From contig JAENYK010000006.1 in assembly GCA_016841825.1 (NCBI GenBank), positions 1 through 64,000 of the forward strand: 64,000 nt of DNA. Reading direction: 5' to 3'. The DNA is from Halothermothrix sp. (lineage in GTDB: Bacteria > Bacillota > Halanaerobiia > DY22613). The position numbers were made by a program, and so were the translations under genes. The notes under the pieces are model-generated. The model was not told where the DNA came from and ran no database searches. It saw only the letters and a program-made list of their open reading frames with translations. This document shows positions 1-64,000 of the stretch, one piece after another. The stretch's first letter is position 1; each line of letters opens with the position of its first letter.

Positions 1-40
1 TCAGGTATAGCAACCGTACAAACGGTTAATTTGTTTTCTC

Positions 41-2986
41 GTGAATAAAGCGGGTATAATAACTGTTTTACGGTGGTTTTTAAATGTTATCACTTTGTTT
101 TGTAATTTAGATTTTAACAATCTATCACAAGTATCAATACCAGTTCTAGATGTTCCATTAGACTATGATTTAAAGAAAGTTAAATATTTAATAAAAACAA
201 AGTTATACACAATATTAGGGAAAGCTGTTATCGAATATGGCAATTGGATTGTAGGAAAAAATATTGATGGAATAAATATTTCTTTAGAACTGTTGGAAGA
301 TACCAAAAGAATTTTAATAAAATATCCTACAGTTAATTATTCAAAAGTTCACCACTTATGTAGCATTTTGATTGAGGTAATTAATTCCACAAAAAAAAGG
401 TCTCTTTTAGAAATGATTAGATCAAAAGGTATTCCTGACGAAGATATATATTTAAATTATTTATATGATAGAGCTTCAAGAGGTAGAGCTTTTCTATGGC
501 CTTCAGCAATAGAATATATCAATAAATGTCTTCCTGGTCCAAATAAAAATGCTATTATTTCAATGCCTACCGGTAGTGGGAAAGGATTTATAGCGGAACT
601 TGCAATTTCTCAGGCGATATTTGATGGATGGGTAGTATATTTGGCTCCGACAAATGCGTTAACTCATCAAATTCGTAAAGATTTAAAAAATGCTTTTAAA
701 AGCCTAAAAAAATATGTTGCAATTCGGTCATTTATTGGTGGTGGTGAGTATACAACTTTAGAATCAGAAAAGATAGAAGATATTCCTAACGGGACTATTG
801 TTGTAATGACACCAGAGAAATGTTCGCTAGCATTAAGATTGAACCCCAAAGTTTTTCAAAATTGTCGTCTATGTATATTTGATGAATGTCATCTATTAGA
901 TGATAAGTCAAAAAGAGGAATCATATCGGAAATTGCTTTAACTTATTTAATGGAGCTATCTCAGAAATGTAGGTTTATTTTAATGTCTGCTATGATAGAT
1001 AATGATAGCACAGAAGAATTAGCTGAGTGGTTAAAGGATGTTACGAGTCATGATACTGAACCTTTAGTATTAAAATGGAAACCAACAAGGATATTAAGAG
1101 GGGTTGTAGGTACTGATGAAAGTAAATTAAGCCAAGAATATGCAAACGCCCGCGAAGAATTAGAAAAATTACCTGAGAGAAGAAAAAAAATTAATTTTGA
1201 AGCTAATTATACATTATTGTTTTCTTTGCAGGGAATTTGGGATTCTCAAGATGAACTCGATTACTACAAAGTAACATTACCCACAAAAGGTGAGTATAGT
1301 TTACATAAGACTAAGGGGTTAGAACATGAAAGTGTAAATATGGTATGTAAAAATTTGGCCACATATTTTGTAAAAGAGCATATGTCCACATTAGTTTTTT
1401 TACCTTCAAATAAACACTACCCATTTTCTATTGGGGTAAAAATGGATACTGGCGATTATAATTATGACATCGCTAAGGACAGTTTTATTAATTCCTGCCT
1501 AGTAATTGCAGAAGAAGAATTAGGAGTTAGAACTCAATTAAGGGATTTACTTAATAAAGGAGTCGCAGTTCACTCTGCTTGTATGATTGATGCAGAAAAA
1601 TTAGCATCAGAGAAATCCATTTTAGATGGTAAAGCTATCGTAATGTTTGCTACACCAACGCTTTCTCAAGGATTAAATTTACCAGCTAGTACTGTAATTT
1701 TTGGTGGTACAGTCATCGGAGATAGGAGAGAAAAGGATAAAAATAAAGAGAGCACAATGGCTCAGTTATTAAATTCTTTAGGTCGAGCGGGTAGAGCAGG
1801 TTATAATAACCAAGGGATAGCTATAGTTGTTCCTGATAAACCGATTATAATTGAAACAAACAAAGATTATAAAGAGTGTATTCGAAGAGTTTCCATACTA
1901 GAAAACGAAGACAGTTCTTTAAACGTTAGCAGTCCTTTAGATAGATTTTTCGATCAGATAATATGGGAGCAATTTTCACTAGAAGCAGCTAGTGAAGAAG
2001 AGATTTTGATAACATCTTTAGTTATGAATGAATATGAAGAGATTTCAAACGAAAATATCCTTAGAAAATCATATGCATTTTACAGTCGAAAGCAAAGAGG
2101 GAAACTTGATAACATTAATGCTATTTTCCTTCGTCTTAATAACATAAAAGAGGATTTCTTTAATAATGAACAAATTCCGATTTGGTTATCTTTGGCATCC
2201 CAACGTGCTGGAATAGATTTTTTTAATATTCTTGCGATATATCAAGTTATGGAAGAGTTAGATTCTTTTGAACAAATAAAAAAATCGGATCAGATTGATG
2301 AATATGTAGAAATAATTTTTGAAATTCTTAAAAATATTACTCCTGAGAATTTTATCAGATTATTTGGAGATATGAGTAGTTCAATTCCATTAATATCAGA
2401 CCTTAAAGAACTTTGTTCTCAATATACTAATTTAGAACGACTTCGGAAACAAACAGATTGGTTACAATTATGGGAAAAGGTACATACGATTATAAAAAAG
2501 TGGTTAGGTGGAGCAACATATAAAGAAATTTCACAGGAATTACTGTCTATAGATAATAACGATTTTAACTACGTGAGAATAGATGGAGCAAAACCGATTC
2601 CTAAAGCGATAATGTTTATAAATGAATTTATTGATAAACTTGCTTTTTTTATTGGAGCAATCATTTCTGTAATAGAACAGAAGTTTGAAGAGATGGGATT
2701 ATCATTAAATAAAGACCTATCAAGTCTTGCTTTGATTATTAAATATGGATGTAATTCTTTAGAAACATTGTATTGGTATAGGTATGGAATAAGATTTAGA
2801 ATTGCAGCACACTATTTTTCTCGAAAGTTCCCGATCAATATAGAAATTACTAGTGAAAAAGCTATTCAAAGTTTTATTTCTAATAGCTTGAACTACTGGG
2901 AGATGGATCTTTTAACAAATGAAAATTATGATAATTTTGAGAAAGCCATGCTTATTTTTAGACATTATGAGAATATAGAAAATTAA
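41..2986 (+). CDS. SF2 DEAD/DEAH-box helicase, defence-island type
   Basis: This is a large ATP-dependent superfamily 2 helicase. Walker A (MPTGSGKG) lies near residue 175, the DECH box near 281, motif III (SAM) near 316 and motif VI (GRAGRAG) near 581. About 380 residues of helical sequence without a recognisable nuclease follow. The GTG at 41 is the first start after a stop at 8-10, and no clear ribosome binding site precedes it, so the true start is uncertain. It is the last gene before the displaced tRNA-Leu fragment, so it is probably cargo of an integrated element. Size and the lone helicase architecture would fit a HamB-like (Hachiman) partner or another defence helicase, but the deciding neighbour lies left of the window. 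The gene is very AT-rich compared with the flanking chromosome. Confidence 0.85.
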   Translation: MNKAGIITVLRWFLNVITLFCNLDFNNLSQVSIPVLDVPLDYDLKKVKYLIKTKLYTILGKAVIEYGNWIVGKNIDGINISLELLEDTKRILIKYPTVNYSKVHHLCSILIEVINSTKKRSLLEMIRSKGIPDEDIYLNYLYDRASRGRAFLWPSAIEYINKCLPGPNKNAIISMPTGSGKGFIAELAISQAIFDGWVVYLAPTNALTHQIRKDLKNAFKSLKKYVAIRSFIGGGEYTTLESEKIEDIPNGTIVVMTPEKCSLALRLNPKVFQNCRLCIFDECHLLDDKSKRGIISEIALTYLMELSQKCRFILMSAMIDNDSTEELAEWLKDVTSHDTEPLVLKWKPTRILRGVVGTDESKLSQEYANAREELEKLPERRKKINFEANYTLLFSLQGIWDSQDELDYYKVTLPTKGEYSLHKTKGLEHESVNMVCKNLATYFVKEHMSTLVFLPSNKHYPFSIGVKMDTGDYNYDIAKDSFINSCLVIAEEELGVRTQLRDLLNKGVAVHSACMIDAEKLASEKSILDGKAIVMFATPTLSQGLNLPASTVIFGGTVIGDRREKDKNKESTMAQLLNSLGRAGRAGYNNQGIAIVVPDKPIIIETNKDYKECIRRVSILENEDSSLNVSSPLDRFFDQIIWEQFSLEAASEEEILITSLVMNEYEEISNENILRKSYAFYSRKQRGKLDNINAIFLRLNNIKEDFFNNEQIPIWLSLASQRAGIDFFNILAIYQVMEELDSFEQIKKSDQIDEYVEIIFEILKNITPENFIRLFGDMSSSIPLISDLKELCSQYTNLERLRKQTDWLQLWEKVHTIIKKWLGGATYKEISQELLSIDNNDFNYVRIDGAKPIPKAIMFINEFIDKLAFFIGAIISVIEQKFEEMGLSLNKDLSSLALIIKYGCNSLETLYWYRYGIRFRIAAHYFSRKFPINIEITSEKAIQSFISNSLNYWEMDLLTNENYDNFEKAMLIFRHYENIEN

Positions 2987-3090
2987 TAGTACAAGTTTTA
3001 CTAAATTTTGTGTCAAGTATATCAAATAAATTAAGGAAATACCTTTCCGCATATATTATCTATAATTTTTGTTAAGTGTGGTTAATAACC

Positions 3091-3226
3091 TTGGGGGCGT
3101 ATTTGGGGGGCACCCTCCCCAAATCCCCTCCCCCACCACTCAACCCTAAACAACACCACCCACCCCTCGACCCCAGCACTCCCAACACTTCGCCCCACAT
3201 CCCAGCACCACTCAACCCTGCCACAC
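3091..3226. other. C-rich, G-poor strand-asymmetric stretch
   Basis: About 115 bases from 3111 on are dominated by C and A with very little G or T, in an otherwise AT-rich genome. It opens with an inverted repeat (ATTTGGGG at 3101-3108, CCCCAAAT at 3117-3124) and runs straight into the tRNA-Leu fragment. No ORF or known RNA is recognisable. The opposite strand carries several G4 runs that could form a quadruplex. It probably belongs to the end of the integrated element. Confidence 0.6.
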
Positions 3227-3285
3227 CTAGACTTAGGATCTAGCGAGTTACCCTCGTGGGGGTTCGAGTCCCCCGGTTCGCACCA
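3227..3285 (+). tRNA. tRNA-Leu(UAG) 3' fragment, probable attachment-site remnant
   Basis: The fragment begins at the anticodon arm: CTAGA / TCTAG stem with loop CTTAGGA, anticodon TAG. It continues through a long class II variable arm (CGAG...CTCG), a T arm (3258-3274, GGGGG/CCCCC with loop TTCGAGT), the acceptor 3' strand GGTTCGC, the discriminator A and an encoded CCA. The acceptor 5' strand and D arm are absent; the C-rich stretch stands in their place. This is what remains when an element integrates at a tRNA 3' end and displaces the original 3' half. Given the orientation, the element lies to the left, and the restored tRNA should be further upstream, outside the window. Confidence 0.85.
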
Positions 3286-3306
3286 AGTTAATAATATTAA
3301 CGGTTA

Positions 3307-3333
3307 TAGCACTCTGGAAAGTGCTATTTTTTT
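3307..3333 (+). terminator. Intrinsic terminator behind the tRNA-Leu fragment
   Basis: TAGCACT pairs with AGTGCTA around a short loop, followed by seven T. It sits 21 bases after the CCA end, as expected for the original tRNA gene terminator left at the chromosomal side. Confidence 0.8.
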
Positions 3334-3787
3334 ATGTTTGCCCAGGCATAAGAGGGACATTTTGGAGACACTTATTCATTGTGTGCCCATTTTTATTTTT
3401 TACCATTATTTCTATTACCCTTTTCCTGTGGATGGTTAAAAATTTTATTCATTCGATAATTACCAATTTCTAAAAATATAGTAGTAGTTGGTAGTTAAGT
3501 TATGGTGAAGGTAGTGGAATATCGCTTTTAAGCCTATCATATGAAGATAATTTTTATTTTATTGCGAAAAAAAATGCAAAAGAAAAATTAGTTCGTAAGC
3601 TAATTTTCATAAGTAGTCTTAAGATACTTTTATACATTTAACTAATTTAAAGGTTTAAATGTAACTAATTATAAAATTAATTATAATTAGGTGGAAAAAT
3701 ATTTATTTGTGTGGTATAATTGAAAGAGTAAATTATTTACCGATGATATTATAGATTACTTACAATTACAAAAAGTTACATTATATA
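3334..3787. other. Intergenic, no gene seen
   Basis: AT-rich sequence between the tRNA terminator and the TPR-gene promoter. A weak TATAAT at 3715-3720 is visible, but there is no ORF with a ribosome binding site and no repeat that I recognise. Confidence 0.5.
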
Positions 3788-3816
3788 TTGACAAACAGTA
3801 AAGGTGGTGGTATACT
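3788..3816 (+). promoter_or_regulatory. Sigma-A promoter of the TPR-peptide operon
   Basis: TTGACA at 3788-3793, 17-base spacer, TATACT at 3811-3816. Transcription from about 3823 excludes the upstream in-frame GTG at 3804 and supports the ATG at 3858. Confidence 0.75.
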
Positions 3817-3857
3817 ATAAGTATCTTAACTTAATATTTTCCGAAAGGGGGATGGGA

Positions 3858-4868
3858 ATGAAAAATTACTATGAGTTAGGTAATGCTAGCTTTCGGAGAA
3901 AAGATTATATGAGAGCTATTGAGTATTATTCCATAGGCACAATAATAGGGGAGAATTGTGCCCTTGCGAAGAGAAATTTGGGTAGGATTTACTTTAGATT
4001 AGATCGTTATGACGAAGCTTTGGAGTGTTTTAAAGATCTGCTGAATGAAGATGAGAGATTCAAAACCTATGCCCTATCTATGATTGCTACCATTCACAAT
4101 ATAAGGGGTAATTATATAGCCGCATTGGAGATTATGGGGTCAATTCCTCAAAGTACAAACAGTATGATAAATCAAATTTTTATGCTGGGATATGTATATA
4201 AATATCATAAAGTTGTGAAAGCAATAACAAGAGCTGAAAGTATTTTGCGGAGACTCAAAACTGAATATTATGAAGGGGACAGGTTAACAAGTATTCTTTC
4301 GGCGGAAGGTTTTATATATATGGTGAAGCAGGAGTATAGTATGGCATTGGGATGCTTTATTCGTGCCTTCAATGTTGCCATAACTGATCTGTTTAAAGCA
4401 AAAGTTCTTAACGATATGGCTGAATGTTACATAGCTGATAATGATTTTATTAAAGCCCATCAGCTGCTTGATCAAGCATTTGAATTATTAGATGATGAAG
4501 CAGAGACTACTACATTAGCGAGTAATTATAAATTGCGTGGGATTCTTTATGAGATTCAAAAAGATTGGAAAAAGGCAAAGCTGTTTCTTATAAAAGCAAA
4601 AAATATATACAGAGATAAAAGTTTATTAAGACATCTCGCAGAAATTGAATTTTATTTAGCTAATATTGACTTTTCTAGACACGAAGGAAATGTCAAAAAT
4701 TGCAATGGAGGTCGTAGATATTTATATGTCGGAGCAGAAAAGTTCGCAAGAGGTTTCCAATATGAGAAAAAAGTAGAGGAGGTGCAGATCGAAGATGCAA
4801 AAATTATTGAGGATATTATTGATAGGCTTGATAGTGAGTGTCAGCTTAGTTTGGCCAGTTTTTGCTGA
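3858..4868 (+). CDS. TPR protein, candidate peptide receptor (Rap-like)
   Basis: 336 residues made almost entirely of helical tetratricopeptide-type repeats; the first two are canonical (pattern A..NLG.IYF.L..YDEAL.CF near residues 30-65). There is no N-terminal helix-turn-helix and no catalytic domain that I recognise. The start at ATG 3858 is preceded by AAAGGGGG at a good distance. An earlier in-frame GTG (3804) lies inside the promoter. The 3' end overlaps a small secreted-peptide gene in another frame. This is the arrangement of Rap-Phr and AimR-AimP, in which a cytosolic TPR protein is inhibited by a re-imported peptide. Which protein this receptor controls is unknown; the XRE repressor downstream on the other strand is the obvious candidate. 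Function is inferred from architecture and context only. Confidence 0.75.
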   Translation: MKNYYELGNASFRRKDYMRAIEYYSIGTIIGENCALAKRNLGRIYFRLDRYDEALECFKDLLNEDERFKTYALSMIATIHNIRGNYIAALEIMGSIPQSTNSMINQIFMLGYVYKYHKVVKAITRAESILRRLKTEYYEGDRLTSILSAEGFIYMVKQEYSMALGCFIRAFNVAITDLFKAKVLNDMAECYIADNDFIKAHQLLDQAFELLDDEAETTTLASNYKLRGILYEIQKDWKKAKLFLIKAKNIYRDKSLLRHLAEIEFYLANIDFSRHEGNVKNCNGGRRYLYVGAEKFARGFQYEKKVEEVQIEDAKIIEDIIDRLDSECQLSLASFC

Positions 4869-4926
4869 CCCAGTCTGGGATGATGAACCAGATGTTTATG
4901 ATCCAATAATTTTCGAATTATGTTAA
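4795..4926 (+). CDS. 43-residue secreted propeptide, candidate signalling peptide
   Basis: An ATG at 4795 follows AGGAGGTG (4777-4784) by ten bases. The product starts with a basic n-region (MQKLLR), a hydrophobic core of about 15 residues and a VFA-D cleavage site after residue 24. This would leave the acidic 19-residue tail DPVWDDEPDVYDPIIFELC. The gene overlaps the last 74 bases of the TPR gene in a different frame and ends just before a terminator. Length and layout match Phr and AimP propeptides. No homologue is recognised by eye, and the active fragment, perhaps the C-terminal hexamer or so, cannot be assigned from sequence. Confidence 0.7.
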   Translation: MQKLLRILLIGLIVSVSLVWPVFADPVWDDEPDVYDPIIFELC

Positions 4927-4930
4927 ATAT

Positions 4931-4960
4931 AAAAAAGCGCCCATTTTAGGGCGTTTTTTT
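4931..4960. terminator. Bidirectional terminator between convergent genes
   Basis: CGCCC/GGGCG stem with an A-tract on the left and seven T on the right. It closes the TPR-peptide operon and, on the minus strand, the repressor gene. Confidence 0.85.
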
Positions 4961-5489
4961 ATATTTCTCTTTCGATGAATGACATTACGTCTTTGATAGC
5001 ATCTTTATTAATGTTCAGTGCATTCAATGAACGGCGTATCGTCTCCATTTCTCTTAAAATCTTACCTTCTTCTAAAACCTCGGGTTTTACATTAAGGGCT
5101 CTGGAGAGAATTTTGATATGTTCTTCTGTAGGTTCCAACTTCCCCCGTTGGATTTGTGACAGATCTAAAATGCTAATCCCTGTCATTTCACTGACATCAA
5201 CCAATTCTAATTGTTTCATTCTGAGTAATTCGGTTAAGGAATCCGCTATCTCGATTCTTTTATCCCCATCTTCATCTAAAAATGTTTGCACAGAATAGTT
5301 GAACACTTCACAAAACTTGTGAAACAATTTTTGTGACATATTTCGTTTTTGGTTAATTAATAGACTTACATAAGATGCACTAATCCCCAGCAGTTCCGCT
5401 ATCTCTTCATTAGTCAAATCTCTAGAATTTTGAAGGCTTTTTAGAGCAACTGCTATCTTATCCTGGTCTAGATATGCCAATGGAAACAC
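4959..5489 (-). CDS. XRE/Cro-CI-type phage repressor
   Basis: 176 residues. A canonical HTH spans residues 27-50 (IAELLGISASYVSLLINQKR). A second, weaker HTH-like segment is near residues 75-105 (SEMTGISILDLSQIQRGK), followed by a helical C-terminal tail. The GTG start is supported by AGGAGAGG just upstream. It converges on the peptide operon and diverges from the tail cluster, the classic position of a lysogeny repressor. Its promoter is a perfect consensus with an operator-like motif in the spacer, and the same motif sits in the rightward promoter, so autoregulation and repression of the rightward genes are likely. There is no peptidase domain of the LexA/CI cleavage type, so induction would need another input, such as the TPR protein. 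Confidence 0.8.
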   Translation of the reverse strand: MFPLAYLDQDKIAVALKSLQNSRDLTNEEIAELLGISASYVSLLINQKRNMSQKLFHKFCEVFNYSVQTFLDEDGDKRIEIADSLTELLRMKQLELVDVSEMTGISILDLSQIQRGKLEPTEEHIKILSRALNVKPEVLEEGKILREMETIRRSLNALNINKDAIKDVMSFIEREI

Positions 5490-5515
5490 CCCCCTCTCCT
5501 GCCAGTCTTAATTTC

Positions 5516-5544
5516 ATTATACCCCAATAATTACAAAATGTCAA
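5516..5544 (-). promoter_or_regulatory. Consensus promoter of the repressor gene
   Basis: Read on the minus strand: TTGACA (5544-5539), 17-base spacer, TATAAT (5521-5516). The spacer contains TTGTAATTA, a relative of the operator motif at 5561-5572. Confidence 0.85.
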
Positions 5545-5554
5545 GAAAAATTAC

Positions 5555-5600
5555 TTGTATTGTAACGTTACATATTGTTATAATATTACTAACATTACAA
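5555..5600 (+). promoter_or_regulatory. Rightward promoter with palindromic operator
   Basis: TTGTAT (5555-5560) and TATAAT (5579-5584) are 18 bases apart. The spacer holds the perfect palindrome TGTAACGTTACA (5561-5572). A further inverted copy (AACATTACAA) lies at 5591-5600. Sites in both divergent promoters suggest a repressor switch controlling entry into the phage genes. Confidence 0.75.
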
Positions 5601-5639
5601 AACTATATGTAATTCAATTTGATGTAGAATTCTGGATAA

Positions 5640-6130
5640 ATTGAAAAAGTTTTATTCAGAGGTGAGAAGATAATAAACCAAAGAAAGGGGTGAACGAATT
5701 ACTAATAATGAAAATGCAATTGATATTCAGCAGCATGCCAATATAATGGAACACGTTATTCTCAGGTCATGTCCGACAGTGGAATAATAGTTGGAGAAGA
5801 TACAGTTTTATCTGATGGAATAACAATAGTGCAAAGGCATAAATCTGAAGAGTCGGTATAGAACAACTGGGCATGGATAATGAAGTAAGAGTGAAAGTGG
5901 GCGATTAAATGAAACCCTGCATATCGGCTGAGAAGCTGGATTGATTAACAAAGATATTGAAACCACGGAATATGATAAGGTGAGATATATATTGAAAACG
6001 GAGAATTTCTGGGATGTAACGAAGTCAATTGTTGAAGGTGAAGAACTACAAAGAAGTAAAGTTGGTTGAATGGCGAACGTAGATCAATTTTAATCAGGTG
6101 AGATTAATCTAAATCTGATCGGAACTGTCA
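5640..6130 (+). pseudogene. Decayed early phage genes
   Basis: Downstream of the rightward promoter there are ribosome-binding-site-like sequences and short coding-looking stretches interrupted by stops in every frame. Examples read as ...NAIDIQQHANIMEHVIL and ...DIETTEYDKVRYILKTENF. No intact gene of useful size remains. I read this as remnants of early (replication or regulatory) genes lost when the prophage was reduced; the original products cannot be named. Confidence 0.45.
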
Positions 6131-6154
6131 GCTTTATTTTGTGGAGGTGAAACA

Positions 6155-6643
6155 ATGGCACAGAAGTTTGATATTACATTGAGCACTATGGTGATAGATA
6201 GTGAGATACAGGCAGGTAAAGCAGAACAAGACATAATTCAACTAATGCGGGATAAATATTTAGAGATCGATGATAGATTGTTAAGTAAATTAATTCTGGA
6301 GAGAAAAAAAGCCTGGATAAAACAACTTCTAGAGAGCTATCATTCACTAAATAGTTGGGAACTAACCGGAGTTAATTGGAGAAGAAACTATTTTAATAGA
6401 TCTGGATACAAAATATATCGGGATGTACCGGATGGTTACGTCCTGAAATTGATGCTTGAGGAAGCTTTATCTGAATTGGGAAATGAAGAACCGAAGTTGA
6501 GAGATCTGTTGATTCTGAAGTATATTAATGAGATACCGGCGACTATTAAGGAGATCCAGAAAGTATTTAGCATATGTAAACAGACTGTTTATAATTGGTT
6601 GGACAGGGCACTTGAGTGTTTAGCGGAAATAATCGTTGCTTAA
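6155..6643 (+). CDS. Phage late-gene regulator-like protein (ArpU/RinA/sigma-like)
   Basis: 162 residues, mostly helical. The C-terminal 45 residues resemble a sigma region 4 or ArpU-type HTH (LLILKYI...TIKEIQKVFSICKQTVYNWLDRALECL). Such proteins sit just before late operons in Gram-positive phages and activate their transcription. A strong GTGGAGGTG precedes the ATG. The gene stands between the repressor region and the tail operon, and a strong promoter-terminator pair follows at once. The role is inferred from domain type and position, and the family assignment is uncertain. Confidence 0.55.
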   Translation: MAQKFDITLSTMVIDSEIQAGKAEQDIIQLMRDKYLEIDDRLLSKLILERKKAWIKQLLESYHSLNSWELTGVNWRRNYFNRSGYKIYRDVPDGYVLKLMLEEALSELGNEEPKLRDLLILKYINEIPATIKEIQKVFSICKQTVYNWLDRALECLAEIIVA

Positions 6644-6663
6644 AAATAATTTTTTTAAAAGTA

Positions 6664-6692
6664 TTGACTTATTTAGACTATTATGGTATAAT
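6664..6692 (+). promoter_or_regulatory. Strong promoter before the tail operon
   Basis: TTGACT, 17-base spacer, TATAAT. Transcription would start near 6699 and meet a terminator within about 50 bases. Confidence 0.8.
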
Positions 6693-6718
6693 TACATCAA
6701 TATAAGAAATATGTAAAA

Positions 6719-6748
6719 AACTCGGCAAAAAAATTGTTGAGTTTTTTT
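6719..6748 (+). terminator. Leader terminator 25 bases after the late promoter
   Basis: AACTCGGCAA pairs with TTGTTGAGTT (two G-U pairs) around a short A-rich loop, followed by seven T. Its position directly behind the promoter suggests an attenuated or anti-terminated late transcript. Confidence 0.75.
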
Positions 6749-6908
6749 ATTGGCGTAATCTGGTATGGGTAACAGTTCTATGTTTGAAAAGGGTTTGTTG
6801 ATGTTAACCGCTAGTTGGACAGTGGGAGTTTGGTATGAGGTGGCATCCAAAGGGAATTGTAAACAAACATAGGGCTGAAATCAGATATGTTTGGAGGTGA
6901 GAATCAAA

Positions 6909-7004
6909 ATGCTTAAACAAAAGAGCAGGAATGACCCTCAAAAAAGACATGATGGAATCAAAACGCTTCATATATTCCGCAATAGATTAAAAAATATGAA
7001 GTAA
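6909..7004 (+). CDS. 31-residue basic small protein
   Basis: ATG at 6909 behind GGAGGTGAG. The product is short and strongly basic (many K and R) without a membrane segment. It lies 23 bases before the first tail gene. It may be a real small phage protein or the stub of a deleted gene; I recognise no family. The surrounding 6749-6908 has no other convincing ORF and is where terminase, portal and capsid genes would normally lie. Confidence 0.4.
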   Translation: MLKQKSRNDPQKRHDGIKTLHIFRNRLKNMK

Positions 7005-7027
7005 ATGCAGAATGGGGGCAAAAAAAG

Positions 7028-7501
7028 ATGATTACATTACCGCTTATGACTATCATCAGGAAGTGGGCCAATGCTCTTGCTGAAAGTCAAGATTTGCTTG
7101 ACTTCTGCGAACAGAAATACAACAAGCTCCCGACTATCTTCATCGGAAGTGATTATCAAAATCCGTCTTCCCAGGATGATTATCCAATAATCATTTTACA
7201 TCATGCCAAAAAAATCGAAGGAGATAAGATCGATAAGTATACTTATCGGATAGTCGTGGATTGGGGTATTTGGAATGATTTTGCGGAAAGGCAGGGTAAC
7301 ATTGTTGAGTTTGTGGGGATTGCTGAGGCGGATGAGATGGGTCAAATCATCCTGGATGTTATCAGTAAGGTAAATGAAAATTATCCTATCAGGAAAGTAT
7401 ATTATAATATTGTTCCTGATACTAATTTTCCATTTGTGCCCGGGCAAATGAAAATCAAGTTGGAAATTGAAACTTGTCCTGGATATCAGATTAATTATTA
7501 A
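7028..7501 (+). CDS. Probable tail terminator / head-tail joining protein
   Basis: 157 residues of mixed alpha/beta sequence, immediately before the tail tube gene. This is the position and size of tail terminator (gpU-like) or tail-completion proteins in siphophages. No diagnostic motif is visible, so the call rests mainly on synteny. A GGGGGC lies ten bases upstream of the ATG. It is the first gene of a tight operon running to about 18.1 kb. Confidence 0.5.
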   Translation: MITLPLMTIIRKWANALAESQDLLDFCEQKYNKLPTIFIGSDYQNPSSQDDYPIIILHHAKKIEGDKIDKYTYRIVVDWGIWNDFAERQGNIVEFVGIAEADEMGQIILDVISKVNENYPIRKVYYNIVPDTNFPFVPGQMKIKLEIETCPGYQINY

Positions 7502-7513
7502 GGAGGAAGATAT

Positions 7514-8470
7514 ATGTCTAATGAATTAGGACGCAAAGGTCATTTGTTTATGTTTTTTGAAGATACGTTTGCAGAAAATCCTGCGGAAATCAATGCTTTT
7601 AAGGTACCGTTTATTACTTCAGAAATACAGGCAAAACAAAGTTTTGTTCAGGAAGAAGTAATTCGCAACAGTAGAAACCCTTTGCCATCAGGTAGAGGGT
7701 TTGTTGATGTTTCAGGTTCGATTGCGGTTCCCGTAGATGAAGTGGGAATGGGATTTTGGTTCAAAGCTATGTTTGGAAATCCAACAACTACAGAAATTAC
7801 TCCGGGCATATTGTATAGTCATGTCTGGAAATTGCTGGATGAACTGCATAGTCTGGGTCTGGAACAAGGTTTTAATGGAAAATCAAAATATTTTCTTTAT
7901 AACGGTTGTAAAGTCAGTAAAATTGCCATTGAATTGGGTGGCGAGGGAAATTTAAATGCTACGATTGATATTGCTGGGGCGAAAGAAACCTCTGGCGATA
8001 TTTCTGTAGATATCGATCCAACAGTTATACCTTTATATCGTTTTAATAATTTCCAAGGCATGATCAAAGAGGGAGGTGTGACTATAGCAATTGTCACAAA
8101 AGCTACTCTGGATATTGACTTTGACCTGGAAACTGGTGAAGAAACTTATCCGATTGGTAGTGGAGGCTATAGAACTAATATTCCTGAAGGGATTGCAAAG
8201 ATTACAGGAACATTAACTACCTTTTTCGAGGATGATGATTTGTTGACTAAAGGTTCTAATGGAACTGAGACCAGTCTTGAATTAGGATTGGTAAAAGGCG
8301 ATAAAGAGTTAAGTTTTTACATGCCGCAGATCCAGTTGGAACGAACTAGTCCATCCATTAGTGGAGGCAAAGGCGTAATGTTGGAATTTAATTATGAAGC
8401 GTATGAAAATGGAAATGCAGAGGGAACGGCTTTAGTGGTGACTCTCAAAAATGAACAAGAAACTTATTAA
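7514..8470 (+). CDS. Phage major tail tube protein
   Basis: 318 residues, rich in beta strands and short turns, with the N-terminal pattern typical of siphophage tail tube proteins (MSNELGRKGHLFMFFEDTF...). AAGGAGGAAG lies just upstream of the ATG. It would polymerise into the non-contractile tube through which DNA, or in a tailocin ions, pass. No sheath gene accompanies it, which separates this cluster from contractile (R-type or PBSX-like) systems. Position before the chaperones and tape measure supports the call. Confidence 0.75.
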   Translation: MSNELGRKGHLFMFFEDTFAENPAEINAFKVPFITSEIQAKQSFVQEEVIRNSRNPLPSGRGFVDVSGSIAVPVDEVGMGFWFKAMFGNPTTTEITPGILYSHVWKLLDELHSLGLEQGFNGKSKYFLYNGCKVSKIAIELGGEGNLNATIDIAGAKETSGDISVDIDPTVIPLYRFNNFQGMIKEGGVTIAIVTKATLDIDFDLETGEETYPIGSGGYRTNIPEGIAKITGTLTTFFEDDDLLTKGSNGTETSLELGLVKGDKELSFYMPQIQLERTSPSISGGKGVMLEFNYEAYENGNAEGTALVVTLKNEQETY

Positions 8471-8481
8471 GGAGGAGAACT

Positions 8482-8802
8482 ATGAGTATCGAACCAAGAG
8501 CAATGATCAGACCTGAAGTTAAAAAAATGCAGAAAGAGACTGGAGTCACGATCAATAAAATCATGGGAGCAGAAAGTGATCTCAAACGAGCAGATTATAT
8601 TTACCAGGTTTGTGACTGGATTTTAGAGAATGTTTACCATGAAGATGACAATCCTCAGATCCAGACAATGACTAATCCAGAAGCAATGACTCTGGCAATG
8701 GAAGTATATGGTTTGACCTTTGGAACTGAAACAGAGGTAAAAAACTCCTCGATGTCTGGCGATGGACAAGAGAACGATACAGATTCTGTGAATCCTGTAT
8801 AG
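8482..8802 (+). CDS. Tail assembly chaperone, short form (gpG-like)
   Basis: 106 residues, mainly helical and acidic, between tube and tape measure as in lambda G. AAGGAGGAG precedes the ATG. Codons 87-88 lie on the heptamer A AAA AAC (8739-8745), so a fraction of ribosomes should slip to the -1 frame and extend the product. Chaperones of this type coat the tape measure protein during tail assembly. Confidence 0.7.
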   Translation: MSIEPRAMIRPEVKKMQKETGVTINKIMGAESDLKRADYIYQVCDWILENVYHEDDNPQIQTMTNPEAMTLAMEVYGLTFGTETEVKNSSMSGDGQENDTDSVNPV

Positions 8803-9086
8803 AGTTTCAACGTCAGGCAAAAAAACAATATAACTGTAGTATGTGTGATGATAAACCACCCGAACTGATGCCGCAAAATTCAGAAGTATGGCTCTTATGG
8901 CAGAAAGTTAACACGCAATGGCGTGCAGGTGGTTTTTCGATTATTGGTCTGGATTATCCTGCAGTTATTCAGATTGCAGAAATTTACAATATAGATATTA
9001 CTATTGCCCTGATTGAAAAGATCAGGGCTTTAGAAGCTTTTGAGATAGAACGCTTTAATAAGAAAGGAGGTGCAGATAATGGCTGA
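8730..9086 (+). CDS. Tail assembly chaperone, frameshift extension (gpT-like)
   Basis: This is the -1 frame continuation of the chaperone. It carries two cysteine pairs (CESC and, about 16 residues on, CSMC) and the conserved stretch WRAGGFSIIGLDYPAV of phage tail chaperone second halves (DUF1799-like). An internal ATG at 8841 exists but has no good ribosome binding site, and the cysteine-rich sequence before it is coding, which favours expression by frameshift. The stop overlaps the tape measure start (ATGGCTGA at 9079-9086). Confidence 0.65.
   Translation, partial: NRGKKLLDVWRWTRERYRFCESCIEFQRQAKKQYNCSMCDDKPPELMPQNSEVWLLWQKVNTQWRAGGFSIIGLDYPAVIQIAEIYNIDITIALIEKIRALEAFEIERFNKKGGADNG
8739..8745 (+). 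other. Programmed -1 frameshift site A AAA AAC
   Basis: In the short chaperone frame this reads GTA AAA AAC, a textbook X XXY YYZ slippery heptamer. The -1 frame opens at 8730 and runs to 9086, giving a fused protein of about 201 residues. This mirrors lambda gpG/gpGT and many siphophages. Confidence 0.75.
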
Positions 9087-12000
9087 ACAGATAACAATTA
9101 GTGGAAAAGATACGATCTCGCAAGTTTTCAAATCTATTTCGAATGCGGCTACCAGTATGGGTAAAACTGTCAAATCCCAACTTACGGGAATTGCTGATCA
9201 GTTCAAAAAAATAGGTCAGACTGCCCAGGAATTAACCGCTCCGCTTAAAGCTAGTTCTGGGTTAATGGTGAGAGTTGGGAGTGATATGGTAAGTGCAGCT
9301 TATCAGGCCGAATTAGGAGCAACCTTGTTTCAAAATGTCCTCAGACGAAATAATCAAAATATCGCTGAGGTTGACCAACAGCTCGAACAATTATCTGAAC
9401 AGCTGAAAATACCTACTGACATAATTAAGCGGAATGCAACAGAACTAATCCGCAGTGGGTATTCCTGGGAACAGGTACAACAAATATATACAGGGGCAGC
9501 TGCTTCTGGTATGTTAGTGGGGAAAACCACCTCTCAGAGTATTGAAAAAGTAACCGAAGCTCTAATTACTCAAATGTCCACATATTCAAATCAGATCGGT
9601 ATTGTGCTGAATCTTAACACTGCATATAGCGAATACGCTAAAAGTGTCGGTAAGACTGTTGAGAGTCTGACTGCTGAAGAAAAAGCGGCAATAGCTACTT
9701 TAATGATTACAAGATCCACTGCTGATGAAGTGAAAGATTTACCTAAACTATTTGAGGGCTATGGCGGAGCTCTGGCAGATACTTCAAAGGAAGCTTACGA
9801 GGCAAAGAAAGCCTTCGGGAATGAGCTGCTACCTGTCTGGACTCAATTCTACAGAACAACCGCGGATGTACTGCATACTTTTAATACTATGGCTGAACCC
9901 CAAAAGAATTTTATTATCAGTATTGGTAAAATAGCAGCAGGAGTTGTTGCTGCGGCGAGTGCTCTCTCTTTTCTTGGTACAGGTATCAACATGATAATTA
10001 AAGGAATAAGTCTTTTCGGATCTGTCGGAACTCTTGCCTTTTCGCCTATCGTTCTCGGGGCTGTAGGAGTGGCAGGGGTAGGGTATTTGATTTATGAGGC
10101 ATGGAATCAAGATTGGGGAGGAATTCGCGACAAGATTGCTGGATTTAGCTCAACAGTTCTTGAAAAGTTTGAAGACATTAAATCATGGTGGAATGAATCA
10201 AATCTTAAGACAGCGGTGGAATCATCTTTGGTAGATATGAAAAGTGCTTTTGAAACTGCCTTTTCGGGCATCAAAAATACTGTCACTACCAATTTCGATG
10301 ACATAAAAGCCATTTGGTCAGACCCCGAATTAACCAATGCCGAAAAGATATTAAATACTGCTAAAGAGGTGGCTCAAACAATGGTAGAAGTGGCGGATCA
10401 AGTAACTGCTTTGACCTACCGGACACTTGCCAGTGCAGCGGATATTGGAACTGGACTTATTAAGGATGTGCGTGAGTTTCTTGAGCCATTTAAAGAAGCA
10501 CTTCACGAATGGACAATGTCTGCAAAAGACGGTGAACCGACGGATTGGAGTGCGTTTTTTGAGACTATTCAAAACTCCAAAACGTATAAAGCTTATCTTG
10601 AGTTGGGAGAATCGCTGGGGCAATTGATGATAGAAGGGGTAAAATTGGCTTTTGACATTGGTCAGATGATTCTTGATGCTCTGGTAGGTATTGTGGCCCG
10701 AACTGGAGAGGCTCTTAAGCAGTTGGGGATTGACATAGCGAACAAAATCAAAGATGGATTAGGTGACGAGTTGGGAAAATTTGATCTCTTTGACTTCATA
10801 GGTAAGCTCATTGGTACAAAAAAAACTAAGGCTCAACAGCAATACAGTGATGCTATGACAAACCCGAGTTATACACCAGATACTGTAATGCAAAGTGGTC
10901 CAGTAGTAAAAACAAATTGGGAAAACTTTTTAGAGTTTCTAGGCAATAATACACCACCCTATTTCCACGACGGAGGTTTTTTGCCAGGAGTTTCAGGCCC
11001 AGATCAATATCTTGCCATGCTTGCGCCTGGTGAAGCTATAGTGCCAGCCAAAGCAGTTAGAGGCGGTTGGGCAGGTGTTTTGGAGTGGTTCAGAAGTCAG
11101 GGAGTACCAGGATTTAAAGATGGCTATGCTCCCGATATCCCGGGATTTGGCTCAACAAAAGATTTGCTCTCTGGTATCAATGAAATGTTTGACACGATCA
11201 AAATCGGGTTTCAAGAGTTTTTTATCCTTCTGTCAGACCATATTATGAAGTTAGTTGAAAAGTATGCACCAGATCAGGCAGAATGGATCAGAGATATAGT
11301 TAATACCATCAAAGAATTTTTTAAGCCTTCCGAAAAAGAGGATGATGAGTCCATCCCAGACGATTACCATCCAGGAGGGTTTGGTTTCGTCTTTAAAGAC
11401 CCAAGTCCAAGTAAATGGACAACAATTACCAAACAAGTTAAGGATCTATTTAAAAACATCACAGCAGGAGTCGGGCAACAAATATATGCCAACGCTCCCG
11501 TGGCAAACGCAGCGGTGGACGGAGCAAAGCAGGGGGCAGCAGGTGGCCCTGTCGGCATGATTGGTGGAGCTCTTGTCGGAATGATAACTCAATCAGAAAC
11601 ATTTTCGACCCTGATGGCCAACATTAACCCAATTTTGCAGGCAACTGCTGATGCTGTGGGAATGTTGTTGGAACCACTCTTACCAATTGTTAATATAGTT
11701 TCTACCATCTTAGCACCTATCCTGGACACTATAGGAGTTATTTTGAGTAGTTTATTGGCTCCAGCGTTTCAATTGCTGTTTCCAATTATCAAATTTTTTG
11801 GGGTATTTATTATGAATGTTGCGAAGATTGGTGCTGTGATATGGAATGGGTTTGCGACTGCAGTTAACAATGTCCTGGGCTGGCTTGGAATCCATATAGG
11901 AACTATAGATGTTTCTGGATTTGATGATGCTTTGAAAACTCTTACAGATACCACTTATGACAGCGCACTGGCCCAGGCAGAAAATACTGAAGAGATCAAA

Positions 12001-12252
12001 AAGAACACACAAGAATTATACAATGTACCTGATGGCTTTAAGATTAATCTACGACAGTATCAAGCCACTACAGGTGTTGATTTTGGCAAAAGTACTGTCA
12101 ATAATCCGACAGTAAATAATCGTTTTGATATTACCATCAAAGGTGATATAGTTGGCATAGATAATCTGAAGTCCACAGTCGAAACTGTTTTTGATGAAGT
12201 TCAAAAGAGGAGAGGGATTCAATCAACAGGAGTCCCTTCATACGGTTTCTAA
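9079..12252 (+). CDS. Tail tape measure protein
   Basis: 1057 residues from the ATG at 9079, eight bases behind AAAGGAGG; an in-frame GTG at 9070 is less likely. It is coiled-coil and Ala/Gln/Ser-rich at the N-terminus, with hydrophobic segments near residues 280-340 and 850-960. The repeated phage motif of the LAPGEAIVPAKAVRGG type is near residue 650. Tape measure length sets tail length; at about 1.5 angstrom per residue this predicts a tail near 160 nm (inference). No lytic-transglycosylase or peptidase domain is seen. Confidence 0.9.
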   Translation: MAEQITISGKDTISQVFKSISNAATSMGKTVKSQLTGIADQFKKIGQTAQELTAPLKASSGLMVRVGSDMVSAAYQAELGATLFQNVLRRNNQNIAEVDQQLEQLSEQLKIPTDIIKRNATELIRSGYSWEQVQQIYTGAAASGMLVGKTTSQSIEKVTEALITQMSTYSNQIGIVLNLNTAYSEYAKSVGKTVESLTAEEKAAIATLMITRSTADEVKDLPKLFEGYGGALADTSKEAYEAKKAFGNELLPVWTQFYRTTADVLHTFNTMAEPQKNFIISIGKIAAGVVAAASALSFLGTGINMIIKGISLFGSVGTLAFSPIVLGAVGVAGVGYLIYEAWNQDWGGIRDKIAGFSSTVLEKFEDIKSWWNESNLKTAVESSLVDMKSAFETAFSGIKNTVTTNFDDIKAIWSDPELTNAEKILNTAKEVAQTMVEVADQVTALTYRTLASAADIGTGLIKDVREFLEPFKEALHEWTMSAKDGEPTDWSAFFETIQNSKTYKAYLELGESLGQLMIEGVKLAFDIGQMILDALVGIVARTGEALKQLGIDIANKIKDGLGDELGKFDLFDFIGKLIGTKKTKAQQQYSDAMTNPSYTPDTVMQSGPVVKTNWENFLEFLGNNTPPYFHDGGFLPGVSGPDQYLAMLAPGEAIVPAKAVRGGWAGVLEWFRSQGVPGFKDGYAPDIPGFGSTKDLLSGINEMFDTIKIGFQEFFILLSDHIMKLVEKYAPDQAEWIRDIVNTIKEFFKPSEKEDDESIPDDYHPGGFGFVFKDPSPSKWTTITKQVKDLFKNITAGVGQQIYANAPVANAAVDGAKQGAAGGPVGMIGGALVGMITQSETFSTLMANINPILQATADAVGMLLEPLLPIVNIVSTILAPILDTIGVILSSLLAPAFQLLFPIIKFFGVFIMNVAKIGAVIWNGFATAVNNVLGWLGIHIGTIDVSGFDDALKTLTDTTYDSALAQAENTEEIKKNTQELYNVPDGFKINLRQYQATTGVDFGKSTVNNPTVNNRFDITIKGDIVGIDNLKSTVETVFDEVQKRRGIQSTGVPSYGF

Positions 12253-12264
12253 GGAGGGAAAGTG

Positions 12265-12540
12265 ATGGAATTGAATACTTATCTTGATAACCTTTTGGCA
12301 GAGAAACAAGAATATACCCGATTGAGAAGGGAATTATCAAATCAGATCGACCAATTACTTGCTGCTTTTTGGGCATCCACGCAAGTTGTTAGCGAAGAAG
12401 AAGATAAACAAGCAGATTTTATGGATCGAATTCAAATTCTCAGGCAAAAAATCAACGATTACAATTATCACGAAAACCAGCTTGATAGCCAAATACAGGC
12501 TGCGCGTGATGTAATTGTCGGTATGTCTGGAGGTGCATGA
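12265..12540 (+). CDS. Small coiled-coil tail protein
   Basis: 91 residues from the ATG at 12265 behind AAGGAGGG; a GTG at 12262 is the alternative. It is charged and helical throughout with heptad-like spacing, and I recognise no named family. Its stop overlaps the next start region, so it is translated with the tail genes. It lies in the slot between tape measure and distal tail protein. Confidence 0.6.
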   Translation: MELNTYLDNLLAEKQEYTRLRRELSNQIDQLLAAFWASTQVVSEEEDKQADFMDRIQILRQKINDYNYHENQLDSQIQAARDVIVGMSGGA

Positions 12541-12542
12541 TT

Positions 12543-15047
12543 ATGACAAGAAAACTACTGGATGGGGCTATTATAGCCCCATCTGATTTTAGTGTTATTG
12601 AGTTAGAAAATCCCCCTGCATGGGCTAATGTGCAGTTTGGGACTTATGATGTCGAAATAGGCGAGAAATTATCTGATATTAATGCATGGAATATGCTGAA
12701 TTCTTCGACTTATTCTGGTGGTAGGGCAATTAGAACGGCTGAAATTGGGGATGGATTTATTTTTTCGGCAATGGGTCAAGTAGATATATATAATTATGAT
12801 GCTAATTCTTATATTAAATATAAAGTATTTATTGACGGGCAATTTGATACTGAAATAATTTTCCAGGGTACTGATACAGTTCGTAAAACATGGAGTAAAG
12901 ATATAGGTAATACTTTACAAAATATAACTGTAGTGTTAAGCGATATATATACATCATCTTTTGTTGTTGATTACATTACTATTAGTCAAAGCACTGTAAT
13001 TGATAATCCGGGAGTCGAAACATACCCAAAAATTGAGATCGAACCAATCCCAACAGTCAAAAGATACCGCGTTATGGACGAAGAACAGATAAATATATAT
13101 GCATCTTATATTGATACATCGGGGCCTGTCGATAGTCCTACTCAAATGGAAATTCCGAGTGCTGAGATAACCGCAAAAGGAAATATGTATTTTCTTGATG
13201 GTCAAATAATGTCTACAAGTACTGGAACAATCGGTTTTCGGCGAGCAATGCTCTTCAATCTTGGTATCGACGAAGAAGAAATGTCTCATGCTTCGAGCTT
13301 GATCGCTGATGTTTGGGCATATGGTAGAGGGGCATTAACAACCAATGCTGATTTTGCGAATGGGTTGGATTCTTGGTCTTTTAGTATGAGTACAGGTGCT
13401 TCAGCATCCGCAAGTGTTGCTGATGGTATTTGTGAAGTCACCGTAAATGAGGGTGGAGAAAACTTTGGTTATGTAAGGTTATATCAATGGCTTGGTACTT
13501 ATCCTAGCGGTGCAAAATTCAGAACACGAATTAGATTAAAAGCCTCTAAAACGCCTAGTAAAACTCCCAGATTACGCACTTATAGTTTAACAACTTCCAG
13601 CACATTGGATGATCAATATCTTAATACTGTTAATACTGAATGGCAAGAATTTTCAACAGACGTAATTACATTATCGACTGAAACTGATCTACGCATTTTA
13701 TTTTATTTTGGGGGTGATGATGATATCGTATACTATATAGATTACATTACAGTTGAGGCATATGGGGCTGAAATGTATGTATATAGAGATGATCTATGGT
13801 GGATAGTTAGTGCAGCTACACATAATCAAATATCTCCGTCTAAAATGCGTTTTGATGTTTTACCAGATGATATTTATTCTCCGTCTGATTATATACATGA
13901 TGGTATTTTCCCGGTTTTAATTGTGCCTACATATCCTAGTGATGGGGTAAGTGGTGGTACTACTTATGTAGATTATTATGAGGTCGAAACAACATCACAA
14001 TATGCAAAATTGTCTTCTAATTTTTTGGTTAACACTGTTGATAATCTTGTACCGCCATTTACATCTGATGAATGGGAAAACTACGATCATTTAACGACAA
14101 TTATTTCTGATTATAAAGCTAGAAAACTATTTTCGGGTGCTGCTTTTTCTGGTAGAAGCGAAGTTAGTATACCTGTGAAACCCAACACAACTTATTCAAA
14201 GTCAATCAAAAATCTTGATTCTACATGTAGATATATAGCTAGATTTTTAGATAAAGATATGCAACAAATTGGTAGTGATATATTGGAAGTAAATACTACT
14301 TTTACAACACCCGAGAATATTGCATATATCCGATTGATAATATATATAAGAAGTACTGGGAGTGCTGTTATCGGACAGTCGTATATTTTTGAGAACCCAA
14401 TACTAACCCAGACAGATACACCCCAGGCATTTAAACCCCAGCGGAAATACACTCTTTCTACAGATACTCCTATAACTGTAACATCAGGAGAGATTGTATC
14501 TATAGATGGAACACTAATTAAATCCTACAAAAATAGTGAGTCTGTACTTGAATCTATATCCCAGAACTCTAAAGATACAGGTTTTAAAATACTTCAAGGT
14601 GTTAACTATCTTGATTTTTCTATTTCTGGCGGATTTGCGAAGGTATCTGTAGTAGATGAAGGTACAAACAAAGTGGCAGCGATAGACGAAGAATACCTGC
14701 CTCATATGACTAAGATCGAAGAGTCAGCAGAAGATCTGGCAGAATACACGCAAACACCGGGTGGGGCAACTCGCATGGATTTAATTGTCCTTAATGGAGA
14801 TATAGTCAAAGCTGGCAAAAAATCGTGGAATATTGAAACTCCCTGGATAGATGTCTCTGAGGCGAATAGATTTATTAACTACCTAAAATCAAAACATTTT
14901 GTTCATGTAACTTTCTGGTTGGATGAATTCGGAGGTGGAGGCAAAGCTGTAACTGCTCTGATTAGACCTTCAAGCATAAAGGTTGTCAGAGAAGGGGCAA
15001 GAACTTATAATTTGAGAAAATTAACTTTTACAGTAGAGGAGGCGTAA
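12543..15047 (+). CDS. Distal tail protein with inserted carbohydrate-binding-like domains
   Basis: 835 residues from the ATG at 12543, eight bases behind GGAGGTG; an ATG at 12537 is too close to the ribosome binding site. The first 30 and the last 200 or so residues look like a tail-tip scaffold. The middle holds beta-rich modules; one at about residues 270-410 resembles a CBM4/9-like jelly roll (NADFANGLDSWSF...W..F) and a second lies at about 500-620. The middle is visibly more AT-rich than the ends, which suggests exchange of receptor-binding modules. It probably forms the distal ring and contacts host surface sugars. Confidence 0.6.
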   Translation: MTRKLLDGAIIAPSDFSVIELENPPAWANVQFGTYDVEIGEKLSDINAWNMLNSSTYSGGRAIRTAEIGDGFIFSAMGQVDIYNYDANSYIKYKVFIDGQFDTEIIFQGTDTVRKTWSKDIGNTLQNITVVLSDIYTSSFVVDYITISQSTVIDNPGVETYPKIEIEPIPTVKRYRVMDEEQINIYASYIDTSGPVDSPTQMEIPSAEITAKGNMYFLDGQIMSTSTGTIGFRRAMLFNLGIDEEEMSHASSLIADVWAYGRGALTTNADFANGLDSWSFSMSTGASASASVADGICEVTVNEGGENFGYVRLYQWLGTYPSGAKFRTRIRLKASKTPSKTPRLRTYSLTTSSTLDDQYLNTVNTEWQEFSTDVITLSTETDLRILFYFGGDDDIVYYIDYITVEAYGAEMYVYRDDLWWIVSAATHNQISPSKMRFDVLPDDIYSPSDYIHDGIFPVLIVPTYPSDGVSGGTTYVDYYEVETTSQYAKLSSNFLVNTVDNLVPPFTSDEWENYDHLTTIISDYKARKLFSGAAFSGRSEVSIPVKPNTTYSKSIKNLDSTCRYIARFLDKDMQQIGSDILEVNTTFTTPENIAYIRLIIYIRSTGSAVIGQSYIFENPILTQTDTPQAFKPQRKYTLSTDTPITVTSGEIVSIDGTLIKSYKNSESVLESISQNSKDTGFKILQGVNYLDFSISGGFAKVSVVDEGTNKVAAIDEEYLPHMTKIEESAEDLAEYTQTPGGATRMDLIVLNGDIVKAGKKSWNIETPWIDVSEANRFINYLKSKHFVHVTFWLDEFGGGGKAVTALIRPSSIKVVREGARTYNLRKLTFTVEEA

Positions 15048-15050
15048 TTT

Positions 15051-18000
15051 ATGGGAGAATTAAACCTTGCCTTAAAGACATATCCACGAATATTAATTAG
15101 CAGACCTAATGGCACATGGATGGACGTTACCAGATGGGCCAGAACTGCCAGCATTGATCTTGGGGATGTCTCGGGTGTTGGGACTGGTAAGACCGGTGCT
15201 GATGGCATATGCAGAATGTTGGAACTTTCTCTCGGAAACGAAAGGAGCGGATTAGATGGAATATCATTCTCATTCAAAGACCTGACCAGTCCAATAAATC
15301 AAATAGATGGTCAATTTGCTCCTCTTTTGCAAGATGGTAGAGAAATAATCTTGCAAACCGCTCAGTTACCCTTTGGAATTGAAGCGATGGAACAGGATTT
15401 TAAAACCATCTTTCACGGTGTTCTGGGCGATGATTTTAAAGCGACTCGCAATGGCGCGGAAATTATGTGCCGCGATCTATCATATAAAGCATCTGGCCCT
15501 CATGCTTTCATGTATGATGTCGTTACATATGGTTCTGAAGAAGGGATATTGGCTGAAACTGTGATCCAACAGATGTTCGATGATGTATTAGGAACGGGGA
15601 TTTTATCCCTATACTGTCCTGAAACGACAGGTTGGATGGTGAAGGAGTTTACTCCACGATATCAGACACCCTGGAATGTAGCAAATGATATCGTTAACCA
15701 ATTCGGCTGGTATTTTGGATTTATGACTGCTCCGGATGGATTATATAGACCGCATCTAATCGAACCTCCAAGATATGCTGACGTAGAAACAGCGGATTTC
15801 TATATTGACTGGAATGGTGATATCAAGACCCAGAGTATTCAAACCTCTGGACTTGGAATAAGAAACTGGATAATTGTCAGATTCACCGATGAATCTGGTG
15901 AGAGAATAGAACTTAATCCTAATGACTATCCAGAATTAAAAGACCAGAATTCAATAGATGAATATGATAAAAGACCAATGCTCATTGAGTTAGATGACAA
16001 TTCTCAGATAAAAACAGTAGAAGAGGGTTTGACTCTTGGGGGTTATGCATTATTCGATTTAAGTAGTAAGGTTGGTACAACAAGAGTTGATATGCCGTAT
16101 TTTCAAAAGATGGACGTATTTAAATCTATGGTAATCCGTAATCGAGCTATATCATCCACAGACGACTTTTACGGCTGTTTGTCAGTTCGTCACGAATTTG
16201 ATTTTAGTCAAATTCCCGCAACAGGCACTACCACTTTTCTTGCAAATGGTAAAGTCGTAGGAGGGCATAGACGTTGGTTGGATAGAGAGACAAGGGTTGG
16301 AGCACCTGGTCAGCCAATTAACTCAGGAAGATTAGATCCAGCCAGACCACCCGCTCCGCTTGGTTTGCAGATAGCGAAAAATGTCAGGGTAGCAAGAACA
16401 GGACAGGTTGTCTTGGAAAATATGCTAACATGGAATCAGGTCTCGGATTTGGGCATTGAATATCTTGTAGAGCGGTCGATAAATTCAACCGATTGGTATC
16501 AGGTGGGCATAACTCAGCGAGGTTCAGAACGATACACAGACAGCAATCTTGAAGAGGACACAACATATTACTATCGAATCAAATCTCGCTATACAGCTAC
16601 AGGAAAAACATCATGGTCTGGCGGAATGCAATCAGTAACAGTAGATCAGATACCTGAAGCACCGGGAGGAACTATAACTCTAACGGCAGAAGCAGAGATA
16701 AATGCTATTCGGGTCACAATCAACCATGAGAACGCACCGGCAGATATAGCCACGTATAAGGTCTATGCTGAAACTACGTCCTCTATCGACCCGAATACAA
16801 ACCAAATACGGGATGGGTTGTTACCTAAGTCAAATTATCTGGGTATGTTCCACACAGTTCCTGCTACTCCTGGAGAAAGCTATTATATTGCAGTAGTAGC
16901 TGTTAATAGTAGCGGATTAGCTGGTTTACCCGTTGAGATTCAGGGAGGGCAATCGAAATTAACCAGCCGCAGAGACATGGATGCTAGCATGTGGCAAGTT
17001 AATGTAACTGTTTCTCACTCGGATGCAATCACTTACCATGATGTGTATGATATTTTGCGATACCCTGAGAATTTGGTCTACGCATGGGTGATTGATTATG
17101 ATTTTTTTTGGATTCAATTTGAATATCCAGTAGCTCACATTATGGATGCATTGGAATACAAAGTATATGCAGATGACTTAGATTTAGATCTTTATTATTT
17201 TGCTCCAGCATCTATTCAGTATTATGATGATACTATTCAAGATTGGCGGGATATATCATATACAGTTCAGACTATATCAGGGGATTTAAAAAGATTCAAT
17301 TTTGATGAAATGAGAAAAATTTATAAATTTCGTTTAAATTTTTCTGGCTTTAGAGATATGATTGAACCAGGAGTAAACAGGGCTACAAGGGGTTTAGAAT
17401 TATATTGTATCAAACCTCGTATTAGAGGTTTTTTTGACCTCATAGACGCAGAACAGGTCAATGCTAATCAGGTTAATGTTATAACTGGTAATCCAGACGA
17501 CAATCACCAAATTATCACAACTGACGGCATAGAGGGATATGTCAAAGGTGAAGATGGAATTTTGAGGCTGGCGAGCATTCGGAAGAATACCGGTGAAGAG
17601 ATAATGTACAATCCTAATTTTGATTCCGGGACTACTTATAAGGGGATTCCCGTTGGGAAGCTCACCTGGTTAAAAGGTTCTGACGGCACACTTAGAGATT
17701 CGCGGAATTATCCCGTTATTGATATTAACGGTGATACTGCAGAAAGAGTTGTTGCACAGGGGACGATTTTAGAGCCAGACGATATTATTTCCTGGGTATT
17801 AATAGGGCAGACTATCACTATAAGCGAAAATAAGATTCTATTTGTTGTGATAGAACCGTTTGAATATGGGTATCTGATTGATACAAACATAAATATTGAT
17901 TATATTGTAGAACAGAATGGTGCTTTTATTGTTGATGGTGTTATGCATTATTATTTAGAGGGGCCGGCAGTTTTCGAAGATGTCGATATTAGAATATTGT

Positions 18001-18134
18001 TTTCCGTTACGGAATGGGCTGGTTCTGGTATAGCAGATCAAATTTATTTTCCATTTAGGTGGAAAATAGTAGAAGTTAACAAGAATACTACAGTCTATGA
18101 CCCAATTCAGGGTATACCAATTATACAAGACTAA
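15051..18134 (+). CDS. Tail tip / receptor-binding protein with fibronectin type III domains
   Basis: 1028 residues. Roughly the first 410 resemble a tail-hub (Tal/gp27-like) domain. Two fibronectin type III-like domains follow (about 440-640, with YLVERS..S..W..VG and YYYRIKSRY patterns). Next are a beta-rich region and a C-terminal receptor-binding-like domain that is more AT-rich than the start. AGGAGG precedes the ATG, and the gene follows the distal tail gene by three bases. It would plug the tube and determine target range. The exact hub family is not certain from reading alone. Confidence 0.65.
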   Translation: MGELNLALKTYPRILISRPNGTWMDVTRWARTASIDLGDVSGVGTGKTGADGICRMLELSLGNERSGLDGISFSFKDLTSPINQIDGQFAPLLQDGREIILQTAQLPFGIEAMEQDFKTIFHGVLGDDFKATRNGAEIMCRDLSYKASGPHAFMYDVVTYGSEEGILAETVIQQMFDDVLGTGILSLYCPETTGWMVKEFTPRYQTPWNVANDIVNQFGWYFGFMTAPDGLYRPHLIEPPRYADVETADFYIDWNGDIKTQSIQTSGLGIRNWIIVRFTDESGERIELNPNDYPELKDQNSIDEYDKRPMLIELDDNSQIKTVEEGLTLGGYALFDLSSKVGTTRVDMPYFQKMDVFKSMVIRNRAISSTDDFYGCLSVRHEFDFSQIPATGTTTFLANGKVVGGHRRWLDRETRVGAPGQPINSGRLDPARPPAPLGLQIAKNVRVARTGQVVLENMLTWNQVSDLGIEYLVERSINSTDWYQVGITQRGSERYTDSNLEEDTTYYYRIKSRYTATGKTSWSGGMQSVTVDQIPEAPGGTITLTAEAEINAIRVTINHENAPADIATYKVYAETTSSIDPNTNQIRDGLLPKSNYLGMFHTVPATPGESYYIAVVAVNSSGLAGLPVEIQGGQSKLTSRRDMDASMWQVNVTVSHSDAITYHDVYDILRYPENLVYAWVIDYDFFWIQFEYPVAHIMDALEYKVYADDLDLDLYYFAPASIQYYDDTIQDWRDISYTVQTISGDLKRFNFDEMRKIYKFRLNFSGFRDMIEPGVNRATRGLELYCIKPRIRGFFDLIDAEQVNANQVNVITGNPDDNHQIITTDGIEGYVKGEDGILRLASIRKNTGEEIMYNPNFDSGTTYKGIPVGKLTWLKGSDGTLRDSRNYPVIDINGDTAERVVAQGTILEPDDIISWVLIGQTITISENKILFVVIEPFEYGYLIDTNINIDYIVEQNGAFIVDGVMHYYLEGPAVFEDVDIRILFSVTEWAGSGIADQIYFPFRWKIVEVNKNTTVYDPIQGIPIIQD

Positions 18135-18148
18135 ATAGGAGGTTCAAA

Positions 18149-18410
18149 ATGAATAAAAAGATTTTGGTTGTTTTAGTTGTTTTGCTGTTATTTCTACATT
18201 TTGGAAGATGGACGCTGGAATTCAAAAAAAAGATTAAATGGCGGAACGTATCGACTAGATATGTTAGAGTTTCAGGTAGATTTTTTTTATCATTATTATG
18301 ATGCAGGTACTGCTTCTATAGAAAGTGGCATATCAACTCCGATAGAATTCAAATGGCAAATAGTTGAATCAAAATTGGAAAGCGATGTTATTCCCGGGAC
18401 GCCTTATTAA
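18149..18410 (+). pseudogene. Small membrane-anchored phage protein with a poly-A frameshift
   Basis: ATG at 18149 behind AGGAGG opens a 15-residue hydrophobic N-terminus (MNKKILVVLVVLLLFLHF). The frame then passes through a run of eight A (18223-18232) and soon stops. Removing one A restores a continuous 86-residue protein ending IVESKLESDVIPGTPY at 18410. Either the gene is broken, the read has one A too many, or transcriptional slippage on the A-run makes the protein. Function unknown; it may anchor or accompany the neighbouring lipoprotein. Confidence 0.5.
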
Positions 18411-18444
18411 AAAAAGAAAGTACTTTAAAGATAGGGGTGATTTT

Positions 18445-18783
18445 ATGAAAAGAGTATTGATCTTTATCATTATACTGATTGGTTTGGTTTTAACCACGGG
18501 GTGCACTGTAGGAGAACCAAATTTTAAAGTTAAACAAATTTATCTTACAGAACATTCTTTGGTCACTATTAAAGTCGAAAACACTGGGAATGCTTCAGGA
18601 TACCTTAGCGGAGTAATAAAATGCGAATATAATTATAATTTTGCTCATGGTCTACCAATTTCGCCAGGAGAGATACATGAAGTAAAAGTTTTGGTTCGTA
18701 TGCCAGATGAATTTATCATAGAAATATATTCTGACGGGAAATTGACTGATACAGTCATGTATACAAATCAAAATACATACTAA
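18445..18783 (+). CDS. Small lipoprotein of the tail cluster
   Basis: 112 residues from the ATG at 18445 behind GGGGTGA. The N-terminus is a lipoprotein signal with the lipobox LTTGC (Cys about residue 21), followed by a short beta-rich domain. Longer in-frame starts upstream have no ribosome binding site. Phage-encoded lipoproteins often block adsorption or injection by related particles. By position this could protect the producer from its own tails, but that is inference. Confidence 0.6.
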   Translation: MKRVLIFIIILIGLVLTTGCTVGEPNFKVKQIYLTEHSLVTIKVENTGNASGYLSGVIKCEYNYNFAHGLPISPGEIHEVKVLVRMPDEFIIEIYSDGKLTDTVMYTNQNTY

Positions 18784-18806
18784 GGAAAGTGACATTTATT
18801 TTAACC

Positions 18807-18838
18807 AAAGGAGTAGGCAAAACCTGCTCCTTTTATAT
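18807..18838 (+). terminator. Terminator closing the tail operon
   Basis: AAAGGAGTAGG pairs with CCTGCTCCTTT, followed by a short T-run. It separates tail genes from the lysis cassette. Confidence 0.65.
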
Positions 18839-18861
18839 TTCCATAGAAGGGTGGGGATAAG

Positions 18862-19482
18862 ATGAACGACGCTTTATTTCAATCAGTCTCTCAATATGTA
18901 TTTGGGGGGCTTTTTCTATTTCTGCTGTGGTATGTTCTGGACCAAAACAAGAAAAGAGAGGGGTGGTTACAGAATCACAAGAGATTAACAAGCAGACAGT
19001 CAGCATTGAAAAAATATAAAGGGAGGGTGAGGATAACCGTGCATGAAGTTGTAGAAGGCTTGAAAAGGTTTTTCGAAATGCCTATCTGGAAAGGAATTTT
19101 TTCGGGGGTCAGCTGGGCAGTACTGCAGATATTTGGTCTACCAAACGGACCAATGAAAGCATTCGTCTTTTTGTTATTCGCTGATCTAATTACGGGCATA
19201 TACAAAGCGTGGAAAACACGAACGCTTAAATCATTTATTTCCCATGAGAAAGGGCGTAAGAAATATATTACTTATGCCCTTATCTTATTCCTGGCCCATT
19301 TTTTGGATATGGCTGGTTATGGTGGTGTAAGGGATATAGCTCTTTTGTGGAGTTGTTGGACCGAATACATTAGTATCACCGAAAACTTAAAAATGGTTGG
19401 GATTAATCTCCCTATACCATTTGCCAGCCGTTTGGATTTGGAAAATAAAAAGCTGGGGTTTAAGGATGGTGACACAGAGTGA
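18862..19482 (+). CDS. Holin, apparent fusion of BhlA-like and holin_4-like parts
   Basis: 206 residues. The first 35 or so (MNDALFQSVSQYVFGGLFLFLLWYVL...) look like a BhlA/UviB-type holin. The part from about residue 70 (PIWKGIFSGVSWAVLQIFG...) looks like a TcdE/phage_holin_4 protein with three membrane segments. A GTG at 19039 with GGGAGGG upstream could start the second protein alone. If one base were restored near 18961, the first protein would stop at 19019. So two holins may have been joined by a small deletion. Together they would permeabilise the inner membrane. Confidence 0.65.
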   Translation: MNDALFQSVSQYVFGGLFLFLLWYVLDQNKKREGWLQNHKRLTSRQSALKKYKGRVRITVHEVVEGLKRFFEMPIWKGIFSGVSWAVLQIFGLPNGPMKAFVFLLFADLITGIYKAWKTRTLKSFISHEKGRKKYITYALILFLAHFLDMAGYGGVRDIALLWSCWTEYISITENLKMVGINLPIPFASRLDLENKKLGFKDGDTE

Positions 19483-19979
19483 AGATAATTAATCTGATCG
19501 ATCAACTTCCTGTACATTCCGAGAAGAGATATAAGACACGGGAAGTCGGGGAGATAAAAACTGTAGCTATTCATCACAGCTTGACGAAAGATATTCCTGG
19601 CAGTGGAGATATTTTTGCTTTTGCCAGGTATCATGTTAATGATCTGGGTTGGCCAGGGATTGGGTACACCTATGTTATCGATACAGATGGAACAATATAC
19701 AAATGCAATAATACCGCTACTGTCAGTTATCATGTAGGCAAACATAACCGAAGTAGTCTTGGAATATGTCTTGTAGGTGATTTTCGGAGCAAGTCACCAT
19801 CAATAGAACAACTTGAAGCATTATATGAATTGGCCGGAGTGATCATGGAAGCTTATTCCCAGATCACTCCAACTCATTTTGTGGGCCATAATGAATATGA
19901 AGGATATGGATGGAAACAATGTCCAGCAATTGATATGAATTATCTCAGAAAAGAAATCAGAAAGAGGGTGCAGCGATAA
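19479..19979 (+). CDS. N-acetylmuramoyl-L-alanine amidase (endolysin)
   Basis: 166 residues; an Amidase_2/PGRP-type zinc amidase. The motif AIHHS is at residues 30-34, YHVGKHN near 84-90, and a late H...C pair (FVGHNEY..., KQCPAID) matches the zinc ligands. There is no signal peptide, so it needs the holin for export. The GTG start overlaps the holin stop. It would cleave peptidoglycan to release particles. No separate cell-wall-binding domain is present. Confidence 0.85.
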   Translation: MKIINLIDQLPVHSEKRYKTREVGEIKTVAIHHSLTKDIPGSGDIFAFARYHVNDLGWPGIGYTYVIDTDGTIYKCNNTATVSYHVGKHNRSSLGICLVGDFRSKSPSIEQLEALYELAGVIMEAYSQITPTHFVGHNEYEGYGWKQCPAIDMNYLRKEIRKRVQR

Positions 19980-20584
19980 TGAAAGCGATAAAATGGATCT
20001 GGGGTGTGTTGGTAACTATCTTAGTAGCTCTGGCATATCTATTCTGGCCGGGGCTTGATAATGGACAATTGAAAGAGAAGGTTTTGGAGATCAACAAATC
20101 TGCCAGAGAGGAGAAAAGGAAGCAGACTGAAATAAGAAATAGGATGGAGAGTCGAAATCTTGAACAAAAAGGCAGGCAAGATAAAGCCCGCAAATTGAGT
20201 GATAGATTGAATAAGCTTCCTGTGATTTTATTTCTAATCCTGATCTGTTCCGCTTCGGGATTTGCAAAAAATTTGTGTACTGCTGAAAATATTATCCCTG
20301 ATGATTATGAAAGTCTTCTGGAGTATTACAGAGAAATGTCTGAGATAGCAGTAGAATATAAATCTCTCTATGAAGAGGCTGAAAAATCGCTTAGTGAAGC
20401 TCAGGTTGATACTCAAGCTATGATGGAATCAAATGACAGACTTCAGGAACTAATTAAAACACAACAGACCATAATTGATCAGCTCCTCAAAAGGAAAGAC
20501 ATATCGCTGGAAACAGGGCTAAACTTTGTTCCCCTTGACCCTCTCAGATCAGGAATAATTATTGGAATAGAATGGTCGTTTTAA
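19979..20584 (+). CDS. Two-segment membrane/coiled-coil lysis protein, possibly spanin-like
   Basis: 201 residues, start overlapping the amidase stop (TAATG). It has a transmembrane segment at residues 7-25, a highly charged coiled coil at 30-78 and a second hydrophobic segment at 81-96 that looks like a signal peptide (ILICSASGFA-K). Another coiled coil spans 115-170, and the C-terminus ends GIIIGIEWSF. A terminal aromatic strand of that kind resembles an outer-membrane insertion signal. In a two-membrane host this last lysis-cassette gene could act on the outer membrane, but the assignment is tentative. It may also be a fusion of two former genes. Confidence 0.5.
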   Translation: MKAIKWIWGVLVTILVALAYLFWPGLDNGQLKEKVLEINKSAREEKRKQTEIRNRMESRNLEQKGRQDKARKLSDRLNKLPVILFLILICSASGFAKNLCTAENIIPDDYESLLEYYREMSEIAVEYKSLYEEAEKSLSEAQVDTQAMMESNDRLQELIKTQQTIIDQLLKRKDISLETGLNFVPLDPLRSGIIIGIEWSF

Positions 20585-20720
20585 CAGTTACCTAGTATGT
20601 CAAATATAATCTCCACAAAAAAGGATTATTAGATAAAAATGTCGAATTAATTAGGGTATATTGTACATATAGTACGTGCTTTTATATCCCATAAATTTAA
20701 TAATCTGAGGAGGAGTTAGC

Positions 20721-21992
20721 ATGAGCAGATTGACTTTGTTTTTAGCGATCTTAGGTGTCCTTGCCATTGCAGTACTTGGAGCCAATTATTATTTATCGCA
20801 GAATGTAAAAGACGATATTATGGCCTTTTATGATGAGGTAAATATGGAACAGGACGTTTACATAAAATCAGATACACTGTCAGTTAACTTACTAAACAGG
20901 AAGATTATCGCGAAGAATGTTTTGATTTATGAAGATGAAGTAGGTAAACTACGAAGCGAAGAGATTCGGGTAAAGTTATCCTGGCAAGATCTAATTTATT
21001 TACTCAAAAATGACAGATTAGATGTGATGCGTGCTGTAAAGCTTTCTCTAAAAAATGTGATATGCGAAGATTTGATGGAAGATTTTAGTTTTAAAATCAA
21101 AGGTGTCACAGTTGATTATAGAGGTTATTTATCTGAAGAGATTTTGATTAACCACCCAGAATTACTTCTGGATGAATCCCATAAAGTCGATCTGGCAATT
21201 ACTGAGTTAGATTTTGCTATTCCCGGGGATTATGAACTGGGTTTGACCGGGGAGCAAAAAGAACAATTGGAGGAGATATCAACTGTCGACCAGATTTCTT
21301 TCAATCTGACTTATGATTCCTTTGAAAAAGCTTTTACTCTAAATGAGATGAATCTGGTGACTCCAACGGGCTCATTCGAGGCGACTTCATCCTTTAAGCT
21401 AGTAAAAGATAACTCAGGAGAGCCTGTTTTAGATGATGTTGTTCTGTCTTACAAAGGTGAACTGAGTCCTAATTTAATTGATTTTGGTGAAGATGTTGGA
21501 GAATTTAAATTAGATGGTCTTGTTAGCAATGGCAGTGTTGAACTAGATTGGGAAACATCCAAAAATGATTATAAATTAATCAATGCAGCAACCAGTTTTA
21601 CACTTAAAGGATTTGAGATAAAGTTACCTTCCGATACAGTGAGTCAGATAGATCCCTTTGCAATGATTGCATTGGGTTCTATTGAAAAACTAGTGGTTGA
21701 CGAATTGTCTCTTGATTGTGATTATACCGATACTATTGCTGTATCTTCAGTTGAGTTAATGACACCCGCATTTAGTGCTAAGTTGAACCTGGATGTTGAT
21801 CTTACAGATGAATATGATCCATATATTAATCATGGCGTTTTACAAGTTTCCAATATGTCTAAAGAAGTAGTGAGCTTAGTCAGTCTTTATGAATATATGA
21901 GTAGGATTGCCTTACCAAGAGTAGGAGATGATATTGTTATTGAAGTATCCGGATCGTTCAGTCAACCACAATTCATCGGACTGGAAATTTAG
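20721..21992 (+). CDS. AsmA-like membrane-anchored protein
   Basis: 423 residues. An N-terminal membrane anchor (about 4-24) is followed by a long beta-rich extracytoplasmic region of alternating polar and hydrophobic strands. This is typical of AsmA/TamB-like proteins that bridge the envelope in two-membrane bacteria. There is no enzymatic motif. GAGGAGG precedes the ATG. It is a single gene after the phage cluster, closed by a terminator. The family call rests on fold character rather than a conserved motif; it is the first clearly chromosomal gene right of the tail region. Confidence 0.5.
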   Translation: MSRLTLFLAILGVLAIAVLGANYYLSQNVKDDIMAFYDEVNMEQDVYIKSDTLSVNLLNRKIIAKNVLIYEDEVGKLRSEEIRVKLSWQDLIYLLKNDRLDVMRAVKLSLKNVICEDLMEDFSFKIKGVTVDYRGYLSEEILINHPELLLDESHKVDLAITELDFAIPGDYELGLTGEQKEQLEEISTVDQISFNLTYDSFEKAFTLNEMNLVTPTGSFEATSSFKLVKDNSGEPVLDDVVLSYKGELSPNLIDFGEDVGEFKLDGLVSNGSVELDWETSKNDYKLINAATSFTLKGFEIKLPSDTVSQIDPFAMIALGSIEKLVVDELSLDCDYTDTIAVSSVELMTPAFSAKLNLDVDLTDEYDPYINHGVLQVSNMSKEVVSLVSLYEYMSRIALPRVGDDIVIEVSGSFSQPQFIGLEI

Positions 21993-22003
21993 TATAGCGG
22001 GAT

Positions 22004-22036
22004 AGAACATTGCCATTTACGGTAATGTTCTTTTTT
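22004..22036 (+). terminator. Terminator after the AsmA-like gene
   Basis: AGAACATTGCC pairs with GGTAATGTTCT, followed by six T. Confidence 0.8.
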
Positions 22037-22048
22037 CTTTTTGGTATT

Positions 22049-23494
22049 TCATTTATTCATAGCTTCCCCCAATCGTTTAATTCCTTCCTCAATAACCTCT
22101 TCACTATGGGATGCAAAATTTAGGCGGAGATAGTATTGGCCATCAGCTTGATTTGGAAAGAACATATTTCCGGGAGTAAAAGATACACCTTTAGTCCAGG
22201 CCAGGGCCAGCAGTTCTTCAGCAGTTACGGAATTCGGTAATCTTAGCCAGATAAAGAGTCCACCCTGGGGTGAATTCACAGTTGCTGCTGGCAGGTGAGA
22301 TTTGACTGCCTGTAGCATAACATCACGTCTTTTTCGATAGACCAGACAGGAACGCCGCAAATGAGACTGGTAGCGTCCTATGCTGATATAGTCTTCCAGA
22401 GCTCTCTGCATTAAATTGGAAGTAGCCAGATCGTGAATTTTCTTTTGATTCACCAATTTTTCATAGACTGGCCCTTCAGCAACCAGAAATCCAACCCGCA
22501 GTCCCGGTAGGAGCATTTTGGAAAAGGTACTAGTATAGATGACTCGACCACCAGGATCGAGGGATTTAAGAGCAGGTTGAGTTCGTCCATCATAGCGGAG
22601 ATCACCCACAAAGTCATCTTCCAGGAGTGGAACATTATAGCGGTCTGCTAATGACAATAGCTGTCTCCGTCTCCAGCTGTCCATACATATTCCTGTTGGA
22701 TTTTGAAAGTTGGGCATGGTATAGATTAGTTTGGGATGAAATTGTTGGAGCAGTTCTTCGAGCTTTTCAATTAGCATACCGTCTTCATCCATTGGGATGC
22801 CGATTATACTTAAACCCATGGTGCGAAACAGATTCAAGGCTCCTCCATAGGTTGGATTTTCAACAAGGATGACATCACCCGACTTTAATAATAGTTGGCA
22901 AACTAATCCCAATGCCTGTTGCGATCCTGAAGTAATCAGAATCTGCCCGGGTCCGGTTAACAGACCCTGACTGGCCAGGATACTGGTGATTGTTTTTCGT
23001 AATCGAATAAAACCCTGGGTATCACCGTATTCCAGGGCAGTGATTCCATCCCGTCGAATGACTGTTTGCAGTGAGTGACGAAAATCTGAAATTGGAAATA
23101 GATGGGGATCGCCATTTCCATTGGCAAAAGAAATTAGATTTGTCTTCTGCGAAGAAGAGGATAATCTGTTTTCTATCCCACCCTTGCTTGGAAGACTCTG
23201 CTGCCAGAGCGGCCAGGAAGTCCTGGAATCCTCTAAATCTGGTTCTGATGTCGAGCAGATGGGTAAAACATAGGTACCACTCCCGCTTACAGCTGTAATT
23301 AAGCCATCAGCCTTTAGTTCGGCATAGGCATTTTCAACTGTAATTCTGCTGATGGCCAGATCCTGAGCTAATTTGCGACTGGCAGGGAGCCTGGTATCTG
23401 GTGTAAGCCTTCCCGATAAAATACCTTCCCGTAAATATGTTTCAATCTGTCTGTAGATTGGTACTGAACTCTGATAATCCAGAGGTATTCGCAT
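22049..23494 (-). CDS. MocR/PdxR-type transcriptional regulator with aminotransferase domain
   Basis: 481 residues from the start behind AGGAG; a start 15 bases earlier lacks a proper ribosome binding site. The N-terminal GntR-type winged helix covers about residues 8-75 (YRQIETYLREGILSGRL...). After a linker comes a fold-type I aminotransferase domain with the PLP-lysine segment STFSKMLLPGLRVGF near residue 320. MocR proteins sense PLP or amino compounds and commonly control a divergent gene. Here that is the EamA transporter, separated by a regulatory-looking intergenic region. Confidence 0.9.
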   Translation of the reverse strand: MRIPLDYQSSVPIYRQIETYLREGILSGRLTPDTRLPASRKLAQDLAISRITVENAYAELKADGLITAVSGSGTYVLPICSTSEPDLEDSRTSWPLWQQSLPSKGGIENRLSSSSQKTNLISFANGNGDPHLFPISDFRHSLQTVIRRDGITALEYGDTQGFIRLRKTITSILASQGLLTGPGQILITSGSQQALGLVCQLLLKSGDVILVENPTYGGALNLFRTMGLSIIGIPMDEDGMLIEKLEELLQQFHPKLIYTMPNFQNPTGICMDSWRRRQLLSLADRYNVPLLEDDFVGDLRYDGRTQPALKSLDPGGRVIYTSTFSKMLLPGLRVGFLVAEGPVYEKLVNQKKIHDLATSNLMQRALEDYISIGRYQSHLRRSCLVYRKRRDVMLQAVKSHLPAATVNSPQGGLFIWLRLPNSVTAEELLALAWTKGVSFTPGNMFFPNQADGQYYLRLNFASHSEEVIEEGIKRLGEAMNK

Positions 23495-23509
23495 AATCTC
23501 ACTCCTCAT

Positions 23510-23783
23510 ATAATGGTATTACTATTATAGCAGATTAATCCCAATTCTTATAGGTCCAATTTTGGTATTTCACTTCAAGTGAATTGGATAATAAATTAAT
23601 TTTATACGGAAATCTTTAAGTGTGGAGCAGTACTTTGTTTGATTCTATATCGGACAAAATTTTATAATTGGTCTTATCAATTTTTTCTGTTAATGGTTCT
23701 ATTAATAATTCCATTTATCAATTATGATAAGGGTGACTAGAGGTAAAACAAAATACAGATATCTGGAAGTGGAGTGATGATTT
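23510..23783. promoter_or_regulatory. Divergent promoter region between mocR and eamA genes
   Basis: Rightward promoter TTGATT (23639-23644), 18-base spacer, TATAAT (23663-23668). AATTGGTC-type and GGTCCAATT-type half sites occur at about 23550 and 23666 in opposite orientation, possible binding sites for the MocR protein. Confidence 0.5.
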
Positions 23784-24767
23784 ATGTCAACAGTAACAAA
23801 ATCCTCGAATTTAGCCATAGGCTATAAAACAGCCTTTTCCAGTGCAATAATTTTATCAACAACTGCAATTTTTATTCGTTATCTTACTGAAACATATCAC
23901 TTGCCGGCTTTGGTTTTGGCTTTCTGGCGTGATGGGTTGACAGCTATCTCTTTACTTACCTTCCTGAGAATTCGAAACCCATCTTTGCTAAAACTCAGGG
24001 GTATGAATCTGCGTTACCTCATTATTTATGGTTTTATTCTGGCTATATTTAATTCTTTGTGGACGCTTGCAGTCTCCCTTAATGGTGCGGCAATCTCAAC
24101 AGTTCTGGTTTATTCTTCGGTTCCATTTACTGCAATACTGGGTTGGTGCTTTTTGCGAGAAACACTCAGTTGGATGAAAATATTGGCCATCTTTCTTAGT
24201 CTGATCGGATGTGTACTGATCTCCGGAATGATAGACGTAGGAGACTGGAATGGTAATGTGTTAGGTATGCTAACAGGAATTTTATCTGGTCTATGTTATG
24301 CCATTTATAGTCTTATGGGGCGTTCTGCTTCCCAACGCGGCTTAAACCCCTGGACAACACTATTATATACCTTTGGATTTGCGGCACTTTTTTTGTTAGC
24401 ATTTAATATATTACCCTGGAAAATAATTCCCGGAGCAGCAGACCATCTTATAGATTTGCTGTGGTTAGGGAGATCTTTAACCGGGTGGGGGGTATTATTT
24501 ATCCTGGCAATCGGTCCGACACTCCTTGGATTTGGGCTGTATAATGTCAGTTTGGTTTATCTATCATCAAGTGTGGTTAATCTAATTGCGACTTTAGAAC
24601 CGGTTTTTACGATGGTGATTGCTTATTTTCTGCTCAATGAACGATTTAGTGGAATGCAGATTATTGGAAGCTTTTTAATCTTAAGTGGAATTGTGCTTTT
24701 ACGAATCTATGAGGGGTGGCGTCAGAGAAATAGAGCGAAAAGCTCACCTGTTGTAACAGTGGAATGA
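23784..24767 (+). CDS. EamA/DMT-family transporter
   Basis: 327 residues with ten hydrophobic segments forming two EamA repeats; the second has the typical ...LEPVFTMVIAYFLLNERFS ending. Such permeases usually export or exchange amino acids or related small metabolites. The divergent MocR regulator suggests a substrate linked to amino acid or vitamin B6 metabolism (inference). AGTGGAGTGA precedes the ATG. Confidence 0.9.
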   Translation: MSTVTKSSNLAIGYKTAFSSAIILSTTAIFIRYLTETYHLPALVLAFWRDGLTAISLLTFLRIRNPSLLKLRGMNLRYLIIYGFILAIFNSLWTLAVSLNGAAISTVLVYSSVPFTAILGWCFLRETLSWMKILAIFLSLIGCVLISGMIDVGDWNGNVLGMLTGILSGLCYAIYSLMGRSASQRGLNPWTTLLYTFGFAALFLLAFNILPWKIIPGAADHLIDLLWLGRSLTGWGVLFILAIGPTLLGFGLYNVSLVYLSSSVVNLIATLEPVFTMVIAYFLLNERFSGMQIIGSFLILSGIVLLRIYEGWRQRNRAKSSPVVTVE

Positions 24768-24859
24768 AGCCTTATGATTCTACTAAATTGTGTTGTAGCT
24801 TGCTCCAACAACTGATACAATAAACTTATGAACATAAATTTAGAAGGAGATGGGGAGTA

Positions 24860-25720
24860 ATGAATGTCCTAATATTGTACTTCAGCGGGACGGGTAACAC
24901 ATATTTTATTGCTGATAAGCTATATACTGAACTGACGAGACAATCATATAGTGTTAAATTAATGCCGGTTGAACAATTTCAGGTAACAGCGATTGAGAGT
25001 GCCGATGTTCTGATATTTGGATTTCCGGTTTATGCCTGTGACATGCCTGATTTTATGCACAGTATTTTGCAGCAAATAAAAAAAGTAAATAAGAAGGGGT
25101 TGATTGTTTATTCTACACTGGGATTTTATGCTGGAAATTCATCACGAAAAATTCTAAATCTGCTATCTCAAAAAGGATTTACGCCTCTGGATTATGAAGA
25201 AATCAAAATGCCCGGTTCAGATGGTCTGGTTTTCATGAAAAAAGATTCGAAATATGTGAAAAATGTCTTAACAACAAATTTTTCCAAATCTTTGGAATTA
25301 AATAAAGCTGTTAGAAATATTGTTGATAAAATAAATCAAGTAAACCTGAGAGGTATTGCTAATGTCGCACAAAAAGTCTCAGGGTTAAACTGGGGCAGGT
25401 CAGTTATTAGTGGAATAGTCCAATTAATATCTGGATTTGTTGAAACTAAACTAAAGAGAAAATTTTGGGTTGACGATAAATGCATAAAGTGTGGACTCTG
25501 CACAAAGATCTGTCCTTCAGGTAACATTATTCTTCAGGGAGATCGGGTAGAATTTTCAGATAAATGTTATCTTTGTATGCGATGTATTAATCAATGTCCG
25601 GTCGAAGCTATCCAGATTGGAGAAAAGACTAAGGGAAAATTCAGATATAAGGGGCCGATGGGAAGATATAATCCACATAATATATTAGCTAAAGAAGACG
25701 ATGCTCAGCTAAAAGATTGA
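24860..25720 (+). CDS. EFR1-family flavodoxin/ferredoxin fusion
   Basis: 286 residues. A flavodoxin-like domain opens with the FMN-phosphate loop YFSGTGNT (residues 8-15). A C-terminal domain carries two [4Fe-4S] motifs, CIKCGLCTKICP near 208 and CYLCMRCINQCP near 236. The architecture is that of EFR1 proteins of anaerobic Firmicutes, presumed electron carriers; the partner is unknown. A single gene with AGAAGGAGATGG upstream. Confidence 0.9.
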   Translation: MNVLILYFSGTGNTYFIADKLYTELTRQSYSVKLMPVEQFQVTAIESADVLIFGFPVYACDMPDFMHSILQQIKKVNKKGLIVYSTLGFYAGNSSRKILNLLSQKGFTPLDYEEIKMPGSDGLVFMKKDSKYVKNVLTTNFSKSLELNKAVRNIVDKINQVNLRGIANVAQKVSGLNWGRSVISGIVQLISGFVETKLKRKFWVDDKCIKCGLCTKICPSGNIILQGDRVEFSDKCYLCMRCINQCPVEAIQIGEKTKGKFRYKGPMGRYNPHNILAKEDDAQLKD

Positions 25721-26071
25721 TCTTCAGAGAAACGATCTCTATATCATTTGATTTATGTAATATCTGGAAAAGATGGACATTAAAAAATATTGATGGTCTC
25801 CTTTCCTTGAAGACGATTGATCCTTAGTATCTTTTTTTGGGAAGGTTAACAAAAATATTATTGAAGCGAATTTGCGTGAACTTAACAAGCATTCTCTGAT
25901 CTGACAGGGAATGCTTTCTTTTGTTAAAGTTAACCTTATATTAACAATATTAATAAATAATTAACATTAATTCACAGGTATCCTCTTCCCATTTCCCGAA
26001 ATCTAATATACTTAGATCTAATATCGTAAATTTATTCTATAGAACAGACTATAATGGGGGAGGAATTATTT
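25721..26071. promoter_or_regulatory. Intergenic region with hairpin and repeated TTAACA motifs
   Basis: A hairpin AAGCATTC/GAATGCTT with a T-rich tail (25887-25922) may end the EFR1 transcript. It is followed by TTAACC (25930), TTAACA (25941), TTAACA (25961) and TTCACA (25971), spaced about 10-11 bases or multiples. This pattern is reminiscent of Firmicute PhoP boxes. No gene is present. Confidence 0.4.
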
Positions 26072-27646
26072 ATGCGAAAAAACTATTTGCGGAGATTTTT
26101 GGTTTTATCTACTGTCATCTTGATTTTGTTTCTATTTATCGGATGCGGTCTTAAAGAGCATTTCATTATTTTATCAGGTTCAGAGAACGAAACTTTGGAA
26201 CCGATAATTCAGGAATTCGCCCGTAAAAACAATGTTGATATTGAGATGGAGTACAAAGGTTCAGTAGATATTATGCTGGAGTTGGGAAACCCAGATATTA
26301 CATATGATGCAGTCTGGCCTGCCAATAGTTTGTGGATCTCATTAGGTAACACAAACCATCTGGTCAAACACGAACAATCTATTATGACTTCACCGGTAGT
26401 TTTTGGAATTCGTAGAAGTCTTGCTGAACAGCTGGGTTTTGTCGGCAGAGAGGTATCGGTTAAAGAAATCCTGCAGGCTATTCAGCAAAAAAAACTAAAA
26501 TTTATGATGACATCTGCTACTCAGTCTAACTCCGGAGCCAGTGCTTATATCGGTTTTCTTTATGCACTATTAGATAATCCGGATATTATCTATAGAGAAG
26601 ATCTCTATCAATCTGAACTACAATCTCAGATTAGGGAATTACTTGCTGGAATACATCGTTCCTCAGGAAGTTCTGGTTGGCTAAAGGATCTATTCCTGAA
26701 AGGTGACTATGACGCCATGATTAATTACGAAGCAATGATGATCGAGGCTAACAAAGAACTTATTCGGCAGGGTAAAGAAACATTATATATTATTTATCCC
26801 TTTGATGGATTGGTCATGGCAGATTCTCCTCTGGGTTATGTAAATCGTGGAGAGAAGAAAAAGGAAGAGATTTTCCTTAAACTTCAGGAATATCTTCTAT
26901 CACAGAAGGTTCAGGACAAAATATTGGCTCAAGGAAGACGGACTGGTTTTGCCAGCAGTTCTAAAGGTGATAAAGCAGTGTTTAATCCTGAGTGGGGGAT
27001 CGATACTGAGAGAATTCTTTCACCGATTAGATTGCCTTCAGGTGAGGTCATTCAGGAAGCACTGTATCTCTATCAGACTCAATTCAAAAAACCATCATAT
27101 ACGATCTTTTGTTTAGATTTCTCCGGAAGCATGTCAGGTGAGGGTGAGCGGCAGTTGAAAGAAGCGATGAGAGTTCTCTTTGATCAGGAGATAGCAAGAA
27201 AATACATGCTCCAGTTTGGGCAGGATGATCGGATTGTAGTTATTCCTTTTAGCGACCATCTTTATGGAGCCTGGGAGGTTCAGGGAAACAATCAGCAAGA
27301 TTTACAGAACTTATATCAGCAGATTAACAACCTCTCTCCACAGGGAAATACCGATATTTACAGTCCGGTGATTGCAGGATTGGCTAAGATGAAACAGACT
27401 GGAACAGAGCAGTTTATTCCTGCGATTATATTAATGACAGATGGGCAGTCCAATACAGGTCAAAATTTCACTAGTCTGGCTAGTTATTGGGAGATGATGG
27501 GCAAAGATATTCCCGTTTTTTCCATTCTATTTGGAAAAGCTTCTGAAAGCCAATTGGAAGAGATTGCAGAACAGACCCGGGCCAGAGTTTTTGACGGCAA
27601 AACCGATCTGATTAATGCCTTCAAAAAAGCTAGGGGGTATAATTAA
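26072..27646 (+). CDS. Lipoprotein fusing a solute-binding domain and a VWA domain
   Basis: 524 residues from the ATG at 26072 behind GGGGGAGG; the ATG at 26054 overlaps that ribosome binding site. A lipobox (LFIGC, Cys about 25) makes it a surface lipoprotein. Residues 35-310 form a type 2 periplasmic-binding fold (LSGSENETLEPIIQEFA...). Residues 345-520 form a von Willebrand A domain with MIDAS DFSGSMSGEG near 349. First gene of a four-gene operon with XpaC, a second binding protein and TelA. Ligand unknown; the co-transcribed XpaC and TelA suggest an envelope stress function. Confidence 0.8.
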   Translation: MRKNYLRRFLVLSTVILILFLFIGCGLKEHFIILSGSENETLEPIIQEFARKNNVDIEMEYKGSVDIMLELGNPDITYDAVWPANSLWISLGNTNHLVKHEQSIMTSPVVFGIRRSLAEQLGFVGREVSVKEILQAIQQKKLKFMMTSATQSNSGASAYIGFLYALLDNPDIIYREDLYQSELQSQIRELLAGIHRSSGSSGWLKDLFLKGDYDAMINYEAMMIEANKELIRQGKETLYIIYPFDGLVMADSPLGYVNRGEKKKEEIFLKLQEYLLSQKVQDKILAQGRRTGFASSSKGDKAVFNPEWGIDTERILSPIRLPSGEVIQEALYLYQTQFKKPSYTIFCLDFSGSMSGEGERQLKEAMRVLFDQEIARKYMLQFGQDDRIVVIPFSDHLYGAWEVQGNNQQDLQNLYQQINNLSPQGNTDIYSPVIAGLAKMKQTGTEQFIPAIILMTDGQSNTGQNFTSLASYWEMMGKDIPVFSILFGKASESQLEEIAEQTRARVFDGKTDLINAFKKARGYN

Positions 27647-28239
27647 TGAAGGAAATTTTGGCAGGCATAATCGGCGGAATAACATTTATCATTTTTCTGA
27701 TACTTTTGAAAATAAATTTTATTTGGGCAATTTGTACAGGGGTTGGTGGCTATTTGGGAACCATCTTACTGTTTCCAACCAAAAAGTCCTTAGAGGTGGA
27801 ACTCAATCTTCAGGGAGTCTCAATGGAAGATGTTCAGCGAATAATTTCCGAAGGTAATCAAAAAATTAAAACAATTCGCTCCTATAGTATTAAAATAAAC
27901 AATTCCAATGTCAGAAAAAAGATAGAGGAGATTTGCTCTGTTGCGGATAAAATCATCGAAGATCTGCGGGTTGACCCTAAAGATGTGAAGGCTGCACGTA
28001 AATTTTTCACCTATTATCTTGATGCGACAACCCGAATCATCCAACGTTATGTGGAGCTTTCCGGGCATGGATTAAATTCTGCGGAATTGATAAAAGCTTT
28101 ACAGAAGGTTGAAGATCTGTTGGATACCATTAAACAGACTTTTGAAAGTCAGCTGGAAAAACTTCTGGAAGATGATCTTTTTGATCTGGAGGCTGAGCTG
28201 AAGCTATTGGAGAATACCATCAAATCGGAGGGGTTATAG
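27646..28239 (+). CDS. XpaC-family membrane protein
   Basis: 197 residues with two N-terminal transmembrane segments (about 5-22 and 25-42) and a long cytoplasmic helical region. This matches the 5-bromo-4-chloroindolyl phosphate hydrolysis (XpaC) family. Its start overlaps the preceding stop. In Bacillus subtilis xpaC is paired with a TelA homologue (yaaN), and the same pair occurs here with one gene in between. Biochemical role unknown. Confidence 0.75.
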   Translation: MKEILAGIIGGITFIIFLILLKINFIWAICTGVGGYLGTILLFPTKKSLEVELNLQGVSMEDVQRIISEGNQKIKTIRSYSIKINNSNVRKKIEEICSVADKIIEDLRVDPKDVKAARKFFTYYLDATTRIIQRYVELSGHGLNSAELIKALQKVEDLLDTIKQTFESQLEKLLEDDLFDLEAELKLLENTIKSEGL

Positions 28240-28240
28240 G

Positions 28241-29311
28241 ATGAAGAGTAGATATATAGGAATAATTATTTTAGTAGTAATCATTATTGTTGGTACTGTG
28301 GTTTATTTAGGAGGCAATACCAGATCTCAAGTTACACTCAAAGGTTATGTCGGCGGTGAAAAGATTGGTTTTCTAAAGGATAAAGAGGTTCAAAAAATTT
28401 TGAACAAACAGTATGGAATTGATCTGAATTATACAAAGGCAGGTTCGATTGAGATGGTCAAAGAAGATCCTGGTGATAATAATTTTCTCTTTCCATCGAG
28501 TCAAACAGCATTGGAGATATTTAAAGAGGAGAAAGGGCAGCATTTAGTTAAGAGTGAGAACATTTTTAACTCACCGCTAGTTATTTATAGTTGGGATATT
28601 GTTGTTGATGCTCTATTAAGGTTAGGAATTGTTGAACAGGTCAATAATTCATATTATATAGTTGATTTTCCCCGATTAATCGACCTAATAATAGAGAACC
28701 AAAAATGGTCTGACATTGGACTTAGTGAACTTTACGGCAGTATCGTGATCTTCTCTACTGATCCAACCAAATCTAATTCAGGCAATATGTTTGCCGGACT
28801 TCTGGCAAATATCTTAAACAATGGAGAGGTTGTGACTGAAACGACAGTACAAAAGGTTCTTCCAACAATTCAAAGTTTTTTCAAACGGTTAGGCTATCTG
28901 GAACATTCTTCATCTGATCTGTTTGAACAATACTTACGTACAGGTGTTGGAGCCAAACCCATGATTGTCGGTTATGAGAATCAGATTGTTGAGTTTGCTG
29001 CAGATAATCCTGATACCTGGGCCAGCGTCAAAGAACGTATGAGAATTCTCTATCCAATCCCCACAGTCTGGAGTGCTCACCCGGTGATTGCTTTAGACAA
29101 ACATGGCACAGATTTGATTACAGCATTGGAGAATCCAACACTACAGCAGATAGCCTGGGAAAAACATGGGTTTAGAACAGGCCTGATCGGGGTGCAGAAT
29201 GATCCCCGGGTTCTGGATATTGTGGGAATTCCAGAGCATATTGATAAAGTTATACCAATGCCGCATCCCACTGTGATGCAGATGATTATTGATGCTCTTG
29301 AAGAAAATTAG
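28241..29311 (+). CDS. Membrane-anchored solute-binding-like protein
   Basis: 356 residues. An uncleaved-looking N-terminal membrane segment (5-25) precedes a periplasmic-binding fold resembling the N-terminal half of the VWA lipoprotein two genes upstream (compare ...SSTDPTKSNSGNMFAGLLANIL with its TSATQSNSGASAYIGFLYALL). It is probably a paralogue without the VWA part. It follows the XpaC gene by one base, so the genes are co-translated. Confidence 0.7.
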   Translation: MKSRYIGIIILVVIIIVGTVVYLGGNTRSQVTLKGYVGGEKIGFLKDKEVQKILNKQYGIDLNYTKAGSIEMVKEDPGDNNFLFPSSQTALEIFKEEKGQHLVKSENIFNSPLVIYSWDIVVDALLRLGIVEQVNNSYYIVDFPRLIDLIIENQKWSDIGLSELYGSIVIFSTDPTKSNSGNMFAGLLANILNNGEVVTETTVQKVLPTIQSFFKRLGYLEHSSSDLFEQYLRTGVGAKPMIVGYENQIVEFAADNPDTWASVKERMRILYPIPTVWSAHPVIALDKHGTDLITALENPTLQQIAWEKHGFRTGLIGVQNDPRVLDIVGIPEHIDKVIPMPHPTVMQMIIDALEEN

Positions 29312-29414
29312 ATCTTATTCAACTATATTTTGCCGGAGAAGTAAACAATTTATTAATAAAAATGTGATCTTGAAAGATCAGAGTTTTTACGATAAACAAT
29401 GAGAGGTGAATGAC

Positions 29415-30506
29415 ATGTCTATAGAAAATAATCAAGTAGCTAATGTCCAAAATTCAAAGTTAGCCAATGAAACTTTGAATGCTGAGGAGAAGAAAAAGAT
29501 TGATGAGATTGCCAATCAGATCGACTTAAAAGATTCTCAGTTCGTATTACAATATGGTGTGGGAATTCAAAGTAAGATATCCGGTTTTGCTGACACTGTA
29601 CTATCAGATATTCGGGCAAAAGATGCCGATTATGTAGGTGAGATTTTAACTGATCTAATGTTGAAGGTTAAGGATGTGGATGTGTCCGGATTAGGTACAG
29701 GTGAAGGATTTTTGACAAAGATTCCTTTGCTTGGTTCGATGATCAGTGCTTCCAGGAAATTTGTAGCCAAATATCAAAAACTGAGTGTTGAGATCGAGAG
29801 AATTATTGAGGAATTGGATAAAGCAAAAATGCAATTATTAATGGATATTACCATGTTGGACAACCTTTATCAGAAAAATGTGGAGTATTTCAAAGAACTA
29901 GATATCTATATCCATGCGGGAGAGATGAAACTCAAAGAGATAAATGAACAGGTAATTCCAACCATGCAGGTAGAGATCCAAAATTCTTCAGATGCTATGG
30001 ATGCTCAGCGATTGAAAGATTTAACTCAACTGGTAAATCGCTTTGAGAAAAAGATTCATGATCTCAAATTAAGCAAAATGATCACCATTCAAACTGCCCC
30101 GCAGATCAGATTAATTCAGAATAATAATGAGGTTCTGGTAGAAAAAATTCAGAGTTCTATCCTGAATACTATTCCACTGTGGAAAAATCAGATAGTTATT
30201 GCCGTCAGTTTGATGCGTCAAAAAAGAGCATTAGAGGTACAAAAAGAGGTAACAGACACAACCAACGATCTTTTGTTGCGAAACTCTGAGCTGCTAAAAG
30301 ACAGTACTATAGGTGTTGCCAGGGAATCTGAGCGAAGTATTGTGGAGATTGAGACTTTAAAGAAAGTAAACGATGATTTGATTAAAACTTTAGAGGAGAC
30401 TCTAAAAATTCAGGAAGAGGGAAAAACTAAGCGCCAGCAAGCAGAGATTGAATTGTCAAAATTAGAACAGGAGTTAAAGAATAAATTGGCTAATTTAAAG
30501 AATTAA
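29415..30506 (+). CDS. TelA/KlaA-family toxic anion resistance protein
   Basis: 363 residues from the ATG at 29415, seven bases after GAGAGGTG; an in-frame GTG at 29406 is less likely. It is almost wholly helical with the family pattern of TelA proteins (...LLDITMLDNLYQKNVEYFKELDIYIHAGEMKL...). Such proteins are linked to tellurite, phage and cell-envelope stress resistance, but the mechanism is unknown. Last gene of the operon, closed by a strong terminator. Confidence 0.85.
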   Translation: MSIENNQVANVQNSKLANETLNAEEKKKIDEIANQIDLKDSQFVLQYGVGIQSKISGFADTVLSDIRAKDADYVGEILTDLMLKVKDVDVSGLGTGEGFLTKIPLLGSMISASRKFVAKYQKLSVEIERIIEELDKAKMQLLMDITMLDNLYQKNVEYFKELDIYIHAGEMKLKEINEQVIPTMQVEIQNSSDAMDAQRLKDLTQLVNRFEKKIHDLKLSKMITIQTAPQIRLIQNNNEVLVEKIQSSILNTIPLWKNQIVIAVSLMRQKRALEVQKEVTDTTNDLLLRNSELLKDSTIGVARESERSIVEIETLKKVNDDLIKTLEETLKIQEEGKTKRQQAEIELSKLEQELKNKLANLKN

Positions 30507-30534
30507 TCTATTAGATTAAGGATAGAGAAATTGA

Positions 30535-30572
30535 AAAAGATCTTCCCAGAGAAACAGGAAGATCTTTTCTTT
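30535..30572 (+). terminator. Terminator after the telA operon
   Basis: AAAAGATCTTCC pairs perfectly with GGAAGATCTTTT, followed by a T-rich tail. The A-tract on the left would also work for the minus-strand microproteins. Confidence 0.9.
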
Positions 30573-30582
30573 TCAATAATTA

Positions 30583-30657
30583 TTAGCAACAGCAGCAGAC
30601 TATGATAACTACCAGAAGAAGTAACAGGCAAGTTCCACTTTCACCAAAGAAACCCAT
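30583..30657 (-). CDS. 24-residue hydrophobic cysteine-ended microprotein
   Basis: ATG with an excellent ribosome binding site (AGGAGGGGAGG). The product begins MGFFGESG, has a run of about ten Leu/Val/Ile and ends in four cysteines. The layout (short Gly/Ser head, hydrophobic tail) resembles YjcZ-type and related spore-associated microproteins of Firmicutes. It is the second gene of a minus-strand pair. Confidence 0.6.
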   Translation of the reverse strand: MGFFGESGTCLLLLLVVIIVCCCC

Positions 30658-30705
30658 TTGTTCCTCCCCTCCTTTTTTTAATCAATTTATTTCTACCAAC
30701 TCATA

Positions 30706-30798
30706 TTAGTCACAGAAACAGATTAAAAAGAAGACTAAAAGTAAGATTATCCATAAAAAAATATTTTCATTATCAAAAAAACTCGCACTATGACCCAA
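30706..30798 (-). CDS. 30-residue hydrophobic microprotein
   Basis: TTG start seven bases behind AAGGGGGG. A polar head (MGHSASFFDNEN) is followed by one membrane segment and the end CFCD. It has the same plan as the microprotein downstream, so the two are probably tandem paralogues in one transcript. The TTG start lowers certainty. Confidence 0.5.
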   Translation of the reverse strand: MGHSASFFDNENIFLWIILLLVFFLICFCD

Positions 30799-31049
30799 TT
30801 ACATTCCCCCCTTACATCGAACAACTATCTTATGATTTATCTATTTTGTAATCTCCAAGATTATAGAATTAGAGTTTTGCTAATTATAGTATACTATATG
30901 AGTATATAGCAATTTGGTGAATAATATATGGCGTAGAGTATGTATACAACAATATTTTTATATATAAAATATGCTATATGCAAATTCATGATTTAAGTTG
31001 TTCTGGCTCAATTTTGGTTTTCCTTAATTCTTTTTAAAGACCATCTATC

Positions 31050-31078
31050 TTGACATAGTTTTATATTTATGCTATAAT
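31050..31078 (+). promoter_or_regulatory. Perfect consensus sigma-A promoter
   Basis: TTGACA (31050-31055), 17-base spacer, TATAAT (31073-31078). It drives only a very short unit ending at the terminator at 31228-31276. Confidence 0.85.
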
Positions 31079-31122
31079 GAAATTTAATAACAATGAAAAA
31101 CTGATTAAAAGGAGGGATACTT

Positions 31123-31197
31123 ATGATGAAGAAATGGGAGCTTGACCATAAAATTGAAACATATTTAGAAGATATTACCAAGAGAAAGTCAATGTAA
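31123..31197 (+). CDS. 24-residue charged small protein
   Basis: ATG behind AAGGAGGG gives a short helical, charged product starting MMKKWELDHKIETYL. Past its stop, another frame reads on as FEQERDTLKVDEEGNLLSRG, which looks coding. The gene may therefore be a frameshifted remnant of a protein of about 50 residues rather than an intact 24-residue one. Confidence 0.45.
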   Translation: MMKKWELDHKIETYLEDITKRKSM

Positions 31198-31227
31198 GAT
31201 GATGAGTTTTTGAACAAGAACGTGATA

Positions 31228-31276
31228 CCCTTAAAGTAGATGAAGAAGGAAATCTACTTTCAAGGGGATTTTTTTT
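31228..31276 (+). terminator. Terminator of the small transcription unit
   Basis: CCCTT-A-AAGTAGAT pairs with ATCTACTT-TC-AAGGG (a 13-pair stem with a small internal loop), followed by eight T. Confidence 0.85.
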
Positions 31277-31303
31277 GCCCTATTTTCCGATAGACTTCAG
31301 TTG

Positions 31304-32221
31304 CTAATTTATCTCCGGACAACCTTCAAATTCACAGTATGGATTATTGACAAAATTTTCAAAGACGTCAAATTTTTTTAAAATACGTTCATTTAACCTT
31401 GTCTCGAATTCATGAAGAGAGCAGTAGTGAATATTCCACAGCTTGTTGATAATTTTCCGTTGTTTTGCGAGATTAGGAATAAAGTGTTGTTCGTTTTGGA
31501 TAATCCATTCTAAGAGTTTTTGTGGGTCATCATAGATGTTTTTATCAATCTTATCATATTTACACACATTGAAGTACGAATCTTCTCCAACATTGATGAT
31601 TAGATTATAAATCTCGATTTTGAGATCGAGTCCAGTGTACAATTCTTTTTTTATTGTCTCAATTTGTCTTTCATTTTGTTTGTATGGGCTTTCCTGAAAA
31701 CCATTGGGAGTTAACCACTCATTATCTTCGATTTTGCCACTGATTAACCCTGGCCATTTCTTGACTTCAATGGCATAAATATTACCGCTGGGACCGATGA
31801 TCACTGAATCAACCTGATTTAAATCATCCCGATTATCAGGGAGATATAGATTATTTAAAATTTTAAAACCATCATCTTCAATAACTTTCTGGATAACTTC
31901 GATAAAGTGAATCTCTCCTTCATCACCAACCAATTTTGTTCTATCAAAACTTTGGATACAACTTTCCGGATAAGAGATAAGAGAATTTAATTCCTTATGG
32001 ATTCTGAATAATCTATTAAAAAACAACAACAAACTGATAATACATGTCCATCCCACAAGAGCTTTATTAAAAGCTACGAGAACCACAGCCAGAATCAATC
32101 CCAATAGAGCTAAAATCATATAAATCCGGTTAATTCTAAGTGACCTGGAAAAATAATTCCAGACATCGGCAAATCCAGGAGAATAATTTTTTGAATGCAA
32201 TCCTTTCAACATCTGTGCCAT
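31304..32221 (-). CDS. NERD-domain membrane protein
   Basis: 305 residues; the start is chosen because CTGGAGG precedes that ATG, whereas the longer reading has no ribosome binding site. Two transmembrane segments near residues 30-70 precede a nuclease-related (NERD) domain. Its core shows GDEGEIHFIEVI, then QVDSVIIGPSGNIYAIEVKKWPGLISG with the D...E.K pattern of the restriction-endonuclease fold. Substrate unknown; NERD proteins are often thought to act on nucleic acids. Confidence 0.8.
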   Translation of the reverse strand: MAQMLKGLHSKNYSPGFADVWNYFSRSLRINRIYMILALLGLILAVVLVAFNKALVGWTCIISLLLFFNRLFRIHKELNSLISYPESCIQSFDRTKLVGDEGEIHFIEVIQKVIEDDGFKILNNLYLPDNRDDLNQVDSVIIGPSGNIYAIEVKKWPGLISGKIEDNEWLTPNGFQESPYKQNERQIETIKKELYTGLDLKIEIYNLIINVGEDSYFNVCKYDKIDKNIYDDPQKLLEWIIQNEQHFIPNLAKQRKIINKLWNIHYCSLHEFETRLNERILKKFDVFENFVNNPYCEFEGCPEIN

Positions 32222-32473
32222 GAGAAAACCTCCAGATTTATGATTATTATATTTCTTATCCTTTCCACTACAGTCGGTAATCATTCCCTAAATATGTCTC
32301 TGTTGATACAAACATTTCATCAGTAATTGTCAAAGCGGATTTAGCAGTTTACCCTTGACTAATGTGGACAAAGCTATCGTTTAATAAACAGATAAAAATT
32401 ATAATTAGTACCTTGCAATAAACAATACCGTGTGTTATACTGATATTAGATACTCTATGATCGAGGTGAGATT

Positions 32474-33271
32474 ATGGAAACCAAAGAATTTTATCGTCTG
32501 GTAATTTATGGTGATTCGATTACAAAAGGAATCGTCTTTGATGAGAAGCAGGAAAAATATGTTAAAACCAAAGAGAGTTTTGCTGATATTTTGACAAAAG
32601 AGTTTCGGGGAATGATTCATGCTGTAGGGAAGTTTGGGAATACGATTATTGGTGCTACAGAAAAGCTTCAGAACCTGGTTCTCAAGAAGAATCCAGACAT
32701 TGTACTTCTCGAGTTTGGAGGTAATGATTGTGATTTTGATTGGGAGGAGATTGCACGCCATCCATTGCATGAACATACTCCCAAAACTGATCTCAATGTT
32801 TTTCGTGAGAAGCTGATCAACATAATCGAGATATTACGTAATAAAAATATCATTCCAGTTTTGATGAGTCTGCCACCTCTTGATGCAGATAGATATTTCA
32901 AATGGATCAGCAAAAATGATTCAGATTGTGGTAAAAACATTCTGACCTGGCTTGAATCTATCTCCAGAATTTATTGGTGGCATGAGAGGTATAATGCAGC
33001 AATTCTGAATATAGCTGAAGAGACTAATACTCAATTTATAGACGTACGTGGTGCTTTTTTGCAGAAAGATGATTTTCGCAAATATATCTGTCCGGACGGT
33101 ATCCACCCTAATGAACAGGGTCATGAACTTATTGCGACAAAGATAATTGAGTATACAAGAAGTAGATATGATTTTCTTATTAACAAAGTTACAACTACTC
33201 AGTCTGAAGGAGATAGGCCAATATTTGAATCTACTGGACTACCCACCATCTATGTTAAAGCTAAAAGGTAG
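32474..33271 (+). CDS. SGNH/GDSL hydrolase
   Basis: 265 residues with block I GDSITKG near residue 13 (catalytic Ser), block III GGND near 82 and block V DGIHPNEQGH near 208 (Asp-His). This is an intracellular esterase or lipase-like enzyme; there is no signal peptide. Substrate not predictable. Likely an independent gene with GAGGTGAG upstream. Confidence 0.9.
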   Translation: METKEFYRLVIYGDSITKGIVFDEKQEKYVKTKESFADILTKEFRGMIHAVGKFGNTIIGATEKLQNLVLKKNPDIVLLEFGGNDCDFDWEEIARHPLHEHTPKTDLNVFREKLINIIEILRNKNIIPVLMSLPPLDADRYFKWISKNDSDCGKNILTWLESISRIYWWHERYNAAILNIAEETNTQFIDVRGAFLQKDDFRKYICPDGIHPNEQGHELIATKIIEYTRSRYDFLINKVTTTQSEGDRPIFESTGLPTIYVKAKR

Positions 33272-33669
33272 GAGCTTCTGCATCAGCCTACTAATAAGTG
33301 GGTCTTACGCGGTCTCCGGAAAGAATTGTGGTTGGTGATTTTGCATCCCCCGATAGATGCAGTTCACTCTCTCATCTGCAGAGGGCAGGGGGCTTTTACC
33401 TATAGAGATCTCTCATGATATTGAGTTGGAAGGGTATGATCAGATACCTTTTATGAAAATAGATAGGTGATAAGACGAATTATTTAACGACATTTCAGAA
33501 GGAATGTCTCCCGGCTTCTATAGATGGAAGTATGAATAACTAAATGATGTTTACTTTAGTGAAAGGACAAATCCTTTTCTGAAGTTGTTAAACCCGGGTA
33601 TTAACAGCTTGTTGTTAATGTGACTTAATCCCATGATGTTTTGTCTTATCGCCTATCTTTAATATAACT
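33272..33669. other. Intergenic, no gene seen
   Basis: 400 bases between convergent genes. There are small hairpins (for example GCATC/GATGC at about 33343-33360) but no clear terminator, ORF or known element. Base composition is slightly richer in GC than the flanks up to 33420. Confidence 0.4.
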
Positions 33670-34122
33670 CTATTCTTTAATTGGTAGAAATATAGCTATT
33701 GGGTGTATCTCAAAAGAATGTTCTTCCAGCCATTGGTGTTGTCCAAAGTCATACTCGGAGTTTTCACACCAATTATTAATAGCTTGCCAGTAAGCGGGGA
33801 GTTCTTCGCCGCTCTGAATGTCTATGTATGCAGCAGCATACAACCCTCCAGGAAAATCTACCAGGCTTACATTGTCACCAGTTTCTACTTCATAGCCGAC
33901 CGAGACTAAAAACTCATATCCATATTTGGTACTTCCGGCAGATGGGTTGGGATTATTATAACCAAAAATTCTGCTCTTTCCCGGTTCAAAAGTGATATTG
34001 TTATCTTTAATCCATGTCAGAAGTTTGCTATGAGCCTCATCTTCTGGATGTTCCCCAAACCCATAAATACTAACCATTCTCAACGGTTCTAATTTAACAA
34101 TTTTTACATCAATTTTTTTCAT
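33670..34122 (-). CDS. GyrI-like / AraC effector-binding domain protein
   Basis: 150 residues forming a single GyrI-like small-molecule-binding domain (VKIVKLEPLRMVSIYGFGEHPEDEA...FPGGLYAAAYI...). There is no DNA-binding domain. It is divergent from a WYL-type regulator with an operator between them, so it is probably the regulator's target; in this family such proteins bind or modify small toxic molecules. Confidence 0.75.
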   Translation of the reverse strand: MKKIDVKIVKLEPLRMVSIYGFGEHPEDEAHSKLLTWIKDNNITFEPGKSRIFGYNNPNPSAGSTKYGYEFLVSVGYEVETGDNVSLVDFPGGLYAAAYIDIQSGEELPAYWQAINNWCENSEYDFGQHQWLEEHSFEIHPIAIFLPIKE

Positions 34123-34184
34123 TGATAATCCTCCCAGCGTTTTTATTATATCAGTGCACTGTACAAGTGAATTATAGCATTAAA

Positions 34185-34215
34185 TACTGACAACCAGTGT
34201 CAGTAATGTTATAAT
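34185..34215 (+). promoter_or_regulatory. Promoter with palindromic operator of the WYL regulator
   Basis: CTGACA (34187-34192), 17-base spacer, TATAAT (34210-34215). TACTGACA and TGTCAGTA form an 8-base inverted repeat with a 5-base centre (34185-34205) over the -35 and spacer. CAGTGCACTG at 34152-34161 is a second palindrome towards the divergent gene. Confidence 0.7.
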
Positions 34216-34258
34216 AATATTTAAGTTATTAAAGAATTTTTGATAAAGGAGATTATGT

Positions 34259-35248
34259 ATGCGAGCAGATCGACTTATTTCATTGATCATGATCTTAGAA
34301 TCTAAAGGTCCACAGACAGCAAAAGAGCTTGCCGATCAATTGGAGGTATCACCACGAACAATTTATCGAGATATTGAATCTCTTTCGATCTCGGGAGTGC
34401 CTGTTTATGGAACACCTGGACCAGAAGGAGGGTATCAGCTAATGGATGGTTATCGATCCTATCTGGATAGTTTGACAAAGGAAGAGTTACAGGCTTTGCT
34501 TTCTTTGAATATCGTAGAACAGGTTGACCAGTTGGAGATTGGCTCCAGATTAAAAACAGCTATTTTAAAAATACGTTCCAGTTATACACATCTTACCAGT
34601 CAAGAAGATGGACCAGTAGAGCGGCTGTACGTTGACCCTGTGGGGTGGGATAGTATGGGCAGTCACAAATTTGGCAAAGATCCATCTCAGATTAACATTT
34701 TGTATAGAGCGGTTCATGGGAGCCAAAGGTTACAGATAACATATAATAATCCGGGTGTTGCAGTGGATAATATTTCCAAAATTGTTGATCCTTATGGTTT
34801 AGTTGCCAAGGAAAACAGATGGTATCTGGTATATAATACGCGTGGCAAAATCTGTGTAATTGGACTTTCCAGGATTTTTGCAGTGGAGAGACTGAATCAA
34901 ACCTTTACCTATCCGGCAGATTTTAATCTTAAACAGTTCTGGAAAGACTGGTGTAATCAACTGGTCGAACAATTTTCTTCTTTCGAGGTGAGATTGCTTG
35001 TTCCTTTACAATTAAAAACGCATATTGCTAATTTGGTCAAAAAGGGTAAAGTACCAATATTCCCCTATACCATTGATTTTACTGACCCAAAGTGGAGTGA
35101 GGTAATATTATATTTTGAGTCTTTTGAAGAGGCCAGAAATAAACTCTTAATCTTTGGAGGTGCAGTAAAAGTCATCGAACCTATCGCTCTGAAATATAGC
35201 TTGATTGACTATGCAGAACAGGTATTAAATGCGTATAAATCTAACTAA
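34259..35248 (+). CDS. HTH-WYL transcriptional regulator (YafY/YobV type)
   Basis: 329 residues. The N-terminal HTH_11/DeoR-like domain is at residues 1-60 (TAKELADQLEVSPRTIYRDIESL). The WYL domain is at about 150-225 (VDPYGLVAKENRWYLVYNTRGKICVIGLSRI), with a WCX-type C-terminus. These regulators sense small ligands and usually repress a divergent gene and themselves. The palindrome over its own promoter supports autoregulation. Confidence 0.9.
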   Translation: MRADRLISLIMILESKGPQTAKELADQLEVSPRTIYRDIESLSISGVPVYGTPGPEGGYQLMDGYRSYLDSLTKEELQALLSLNIVEQVDQLEIGSRLKTAILKIRSSYTHLTSQEDGPVERLYVDPVGWDSMGSHKFGKDPSQINILYRAVHGSQRLQITYNNPGVAVDNISKIVDPYGLVAKENRWYLVYNTRGKICVIGLSRIFAVERLNQTFTYPADFNLKQFWKDWCNQLVEQFSSFEVRLLVPLQLKTHIANLVKKGKVPIFPYTIDFTDPKWSEVILYFESFEEARNKLLIFGGAVKVIEPIALKYSLIDYAEQVLNAYKSN

Positions 35249-35450
35249 CAAAACAATAGTGATTAACAGTAAAATCAAAAGGTTATATCACTGGTTTAAA
35301 ATTATTTTTATAATTGAGTAATAGAGTTACATTATCTTGCAGGAGAAAATTAATTGGAAAAGAAATAGATGATGATCTGAAGATGATATTTTCCCAATAA
35401 GAACCTTTTATTATTAGTGAGGAATGCAAAACTTAGAAAGAGGTGAGAGT

Positions 35451-36443
35451 ATGGTAAGTTCAGATTCAATTTTGCAGGTAGCTAATGTTATCAAAAATTA
35501 TTCGGTCAGAAAAGGAGAACCCATCAAAGCTGTCGATAATATCTCTTTTGAAGTGAAAAAAGGAGAGATACTCGGTTTATTAGGTCCCAATGGTGCGGGA
35601 AAGACGACTACAGTTAAAATCATCTGTAGTTTGATTAGACCTGATTCTGGGACTATTTTGGTGGATGGAATTGATAATTTTCAACATCGGAGTAAGGCAC
35701 TCGGCAAAATCAGTGCTGTATTGGAAGGGAATCGTAATATATATTGGCGGCTTACTGTTCGAGAGAATCTGGAGTTTTTTGCTGCCCTCAAAGGTTATAA
35801 TCCGAAAGAGTTAAAAAAAGAGATAGATTACTATATAGATTTTTTTGATTTGAAGGATAAAGAGCATGAGACTGCCAACAAAATCTCAAGGGGAATGAAG
35901 CAAAAACTGGCGATTGCCGTAGCGATGGTAACCAATAGTGAGATCGTTTTGCTTGATGAACCTACATTAGGATTAGATGTCAAAGCCTCATATGAGATCA
36001 GAGACCTGTTGAAAAAGATCGCCTATGAAGAAGGTAGAACAGTAATTTTAACTACCCACGATATGAATGTGGTCCAGGATATTTGCGAACGTGTAGTCAT
36101 TATTGACAAAGGTCGAATTATTGCTGAGGATCGGATTGAGAATCTGATGCGACTTTTTCAGGTCAAGTCCTATAAGTTTATTCTCAAAGACCGGTTGACA
36201 GATGAACAACAAAATCAGTTGTTAGCTATCCCTCACCTGACTTTGCTGGAAACAGAGGATGCTACTGAGATTGAATTAAATTTAGAGAATTCACAAACCT
36301 TTTATCAGGTAATAGATATTTTGCGCATAGAGGAAGATACGGTCATCGAATCAATTGATCGTCAGGAGATTAATTTTGAGAAGATATTTATGGACATCCT
36401 GGGAAGGAGTGATGAAGATGCAAAAGATCTGGCTGTTGGGTAA
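35451..36443 (+). CDS. ABC-2 type transporter ATP-binding protein
   Basis: 330 residues from the ATG behind AGAGGTGAG; a start 27 bases earlier is less likely. Walker A GPNGAGKTTT is near residue 50, the signature is degenerate (ISRGMKQKLAIA) near 145, and Walker B VLLDEPTLGLD is near 166. The C-terminal extension of about 100 residues is typical of the drug and lipid exporters DrrA/CcmA. It is co-translated with the permease gene, which starts inside its 3' end. Confidence 0.9.
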   Translation: MVSSDSILQVANVIKNYSVRKGEPIKAVDNISFEVKKGEILGLLGPNGAGKTTTVKIICSLIRPDSGTILVDGIDNFQHRSKALGKISAVLEGNRNIYWRLTVRENLEFFAALKGYNPKELKKEIDYYIDFFDLKDKEHETANKISRGMKQKLAIAVAMVTNSEIVLLDEPTLGLDVKASYEIRDLLKKIAYEEGRTVILTTHDMNVVQDICERVVIIDKGRIIAEDRIENLMRLFQVKSYKFILKDRLTDEQQNQLLAIPHLTLLETEDATEIELNLENSQTFYQVIDILRIEEDTVIESIDRQEINFEKIFMDILGRSDEDAKDLAVG

Positions 36444-37191
36444 AGCTTTTTTAAAACGTGAGTTTATTCTCTTCAAAAGATATTTTTTCAACTCCCTGGG
36501 TGGAATAATTACTTTGTATGTAATCTTCCTGATGCTTTTTTTAGGGTTTAAAGGGGTTGGTGGTCCTAATGTTGGAGAGAGTATAGAAGGTTTAGTAGTC
36601 GGATATACTTTATGGATGTTCGCCCTTAGTGCATATCAAGATATTACTCTGACAATTCAAAGAGAAGCAAGAGAAGGAACATTAGAGCAACTGTATATGT
36701 CGGTATATAATTTCGGTTGGGTTATGGCAGCTAAAACTTTTGCACAGAGTTTAATAAACTTAATCATTGTAGTTGGGATGCTATTTCTGCTGATGTTCAC
36801 TACTGGTACTTTTTTAAATCTTGATGTGGTCTCATTGGTACCGTTGGTTTTTTTCACTTTGCCTAATTTTTTTGGTTTGGGTTTCATATTTGGCGGAATT
36901 GCCTTAATCTTTAAACAGATAAATAATTATTTGCAGATTATGCAATTTGTCTTAATCCTATTTGTCAGTGTACCAGTGGGTAGTGTTCCAATCTTTAAAT
37001 TCATGCCGGGTAGTTGGGGTTCATCTTTGATTTATAGGGTTATGTTGGCAGGAGAGTCAATCTTTCAATTTGCAGCTTCCGATCTGGTATTCTTATGTGG
37101 TATTGGTTTGGCATATCTGCTCCTGGGAATTGCTGTATATAAAATTTGTGAACGGATTGCCATTGATCGGGGGCTGTTAGGGCAGTATTAA
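36418..37191 (+). CDS. ABC-2 type transporter permease
   Basis: 258 residues from the ATG at 36418, eight bases after AAGGAG; an ATG at 36412 is too close. It has six hydrophobic segments of ABC-2 permease type (LVVGYTLWMFALSAYQDITLTIQREAREGTLEQLYMS). It overlaps the ATPase gene by 26 bases. Substrate unknown. Confidence 0.85.
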   Translation: MQKIWLLGKAFLKREFILFKRYFFNSLGGIITLYVIFLMLFLGFKGVGGPNVGESIEGLVVGYTLWMFALSAYQDITLTIQREAREGTLEQLYMSVYNFGWVMAAKTFAQSLINLIIVVGMLFLLMFTTGTFLNLDVVSLVPLVFFTLPNFFGLGFIFGGIALIFKQINNYLQIMQFVLILFVSVPVGSVPIFKFMPGSWGSSLIYRVMLAGESIFQFAASDLVFLCGIGLAYLLLGIAVYKICERIAIDRGLLGQY

Positions 37192-37336
37192 AGGAATTTT
37201 CTCAGAAGGTTGAACATCTTATAGAAGGTCTAACTCGTTTATGTCTTATTGACCAGATTAACCTCAAATTTTGGATAGATAATCTCTGATAATAGAATAC
37301 TAATAACGCGACTTTGAAACCAAAGGAGGAACAAGT

Positions 37337-37462
37337 ATGGACCTGTTAGAGAAGAAAATGAGGTGGGATGTCAAAACTTTAGCATCTAAACCTATTCTTT
37401 ACTATGGAAAGATTGCTTTGTTCGCTTTGGGAGTTTTTCTCATAGGTCGGGTCACAAAATAG
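37337..37462 (+). CDS. 41-residue single-span membrane protein
   Basis: ATG behind AAAGGAGGAA. A charged head (MDLLEKKMRWDVKTL) is followed by one membrane segment (YYGKIALFALGVFLIG) and a basic end. It stands alone between the ABC operon and a strong terminator. Family unknown. Confidence 0.6.
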   Translation: MDLLEKKMRWDVKTLASKPILYYGKIALFALGVFLIGRVTK

Positions 37463-37486
37463 GAATCCTGAGGTCAAAGTCATCAG

Positions 37487-37527
37487 CCAGGAGAATTGGG
37501 CATTTGCCTTTCTCCTGGTATTTTTTT
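37487..37527 (+). terminator. Terminator after the small membrane protein
   Basis: CCAGGAGAA pairs with TTCTCCTGG, followed by a T-run. Confidence 0.85.
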
Positions 37528-37633
37528 GATAATACCATACCTTTGTTTCGCCGGATGCAGGGAACAATATTCGGCAGTCATCGTCTAATAATACAAAGAG
37601 AATTTATTAAGCATTGAAAGAGGTGTTTTAGCG

Positions 37634-39316
37634 ATGAAAAAAGTTGGCATACTTATTGGTATTTTAGTAATATTAACTCTGGGAGTGGTTTTTAGGAGGA
37701 TTAATCCGGTACAATTAGGACAATCAGAACAACTTGATCAATCAGAGTCGAATGTAGAGTTAGGTCAGGACCAAAGCACGTATAGTCAACCTACTGTTTT
37801 ACATAATAGATCGATGGCTAAACTATCATTCACTGATCAAACCAACTATGTTCCTGCAACCGGTATTCTAAATGAGATGGCATTCCCTACATTTCCTACC
37901 GATTCAGAAGAGTATCAGTATTTTGTAAATAATATTTTTCATGATCCTATCAATGTTCCTTTATCTACATTTTCAATAGATGTGGATACAGCTTCTTATA
38001 GTAATCTTCGCAGATTTATCATGAATGGCCAATTACCACCAAAAGATGCAGTGAGAATTGAGGAGATGATTAATTATTTTACCTATGATTATCCTCAACC
38101 TACTGGAGATATACCATTTTCGATAACCACAGAGATAGCAGTCTGTCCCTGGAATAGTGATAACTACCTGGCCATGATTGGTCTGCAGGGGGAGAAATTT
38201 GATCTGCAGGAGACCCCTCCGAATAATCTTGTCTTTCTCCTGGATGTCTCAGGATCAATGAATTCACCAGACAAACTCCCCCTTTTAAAATCTGGGTTTA
38301 AGCTTCTGGTTCAAGAGTTACGGGAAGAAGATCGGGTATCAATTGTCGTCTATGCTGGAGCTGCAGGGGTTGTCCTGGAACCTACTTCTGGAGATAATAA
38401 AGATCAGATCCTGACTGCTCTGGAAGATCTTCAGGCTGGAGGGTCTACTGCCGGAGGAGCGGGTATTCAGTTGGCATATGATTTAGCTAAAGAGAATTTT
38501 TTAGAGAATGGAAATAACCGTGTCATTCTGGCTACAGATGGCGATTTTAATGTAGGTGTCAGTGATGAACGTGGTCTTACAGAATTGATTGAACAGAAAC
38601 GGGAAGAAGGCATTTTTTTAAGTGTATTAGGGTTTGGTACTGGTAACATCAAAGATTCAAAGATGGAGATTCTCGCCGATAAGGGAAATGGAAATTATGC
38701 ATATATTGATAGTCTTTTAGAAGCTAAGAAAGTTCTGGTTAGTGAGATGGGTTCTACTCTTCTGACCATCGCAAAAGATGTGAAAATTCAGGTAGAATTT
38801 AACCCGGGTAAAGTCAAAGCATATAAATTAATCGGTTATGAAAATCGGGTGATGAATAATGAAGATTTTGCTGATGATAGGAAAGATGCAGGTGAGTTAG
38901 GTGCAGGTCATACTGTGACCGCTTTTTATGAGATAATCCCTGCAGATTTAGCTGACGAACGTCAGAATATGCTGAAATACCAGGAAGTTACCACTAAAGA
39001 TAGTGACGAATGGATGTCTGTGAATCTAAGGTATAAAGAACCTGGAGAATCTGAAAGCCAGCTAATTACTGACATCGTAATCGGAAACCAGATCAAAGAT
39101 AGGGGATCGGAAGATTTTCTATTTGCCAGTTCAGTAGCTGAATTGGGAATGTTATTAAGAGATGAGGAGTTTGCAGGTCAGGGTTCTTACCAGAATCTAA
39201 TTCACCGGGCTAAACAGAGTAAAGGTCTGGATGAAGAGGGGTATCGGGCAGAATTTATTAAATTAGCGGAAATGGTTGAAGCATTGAACAAGGTTCAGGT
39301 ATATAGAGGAGATTAA
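37634..39316 (+). CDS. YfbK-like VWA-domain surface protein
   Basis: 560 residues. An N-terminal signal anchor is followed by the VWA_N region (FSIDVDTASYSNLRRFIMNGQ), a von Willebrand A domain with MIDAS DVSGSMNSPD near residue 204, and a DUF3520-like C-terminus (GHTVTAFYEIIP...). This matches Escherichia coli YfbK relatives. Probably an extracytoplasmic metal-dependent adhesion or complex-assembly protein. GAAAGAGGTG precedes the start, and a terminator follows. Confidence 0.9.
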   Translation: MKKVGILIGILVILTLGVVFRRINPVQLGQSEQLDQSESNVELGQDQSTYSQPTVLHNRSMAKLSFTDQTNYVPATGILNEMAFPTFPTDSEEYQYFVNNIFHDPINVPLSTFSIDVDTASYSNLRRFIMNGQLPPKDAVRIEEMINYFTYDYPQPTGDIPFSITTEIAVCPWNSDNYLAMIGLQGEKFDLQETPPNNLVFLLDVSGSMNSPDKLPLLKSGFKLLVQELREEDRVSIVVYAGAAGVVLEPTSGDNKDQILTALEDLQAGGSTAGGAGIQLAYDLAKENFLENGNNRVILATDGDFNVGVSDERGLTELIEQKREEGIFLSVLGFGTGNIKDSKMEILADKGNGNYAYIDSLLEAKKVLVSEMGSTLLTIAKDVKIQVEFNPGKVKAYKLIGYENRVMNNEDFADDRKDAGELGAGHTVTAFYEIIPADLADERQNMLKYQEVTTKDSDEWMSVNLRYKEPGESESQLITDIVIGNQIKDRGSEDFLFASSVAELGMLLRDEEFAGQGSYQNLIHRAKQSKGLDEEGYRAEFIKLAEMVEALNKVQVYRGD

Positions 39317-39340
39317 TGAATTGGATAGTTTGGTCTAATT

Positions 39341-39376
39341 AAACCTTTCAGTGAACGGCTGAAAGGTTTATTTTAT
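39341..39376 (+). terminator. Terminator after the YfbK-like gene
   Basis: AAACCTTTCAG pairs perfectly with CTGAAAGGTTT, then ATTTTAT. Confidence 0.8.
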
Positions 39377-39457
39377 CTTTATATATTACCAATTAATTTA
39401 GTTTTTCATATAATAATAAAAAGGTTTGATAATGATTCTTACCATGAGGTGGTAATA

Positions 39458-40384
39458 TTGAAGATATTAGTAACCGGTGGAGCAGGATTTATCGGTTCTG
39501 CATTAGTAGACCGACTTATCGAGCTGGGGCATTCGATCGTTGTTATTGATAATTTGACCTGGGGAAAAGTTAAACATTTGCATTCTAAAGTAAAATTATA
39601 CAAAGCAGATATTAAACGTAGAGTACTGCAGGAAATTATCTCCAATGAGAAGATAACCCATGTTTTTCATCTGGCAGCTCAGACGGACTTACAGGAGTTT
39701 GGTACAGATCCATTAACTGAGGCCAAAAATAATGTTATAGGAACACTTAATCTACTGGAATGTTGTTGGCGCAGCGATGTTCAAAAAATAATTTTTTCTT
39801 CGACAGCCGCAGTTTACGGTAATCCGGAAACTTTACCTGTTGGTGAAGATCATCTGATTCAACCTCAATCTTTTTATGGGTTAAGTAAATATGTCTGTGA
39901 GAACTACATTCACTTATATCAAAAATTATATAGATTGGATTATACAATTTTTAGATATCCGATCGTGTATGGACCGCGGCAAGACGAGAATAGTAATGGA
40001 GGAGTTGTGGCAAATTTTTTGACTAAGATGATCCGGAATCATTCACCAGTAATCTTCGGTGATGGGACTCAATCTAGAGATTTTGTTTATGTTCAGGATG
40101 TAGTAGAAGCCAACATTCAGGCGCTATATTATGGAAATAATCAAATATTAAATATCAGTAGTAATGTAGAGGTTACTGATCAGAGATTATTAGAAGAACT
40201 AAACCAGATATTGGGGATGAATATCTTACCTTTGTATGAACCCGGAGCCAGGGAAGAGATTGAGTGTTTCTGTCTGGATAATGCCAGAGCCAGAACCATT
40301 TTAAATTGGTCCCCCAGGTATGATCTCAAATCCGGATTAATAGAGACAGTTAACTATTATAGTAATATCCTTGATTACAAATAA
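39458..40384 (+). CDS. NAD-dependent epimerase/dehydratase (extended SDR)
   Basis: 308 residues from the TTG at 39458, five bases behind ATGAGGTGG; an in-frame GTG at 39449 lies inside that sequence. The NAD-binding motif is TGGAGFIGS, with catalytic Ser in SSTAAVYG and YGLSK as the Tyr-Lys pair near residue 145. It is similar to UDP-glucose 4-epimerases acting on nucleotide sugars; exact substrate not predictable. No sugar-transferase neighbours. Confidence 0.85.
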   Translation: MKILVTGGAGFIGSALVDRLIELGHSIVVIDNLTWGKVKHLHSKVKLYKADIKRRVLQEIISNEKITHVFHLAAQTDLQEFGTDPLTEAKNNVIGTLNLLECCWRSDVQKIIFSSTAAVYGNPETLPVGEDHLIQPQSFYGLSKYVCENYIHLYQKLYRLDYTIFRYPIVYGPRQDENSNGGVVANFLTKMIRNHSPVIFGDGTQSRDFVYVQDVVEANIQALYYGNNQILNISSNVEVTDQRLLEELNQILGMNILPLYEPGAREEIECFCLDNARARTILNWSPRYDLKSGLIETVNYYSNILDYK

Positions 40385-40416
40385 GTGATTTTCTATTATA
40401 GCGTATGTCATGATAT

Positions 40417-40445
40417 TTGACAATTTGCTACATATTGGGTATAAT
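40417..40445 (+). promoter_or_regulatory. Consensus promoter of the histidine leader
   Basis: TTGACA (40417-40422), 17-base spacer, TATAAT (40440-40445). Transcription would start near 40452, just before the leader peptide. Confidence 0.85.
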
Positions 40446-40478
40446 TTTATTAATAGAATCAGGTTGGGAGAGACTATT

Positions 40479-40529
40479 ATGAAACAGATTATTCTGATAG
40501 ACGTTGTTCAGCTTCATCATCACCATTAG
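40479..40529 (+). CDS. Histidine leader peptide MKQIILIDVVQLHHHH
   Basis: A 16-codon ORF behind GGGAG whose last four sense codons are all His (CAT CAT CAC CAT) directly before the stop. It stands between a perfect promoter and a strong terminator, upstream of a histidyl-tRNA synthetase relic. This is the layout of ribosome-stalling attenuators such as hisL. The CACCATTAGA at its end is exactly complementary to TCTAATGGTG at 40602-40611, as needed for alternative leader folding. Confidence 0.7.
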   Translation: MKQIILIDVVQLHHHH

Positions 40530-40541
40530 AGGGTTTGTACT

Positions 40542-40634
40542 ATGGTTGGAACAATCACCATAGATGCGGACTCTATTTGTCATGAATGTATAGAGTTTGC
40601 ATCTAATGGTGAACAAAATCTGTGGGAAGAGTAA
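40542..40634 (+). CDS. 30-residue ORF inside the his leader (uncertain)
   Basis: ATG behind AGAGGG reads MVGTITIDADSICHECIEF and on to TAA at 40634, with one C-x2-C pair. It overlaps the long leader hairpin, so its coding look may be coincidental. If real, the unit would be a two-peptide transcript rather than an attenuator. Confidence 0.3.
   Translation: MVGTITIDADSICHECIEFASNGEQNLWEE
40556..40611 (+). promoter_or_regulatory. Leader RNA hairpin, mutually exclusive with leader-codon pairing
   Basis: 40556-40575 pairs with 40591-40611 through about 20 base pairs with one bulged A and two G-U pairs. Its 3' strand can pair instead with the His-codon segment 40521-40530, and the segment CTATGG near 40540 can pair with CCATAG near 40558. 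Alternative pairings of this kind are the core of attenuation. Confidence 0.55.
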
Positions 40635-40654
40635 ACCCATCAATGTAAGAGTGT

Positions 40655-40689
40655 AAGCCATATAGATGTAATGATCTATATGGCTTTTT
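40655..40689 (+). terminator. Leader terminator upstream of the hisS relic
   Basis: AAGCCATATAGAT pairs perfectly with ATCTATATGGCTT, followed by five T. It ends 57 bases before the ATG of the synthetase relic. Confidence 0.85.
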
Positions 40690-40746
40690 AATGTCTACAA
40701 AATGATTACTGAAAAAATAATAAAAAATCAAGGGGAGGAATTAATT

Positions 40747-41221
40747 ATGAGATTTGTAAAAAATGTTAAAGGGATGAAAGATTTTTTGCCCGAAGAGCAG
40801 CGATTAAGAAATCAAATTCGCAATACTCTGGAGAGTACTTTTGTAAACTATGGGTATCAGTCTGTAGAGACACCGATGATCTGTTGGCATCAAAATATGG
40901 TGGTGGGGCTGAAATATTGAAAGAAACTCGTTGATCGATCTCTATATAATTCCTCTGGGAACTGAACGGGAAGCTCTACAACTGACAAACCAGTTGAGGA
41001 AAAGTGGTCTCGCTGTAGATATTGAGATGTTATCCAGGAGGTTGGGGAAAAGTTTGGACCTGGCCAATAGACGCAATATCCCTTATGTACTGGTACTTGG
41101 AGAGGAAGAGTTAGAATCAGGGCAGGTAAAGGTCAAAGAAATGGCTACAGGCAGAGAGATAAGCATATCATTACAGGAGGTCGGTAGTAGAATTAAACAA
41201 GAGTTAATAATGTCAAAATAG
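40747..41221 (+). pseudogene. hisS: Broken second histidyl-tRNA synthetase gene
   Basis: The start (ATG at 40747 behind GGGGAGGA) and N-terminal motif KGMKDFLPEEQRLRNQI with ...NYGYQSVETP are typical of HisRS. At about 40877 the frame shifts: another frame continues as LLASKYGGGAEILKETR, the next HisRS segment, up to 40931. Then the catalytic core is missing, and a third frame resumes with the anticodon-binding domain (IDLYIIPLGTEREALQL...YVLVLGEEEL) to 41221. So at least one frameshift and one large internal deletion are present. The presence of the anticodon domain excludes HisZ. Confidence 0.85.
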
Positions 41222-41230
41222 AGACAAAAT

Positions 41231-41263
41231 AAAAGGCAATTAAATAACATTAATTGCCTTTTT
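41231..41263 (+). terminator. Terminator after the hisS relic
   Basis: AAAAGGCAATTAA pairs with TTAATTGCCTTTT around a 6-base loop; T-run at the end. Confidence 0.85.
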
Positions 41264-41525
41264 GCGAGAAGAGTGATATAATAGAATAATAGAATTTCAG
41301 TATCAGCGTATTTTATTAGCTCGCTCTTTCCCAAAATATGATACAGAATTATTCCAGTCATTAACAAATATTCCGTGATTTAATGTTCTGACTAACCAAC
41401 TCTCTGCATAGATTTTACCAGTCCAATCTTCTCTCGAAAACGTGTAAATAAGTTACCTTTTTAATACAGGAAATAGCCTCCACTGATGGGACAAGAACTA
41501 TATTTGAAAATGGAGGAAGATAAAT

Positions 41526-42170
41526 ATGTTAGCAAAGCTGAAAGAACAGATCCTTAATTTAGATAGTGTGATATCGGCAAATATTTCGGAGAATCAACAG
41601 GGGGAGATTGCCGAGATTCATATTATAGCGGACAAGACCCGTAATCCCAAAAATCTGGTTCGAGATATCGAGACTTTAGTGCAGGTTAATTTGAACAAAG
41701 AGATCGATCATAAAAAAATATCTATTGCCCAATTGAATTTAGAAACAGATTCTGAGTCAGGGGTATCAAACCAGAGAATAGAGATAGTATCGATAACCAA
41801 ATTCTATCGTCAACCAGTCTGTGAAGTTCATTTAAAATTGGGAGGAATGGACTTTAAAGAAAGATATCGGGGACAATCGCATGAGACTACCACTCACCTG
41901 GTAGCCAGGGCAATGATCAAAACTTTGGAATCGGTATTACCCGGGGAGATTAGACTGGACGTAAAAAACCTATTCTTTACTGGTTTAAATAATGAGATTT
42001 TAATTATTGAACTTTTTTGGATTACAGTTGAGCGCACACGTCTTGAGGATCAGCTAGTCAAACGTGAAGCTCTGATTGGCACTGCATATTTGAGAGAAGA
42101 TTTGGTTATGGCTGCCGGTCAAGCTGTACTAAATGCTATAAACCGTAAAGTACAGATTGCTTTTGTGTGA
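41526..42170 (+). CDS. Conserved-looking protein of unknown function
   Basis: 214 residues of alternating strands and helices without membrane segments. The first 65 residues resemble a BON- or ACT-like beta-alpha-beta unit (LDSVISANIS...IHIIADKTRNPKNLVRDIETLV). The last 60 contain GTAYLREDLVMAAGQAVLNAINRKV. A pattern of two related alpha/beta halves is possible. GGAGGAAG precedes the ATG. I do not recognise the family; no operon partner. Confidence 0.6.
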   Translation: MLAKLKEQILNLDSVISANISENQQGEIAEIHIIADKTRNPKNLVRDIETLVQVNLNKEIDHKKISIAQLNLETDSESGVSNQRIEIVSITKFYRQPVCEVHLKLGGMDFKERYRGQSHETTTHLVARAMIKTLESVLPGEIRLDVKNLFFTGLNNEILIIELFWITVERTRLEDQLVKREALIGTAYLREDLVMAAGQAVLNAINRKVQIAFV

Positions 42171-42312
42171 GAGTTTGGTCGTTTTTTTTGGTCTGGCGGT
42201 TATTACATGAGCGGAGATTATTGATTTTTAGCTTAGCCAACCACTGATGAGCTTAGCCTTGTTTTTCAGCATTTGATAATCTATCTATTCATCGGAGGGA
42301 GGCGATTTGGTG

Positions 42313-42417
42313 ATGAAGAAGAATTTTAAAGCGACAATCTGGATGACGATGATTGCTCTTTCCGGCATAATTTATCATCCACTGTGTGACACACTGCTTT
42401 GGAGAAAGGTTAAATAG
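42313..42417 (+). CDS. 34-residue small membrane-associated protein
   Basis: ATG (or GTG at 42310) behind CGGAGGGAGGCG. A basic start (MKKNFKATIW) is followed by one weak hydrophobic segment (MTMIALSGIIYHPL) and a basic end. It lies just upstream of the HD-GYP gene and may share its transcript. Family unknown. Confidence 0.45.
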   Translation: MKKNFKATIWMTMIALSGIIYHPLCDTLLWRKVK

Positions 42418-42493
42418 GAACATCTAGAGAGTAATAACCGCCGGACTTATTATAGAAAGATTCTTGGGGGATTTTAAGGAGGAGGGGTCTATA

Positions 42494-43762
42494 ATGGAAA
42501 CGGGGAAAAAGAAACTAGTTATTCCGTACATAGTTTTAATTAGTTTGTTGGCCCTGGGGATGATAGGGTATCTATGTAATTTCCACTATGCCTGGCCCAC
42601 CTGGGAGGATGTTATATTTTTTGGAGTCATTTTTTGGATAGTGACAAATTACACCAGTCTGATTACTGTCTGTAGTATTACGGTATCGTTCAAAATACCG
42701 CTACTTTTTGTAATGGCATTGACTCTTGGCCCGTTTTGGGCTACTATGATTGGCGCGGTATCGGGAATTTCTTCAAAAAGCTTGAAAAATGGTGTGGACG
42801 AATTTCTCTTTAATCAGTCAATGGTTATTCTCATCTCCGGACTATCCGGTCTGTATTTACAGCAGACCTTTACAGGCGAGATTGTACCCCTACTGATTAA
42901 TTTCTTTATTGCCGGGATGATCTATTCGATTTCTAACCTGGTCATTTTGACAGTCATTATTTATCTCAGTTCAGATGGAGATTTACCAGACAAGACTTTT
43001 GTGTATCTTTTTGAAAGTTTTCGGGGGGTTGCTGTCTCTGTACTTCTGGGATATCTGCTTTATCAGATCTATCTTTCATACGGAAAGATTGCTCTTCTGG
43101 TTTTAATGGGGAGTGTTCTGCTCCTGAAGAATCTGATCATGACCTATTTTAATCAACATAATAATTTCTTTCAGCTAATTAATAGTTTTATGCGGGTAAT
43201 TGATGCTAAAGATCATTACACCACAGACCATTGTAATAGAGTGAGTCAGTATACAGCCGATCTGGCAAAAGCGTTAGGCTTTAATAGATTAAAAATTGCT
43301 AAACTGGTTCAGATAGCGAGGCTTCATGATGTTGGTAAGATTTGGATTCCAGATCTGATTCTAAATAAGCCGGGAAAGTTAACTAAAGAAGAGTATGAAA
43401 TAGTTAAATTGCATTCTCTAAAAGGAATGGAATTATTGAGTGAGATCAAATCCTTTAAAGACTATCTTCCCATAGTTCGCTATCATCATGAGAGATATGA
43501 TGGTACAGGTTATCCCGATAATCTTAAGGGAGAAGCCATTCCTATCGAAGCCAGATTATTGGCTGTCTGTGATGCTTTTGATGTAATGACCTATGGTCGG
43601 ATTTACAAACCACCGATGACAAAACGGGAGGTAATTGAGGAATTAAAAATTTGTTCCGGGAGTCAATTTGATCCTGGTGTCGTTAAAGTCCTACTAAAAC
43701 TTATCATTGATGGTAAATATGATCATTTGATGATCAGAGAAAAAGAGGAAAAACACGCATAA
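42494..43762 (+). CDS. Membrane HD-GYP phosphodiesterase
   Basis: 422 residues from the ATG behind GGAGGAGGGG. About seven N-terminal transmembrane segments (residues 5-220) form a sensory-looking domain. A C-terminal HD-GYP domain shows DHCNRVSQYT, ARLHDVGKI and YHHERYDGTGYP with the metal-binding His/Asp residues intact. Such proteins hydrolyse cyclic di-GMP or related dinucleotides. The signal sensed is unknown. Confidence 0.9.
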   Translation: METGKKKLVIPYIVLISLLALGMIGYLCNFHYAWPTWEDVIFFGVIFWIVTNYTSLITVCSITVSFKIPLLFVMALTLGPFWATMIGAVSGISSKSLKNGVDEFLFNQSMVILISGLSGLYLQQTFTGEIVPLLINFFIAGMIYSISNLVILTVIIYLSSDGDLPDKTFVYLFESFRGVAVSVLLGYLLYQIYLSYGKIALLVLMGSVLLLKNLIMTYFNQHNNFFQLINSFMRVIDAKDHYTTDHCNRVSQYTADLAKALGFNRLKIAKLVQIARLHDVGKIWIPDLILNKPGKLTKEEYEIVKLHSLKGMELLSEIKSFKDYLPIVRYHHERYDGTGYPDNLKGEAIPIEARLLAVCDAFDVMTYGRIYKPPMTKREVIEELKICSGSQFDPGVVKVLLKLIIDGKYDHLMIREKEEKHA

Positions 43763-43782
43763 GTCTGGTTGAAGATCTCAGT

Positions 43783-43884
43783 TCTATGACTCTCACTTTT
43801 AGTGGGAGCTGCCTTGTTCTACTTCAGGGGGGATTGAATCCTCATCTGAAGCCCCAAGGTTCAGCTTTAGCTGACTGAGTTCAC
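43783..43884. repeat. Dispersed structured intergenic repeat, copy A
   Basis: It contains the family core GAGCTGCCTTGTTCTACTTC and then an imperfect palindrome (ACTTCAG...GGGGATT-GAATCCTC...CTGAAG). A second small palindrome (TTCAGCTTTAGCTGA) and GAGTTCAC end the unit. An extra hairpin (CTCAC...GTGGGAG) precedes it. A terminator follows directly. Confidence 0.75.
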
Positions 43885-43885
43885 T

Positions 43886-43929
43886 AAAAGCCTGTAGTTA
43901 CCATAAATCAGTAACTTACAGGCTTTTTT
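43886..43929 (+). terminator. Terminator after repeat copy A
   Basis: AAAGCCTGTA-G-TTAC pairs with GTAA-C-TTACAGGCTTT, followed by a T-run. Confidence 0.8.
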
Positions 43930-44284
43930 ATTCCAATCAGTGAGGGGATTGATCCTTTATAGAAATGTAAAAAAACCGTAACTATTGTAAAATAAAAAGG
44001 ACATTAATCATTACATGACGAAATAATATAACGGTGCTTTTTTAAATTTATCAAAAGATATCTTTCAATGAAGATAAATATGTACGCAAAAATTCTATTT
44101 TTTAGAACTTACTGAGTAATTTTTTAAAATTACTCTATTTGATTATAAGTTGAGCCACATAGTTTGTTCATTGTAATTACTCCATTTTTTTCTTATAATT
44201 AGAAGGAAATCTGAAATTACCATAGAAATATAACAGGGAATAAAATAATAGAAAACACCTAATTTTCTGAAAGGAAAGGATGCT
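43930..44284. other. Intergenic, no gene seen
   Basis: Very AT-rich; possible promoter-like AT tracts but no convincing ORF, repeat or RNA. Confidence 0.4.
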
Positions 44285-44452
44285 ATGGTTCTTTTAAATA
44301 AAGATTTTGACTCTCTGAAGAAAATTATCGAAGTTCTGCGAAAAAATTTGCATATAATGATCATCGACGAGCGGAGAGATTTTTCCAGTAAGGAAGTTTT
44401 GTATTTAAGCCAGTTGCTAGATGAGTATTTGGTTCAGTTTGCAAAAAAGTAG
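44285..44452 (+). CDS. Spo0E-family aspartyl-phosphate phosphatase-like protein
   Basis: 55 residues, two helices, with the Spo0E-type signature S-x2-E-x3-LS-x2-LD-x2-L (FSSKEVLYLSQLLDEYLVQF). Members dephosphorylate Spo0A~P or related response regulators. AAGGAAAGG precedes the ATG. It lies 29 bases upstream of a MEDS-domain gene, probably in one transcript. Confidence 0.7.
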   Translation: MVLLNKDFDSLKKIIEVLRKNLHIMIIDERRDFSSKEVLYLSQLLDEYLVQFAKK

Positions 44453-44481
44453 TGATCCTGTCTTACCGGGAGGTGTAGTTT

Positions 44482-45039
44482 TTGGAATTAACTAATGTGT
44501 TTAGTACCCATTCGGTTTTTTATTATTACGGTTTAGAGCATTTGGCTATTAATATGTATTATTATATTACAGAAGGTATTAAAAATAATGAGTTAATCTA
44601 TATTTCTATGGAGTCTGAACTGTATGCTAAACTTTTGAATAAGACGCAGTTTTCTTTGAATGGAGTTAAGTTTAAGTCAGTTAAAGATTTGATAGCAATA
44701 CATAAAATAGCAGGGAATAAGGGATTAAAAGCTAATCTATATGAGTTGATATGTGAAGCCCAGAACAAAGGATACACAGGAATCAGGTATATAAATCAGG
44801 CTAGATTTGCCATGCAGGAGAGTTCAAAAGCGGATTTTTTGAATTGGGAGAAGAGCCTGACAGGCGTGATACAGGAAATTCCTTTTTCGATTTTGTGTAT
44901 ATATGATATGCTGGATTATACTCAACAGCAAGAATACATAGATGATGATTTGATCAGACATTCTTTAAATACCCACTCTCATTACCTATTTAACTTAAAT
45001 CTTGACGATTTAGGAAGTAGATTTGCACAATGTTCCTAA
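44482..45039 (+). CDS. MEDS-domain (DcmR-like sensory) protein
   Basis: 185 residues from a TTG start behind GGGAGGTG. A stand-alone MEDS domain: N-terminal HSVFYYYGLEHLAINMYYYITEGIKNNELIYISM and a later ...IRYINQARFAM...IPFSILCIYDMLDY. There is no kinase or DNA-binding part. Pairing with a Spo0E-like gene suggests a regulatory input to phosphorelay signalling (inference). Confidence 0.75.
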   Translation: MELTNVFSTHSVFYYYGLEHLAINMYYYITEGIKNNELIYISMESELYAKLLNKTQFSLNGVKFKSVKDLIAIHKIAGNKGLKANLYELICEAQNKGYTGIRYINQARFAMQESSKADFLNWEKSLTGVIQEIPFSILCIYDMLDYTQQQEYIDDDLIRHSLNTHSHYLFNLNLDDLGSRFAQCS

Positions 45040-45083
45040 AATTTTGATAAACAGCATCGATGTTATAATGGGAATAGGCGGTG

Positions 45084-45115
45084 AAAGTGAGATGGATTTC
45101 TCACTTTTATTTTTT
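45084..45115 (+). terminator. Terminator after the MEDS gene
   Basis: AAAGTGAG pairs with CTCACTTT around an 8-base loop, then a T-rich tail. Confidence 0.75.
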
Positions 45116-45382
45116 GCTTAAATTCTGTCTGGTCAGAAACTACATAGTGAATGATATGTACTGTTTAACTCCAAAGAAGGATATTGTATTAAAATATGTA
45201 AGAGAATACCTTTATATCTTGTCAATTATAAGTTTCAATTTTTTAAATCAAAAATTTTTTCAGAAAATATTCACTTAGGAAAAGGAGTTTAAACAAGAAT
45301 GTATAATTATATTAGATATATAGCAAATATTTGATTTAAATAACATGAGATTACAAAAACATAAAAAAGAGGAGATGATTAC

Positions 45383-45601
45383 ATGAAAAAGGATGGATAT
45401 CCGGAAATTTTATTGGTAGAAGAAGTTGCTGACTATCTTCGAGTAAACAAGCAGACCATCTATAACCTGCTTCGTCAAGGTGAATTACCCGCAAAAAAGA
45501 TAGGCGGTCAATGGAGATTCCATAAGCAAGCTGTTGAAGAGTATGTGAAAAAAGGCGACAATACTTTTGCAGCTGCTACAGTTGAAGAAGAACAGGAATA
45601 A
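45383..45601 (+). CDS. Excisionase-type HTH DNA-binding protein
   Basis: 72 residues; the MerR-like/excisionase HTH reads LLVEEVADYLRVNKQTIYNLLRQGELPAKKIGGQWRF and fills almost the whole protein. GAGGAGATG precedes the ATG. No recombinase is nearby, so it is more likely a small regulator than an active excisionase. Confidence 0.85.
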   Translation: MKKDGYPEILLVEEVADYLRVNKQTIYNLLRQGELPAKKIGGQWRFHKQAVEEYVKKGDNTFAAATVEEEQE

Positions 45602-45965
45602 TTATATTTTTGGGAAAAATATCTGTTTTACATAAATTAGCTCATTATCTTGTTAAGGATGATGGGTTTTTTTATTCTTTGAAAGAATGAAATATACATA
45701 CTTTGTGAATTTTTAAGTTTGAAAACAAATCGGTTGGAATAATGCACCACTCACAGCTATCGGTGAAGGTAGTGAGTTTAGTCAGTTGTGACGAAGTTTT
45801 TCGCTATTTCTGATTGATTGTTCGAGAGGATTGAGTAGGAGTTTTTAAAATATAAGAATTTTTCTTTCCCGAAAATAATAAGTATTAAGCAGGCGACATA
45901 TAGATGTGGACTGATAATTGGGAAATCCACATAGAAATTAATCTTTAAAAAAAGGGGGGAGAAAG
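45602..45965. other. Intergenic with terminator at its start
   Basis: CTCATTATC/GATGATGGG followed by seven T (45641-45673) ends the HTH transcript. Further on, a hairpin ATGTGGA/TCCACAT (about 45902-45934) sits just upstream of the next gene. The CACTCAC...GTGAG stretch near 45745-45775 can fold but matches no riboswitch I know. Confidence 0.5.
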
Positions 45966-46538
45966 ATGAAACAGTTTAGAAAAGGATTTGTGATTGTTTT
46001 GCTGATGATGATCATGATAATCTTACAGGTTGGCTATGCATTAAGCCAGGAATACGATTTTCGTGCGATCAATTGGTGGATGACCCGGGATGAGGTTATC
46101 GCCAGTGAACAGGGGGAATTATTATTAGAAGATGAAAAAATGGTAGCGTATGCAGTGGAGATTATTAATATGGAGACATTTCTCGTCTATTATTTTGATG
46201 AAAGAGATGTGCTCTGGGGTAGTACTGTTCTTTTCAGGCATGACTATTCAGACCCTGATTTGTATCTTGACGATTTTGTATATGTTAAAGAAGTATTGAC
46301 TCAGAAATATGGTGAACCTTTCATTGATGATGTCCGCTGGTTGGATGACATAGAAAGGGAGGAATCTGGCGAAGAAGTTAAGCTGGGTAATGTAAGATAT
46401 TCTACCTTCTGGTCAACAGAGACGACTCTGATTAATCTGATTTTAGAAGGTGAAGACCGACAAATTCTTTTATCCATTGATTATTGTAATTTAGACTATT
46501 ATTTAAGTGGACTATTAGAGGAGTTGGGCGAAGGTTAA
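45966..46538 (+). CDS. Exported protein of unknown function
   Basis: 190 residues with a cleavable-looking signal peptide (hydrophobic 8-26, cleavage near ALSQ-E). An acidic domain begins DFRAINWWMTRDEVIASE, a pattern seen in small secreted domains that recognise or scaffold. There are no catalytic motifs. AGGGGGGAG precedes the ATG. Confidence 0.6.
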   Translation: MKQFRKGFVIVLLMMIMIILQVGYALSQEYDFRAINWWMTRDEVIASEQGELLLEDEKMVAYAVEIINMETFLVYYFDERDVLWGSTVLFRHDYSDPDLYLDDFVYVKEVLTQKYGEPFIDDVRWLDDIEREESGEEVKLGNVRYSTFWSTETTLINLILEGEDRQILLSIDYCNLDYYLSGLLEELGEG

Positions 46539-46580
46539 ACTGGGGATTGACAATACATAATTTAGCGGAAGTCTGTCTAG

Positions 46581-46618
46581 AAGTGCTGCTCTAAGGTGTT
46601 AGAACAGCACTTCTTTAA
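46581..46618. terminator. Terminator between convergent genes
   Basis: AAGTGCTG-CTCTAA pairs with TTAGAA-CAGCACTT, followed by CTTT. It may serve both directions. Confidence 0.75.
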
Positions 46619-46638
46619 TTTTGCTGAAACGTCTTTTA

Positions 46639-47136
46639 TTATTGGGGGTTGTACATGCCATTATCTCTCATGTAATTGAAGACGCCTTCACCATGTTGCT
46701 GCTCTTCTTTTTGAATATGGTTAAGGGCCTGGCGTACATTGGAATCGGTGAATTCAAAGATCGCTGTGTTATAGGTTCCCGAGACATATTTTTCGGTCAT
46801 CAGGACATCATTACACAGAGCTGTATCATTTTGATTGACCATCCCGGCACTGTTACTTCGCCCTTGTACTCCCATCTGGCTACTTTGATTGGCATTATTC
46901 ATCGGTTGAGCTTGCTGCTGGCCCTGGTTCATTTGAGGTACTTGACCATTTAAGATCTGATTGATCGTATTGAGGTGCTGCTGCTCTTGAGATTCATAGG
47001 TCTTGAATAGTTGTTTTAATTGAGGGTCTTGAGCCTGGTTAGCGTAGTTGTTATACTTTTCAATACACACTTCTTCATGACTTTTTTGATCCTGTAATAA
47101 CATTTTTTCTTTTTGAGTAAGATTTAAGTTTGTCAA
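46639..47136 (-). CDS. CotF-like spore coat protein
   Basis: 165 residues from the TTG eight bases behind AGGAGG; a GTG nine bases earlier overlaps that sequence. Two ferritin-like helical halves (LLQDQKSHEEVCIEKYNNYA... and VLMTEKYVSGTYNTAIFEF...) flank a Gln/Asn-rich linker. This is the pattern of CotF-family coat proteins. It indicates sporulation ability or ancestry. Confidence 0.85.
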   Translation of the reverse strand: MTNLNLTQKEKMLLQDQKSHEEVCIEKYNNYANQAQDPQLKQLFKTYESQEQQHLNTINQILNGQVPQMNQGQQQAQPMNNANQSSQMGVQGRSNSAGMVNQNDTALCNDVLMTEKYVSGTYNTAIFEFTDSNVRQALNHIQKEEQQHGEGVFNYMRDNGMYNPQ

Positions 47137-47232
47137 AATAACCACCTCCTTTGTTTAGTGTTGCACTTTTCGGAGATTAACATTCATTGTCAATGGGTTT
47201 TTTAGAAAAATAGTTTGTGATATAAACACAAT

Positions 47233-47262
47233 AAAAAGGGTGTCCGAGTGACACCCTTTTTT
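47233..47262. terminator. Terminator-like hairpin upstream of the cotF-like gene
   Basis: AAAAAGGGTGTC pairs with GACACCCTTTTT. The A- and T-tracts make it functional in either direction; no gene that it would terminate is obvious. Confidence 0.65.
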
Positions 47263-47540
47263 ATACATTAATTTGCGATATATTCGATGCTAAAAAAGCA
47301 GTCTCAACAGGGTGGAAGTGTGGGGGTGGTAAATTCCACTGACTGCCTTGAAAATTAAAATAAATTATAATATATAAATTAATTTACAGAATAAATTTCA
47401 ATTTACCAAGGGATCGTCTATTGTTTTTTGCTTACTATATACTATGAAAATTTGAGAATAATGTTCCTATTTTAAAGATATTTTGCGGGGATAGGATGCT
47501 ATTGGTGAAGTCTATGATTAAAATAAAATCATTACTTCTA

Positions 47541-47658
47541 TAATATATCTAAGATCTATGACTACCTTCTATAAATCGGAGCTACCTTGTTCTACTTCAG
47601 ATGGGGCTGAATCCCCATCTGAAGTCCCGAAGTTTCAGCTTTAGCTGAATGAATTCAC
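47541..47658. repeat. Dispersed structured intergenic repeat, copy B
   Basis: This is the fullest copy. AATATATCTAAG and TCTATGACT lead in, then CGGAGCTACCTTGTTCTAC. A perfect 13-pair hairpin ACTTCAGATGGGG...CCCCATCTGAAGT follows, then TTTCAGCTTTAGCTGAAT and ATTCAC. The rest of 47263-47814 shows no gene. Confidence 0.8.
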
Positions 47659-47814
47659 TGATTTTGATGGGGTTAGCAAGGTTATGAATAAAGTTCCGAA
47701 GGAATTTTTAGAAGAGTGGCGAATTATTTTTAAAAGCAGGGAGAATCATATTTTTCCCAAATACAAATAGAGGTAATGAATCTATAATTGAATAAAGTAT
47801 AAGGAGGAGTTTAA

Positions 47815-48234
47815 ATGCAAATTCGGGAGATGATTATACAGGATTATGAAGCAGTGTGCCAACTATGGGAGAGTACGAAAACTATTGAGTTGACTAAATC
47901 AGATGAACTTATAGAGATTAAAAGAATGCTTGAACGGAACCCAAATACCTGTTTAGTAGGCGAAGAAGGTGGGAGAATCATTGGGGTAGTTTTGGGTGGT
48001 TTTGATGGCCGTCGTGGATTTGTTCATCATTTAGCTATTCATCCGGAGATTCAGCGCAAGGGTTATGGAATACGACTTTTTCACGAGCTGGAAAGACGTT
48101 TTATTGAGATGGGGGTGGTCAAAGTTCATCTCTTTGTGAATACAAACAATCTGCAGGCTGTAGGTTTTTATGAGAAAGTTGGTTATAAGTTGAGAGATGA
48201 CTTTGTAACTATGAGTAAATCTTATGTGAAATAA
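47815..48234 (+). CDS. GNAT-family N-acetyltransferase
   Basis: 139 residues. The acetyl-CoA loop HHLAIHPEIQRKGYGIRLFHELE is near residues 72-94, with the family's N-terminal IREMIIQDYEAVCQLW and C-terminal FYEKVGYK. AAGGAGGAG precedes the ATG. Substrate unknown. Confidence 0.9.
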   Translation: MQIREMIIQDYEAVCQLWESTKTIELTKSDELIEIKRMLERNPNTCLVGEEGGRIIGVVLGGFDGRRGFVHHLAIHPEIQRKGYGIRLFHELERRFIEMGVVKVHLFVNTNNLQAVGFYEKVGYKLRDDFVTMSKSYVK

Positions 48235-48374
48235 TACTCTTATGAGTGACAATTGATGACTTCTAAAAGAGAATGCCTGGAAATAGTTATAGAGGAATCC
48301 AAAGAATTATTGACTTACTAATTAAATTTATGTTATTATAATATCTGGGTTAAATTAACACGGAGGTTGAGTAG

Positions 48375-49031
48375 ATGAGAATAAACAAAGTATTGATTTC
48401 GATAGTTGTTGTTTTGGTGGTTGCGATTGCAGTTTATTTTGGCTATCAGTTAGTTGTTCAAAAGGATAATAATAATCAAAGTCAGAAAGAAGAAGTTCAG
48501 GAACACGAAAATCCGATTGTGACAATTACTATGGAGAATGGTGCACAGATTGAGCTGGAACTATACCCCGAAGCTGCACCTAACACGGTTCATAATTTTA
48601 TTTATCTTGTCAATCAGGGGTTCTATGATGGAACCATTTTTCATCGGGTGATTCCTAACTTTATGATTCAAGGTGGAGATCCATTGGGCACTGGTCTGGG
48701 TGGTCCAGGGTACGTGATAAAAGGTGAGTTCACTGATAATGGTTTTAAAAATGATCTGAAACATACTAGAGGGGTTATCTCTATGGCCAGAGCTTATAAC
48801 CCTGATTCTGCGGGTTCTCAATTCTTTATCATGGTCAGTGCTGCTCCACATCTGGACGGGCAATATGCTGCTTTTGGTAGGGTGATCTCCGGTATGGAAG
48901 AGGTTGATCGAATTGTTAATGTTGACCGTAACTCTCAGGATAAACCGAATGAAGACCAGAGGATGAGTAAAGTAATCGTCGATGCTTTTGGGGTTCAATA
49001 TCCTGAACCTGTTAAATTACCAGATAAATAA
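48375..49031 (+). CDS. Membrane-anchored cyclophilin-type peptidyl-prolyl isomerase
   Basis: 218 residues. An N-terminal signal anchor (8-28) and a Gln/Asn/Glu linker precede a cyclophilin domain with [27 protein letters not shown] and [12 protein letters not shown]. It would fold proteins outside the cytoplasmic membrane. CGGAGGTTGAG precedes the ATG. Confidence 0.92.
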
Positions 49032-49062
49032 TTTTTTATCAGTTAGAATTGATAGATATAGC

Positions 49063-49091
49063 TTGATATATCATGTAGACTATGGTAAGAT
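49063..49091 (+). promoter_or_regulatory. Promoter of the ABC-F leader
   Basis: TTGATA (49063-49068), 17-base spacer, TAAGAT (49086-49091). Confidence 0.65.
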
Positions 49092-49128
49092 ATTAGGTGA
49101 AACACAAATCTATTCAGGAGGTTGACCA

Positions 49129-49221
49129 GTGATCAGAACATTTCCCATTTCGACTAACTATATAACTGCCTGCGGGCGATTCGAGCGGGAAGATGAGTGT
49201 TCATCCTGGGTACAATTATAA
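49129..49221 (+). CDS. 30-residue leader ORF upstream of the ABC-F gene
   Basis: GTG start behind CAGGAGGTTG. The product begins MIRTFPISTNYITACGRFE and ends SSWVQL. It is followed within 15 bases by a long terminator hairpin and then a second one, and the next gene is an ABC-F ribosome protein. Leader peptides in this position commonly sense ribosome stalling. Confidence 0.55.
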   Translation: MIRTFPISTNYITACGRFEREDECSSWVQL

Positions 49222-49235
49222 TTATGTCAAAAATG

Positions 49236-49275
49236 AGTCAGTTATATTACTCCAGGAGTGTATAACTGACTTTTT
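49236..49275 (+). terminator. First leader terminator
   Basis: AGTCAGTTATA pairs perfectly with TATAACTGACT, with an inner ACTCC/GGAGT, then five T. Confidence 0.85.
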
Positions 49276-49314
49276 CATTATAAACTATAGTAAAGTGATC
49301 TCTATAGTTGACAT

Positions 49315-49349
49315 CACCTCATTTTCCTGTTGGAAGATGGGGTGTTTTT
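49315..49349 (+). terminator. Second leader terminator, close to the ABC-F start
   Basis: CACCTCATTTTCC pairs with GGAAGATGGGGTG (two G-U pairs) around TGTT, followed by five T. It ends 32 bases before the ABC-F start codon. Confidence 0.75.
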
Positions 49350-49380
49350 ATTGCGTTTATTAGGAAAGGAGTGAGAGATT

Positions 49381-51177
49381 ATGATGTATTTACATGCTCA
49401 GCATTTGAGTAAGTTTTTTTATGAAAATTTGATCTTAGATGAGGTGAATTTTGAAATTCATTCAGGTGAGCGAATTGGTTTGATTGGAGCTAATGGGACC
49501 GGGAAGACTACTCTTTTCAAGATGATTCTTGGTGAAGATCAGGATTATCAGGGAATGATTCAGAAAAAGGATGGATTGAAGATTGGATATTTGCGTCAAA
49601 ATCATCTGGAAACCAATTCTACGGTTACTGTGGGAAACGAGTTTATGTCAGAACATTCTGCCTGGATTGAAGCAAGAACAGAAGTCATGAAATTAGAAAA
49701 AGAGATGGCTAGCCCAGAGATAGATCAGCAAATTTTAGAGGACTATGCCAATTGGCACGAAAGATTTGAACAATTGGGTGGGTATCAATTATTAAATGAT
49801 GCAGAAATTTTGTTTAGTCAATTGGGATTTACTCCCCAGCAGTGGGAGCAGCCATTTCGAATCCTGAGTGGTGGTGAGAAGACGAGATTAGTTATCGGAC
49901 GTTTGTTATTAAAAAAACCTGACCTTTTGTTATTAGATGAACCAACCAATCATACAGATGTGGATACTATGGAATGGCTGGTCAAAATCTTGACTAACTT
50001 TCAGGGGGTTGTCCTGTTAGTCTCTCATGATCGCTATTTTTTAAATCAGACTGTTAACCAGATTATGGAGTTAGAAGATGGTAAGATCACTATTTTTTCT
50101 GGGAATTATTCTGATTACCGGCGGGAGAAAGATCGATTATTATTAAGTCAACAGTATCAATATCAAAAACAGCGAAAAGAACAGCAGAGATTAAAAAAAA
50201 TGATCCATAGACAGCAGGATTGGTTTAAAATTGCTCATGATAGTGCAGGTCAGAACGATCACCTGCGCCAGAAAGCTAAAAAAATGGCTAAACGTTTTAA
50301 AGCTTTTGAAACCAGGATGAATAAAACTATGGAACAGGAATTTAAGCCTCCCAGGAAGATAGATAAAATGAATTTAGGCTTTGGGCAGATGGGCAAAATT
50401 ACCAAAAATTTAATCATTTTTACCAGAGTGGGTTTTGCTTATCCTGGATTCCGGAATCTTTTTGAAGATTTATCTTTTTTAATTAACAGAGGTGATCGCG
50501 TAGGGATTGTTGGTCCTAATGGAACTGGCAAAACAACTCTGTTAAAATTACTCCTGGGACAGTTAGAGCCAACTACTGGCGAAATATATATAAATTCTGG
50601 CTTAAGGATTGGTTATTTTAGCCAGGAAATGGAAATGATTGATGATACTCTCACCCCGATGGAAATATTACTTCGGGAGGGGATTAACCCCGCTGAAGCG
50701 CGGACTTTACTGGGTAATCTTCAACTTAGAGGTGATGAGGTTTTTGGGCCGCTGCAGAATATGAGTATGGGAGAAAGGGTTAGAGTAGTATTGGCAAAAT
50801 TGATGATTCTGACTCCTGATCTTTTGATCCTGGATGAACCAACTAATCATCTCGATATTCCGGGAAGAGAGCGGATGGAATCGGCCCTGGAGCAGTATCA
50901 GGGGACGTATCTGATAATCTCCCATGATCGTTATCTAATTAGACGTCTAGCTGAAAAACTATTAATTTTTGATGGGAACAGTGTTAGATTTTATGATGGG
51001 AGTTATGAAGAATTTGCAGACGCAGAGAAATATCAGAAGATTGACGATAGTTTTCTTTTAAAATTAAGACTGGCCAGGATTACTAATCAGTTGGCTGATG
51101 AACATTTATCTGATGAAGAGAGAGTTATTTTAGATGAAGAGTGTAAACAGATTCAACAGGATTTGAAAAAAGATTAG
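49381..51177 (+). CDS. ABC-F family ATPase (ribosome-associated)
   Basis: 598 residues with two ABC domains and no membrane segments. Walker A GANGTGKTT is near 37 and GPNGTGKTT near 380. Signatures are LSGGEKTR near 162 and a degenerate MSMGERVR near 460. DEPTNH Walker B boxes lie near 183 and 482. A basic interdomain linker (about 235-320) is the P-site tRNA interaction motif region. ABC-F proteins rescue or protect ribosomes, and several give antibiotic resistance. The leader ORF and terminators upstream suggest inducible expression. AAGGAGTGAG precedes the start (ATG 49381 or 49384). Confidence 0.9.
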   Translation: MMYLHAQHLSKFFYENLILDEVNFEIHSGERIGLIGANGTGKTTLFKMILGEDQDYQGMIQKKDGLKIGYLRQNHLETNSTVTVGNEFMSEHSAWIEARTEVMKLEKEMASPEIDQQILEDYANWHERFEQLGGYQLLNDAEILFSQLGFTPQQWEQPFRILSGGEKTRLVIGRLLLKKPDLLLLDEPTNHTDVDTMEWLVKILTNFQGVVLLVSHDRYFLNQTVNQIMELEDGKITIFSGNYSDYRREKDRLLLSQQYQYQKQRKEQQRLKKMIHRQQDWFKIAHDSAGQNDHLRQKAKKMAKRFKAFETRMNKTMEQEFKPPRKIDKMNLGFGQMGKITKNLIIFTRVGFAYPGFRNLFEDLSFLINRGDRVGIVGPNGTGKTTLLKLLLGQLEPTTGEIYINSGLRIGYFSQEMEMIDDTLTPMEILLREGINPAEARTLLGNLQLRGDEVFGPLQNMSMGERVRVVLAKLMILTPDLLILDEPTNHLDIPGRERMESALEQYQGTYLIISHDRYLIRRLAEKLLIFDGNSVRFYDGSYEEFADAEKYQKIDDSFLLKLRLARITNQLADEHLSDEERVILDEECKQIQQDLKKD

Positions 51178-51201
51178 ATCTTGTCCAGATGATTGATAGA
51201 G

Positions 51202-51248
51202 AAAAAAGAGCTGTATCCCATAATCCATGATGGTTCAGCTCTTTTTTA
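51202..51248. terminator. Bidirectional terminator
   Basis: AAAAAAGAGCTG pairs with CAGCTCTTTTTT; A- and T-tracts on both sides serve the two convergent genes. Confidence 0.85.
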
Positions 51249-51253
51249 TTAGG

Positions 51254-52339
51254 TTAAACTAAAATGGGATCTGCATCGTATTCGATAATTTCCGAACAGA
51301 GTTTCTCAATAACCTCTTTGACAGGTTTAATTTTATCTATTCTATAGACATTAGCCCCAGTGAAGGCAAAGCCTTCTTTGAGATTGCCGCTCTGAGCATT
51401 AATCAAAGCACTGGCGATACAATAAGGTGCTGTGGCAGGTGTACAGGTCCGTAAGCAATTTACACTACAACTAAAAGGTTTTCGTTTTCTGGTGATTTCT
51501 TCTAAAAATTGATTTTTTACTGCTCTGCCTGGTAAACCAACAGGGCTTTGAATAATAATCACATCATTTTTTTTTGCCCGGATCAACTCTTTTTTCCAGG
51601 CTAAAGATGCGTCACACTCATCAGTTGCTGCGAATAAAGTTCCTATTTGGACTCCATGGGCACCTTTTTGTAACATACGGGCAATCTCATAACCATCAAC
51701 TATACCGCCACCAGCGATAATGGGTATCTGTCGATTGAATTGATTCTCAAAGGGTTTAACGGCTTCTCTAACTTCTTTAATTAATTGGTCTAAAGAAGGG
51801 GGAGAGTTCAGATCTTCAATTTTAAATCCCAGATGTCCCCCTGCCAGAGGTCCTTCTAGTACAATTGCATCTGGCAGATAGTCATGTTTGCGAATCCAGT
51901 GTTTACAGATTACTTCGGCACCACGTCCAGAAGAGATGATTGGTGAGATTAAAGTAGATGATTTTTTGGTATATTTTGGGAGATTCAAGGGTAAACCCGC
52001 TCCACTAAAGATGATGTTAATACCTTCTTCAACAGCAGTTCTGGCCATTAACTCGTAATTATTGGTGGCAACCATTAGATTGACTCCCAATATTCCCTGG
52101 GGAGCTGTAACTTTAGCCTGGCGAATATGATAGCGTAATGCTTCAATATTAGCTTTTAGTCTATTTTTTTCATAGCCAGGATAGTTAAAACCAATCTCTG
52201 TTGCCGAAATTACACCTATGGCTCCATTGTTGGCAACTGCTGCTGCCAGTTTAGAGAGTGAGATGCCAACTCCCATGCCACCCTGAATGATAGGTATTTT
52301 TGCTGTAAGGTATCCTATTTTTAGTTCTGGAATTTGCAT
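51254..52339 (-). CDS. Nitronate monooxygenase-like flavoprotein
   Basis: 361 residues forming an FMN-binding TIM barrel (PIIQGGMGVGIS at the N-terminus; IIAGGGIVDGYEIARMLQKGAHGVQIGTLF for phosphate binding). It is the NMO/2-nitropropane dioxygenase family. In this class a Cys-rich C-terminal stretch (CSVNCLRTCTPATAPYC) is seen as in many anaerobe homologues. Physiological substrate uncertain. Confidence 0.85.
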   Translation of the reverse strand: MQIPELKIGYLTAKIPIIQGGMGVGISLSKLAAAVANNGAIGVISATEIGFNYPGYEKNRLKANIEALRYHIRQAKVTAPQGILGVNLMVATNNYELMARTAVEEGINIIFSGAGLPLNLPKYTKKSSTLISPIISSGRGAEVICKHWIRKHDYLPDAIVLEGPLAGGHLGFKIEDLNSPPSLDQLIKEVREAVKPFENQFNRQIPIIAGGGIVDGYEIARMLQKGAHGVQIGTLFAATDECDASLAWKKELIRAKKNDVIIIQSPVGLPGRAVKNQFLEEITRKRKPFSCSVNCLRTCTPATAPYCIASALINAQSGNLKEGFAFTGANVYRIDKIKPVKEVIEKLCSEIIEYDADPILV

Positions 52340-52640
52340 AATAACACTCCATTTCCCAGACGGATTTTCGGTGTAATGATACTTATAGAATACTAAGTTT
52401 GTATATTTTTATACAGAATAGTTAGAGATTTATGATGATAACGATGAACCATTTTCTTCTATTTTACCCATCAGGGAATGGAGTTAGACATAAAAATATA
52501 AATAAATAGATGAATAATTTTCACCAGATAAAGATTCGTCGCAAAAAAATTATGTTTGAACTAATGTTTGTTAATTTTTTTAAAATAACAGAATATATTA
52601 TCAATAACATGTAACATTACAATACGATATTCAGCATAAA

Positions 52641-52730
52641 AATATATCTAAGTTCTGCCTTGTTCTACTTCAAGCGGGATTGACTCTTCATCTGAAGCCA
52701 CGAAGTTCAGCTTTGACTGAACGAGTTCAC
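52641..52730. repeat. Dispersed structured intergenic repeat, copy C
   Basis: AATATATCTAAG is followed directly by TTCTGCCTTGTTCTACTTCA; the leading hairpin module of copies A and B is missing. Both later hairpins are kept with compensatory changes (TTCAG...CTGAA). The remaining sequence of 52340-52997 holds no gene that I can support. Confidence 0.75.
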
Positions 52731-52997
52731 AAATAGTATAATATTACGAAATTCCAGTAAAAACTCCTTTGTGAACACCGCTTATCTAGTCTTTTTTAAC
52801 GGTAATAGATTATGCTGAATCAGAAAATATAATTTCAGTTGTAGGGAATTTTGAATTTTAAAAAAGAGGATTTCAGGTAATTATGTTGAATTTATCGGTG
52901 TGATATGCTTTAATAATATCCTTGTATGACGTAATACAGGATTCACAATCTAATATTGAACATCTATGTCAAAAAATTAAAGGAGTAGTTATAAGAA

Positions 52998-54350
52998 ATG
53001 ATATCAATTAGTTTAGTTACCCTGGGATGTCCAAAAAATCAGGTTGATTCAGAGATTATGTTAGGTTTATTGGATCAGGCTAAATACCAGATTATGGATG
53101 ACCCAGAAGATTCGGATGTAGTGATTATTAATACCTGTGGCTTTATTGAAAGTGCTAAACAGGAATCTATTGATACAATATTGGAGATTGCAGATTTAAA
53201 AGATACTGGTAAACTTAAATATTTGGTAGTTACAGGATGTCTTGCTCAACGTTATCGGGAAGAACTTCTTCATGAGATACCTGAAATTGACGCTATTCTA
53301 GGTACGGGTAATTTTGATCAGATTGTGCACGTTATCCAGGATGGTGTTAGTTCTCAGGAGCAGAAGCCTGGGTTGGGTGGAATCAATGAACCTATTTTTG
53401 AGTATCGTAAAGATCTACCCAGAATGAGGACTATTCCCGGTCGTACAGCTTATGTAAAAATTGCTGAAGGGTGTAATAACCGTTGTAGTTATTGTATTAT
53501 CCCATTTTTGCGGGGACCTTTGAAAAGTCGTCTAGAGGAGGATATAATTGAAGAAGTTGCAGCTTTAGTTACATCAGGAATTAAGGAAGTTATTCTCATT
53601 GCTCAGGACACTACCGTTTATGGGGTAGATTTATATGGCGAACCTCGTTTGGCTTCTCTATTAACAAGATTGGCGAAGATAGAAGGAGCGTTCTGGATTC
53701 GGATAATGTACTCTTATCCAGACCATCTGTCAGATGAGTTAATTCAGGTTATCGCCAGGGAGGACAAAATTTGTAAATATTTAGATTTACCTTTGCAACA
53801 TGCTTCGGATAGGATCCTTAAATTAATGAATCGTCCGACAAAGCAAGCTGAAGTTGAAACTTTGATTCAGAAGATTAGAGATAATATTCCGGAGGTGGTT
53901 ATCCGAACATCTTTAATTGTTGGATTTCCAGGGGAGACTCCGGAAGATTTTCGAGATTTGGTAGATTTTGTTCAGAGAATTCGCTTTGATCGTTTGGGGG
54001 TTTTCACTTATTCCAGGGAAGAAGATACCCCTGCTGATCGATTAGCCGGTCATCTTCCAGAAGAGATTAAAGAGGAGAGATGGGATACTATTATGGCTAT
54101 GCAGCGGGAGATAGCTTTGCAAAATAATGAAATATTAATTGATCAAGAGATGGAAGTATTGGTGGAGGAGATTTATTCAAAAGAAGAAGGGATTGGTATT
54201 GGACGAAGTCAGTGGGATGCTCCAGAGATTGATAATCTGGTGTATGTTCATAACTGTCATGCTGGGATTGGTGAGTTTGTTAAAACCAAAATTGTAGACG
54301 CTATGGAATATGATCTGGTGGGAGTGGAGATAAATGAATTTACCAAATAA
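52998..54350 (+). CDS. rimO: Ribosomal protein S12 methylthiotransferase
   Basis: 450 residues. The N-terminal UPF0004 domain carries its three cluster cysteines (TLGCPKNQVDSE, NTCGF, TGCLAQR). The radical SAM motif GCNNRCSYC is near residue 157, followed by a TRAM-like C-terminus. It methylthiolates an Asp of ribosomal protein S12. AAAGGAG precedes the ATG. It overlaps pgsA by 17 bases, and rimO-pgsA-pgpA form an operon. Confidence 0.95.
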   Translation: MISISLVTLGCPKNQVDSEIMLGLLDQAKYQIMDDPEDSDVVIINTCGFIESAKQESIDTILEIADLKDTGKLKYLVVTGCLAQRYREELLHEIPEIDAILGTGNFDQIVHVIQDGVSSQEQKPGLGGINEPIFEYRKDLPRMRTIPGRTAYVKIAEGCNNRCSYCIIPFLRGPLKSRLEEDIIEEVAALVTSGIKEVILIAQDTTVYGVDLYGEPRLASLLTRLAKIEGAFWIRIMYSYPDHLSDELIQVIAREDKICKYLDLPLQHASDRILKLMNRPTKQAEVETLIQKIRDNIPEVVIRTSLIVGFPGETPEDFRDLVDFVQRIRFDRLGVFTYSREEDTPADRLAGHLPEEIKEERWDTIMAMQREIALQNNEILIDQEMEVLVEEIYSKEEGIGIGRSQWDAPEIDNLVYVHNCHAGIGEFVKTKIVDAMEYDLVGVEINEFTK

Positions 54351-54888
54351 GATTACTTTATTACGAATTTTTCTTGTCCCTATTTTTTTGATTTTTTTAT
54401 TAGTGAAATTTAGCGTACCATTTTCTGGATATGCTAAATATATAGCCATTATAATTTTTGTATTGGCAGCGTTAACCGATAGTTTGGATGGATATATAGC
54501 CAGGAAACATGGATTGATTACTAATCTTGGCAAATTGATTGATCCGTTGGCTGACAAGATGTTAATTACTGGAGCTTTAATTGCCCTGGTTAGCATGGGT
54601 GAGATTAGTGCCTGGCCTGCATTTATTATTATCACCAGAGAATTTGCTGTTACTGGTTTTCGTTCAATCGCTTCAGCAGAGGGTGTAATTATTGCAGCCA
54701 GCGTTTGGGGTAAGCTGAAAACAATCTTGCAGATTGTAGCTATTGTAGCTGTAATGGTGAATATTAGTGTATTTAAAATTCCATATTTTGCACATGATAT
54801 TTTGATCTGGCTGGCTACGATTGTCACCGTTATCTCCGGAACTGATTATATCTATAAGGGTTGGCATCTTTTGAGGAGTGAAAAGTAA
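54334..54888 (+). CDS. pgsA: CDP-diacylglycerol-glycerol-3-phosphate 3-phosphatidyltransferase
   Basis: 184 residues, four or more membrane segments, with the CDP-alcohol phosphotransferase motif D-x2-DG-x2-AR-x8-G-x3-D-x3-D visible from TDSLDGYIARKHG to DPLADKM. It makes phosphatidylglycerol phosphate, and the next gene removes the phosphate. Confidence 0.95.
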   Translation: MNLPNKITLLRIFLVPIFLIFLLVKFSVPFSGYAKYIAIIIFVLAALTDSLDGYIARKHGLITNLGKLIDPLADKMLITGALIALVSMGEISAWPAFIIITREFAVTGFRSIASAEGVIIAASVWGKLKTILQIVAIVAVMVNISVFKIPYFAHDILIWLATIVTVISGTDYIYKGWHLLRSEK

Positions 54889-55319
54889 TGAGAACATTTA
54901 TTAAATGGCTTGGTCTGGGGTTAGGTACTGGGTTGAGTCCCAAAGCTCCAGGTACAGTTGGCTCACTTTTCGCTGTGATTGTTGCGGCTTTTTGTGGAAT
55001 TGTCCATAATCCGTATTTTCTCATTTTTGGTGCTCTTATTGGATTTTTTATCTGTGAAATAGCAGAGCGGGAATTGGGTGTTAAAGATGATGGTAGAATT
55101 GTTTTTGATGAGATTGTTGGTCAATGGATTGCGGTGATGGGATTTTCCGGGTATTATCTAGTCTTTGGTTTTATTTTGTTTAGAGTATTTGATATTCTTA
55201 AACCACCACCAATTAAACAATTACAGGATTTTCATGGTGGAATTGGAATCATGTTAGATGATCTTGTGGCAGGTATTATAGCCTGGGGTATTTTGACTTT
55301 ATTCAAAATAATCTTTTAA
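54888..55319 (+). CDS. pgpA: Phosphatidylglycerophosphatase A
   Basis: 143 residues, membrane-embedded, with the family's N-terminal GLGTGLSPKAPGTVGS and the later FDEIVGQW and DDLVAGI motifs. Its start overlaps the pgsA stop by one base. It completes phosphatidylglycerol synthesis. Confidence 0.93.
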   Translation: MRTFIKWLGLGLGTGLSPKAPGTVGSLFAVIVAAFCGIVHNPYFLIFGALIGFFICEIAERELGVKDDGRIVFDEIVGQWIAVMGFSGYYLVFGFILFRVFDILKPPPIKQLQDFHGGIGIMLDDLVAGIIAWGILTLFKIIF

Positions 55320-55469
55320 AATTTGGGAACCGGGCACTTTATTGTTTTTTGCCAACTGACTGAGAGATCTGTTGGACTGAGATGCAAAAAAATCAAATAC
55401 GCAAATAAGATGGAGAAATATAGAGCATGAGTGAAGTAATGTTCTATATTTCTTTAATAAGGCTAAATA
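55320..55469. other. Intergenic with weak terminator hairpin
   Basis: GAAATATAGA/TCTATATTTC (55415-55454) with only a short T-run may end the pgpA operon. Nothing else is seen before the SOS-type promoter at 55470. Confidence 0.5.
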
Positions 55470-55504
55470 GAACATTTGTTCTGTATGGAATGGTGTTGTA
55501 TAAT
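55470..55504 (+). promoter_or_regulatory. Promoter overlapped by an SOS (LexA) box
   Basis: GAACATTTGTTC (55470-55481) is a perfect GAAC-N4-GTTC box. It overlaps the -35 (TTGTTC), which is 17 bases from TATAAT (55499-55504). The next gene starts at 55635. Confidence 0.6.
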
Positions 55505-55634
55505 AGAGATAGTAAAAAAATGGTCAGTATCGTGTCTAAAGTCATCAGTGAATGAATTATTTAATCTGCTGAGTCATTATCAGAATTAATCCAACATGGC
55601 AGTACGTTTATTAAATTTAAGGAGGTTATAGAAG

Positions 55635-56090
55635 ATGACTCAAAATTCTGTGAAGGGTAGTTTATTCAAAATTGGTGAGATGGATGAGAAGTTAGAACAG
55701 ATTGAAGAGCAGATCTTAGAATATCATCCCGATGATTCTATAGTTATTGAGCTAGGAGAGATAAGTTTTGCAATCAATGAACTTCTTCAGCATCGTATCT
55801 CCTGGTATGAACAGCAGATATTAAATAACTTATTACAAAGAGCTAAATATCTTCGTTCTTTATATCTAAAGACTGTATTGGAACTGCGGTGTAATGAATT
55901 ATCTGCCAGATTGAAGGAATTAGTTTCTGATAATGCCTGGAGAGTATTTATGCAATTAGATGAGGTTAGATCTATGGAACAAGATCTGTTTTGTCGAGGT
56001 GAGCTGCATCAGGATCATTATCTGGATATCTTCTTTGCTCAGCAGGAGTTAAAAGCCAGACTTAATGAAATAACTCTTAAAGCTTTTTAA
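55635..56090 (+). CDS. Helical protein of unknown function, possibly SOS-controlled
   Basis: 151 residues, nearly all helix, acidic, with no membrane segment or catalytic motif. Heptad-like stretches suggest a coiled coil (residues 15-30, 60-105). GGAGG precedes the ATG. A LexA-type box overlaps the only clear promoter upstream, so DNA damage may induce it. I recognise no family. Confidence 0.55.
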   Translation: MTQNSVKGSLFKIGEMDEKLEQIEEQILEYHPDDSIVIELGEISFAINELLQHRISWYEQQILNNLLQRAKYLRSLYLKTVLELRCNELSARLKELVSDNAWRVFMQLDEVRSMEQDLFCRGELHQDHYLDIFFAQQELKARLNEITLKAF

Positions 56091-56185
56091 AATTATGACT
56101 CATGTACCAGATATTACATAAAGGATTTACTGGATTTATATAAAACAGCATGTTATAATAGGTCACATAGGAGAGGCCAGAGGGT

Positions 56186-56233
56186 GAAGAGCGGTGTTTG
56201 TTTGCAGAACATATACCGACTCTTCTCTTTTTA
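56186..56233 (+). terminator. Terminator after the helical protein
   Basis: GAAGAG-CGGTGT pairs with ATACCG-A-CTCTTC, followed by TCTTTTT. Confidence 0.65.
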
Positions 56234-56317
56234 TGAATTAGTTTATATCGGGCACGGATTATTCCGTGAGTATAGTCATAATAAATTTGTTAATATTTAG
56301 AAAGGAGGGCCTGAATA

Positions 56318-56887
56318 ATGTTCAAAGGAATTCGGCCAACAATTGTTGCATTTGTATTAGTGGTAGGTCTGATTGCCTTTTTTGGTGGTCAATTAGTAAT
56401 TAAGCATTTTTATTTAGAAAAGCCCTTTAAAGAAGAGGTCCTCTCTATTGAAGGTGTGAGTAATGTCAGAATAGAAAATGTTGGTGATATGCAAAAAGTG
56501 TATTTAACAGTAGATTCTGCTGTGGAGTTAAAAGAAGCTTATATTAAGGTAAATGAATTTGCACAGGAGATGTTACAGGGACAGTTTGTGGTTGAGATTG
56601 AGAATAGTGCCTCATCTGAGAAGATGAAAAAGTTATATGATGAGATGCATTTTGCAATTTATGAAGGAATTGCCAGAGGTCAATTTACTCAGATGGCAGC
56701 TCAAGTTAAAGAGATTGCTGCGGAAGATCAGGTAGAAAACTTAGATATTAAAGTTGATAATAGTAATGTCTATTTGACCATGGTTAAAGATGGTGAGATT
56801 TACTCCAAAGTAATAGCACGGAAAACAGAACAGTTAGCATATTTAACTGGAGAGAGAGATAATAGAGGGGGTGAATCCCAATGGTAA
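56318..56887 (+). CDS. Membrane-anchored partner of the FtsH-like protease
   Basis: 189 residues. One N-terminal transmembrane segment (9-28) precedes an extracytoplasmic alpha/beta domain with two similar halves (each with a V.NV.I...V.LT strand pattern). I recognise no family. It overlaps the FtsH-like gene by seven bases, so the two are co-translated. Because that protease lacks the usual N-terminal extracytoplasmic domain, this protein may supply it in trans. Confidence 0.6.
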   Translation: MFKGIRPTIVAFVLVVGLIAFFGGQLVIKHFYLEKPFKEEVLSIEGVSNVRIENVGDMQKVYLTVDSAVELKEAYIKVNEFAQEMLQGQFVVEIENSASSEKMKKLYDEMHFAIYEGIARGQFTQMAAQVKEIAAEDQVENLDIKVDNSNVYLTMVKDGEIYSKVIARKTEQLAYLTGERDNRGGESQW

Positions 56888-58377
56888 AAGAGATTGGAAT
56901 CGGATTGGGATTGGCAACTCTGATTTTTTTAGGAGTTCAGGGATTTAACGTCATCCCAATTGTTTTTTTTGGAGTAATGGCTTATGTTTTGCTTAATCTG
57001 ATGGATGCCAGAAGTGGTATGGGCACTGGAAAAGTGGGGCAGATCAAATCACAAAAATCTACTACAACTATTCCTGGAGTGACCTTTCAAGATATTGGTG
57101 GTCAAGAATCAGCTAAAAAGGAATTATGTGAAGCTCTTGATTTCATTAAAGATACTGATAAGATCAAAAATATGGGTATTAGACCACTGAAGGGTATATT
57201 GTTAAGTGGCCCTCCGGGAACTGGTAAAACATTGATGGCCAAAGCAGCAGCTAATCTGATTGGTTCAGTATTTATCAGTGCATCTGGTGGTGAATTTATT
57301 GAGATGTATGCTGGTGTAGGTGCAAAACGTGTTCGTCAACTTTTCGCAAATGCCCGTGACCAGGCTAGAAAATCTAACGCTAACAATGCGGTTGTCTTTA
57401 TTGATGAGATTGAAGTATTAGGTGGTAAACGTGGTTCTCACTCCAGTCATATGGAGTATGATCAGACATTAAACCAGCTTCTGGTTGAGATGGATGGTTT
57501 ATCAATAGATGATGAGGTAAGAGTTCTGGTAGTTGGTGCAACCAACCGCATGGATATTTTAGATTCAGCTATTCTTCGTCCAGGTCGTTTTGATCGAATT
57601 GTGAAGGTTGATCTGCCAGATAAAGAAGGTAGATTGCATGTTCTGAAGATTCATACCAGGGGCAAACCTTTAGGTGAGGATGTGAGTTTAGAAAAGATTG
57701 CTCAGGAGACTTTTGGTTTTTCCGGAGCACATCTGGAGAGTTTGACCAATGAAGCGGCAATTCTAGCCTGGCGTGCAGGTGAGAAGAAGATTGGTCAAAA
57801 ACACTTCAAAGAGGCTATTGATAAGGTGATGATGGGTGAGAAACTTGACCGCAAACCTCATGTGGATGAACTGCATCGGATAGCTATTCATGAGACAGGT
57901 CATGCTTTGATCGGCGAAATGGTAAATCCGGGTTCAGTTTCTACCATTACAATCACTTCAAGAGGTCAGGCTTTAGGTTATGTTCGTCATAATCCTCAGG
58001 ACGATATTTATCTGTATACTAAGGATTATCTGGAGAATCAGATTGCTATCTGTCTTGCTGGCGCAGCAGCAGAGGAATTGATGTTAGGTAATCGCAGTAC
58101 AGGTGCACGTAATGATTTTGCGAAAGCGACTGATCTGGCGAAAAATATCATCTTCTCCGGAATGACTGATTTAGGTGTAGTAACTGAAAAAGATTTGCCA
58201 GCAAATCTAAAACATCAGGAGATGACCCGAATTATTCGAGAACAAGAAGAGCGGGTTAAAGAGATTCTCGATAAAAGACAGGATACTATTCAGGTTATTA
58301 CTGAAAAACTATTAAAAGAGGAGAGTTTCTCTGGTGAAGAGCTGCGAGAACTGTTAGAGCAGTGCAAAGTTGCATAG
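56881..58377 (+). CDS. FtsH-like AAA+ membrane metalloprotease
   Basis: 498 residues. One or two N-terminal membrane segments (8-40) are followed by an AAA domain with Walker A GPPGTGKT near 110, Walker B VVFIDEIE near 174 and an arginine finger in LRPGRFDR. The M41 peptidase shows HETGH near 337 and GARNDFAKAT. It is shorter than housekeeping FtsH (about 600-650 residues) because the extracytoplasmic domain is missing and the C-terminus is short, so it is probably a paralogue. The partner gene is directly upstream. Confidence 0.85.
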   Translation: MVKEIGIGLGLATLIFLGVQGFNVIPIVFFGVMAYVLLNLMDARSGMGTGKVGQIKSQKSTTTIPGVTFQDIGGQESAKKELCEALDFIKDTDKIKNMGIRPLKGILLSGPPGTGKTLMAKAAANLIGSVFISASGGEFIEMYAGVGAKRVRQLFANARDQARKSNANNAVVFIDEIEVLGGKRGSHSSHMEYDQTLNQLLVEMDGLSIDDEVRVLVVGATNRMDILDSAILRPGRFDRIVKVDLPDKEGRLHVLKIHTRGKPLGEDVSLEKIAQETFGFSGAHLESLTNEAAILAWRAGEKKIGQKHFKEAIDKVMMGEKLDRKPHVDELHRIAIHETGHALIGEMVNPGSVSTITITSRGQALGYVRHNPQDDIYLYTKDYLENQIAICLAGAAAEELMLGNRSTGARNDFAKATDLAKNIIFSGMTDLGVVTEKDLPANLKHQEMTRIIREQEERVKEILDKRQDTIQVITEKLLKEESFSGEELRELLEQCKVA

Positions 58378-58394
58378 TATTATTGAGGTCAAAT

Positions 58395-58430
58395 AAGCCT
58401 TTGCTGTCCTGGGATAGCGGGGCTTTTTTT
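58395..58430 (+). terminator. Terminator after the FtsH-like gene
   Basis: AAGCC...GCTGTCC pairs with GGATAGC...GGCTT, followed by seven T. Confidence 0.8.
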
Positions 58431-58616
58431 ATATGGAAAATAAAAGTAAAAATATACCTTTTATTTAAAGTAATATAGTTTTGATAACAAAAAAGTAAAT
58501 AAATATAAGAATAAAATTGTCAAGGTTTCATTTATTTTAAGAGGAAGTTACTCATCAATCAAGAATATAGAAAAGAAAGGTTATTTTCTATTGATGAGAC
58601 TAATCCTGATATCCGG

Positions 58617-60212
58617 ATGAAAATGAGTAGGGGGTATCTAGTTAGGATGGTAAGATGGAGGATTACAACTGATAATCGGGTAGGAATGGTTTATGACGTT
58701 TTGCGGGTCTTTGCAGAAGAAGCGATTAGTATTATTGCTATGGAAGTGGTTCCTGAACAGATCCATCTCAAGTTTCAGGAATTAGATCAGGGAACTATTG
58801 AAAAACAATGGCAGCGATTGTGCAATATACCGGGAGTATATAAGATTGATTATGTTGAGGTTATGCCCCAGGAAGAGAAGGAACAACAACTCCGTACTGT
58901 TCTCAATTCAATCAGTGAAGGTATTATTGCGATAAATCGTGAAGGCTTGATTACAACTTTAAATCCTGCTTCAGAGCATATTTTTCGGCGGCCGATTGAC
59001 GACCTTCTCTCTAAGCCTGTACAGGAAGTCTTAGGTGTTGAAGTGCCAATTATGTCCAGTCTCCGGAATGGGAAAAGTTATGATAATCAAGAGATGTTGA
59101 TTGACACTCCCCGGGGTCAGTCTCATTATTTGACCAGTGGACGACCAATAATGGATGAGCAGGGGAATGTGATTGGGGCAGTAGCTGTGATGAAAGATAT
59201 TGATCAGGTAAGACAACTTATTTATAAGATGACCAGACCATCGATGATTACTTTTGATGATATTCAGTTTCAAAGCAAATCTATGGAACGTGTTATCAAG
59301 TTGGCTCAGAGGGCTGCTGTCAGTAATTCTACTATTTTGATTAAAGGGGAAAGTGGTACTGGTAAAGAACTATTCGCCAGAGCCATTCATGTGGCCAGCC
59401 AACGTCATGACAAACCATTTGTTCCGATTAATTGTGGTGCTTTACCGGATTCATTATTGGAAAGTGAACTATTTGGGTATGAAGAAGGGACTTTTACTGG
59501 AGGTCGAAAAGGTGGCAAACAGGGATTGTTTGAATTGGCTAAAGATGGTACTTTATTTTTAGATGAGATTGGTGAATTACCAACTCATCTCCAGGTAAAA
59601 TTATTGCGGGTTCTTCAGGAAGGTAAGGTTAGACGTGTTGGAGGTTCTAATGAACAGGCTATCAATGTACGGATAATTGCTGCTACTAATAAGGATCTGG
59701 AGAAGATGATTCAACTACGGGAATTTCGAGAAGATCTATATTATCGTTTAAATGTAATTCCGATTAATATTCCTCCTTTACGGGAGAGAAAGGAAGATGT
59801 AATTATTCTTAGTAATTATTTTCTTGAACGGTTCTCTTCCGAGATTGGAAAGCCAGATATGCAGATTGCTGATGATGCTCTGGGTGATTTATTAAAATTT
59901 AATTGGCCGGGCAATGTAAGAGAACTTAGAAATGCTATTGAACGGGCTGTTCATCTGACTAATGGAGAACAGATTACCTGGGCTGATCTGTTTCCGGAAG
60001 ATGTAAATTTGAATACTGATAAAAGTTCAATAGAAGTTAAGATTAATCAGATTACCGATTTAGAGACCGCTGTGGCTGCTGCTGAGCAGGCGTTATTGCA
60101 CAAGGTTTTGGAAGAGTATAATGGTTCTCGTCAGATGGGAGAGGTTTTGGGTGTTTCCCATACTACGGTTTTAAATAAATTGAAGAAGTATGGTTTGATT
60201 CATAATATGTAA
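58617..60212 (+). CDS. TyrR-like sigma-54-dependent activator (ACT-PAS-AAA-HTH)
   Basis: 531 residues; a shorter start at 58647 is equally possible, and neither has a good ribosome binding site. An N-terminal ACT domain (about 12-85) is followed by PAS (about 95-200), AAA+ with Walker A GESGTGKE near 243 and Walker B LFLDEIGEL near 315, and a TyrR-like C-terminal HTH (MGEVLGVSHTTVLNKLKKYGL). The sigma-54 contact loop reads GTFTGG instead of GAFTGA. The next gene has a sigma-54 promoter preceded by three TyrR-type boxes, so it is the likely target. An amino acid bound by the ACT domain is the probable signal. Confidence 0.9.
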   Translation: MKMSRGYLVRMVRWRITTDNRVGMVYDVLRVFAEEAISIIAMEVVPEQIHLKFQELDQGTIEKQWQRLCNIPGVYKIDYVEVMPQEEKEQQLRTVLNSISEGIIAINREGLITTLNPASEHIFRRPIDDLLSKPVQEVLGVEVPIMSSLRNGKSYDNQEMLIDTPRGQSHYLTSGRPIMDEQGNVIGAVAVMKDIDQVRQLIYKMTRPSMITFDDIQFQSKSMERVIKLAQRAAVSNSTILIKGESGTGKELFARAIHVASQRHDKPFVPINCGALPDSLLESELFGYEEGTFTGGRKGGKQGLFELAKDGTLFLDEIGELPTHLQVKLLRVLQEGKVRRVGGSNEQAINVRIIAATNKDLEKMIQLREFREDLYYRLNVIPINIPPLRERKEDVIILSNYFLERFSSEIGKPDMQIADDALGDLLKFNWPGNVRELRNAIERAVHLTNGEQITWADLFPEDVNLNTDKSSIEVKINQITDLETAVAAAEQALLHKVLEEYNGSRQMGEVLGVSHTTVLNKLKKYGLIHNM

Positions 60213-60329
60213 AGAAAATTTGACATTGTGTAAAAATATCTTTACAAAACTAGTTAAATAGTATTGATACCAATCTGTAGATTTTATAATACTCAGTTTT
60301 GATAAAAATAGTGGAAAGATTTTTTTACA
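60208..60329 (+). promoter_or_regulatory. Three TyrR-type boxes
   Basis: Box 1 TGTAAA-N6-TTGACA (60208-60225) overlaps the regulator's stop. Box 2 TGTAAA-N6-TTTACA (60229-60246) is a perfect TyrR box, 21 bases from box 1, two helical turns. Box 3 TGGAAA-N6-TTTACA lies at 60312-60329. They lie roughly 100-220 bases upstream of the sigma-54 start, as enhancers do. Confidence 0.75.
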
Positions 60330-60400
60330 AAAAGTTTGCGAAAAAATGTCCGAATGACCAAAAAAGCCTGTTTTTTTGGGATTTGTTGACTACTACATAT

Positions 60401-60419
60401 ATTGGCATAGATTTTGCTT
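60401..60419 (+). promoter_or_regulatory. Sigma-54 promoter of the gamma-lyase gene
   Basis: TTGGCATAGATTTTGCTT has the -24 GG (60404-60405) and -12 GC (60416-60417) exactly ten bases apart, matching the TGGCAY-N5-TTGC consensus. Confidence 0.85.
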
Positions 60420-60494
60420 CATAATATTAAATAAAGGTTTTGTGTTTTGGATACAGATTGTGCTTAGTATAAATTTACGGTAAGGGGGATTTTT

Positions 60495-61697
60495 ATGTCA
60501 AAAAAGCATCATATCAATGAAAATTGGGGTTTCGCAACTAAAGCGGTGCACGTAGGTAGTGATCCATGTCCAAGAACAGGAGCTTTGGCAACACCGATTT
60601 ATCAAACTTCGACTTTTGTTTTTGAAAGTGCAGAACAGGGAGGCAGACGTTTTGCTGGTGAAGAAGAGGGTTATATCTATACCCGTCTTGGCAATCCGAC
60701 TCAACGGGCTCTAGAAATGAAGATAGCTAGTCTGGAAGGTGCTGACGATGCTATTATTGCTGGTTCTGGTATGGCTGCAGTATCAGGAATCTTTTTTAGT
60801 GTAGTCAAACAGGGTGATCATGTTATTTCAGCTAACTCAATTTATGGATGTACCCATGCATTTTTGTCTCATATGCTCCCAAATTATGGAATTACGACAT
60901 CTTTTGTTAATACTACGGAGTTAGAGAATATAAAAAATGCTATTCAGGAAAATACACGAGTTATTTATATTGAGACCCCGGCTAATCCTACAATGGCTTT
61001 AACTGACATTAAAGGGGTAGTAGCTATTGCTAAAAAGTATAATATTACTGTAGTTATGGACAACACTTTTGCCTCTCCATATCTGCAAAATCCGTTGTCT
61101 ATGGGTGTAGATATTGTTTTACATAGTGCAACTAAATATATTAATGGGCATGGAGATGTGATCGCTGGAATTATTGCTGGAAATCAGGAATTTATCGACC
61201 ACTGCCGGGGGACAGCGATTAAAGATATTGGTGGAATCCCCAGCCCATTTGACTGTTATTTAATGCTCAGAGGTTTAAAAACTCTGCCATTGCGTGTTCA
61301 GAAGAGTACCGAGAATGCTCAAAAGATTGCTGAGTATTTGGAGAATCATCCAAAGATTGACAGGGTGTATTATCCTGGTTTACCTAGTCATCCTCAACAT
61401 GAGCTTGCTAAAAAACAGATGAGAGGTTTTGGGGGAATGCTCTCATTTGAATTAAAAGGTGGGATTGAGGCTGGCAAGATTGTGATGAATAGCGTAGAAG
61501 TCTGTAAACTGGCAGTTAGTCTGGGTGATGTGGACACCTTAATTCAGCATCCTGCTTCGATGACTCATTCGGTAATACCGCGAGAAGATCGCTTAAAGGG
61601 TGGTATTACTGATGGATTGGTAAGAATTTCTGCAGGAATTGAAGATGTAGAAGATATTATTGCCGACCTGGAACAGGCTTTAGCAAAAATTAAGTAG
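60495..61697 (+). CDS. megL: Methionine gamma-lyase (PLP enzyme)
   Basis: 400 residues of the Cys/Met metabolism PLP family. The PLP lysine is in [15 protein letters not shown] near residue 213. A cysteine in SIYGCTHAF near 117 matches the active-site Cys typical of methionine gamma-lyase rather than cystathionine lyases or synthases. It would cleave methionine to methanethiol, ammonia and 2-oxobutyrate. Expression is probably sigma-54 and TyrR-like regulator dependent. GTAAGGGGG precedes the ATG. Confidence 0.85.
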
Positions 61698-62046
61698 AGT
61701 AAATATTAAAGCGTTGTGTGTTTTGAATTATTCTACATGTCTATTGATATAGTGTAAATTTTTGGTGAATATTTTTAAATGTCAAGGGATTTTATCATTT
61801 GACAAGAATTTTAAAGATATCTCGAATATGATATGCTCCTTTTATATTAGACCGTTAGACTATTGTAACTGTTTATTATACCAGGAGCGTATCAGAAAGG
61901 GATGTCTTTTTTTATTTTTTCTATTGACATTTCCATAAATAGATTTTACAATAATGGAGATTGGGCATAGTAAGTAATAAAAAAATTTTTATTGCACATA
62001 GAGTGTCACTTTACTGTTACTAGTTTTTTATAAAGGAGTGATTGGA
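61698..62046. promoter_or_regulatory. Intergenic with long hairpin and consensus promoter
   Basis: GATATGCTCCT (61830-61840) pairs with AGGAGCGTATC (61883-61893), enclosing about 42 bases, followed by a T-rich tract to 61920 that may terminate the lyase transcript. A promoter TTGACA-17-TACAAT (61924-61952) then serves the decarboxylase. Confidence 0.6.
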
Positions 62047-63513
62047 GTGGAAAGAACAGATTTTGATCATCATCGAACCCCAATTTTTTCGTTTTTACAG
62101 GATTATTTGGAAAAAGATATAACTCCATTCTTTGTTCCTGGACATAAACATGGAAGGGGACTTAAGGAATTTTCGGATTTTGTAGGTAGTCGAATTCTTG
62201 GTATGGATATTACCAGTTTACCTGAAAGTGATAATCTGGCGAATCCAATTGGGATCATTAAGGAATCACAAGAGCTTTTGGCAGATGCCTTTGGTGCAGA
62301 GAATGCATACTTTCTGGTGAACGGAACCAGTGAAGGTGTGCAAGTCATGATTCGGAGTGCAGTCAAACCAGGCGAGCAGATTATCATCCCTCGCAATGCT
62401 CATAAGTCTACAGTAGGTGGTTTGATTCTCTCAGGTGCTGTCCCTGTATATGTTTATCCTGAAATGAATGCAGAATTAGGAATTAGTACTGTAGTTGATA
62501 GTTCAACAATTAAAGAGATTTTTAAAAAACACCCCTTTGCCAAGGCCGTATTTGTAATTAACCCTACATATTATGGGATGGTTTCAGATATTAAGACTAT
62601 AGTTCGGACAGCTCATCGCGAAGGTGCAGTAGTTCTGGTAGATGAAGCACATGGTGCACATATGGGTTTCCATGATGATTTTCCTTTGACCGGGATGGAA
62701 GTAGGGGCAGATATGAGTGCTGCCAGTCTGCACAAAACTGGTGGTTCTTTGACCCAGAGCTCTGTGCTGCTTTTAAGAGGAGCCAGAATTCCCCAGGAGA
62801 ATGTCAAGCAGACTTTAAACTTGACCAGAACAACTAGTCCTTCATATATATTGATGGCATCTCTGGATGTAGCCAGAAAACAGTTGGCTCTTTGGGGAGA
62901 CGAACTGTTGGAAGAAACTTTAGAGCTGGCCCGATATGCCAGAAGAGAGATTAATGAGATTGAAGGTTTATATGCTTTTGATCATAATCTTAGCGGCACG
63001 AGTGGTATTTATGATCTGGATGAGACCAAATTAGCCATCTATGTCGGAAAGTTAGGGGTCACTGGTTTTGCACTGGAGCGGGAGTTGATGACCCGGTTTG
63101 GAATTGGTTTAGAACTGGCTGATTTAAACAATGTTTTAGCTTTGATTACTATTGGAGATACGAAACAATCTGTAGATAAATTAATTAATGCCTTGAAGAC
63201 GATTGTTCAGGAACGGGGGACTCATGATGTAAAAAAACTGATTGAATTACCAGAGATGCCTGATCTGATTGTTAGTCCCCGTGACGCATATTATGGAACC
63301 AAAAAGAAAGTATTGTTAGAAGAAGCAGCTGGTGAGATTTGTGGAGAGATGCTGATGGCTTATCCTCCCGGTATTCCATTAATCTGTCCAGGTGAACGAC
63401 TTACCCAGGATGTAGTGGATTATGTAAAGGTTCTTAAAGAGCAACATGCGTCACTCCAGGGTACTGCTGATCCTTATGTTAACTATATTCGTGTCCTTGG
63501 TCACGATTACTAA
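62047..63513 (+). CDS. Orn/Lys/Arg decarboxylase, group III PLP fold
   Basis: 488 residues from the GTG at 62047, eight bases after AAAGGAG; an earlier GTG at 62038 lies inside that sequence. Typical motifs are PFFVPGHKHG (residues 30-40), NGTSEG, VLVDEAHGAH and the PLP lysine in SLHKTGGS near 230. A C-terminal AYPPGIPLICPGE closes the domain. It makes a polyamine such as cadaverine or agmatine; the substrate is not decided by sequence reading. It lacks the wing domain of long inducible decarboxylases, as in SpeA-like Firmicute enzymes. Confidence 0.88.
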   Translation: MERTDFDHHRTPIFSFLQDYLEKDITPFFVPGHKHGRGLKEFSDFVGSRILGMDITSLPESDNLANPIGIIKESQELLADAFGAENAYFLVNGTSEGVQVMIRSAVKPGEQIIIPRNAHKSTVGGLILSGAVPVYVYPEMNAELGISTVVDSSTIKEIFKKHPFAKAVFVINPTYYGMVSDIKTIVRTAHREGAVVLVDEAHGAHMGFHDDFPLTGMEVGADMSAASLHKTGGSLTQSSVLLLRGARIPQENVKQTLNLTRTTSPSYILMASLDVARKQLALWGDELLEETLELARYARREINEIEGLYAFDHNLSGTSGIYDLDETKLAIYVGKLGVTGFALERELMTRFGIGLELADLNNVLALITIGDTKQSVDKLINALKTIVQERGTHDVKKLIELPEMPDLIVSPRDAYYGTKKKVLLEEAAGEICGEMLMAYPPGIPLICPGERLTQDVVDYVKVLKEQHASLQGTADPYVNYIRVLGHDY

Positions 63514-63520
63514 AATTTGC

Positions 63521-63554
63521 AAGCACCTTGAGAGTTTTTCTCAGGGTGCTTTTT
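63521..63554 (+). terminator. Terminator after the decarboxylase
   Basis: AAGCACCTTGAGA pairs with TCTCAGGGTGCTT, followed by a T-run. Confidence 0.85.
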
Positions 63555-63655
63555 ATATACTATTTTTATTCTAATAAAACAGGATTTTGGGAGTTTTCCA
63601 AAGAATTAATTTGTTAAGATGTAAGTTTTTATCATACAAGGAGAGTGACAATGAA

Positions 63656-64000
63656 GTGAAAGCTGAAATCGTCTGTATAGGTACCGAACTACTTTTGGGT
63701 GATGTTGTTAATACTAATGCTACCTGGCTGGCTAAAGAACTAAAAGAATTGGGAATAGGCCTTTATTATGTGAATACTGTTGGTGATAATCGTCAACGTA
63801 TGGAAGAAGTTATAAAAAGTGCATACCAGAGATCTGATTTGATTATTATTACAGGAGGATTAGGTCCGACAGAGGATGATTTAACCAGAGAGATTATCGC
63901 TGTAGCTACTGGTCGGCCTTTGATCTTTTCGCAAGATTTAGCAGATCAAATTCAACATCGTTTTAATCATTTTAAACGTAAGATGACTCCGAATAATTTG
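63656..64000 (+). CDS. cinA: CinA, N-terminal part (runs off the window)
   Basis: The first 115 codons are visible from the GTG at 63656, about ten bases behind AAGGAGAG. The product starts MKAEIVCIGTELLLGDVVNTNA and shows TGGLGPTEDDLTRE near residue 66, diagnostic of the MoaB-like molybdopterin-binding domain of CinA. CinA acts in competence-linked and pyridine-nucleotide salvage functions. Confidence 0.95.
   Translation, partial: MKAEIVCIGTELLLGDVVNTNATWLAKELKELGIGLYYVNTVGDNRQRMEEVIKSAYQRSDLIIITGGLGPTEDDLTREIIAVATGRPLIFSQDLADQIQHRFNHFKRKMTPNNL

Follow-up and report, generated by a model that had tools for sequence, protein, structure and literature searches.

In the Rco-Rap-Phr circuit of pLS20, RapLS20 acts as an antirepressor and is inhibited by the peptide Phr* (PMC3814332). 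There, an Xre gene diverges from the operon under control, and rap followed by phr lies 3' of the Xre gene and faces it (PMC3814332, PMC4207663), an order shared with the locus analysed here. The two also agree in the coupling of a short propeptide (44 residues in pLS20, 43 here) to the receptor gene, in the lack of a protease, and in operators at overlapping divergent promoters, the operators of our locus being sequence matches. However, pLS20 controls conjugation, whereas the present locus holds phage genes, and the pLS20 Rap has an N-terminal domain and Phr a C-terminal QKGMY pentapeptide, unlike their counterparts here. The likeness is one of layout and not of demonstrated sequence relationship, and the hosts are unrelated.

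Other systems resemble the locus in part. In ICEBs1 (RapI-PhrI-ImmR/ImmA), an HTH-less TPR protein lifts the action of an Xre repressor, a peptide inhibits it, and DNA damage is a second input (PMC6540685), but the ImmA protease is required and damage acts via RecA, not via a LexA box located at the receptor gene. In the arbitrium system (AimR-AimP) of SPbeta phages, peptide communication sets the choice between lysis and lysogeny, the SOS response is also involved, and the repressor has no cI-type cleavage domain, as in our locus (PMC8612738). AimR itself binds DNA, whereas the present locus splits receptor and DNA-binding protein into two genes. Rhizoviticin, an F-type tailocin, is described in the cited part of its report as a flexible headless tail with lysis genes left from a prophage, in a transitional state; it differs in having kept early genes, and that part reports no peptide switch (PMC10811719).

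The window analysed here is a stretch of 64,000 nucleotides from Halothermothrix sp., and near its left end lies what is probably a prophage remnant, made up of an immunity switch, a late regulator, and tail and lysis genes, under the control of a peptide-gated antirepressor circuit. The parts named in a first-pass annotation are all present: the TPR gene, the peptide, the convergent XRE gene, the late regulator, the tail module and the lysis cassette. A tRNA-Leu fragment at 3227-3293 represents an element end to the left of the TPR/peptide/XRE trio. The switch region comprises the following features.

3692..3720, + strand: upstream TPR promoter-like site, TGGAAA-17-TATAAT
3788..3816, + strand: main TPR promoter-like site, TTGACA-17-TATACT, with extended -10
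3858..4868, + strand: TPR receptor-like protein gene, 336 aa, without HTH; predicted antirepressor
4795..4926, + strand: propeptide, 43 aa, MQKLLRILLIGLIVSVSLVWPVFA/DPVWDDEPDVYDPIIFELC (the slash marks the predicted signal-peptidase site)
4938..4953, no strand: terminator-like hairpin between the convergent propeptide and XRE genes
4959..5489, - strand: double-HTH XRE repressor, 176 aa, two HTH_3 domains (Pfam)
5516..5544, - strand: XRE promoter-like site, TTGACA-17-TATAAT, 12/12 consensus
5560..5600, no strand: operator-like cluster of sequence matches, TTGTAACGTTACAT (5560), TTATAATATTACTA (5578), TACTAACATTACAA (5587)
5601..6154, + strand: leader region without recognisable gene; phage early genes absent

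The TPR gene likely starts at 3858 (or 3852) rather than at 3804, and TTACAA/TTACAT direct repeats similar to half-sites at the XRE operators lie just 5' of its main promoter (3760-3780). Its product gave TPR matches only (TPR_12, E=3e-16), and its length falls within the 250-500 aa range used for RRNPP receptors (PMC10075063); the domain search found no HTH in it, including one of the N-terminal AimR type. The predicted structure (pLDDT 83) superposes on the Rap protein of phage phi3T (Z 23.7, 3.8 A over 284), as well as on NprR and the pLS20 Rap-Phr* complex (Z 21.4 for the latter). However, unrelated TPR proteins, eukaryotic ones included, match the model equally well (Z 24-26), so the fold alone is insufficient to show a peptide receptor. 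The N-terminal three-helix domain of Rap is absent; the protein begins directly in TPR helices, its residue 1 corresponding to about Rap residue 45-48. No match to it was found in the phage collection, and a profile search of genome contigs with the TPR alignment gave no confirmed relative.

The propeptide ORF shares 74 nt with the TPR gene, which it overlaps in the +1 frame, and has a good ribosome-binding site. It directly adjoins the receptor gene and lies within the 10-100 aa range set for RRNPP propeptides (PMC10075063), with an overlap slightly beyond the -60 bp limit of the RRNPP detector. By eye, it shows a Lys-rich start, a long hydrophobic stretch and a VFA/D site, from which Sec export is predicted. 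In all four close TPR relatives, the gene is followed by an overlapping +1-frame ORF that has a [DN]P-x-[WY]-x-DEP core, and among the 59 genomes searched for the class, the DNA pattern of this core matched at exactly those 4 places, compared with 2 matches for the reversed control. The core codons lie past the TPR coding sequence or touch just its stop codon; TPR coding constraint therefore does not explain their conservation. Judging by this pattern, the small ORF is more than a chance reading frame. A broad version of the core was defined after the peptides had been seen, and its control result (0/65) is descriptive only. A stricter peptide pattern, run against genome contigs, returned among the matches listed none encoding a signal-peptide-like propeptide.

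The XRE protein has no peptidase domain in Pfam, in agreement with the first-pass annotation, which had described it as lacking self-cleavage; it is not a repressor of the SOS-cleaved cI/LexA type, and no gene for an ImmA-like protease was seen beside it. The operator-like cluster overlaps a rightward promoter with a good -10 (TATAAT, 5579-5584) and a weak -35. It aligns with the XRE promoter region of a complete prophage in G001, a genome of the one other genus of the family with sequence data (68% over 87 columns). As an operator family across the whole window, the palindrome showed no excess (65 found vs 74 expected, with up to 3 mismatches) and was rejected; the operator argument is drawn from the local cluster and its conservation.

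The comparison within the family covered two genomes, and the G001 prophage, which carries terminase, portal, head and tail genes, begins with the same TPR/peptide/XRE trio at its immunity position (33% identity for TPR and 45% for XRE), its XRE gene facing a divergent early promoter. The two XRE promoter regions are homologous (E=3e-6 over the 0.7-kb regions compared), as are the late regulators, late promoters and holins. The trio recurs as a unit: four TPR genes are each overlapped in the +1 frame by a propeptide ORF and converge on a double-XRE gene, and the top five matches to an XRE profile built from these loci all flank those TPR genes. The window and prophage copies group together in the TPR tree (support 91/93), and the XRE tree places the window, prophage and C14 copies in one clade (87/90) without resolution inside it. 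A search of viral contigs for the module returned the G001 prophage itself only.

The trio could instead be a host signalling module that merely lies beside the tail cluster, with the tail genes controlled otherwise. Two of the four close trios are chromosomal and away from phage genes, as are most of the looser relatives, and the tRNA-Leu fragment fits with such a view. The XRE target could differ at those loci, and phages may have come by the trio opportunistically; it is a module of general use, phages being among its users. Nevertheless, the same juxtaposition recurs in the complete prophage of the other genus together with the homologous promoter region, late regulator and late promoter, and we regard a bystander module as quite improbable. 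Since the trio heads that prophage, the link between signalling and phage genes is, on sequence grounds, not accidental. The association of receptor, peptide and repressor as a single conserved unit has held up. Occurrence of the pair mostly without a phage cluster, named at the outset as evidence against peptide-controlled tail release, was found for half of the close copies and for most looser ones.

Downstream of the leader come the late regulator and the genes for tail and lysis, as listed here.

6155..6643, + strand: late-regulator-like protein, phrog_36 type, C-terminal HTH
6664..6692, + strand: late promoter TTGACTTATTTAGACTATTATGGTATAAT, 26/31 matches to the equivalent site of the G001 prophage
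7028..7501, + strand: first late gene, 157 aa, phrog_17431
7514..8470, + strand: tail tube protein (Phage_tube_2)
8482..9086, + strand: two small ORFs, tail assembly chaperone-like (8482-8802 and 8841-9086), the second DUF1799/phrog_680
9082..12252, + strand: tape-measure protein, about 1056 aa
12262..12540, + strand: coiled-coil-like ORF, 92 aa
12537..15047, + strand: large distal-tail protein candidate (phrog_13022)
15051..18134, + strand: minor tail/tail-tip protein candidate (phrog_6977, weak fn3)
18439..18783, + strand: small lipoprotein-like ORF, LTTGC lipobox by eye
18862..19482, + strand: holin (Phage_holin_4_1), 42% identical to the G001 prophage holin
19479..19979, + strand: N-acetylmuramoyl-L-alanine amidase (endolysin)
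19979..20584, + strand: Rz-like spanin, weak match to phrog_739

The late regulator is 52% identical to the product of the gene preceding the terminase genes in the G001 prophage. Divergent promoters at the repressor had been proposed to lead into the late genes; a rightward promoter is indeed present at the XRE operators, but the strongest rightward one is the late promoter, placed 3' of the late regulator and followed by an AT-rich hairpin with a T run (6715-6747). From its position 5' of the tube gene, the first late gene may encode a tail completion or terminator protein; its predicted structure was discarded (pLDDT 46). As in F-type tailocins, the non-contractile tail module is complete, with tube, chaperone, tape-measure and minor tail matches, family searches found no sheath in it, and the lysis cassette combines holin, amidase and the weakly matching spanin. 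The tape measure predicts a tail of ~160 nm by the rule of thumb of 1.5 A per residue, compared with about 164 nm given for rhizoviticin in the cited part of its report (PMC10811719). In the phage collection, neither the late regulator nor the tail-tip protein had a match, and the tail tube reached at most about 28% identity among the matches listed; viral contigs yielded nothing for tube or tail-tip.

No terminase, portal or capsid gene was found among the tested ORFs of 41-20584 or in 20 larger ORFs of 22-48 kb (13 larger ORFs past 48 kb were left out), and no HK97-type capsid (PF05065) in the genome. Within the ORFs scanned up to 48 kb, the window thus lacks head and packaging genes, as F-type tailocins do. 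The 14-kb record MT836000.1 was considered as a headless relative and dismissed as a tailocin, as it carries a capsid-like gene. The locus may be a working tailocin, or else a prophage that lost its head genes recently. If it were decaying, head, replication and integration genes would have been lost by chance, the tail and lysis genes would be unselected, and the switch would be a leftover with little function. Consistent with decay, integrase, early genes and heads are absent, 5601-6154 holds no recognisable gene, and no second headless copy or homologous headless locus was found in the class, the family sample being two genomes. Yet the reading frames for tail and lysis, about 13.5 kb in all, are closely packed and without breaks, the promoters and the late regulator are retained, and the deletion spans from the late promoter to the gene placed like a tail-completion gene. 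The layout is that of F-type tailocin loci, although a recent deletion would give an identical picture. We consider decay rather unlikely, while retaining it as a serious alternative; the functional tailocin initially proposed was not borne out as stated.

The predicted relation of the switch to DNA damage differs between the two elements. A LexA-like box, AGAACATGCGTTCG, lies at a TPR promoter of the G001 prophage (L012:7109); its score of 16.4 is the second best of 150,019 positions and falls within the range of lexA-promoter boxes (13.8-17.1), and its core, AGAACATNCGTTC, occurs once in G001, at this promoter, and once in G000, at lexA. The box suggests that the TPR protein itself is the inducer, and a lysis inducer under LexA would fit an antirepressor role. 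In the window, the region of 3692..3720 aligns with this prophage promoter but reads AGAGTAAATTATTTACCGAT (palindrome GTAAATTATTTAC) at the equivalent position, and no LexA box was found in 3290-7030 (best score 6.2 bits). A LexA-like site at 15566 (score 15.0) lies inside a tail gene and was not counted. An SOS-inducible element, really triggered by DNA damage and merely tuned by the peptide, would agree with the prophage box and with the need of arbitrium phages for the SOS response in induction (PMC8612738). It is unlikely for the window, given the other sequence at the homologous position and a repressor with neither cleavage domain nor neighbouring ImmA-like protease gene.

In the circuit that we propose, XRE would repress the rightward promoter at 5560-5600 and hence the late regulator, which in turn would switch on the tail and lysis genes from the late promoter at 6664. 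Repression would be lifted by the TPR protein, which would bind or titrate XRE; a conserved C-terminal helix, FIEREI, is a candidate for the docking between the two. The small ORF product would leave the cell by Sec and be cut down to a short peptide around DPVWDDEP; after re-import, this peptide would bind to the TPR protein and inactivate it. The presence of this three-part switch at the start of the complete prophage of a related genus makes it probable that a private peptide signal decides on tail release.

HTH-bearing RRNPP receptors include ones with activating peptides. By that precedent, the tailocin could be quorum-triggered, with peptide at high density activating the receptor, derepressing the locus and releasing tails, as was supposed at first; all components are there, and receptor and peptide are transcribed together. 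However, the receptor here lacks an HTH, the peptide is inhibitory in both circuits known from experiment to pair a separate Xre repressor with an HTH-less receptor, pLS20 and ICEBs1 (PMC3814332, PMC6540685), and the prophage box points to TPR as inducer. We find a quorum trigger distinctly unlikely. By analogy with the inhibitory pLS20 peptide, and given the LexA-type box, TPR would lift XRE repression and the peptide would veto it. Most likely, then, the peptide holds release back, and tails would come out when it is scarce, the reverse of quorum-triggered release. Where few neighbours carry the same locus, TPR activity would outrun the peptide, and the producer would lyse and release its tails; among kin, release would be blocked.

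A more extended reading, which we put forward tentatively and as somewhat less probable than not, is that of a functional flexible tailocin, gated by a private peptide via a split receptor and repressor, and captured from a prophage that uses the same switch, with LexA input, for lysis-lysogeny. The peptides would then form a new pheromone family with a P-x-aromatic-acidic core, expanded to at least a dozen receptor genes within a single family of bacteria. If true, arbitrium-like and pLS20-like peptide control would extend to phages and to a headless tail weapon in a lineage for which we found no such description in the literature. The complete prophage, with peptide and LexA input, and the beheaded cluster, with peptide input only, would be a natural before/after pair. 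The peptide core would open receptors, signals and cross-talk to testing with synthetic peptides, and the prediction on sign is clear: the peptide would shield kin from suicidal release.

The signalling genes, XRE repressor, late regulator, and tail and lysis genes noticed in the first-pass annotation are all present between positions 3858 and 20584 of the window, in the following order.

TPR receptor-like gene, + strand
43-aa ORF, + strand, overlapping the end of the TPR gene
double-HTH XRE gene, − strand
leader between the XRE and late-regulator-like genes, no recognisable genes
late-regulator-like gene, + strand
tail and lysis operon, + strand, ending at 20584, comprising:
tail tube protein (Phage_tube_2, E=4e-46)
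tape measure protein, ~1056 aa
chaperone-like ORFs and two large distal proteins
lysis genes: holin, amidase and Rz-like spanin (weak match)

The tested ORFs of 41–20584 and 20 larger ORFs in 22–48 kb (13 more larger ORFs lie beyond 48 kb) gave no sheath, terminase, portal or capsid gene, and no HK97-type capsid matched anywhere in the window's genome. To the left, a DEAD-box helicase similar to HamB of Hachiman defence occupies the contig's very start (41–2986), so placed that its partner gene would be off the contig. Just left of the TPR gene, 67 bases (3227–3293) match without a difference the 3' portion of a tRNA-Leu gene that contig C8 carries intact; they likely represent an attachment-site copy ending a putative helicase-bearing element.

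Close relatives of the TPR gene are confined, among 59 genomes of the class, to four copies in the family's two sequenced members.

Window
Window's own genome, C14:239875 (stretch L016)
Genome of the only other sequenced genus (G001), 742389 (L012)
G001, 3261203 (L015)

In all four, a small ORF starts in the +1 frame 53–74 nt inside the TPR gene and encodes a Lys- or Arg-bearing N-terminal start, a hydrophobic stretch and a core reading DPVWDDEP, DPGYIDEP, NPNWADEP or DPAWDDEP; across the 59 genomes the core pattern matched at exactly these four sites. Each pair faces a convergent double-XRE gene (L015 has one per side), and the five genes are the top five matches of the XRE profile, in part by construction. 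Judged from sequence, the signalling pair in the window is genuine. Since two trios are chromosomal, the module is not phage-specific; the two phage-linked TPR copies cluster together in the tree (support 91/93).

The copy at 742389 occupies the immunity position of a complete prophage, also present in IMG/VR as a viral contig, in which the trio is followed by a small Cro-like XRE gene, partition and replication genes, late regulator, terminase, portal, head, tail, holin and amidase (roles from reading ORFs). ParM/ParR-like genes are present, the stretch read showed no integrase, and short-repeat arrays resembling CRISPR adjoin the prophage (L012:1–800 and 1700–3400). Its identity to the window is 33% for TPR, 45% for XRE, 52% for the late regulator and 42% for holin; the tail genes are barely alignable. 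The XRE promoter regions match at 59/87 positions (E=3e-6), and directly 3' of the late regulator both carry the promoter TTGACTTA[TC]TTAGACT[AT]TTAT, which has no other site in 150 kb with up to four mismatches allowed. The link between predicted signalling and phage genes is thus conserved, and the simplest reading of these coding and non-coding matches is that the window cluster descends from such a prophage and retained its switch, late control, tail and lysis genes. The capsid-like protein of this prophage found nothing in the window's genome, as a query without positive control. A 7.5-kb contig carrying phage early genes has a second late-regulator paralogue (37%; G000:C1:4110–4631), with a transposase-like gene after it.

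Intact, closely spaced late reading frames, retained promoters, a clean loss (from the late promoter to a gene placed like a tail-completion gene) and a complete lysis set favour a putative tailocin rather than a prophage remnant. This reading is made less certain by the lack of a second headless copy in the family's only two genomes. Rhizoviticin shows that transitional loci of this kind can be active (PMC10811719).

Another eight TPR genes of these two genomes have adjacent small ORFs predicted to be secreted; a P-x-aromatic-acidic core is present in most of these ORFs, and several again lie beside double-XRE genes, which points to a putative lineage-specific pheromone family. One of the ORFs, 116 aa long (L028, 2517–2867, − strand) upstream of a TPR gene (G000:C22, 346086–346901), contains six 14-residue repeats around DPQNGGDEPF and resembles the multi-copy pheromone precursors described previously (PMC9765709). 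Halanaerob- and Anoxybacter, names tied to the window's presumed lineage, do not occur in the main texts of two RRNPP surveys. Small contigs C35 and C4, with near-identical ends, carry a small XRE gene, a predicted secreted peptide (GPAYDDDESN or APGFDDDEE) and a TPR gene, and resemble copies of one mobile or duplicated module. In the window's genome, five more TPR-like genes (~300–345 aa) lie in tandem beside the chromosomal trio (L016:10718–15854). Near-identical double-XRE genes beside flagellar genes in both genomes (L047, L048), lacking a TPR gene, are a conserved XRE-family orphan.

The TPR model (pLDDT 83) superposes on the Rap proteins of phages phi3T and phi105, NprR and pLS20 Rap, and also on unrelated TPR proteins; unlike Rap proteins, it lacks the Rap N-terminal domain. 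The window shares with plasmid pLS20 the layout of receptor-peptide pair, facing Xre repressor and divergent operon; there, RapLS20 is an antirepressor, inhibited by a peptide from a 44-residue propeptide coupled to rap, and the switch works without a protease (PMC3814332). The ICEBs1 circuit is similar in kind but uses ImmA (PMC6540685). When 150 kb were scanned with host LexA boxes taken from each genome's lexA promoter, a full-strength LexA-type box was found at L012:7109, a few bases past the −10 of the promoter leading to the prophage TPR gene; none occurs at the homologous window position. The strongest box-like site of the scan (AGAACATTTGTTCT, window 55469–55482) lies between a pgpA-like gene and ORF 55635. 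A LexA-controlled gene heading a prophage is expected to be pro-lysis, which supports the TPR protein as an antirepressor that would lift XRE repression and the peptide as its brake. The first proposal is supported in part: peptide-linked control of the window cluster is likely, but its direction is probably the reverse of the density-triggered release put forward there, given the pLS20 layout and the LexA-type box. In this scheme, in which TPR-peptide binding, TPR-XRE contact and the sign are inferred, tail release would likely occur when peptide is scarce.
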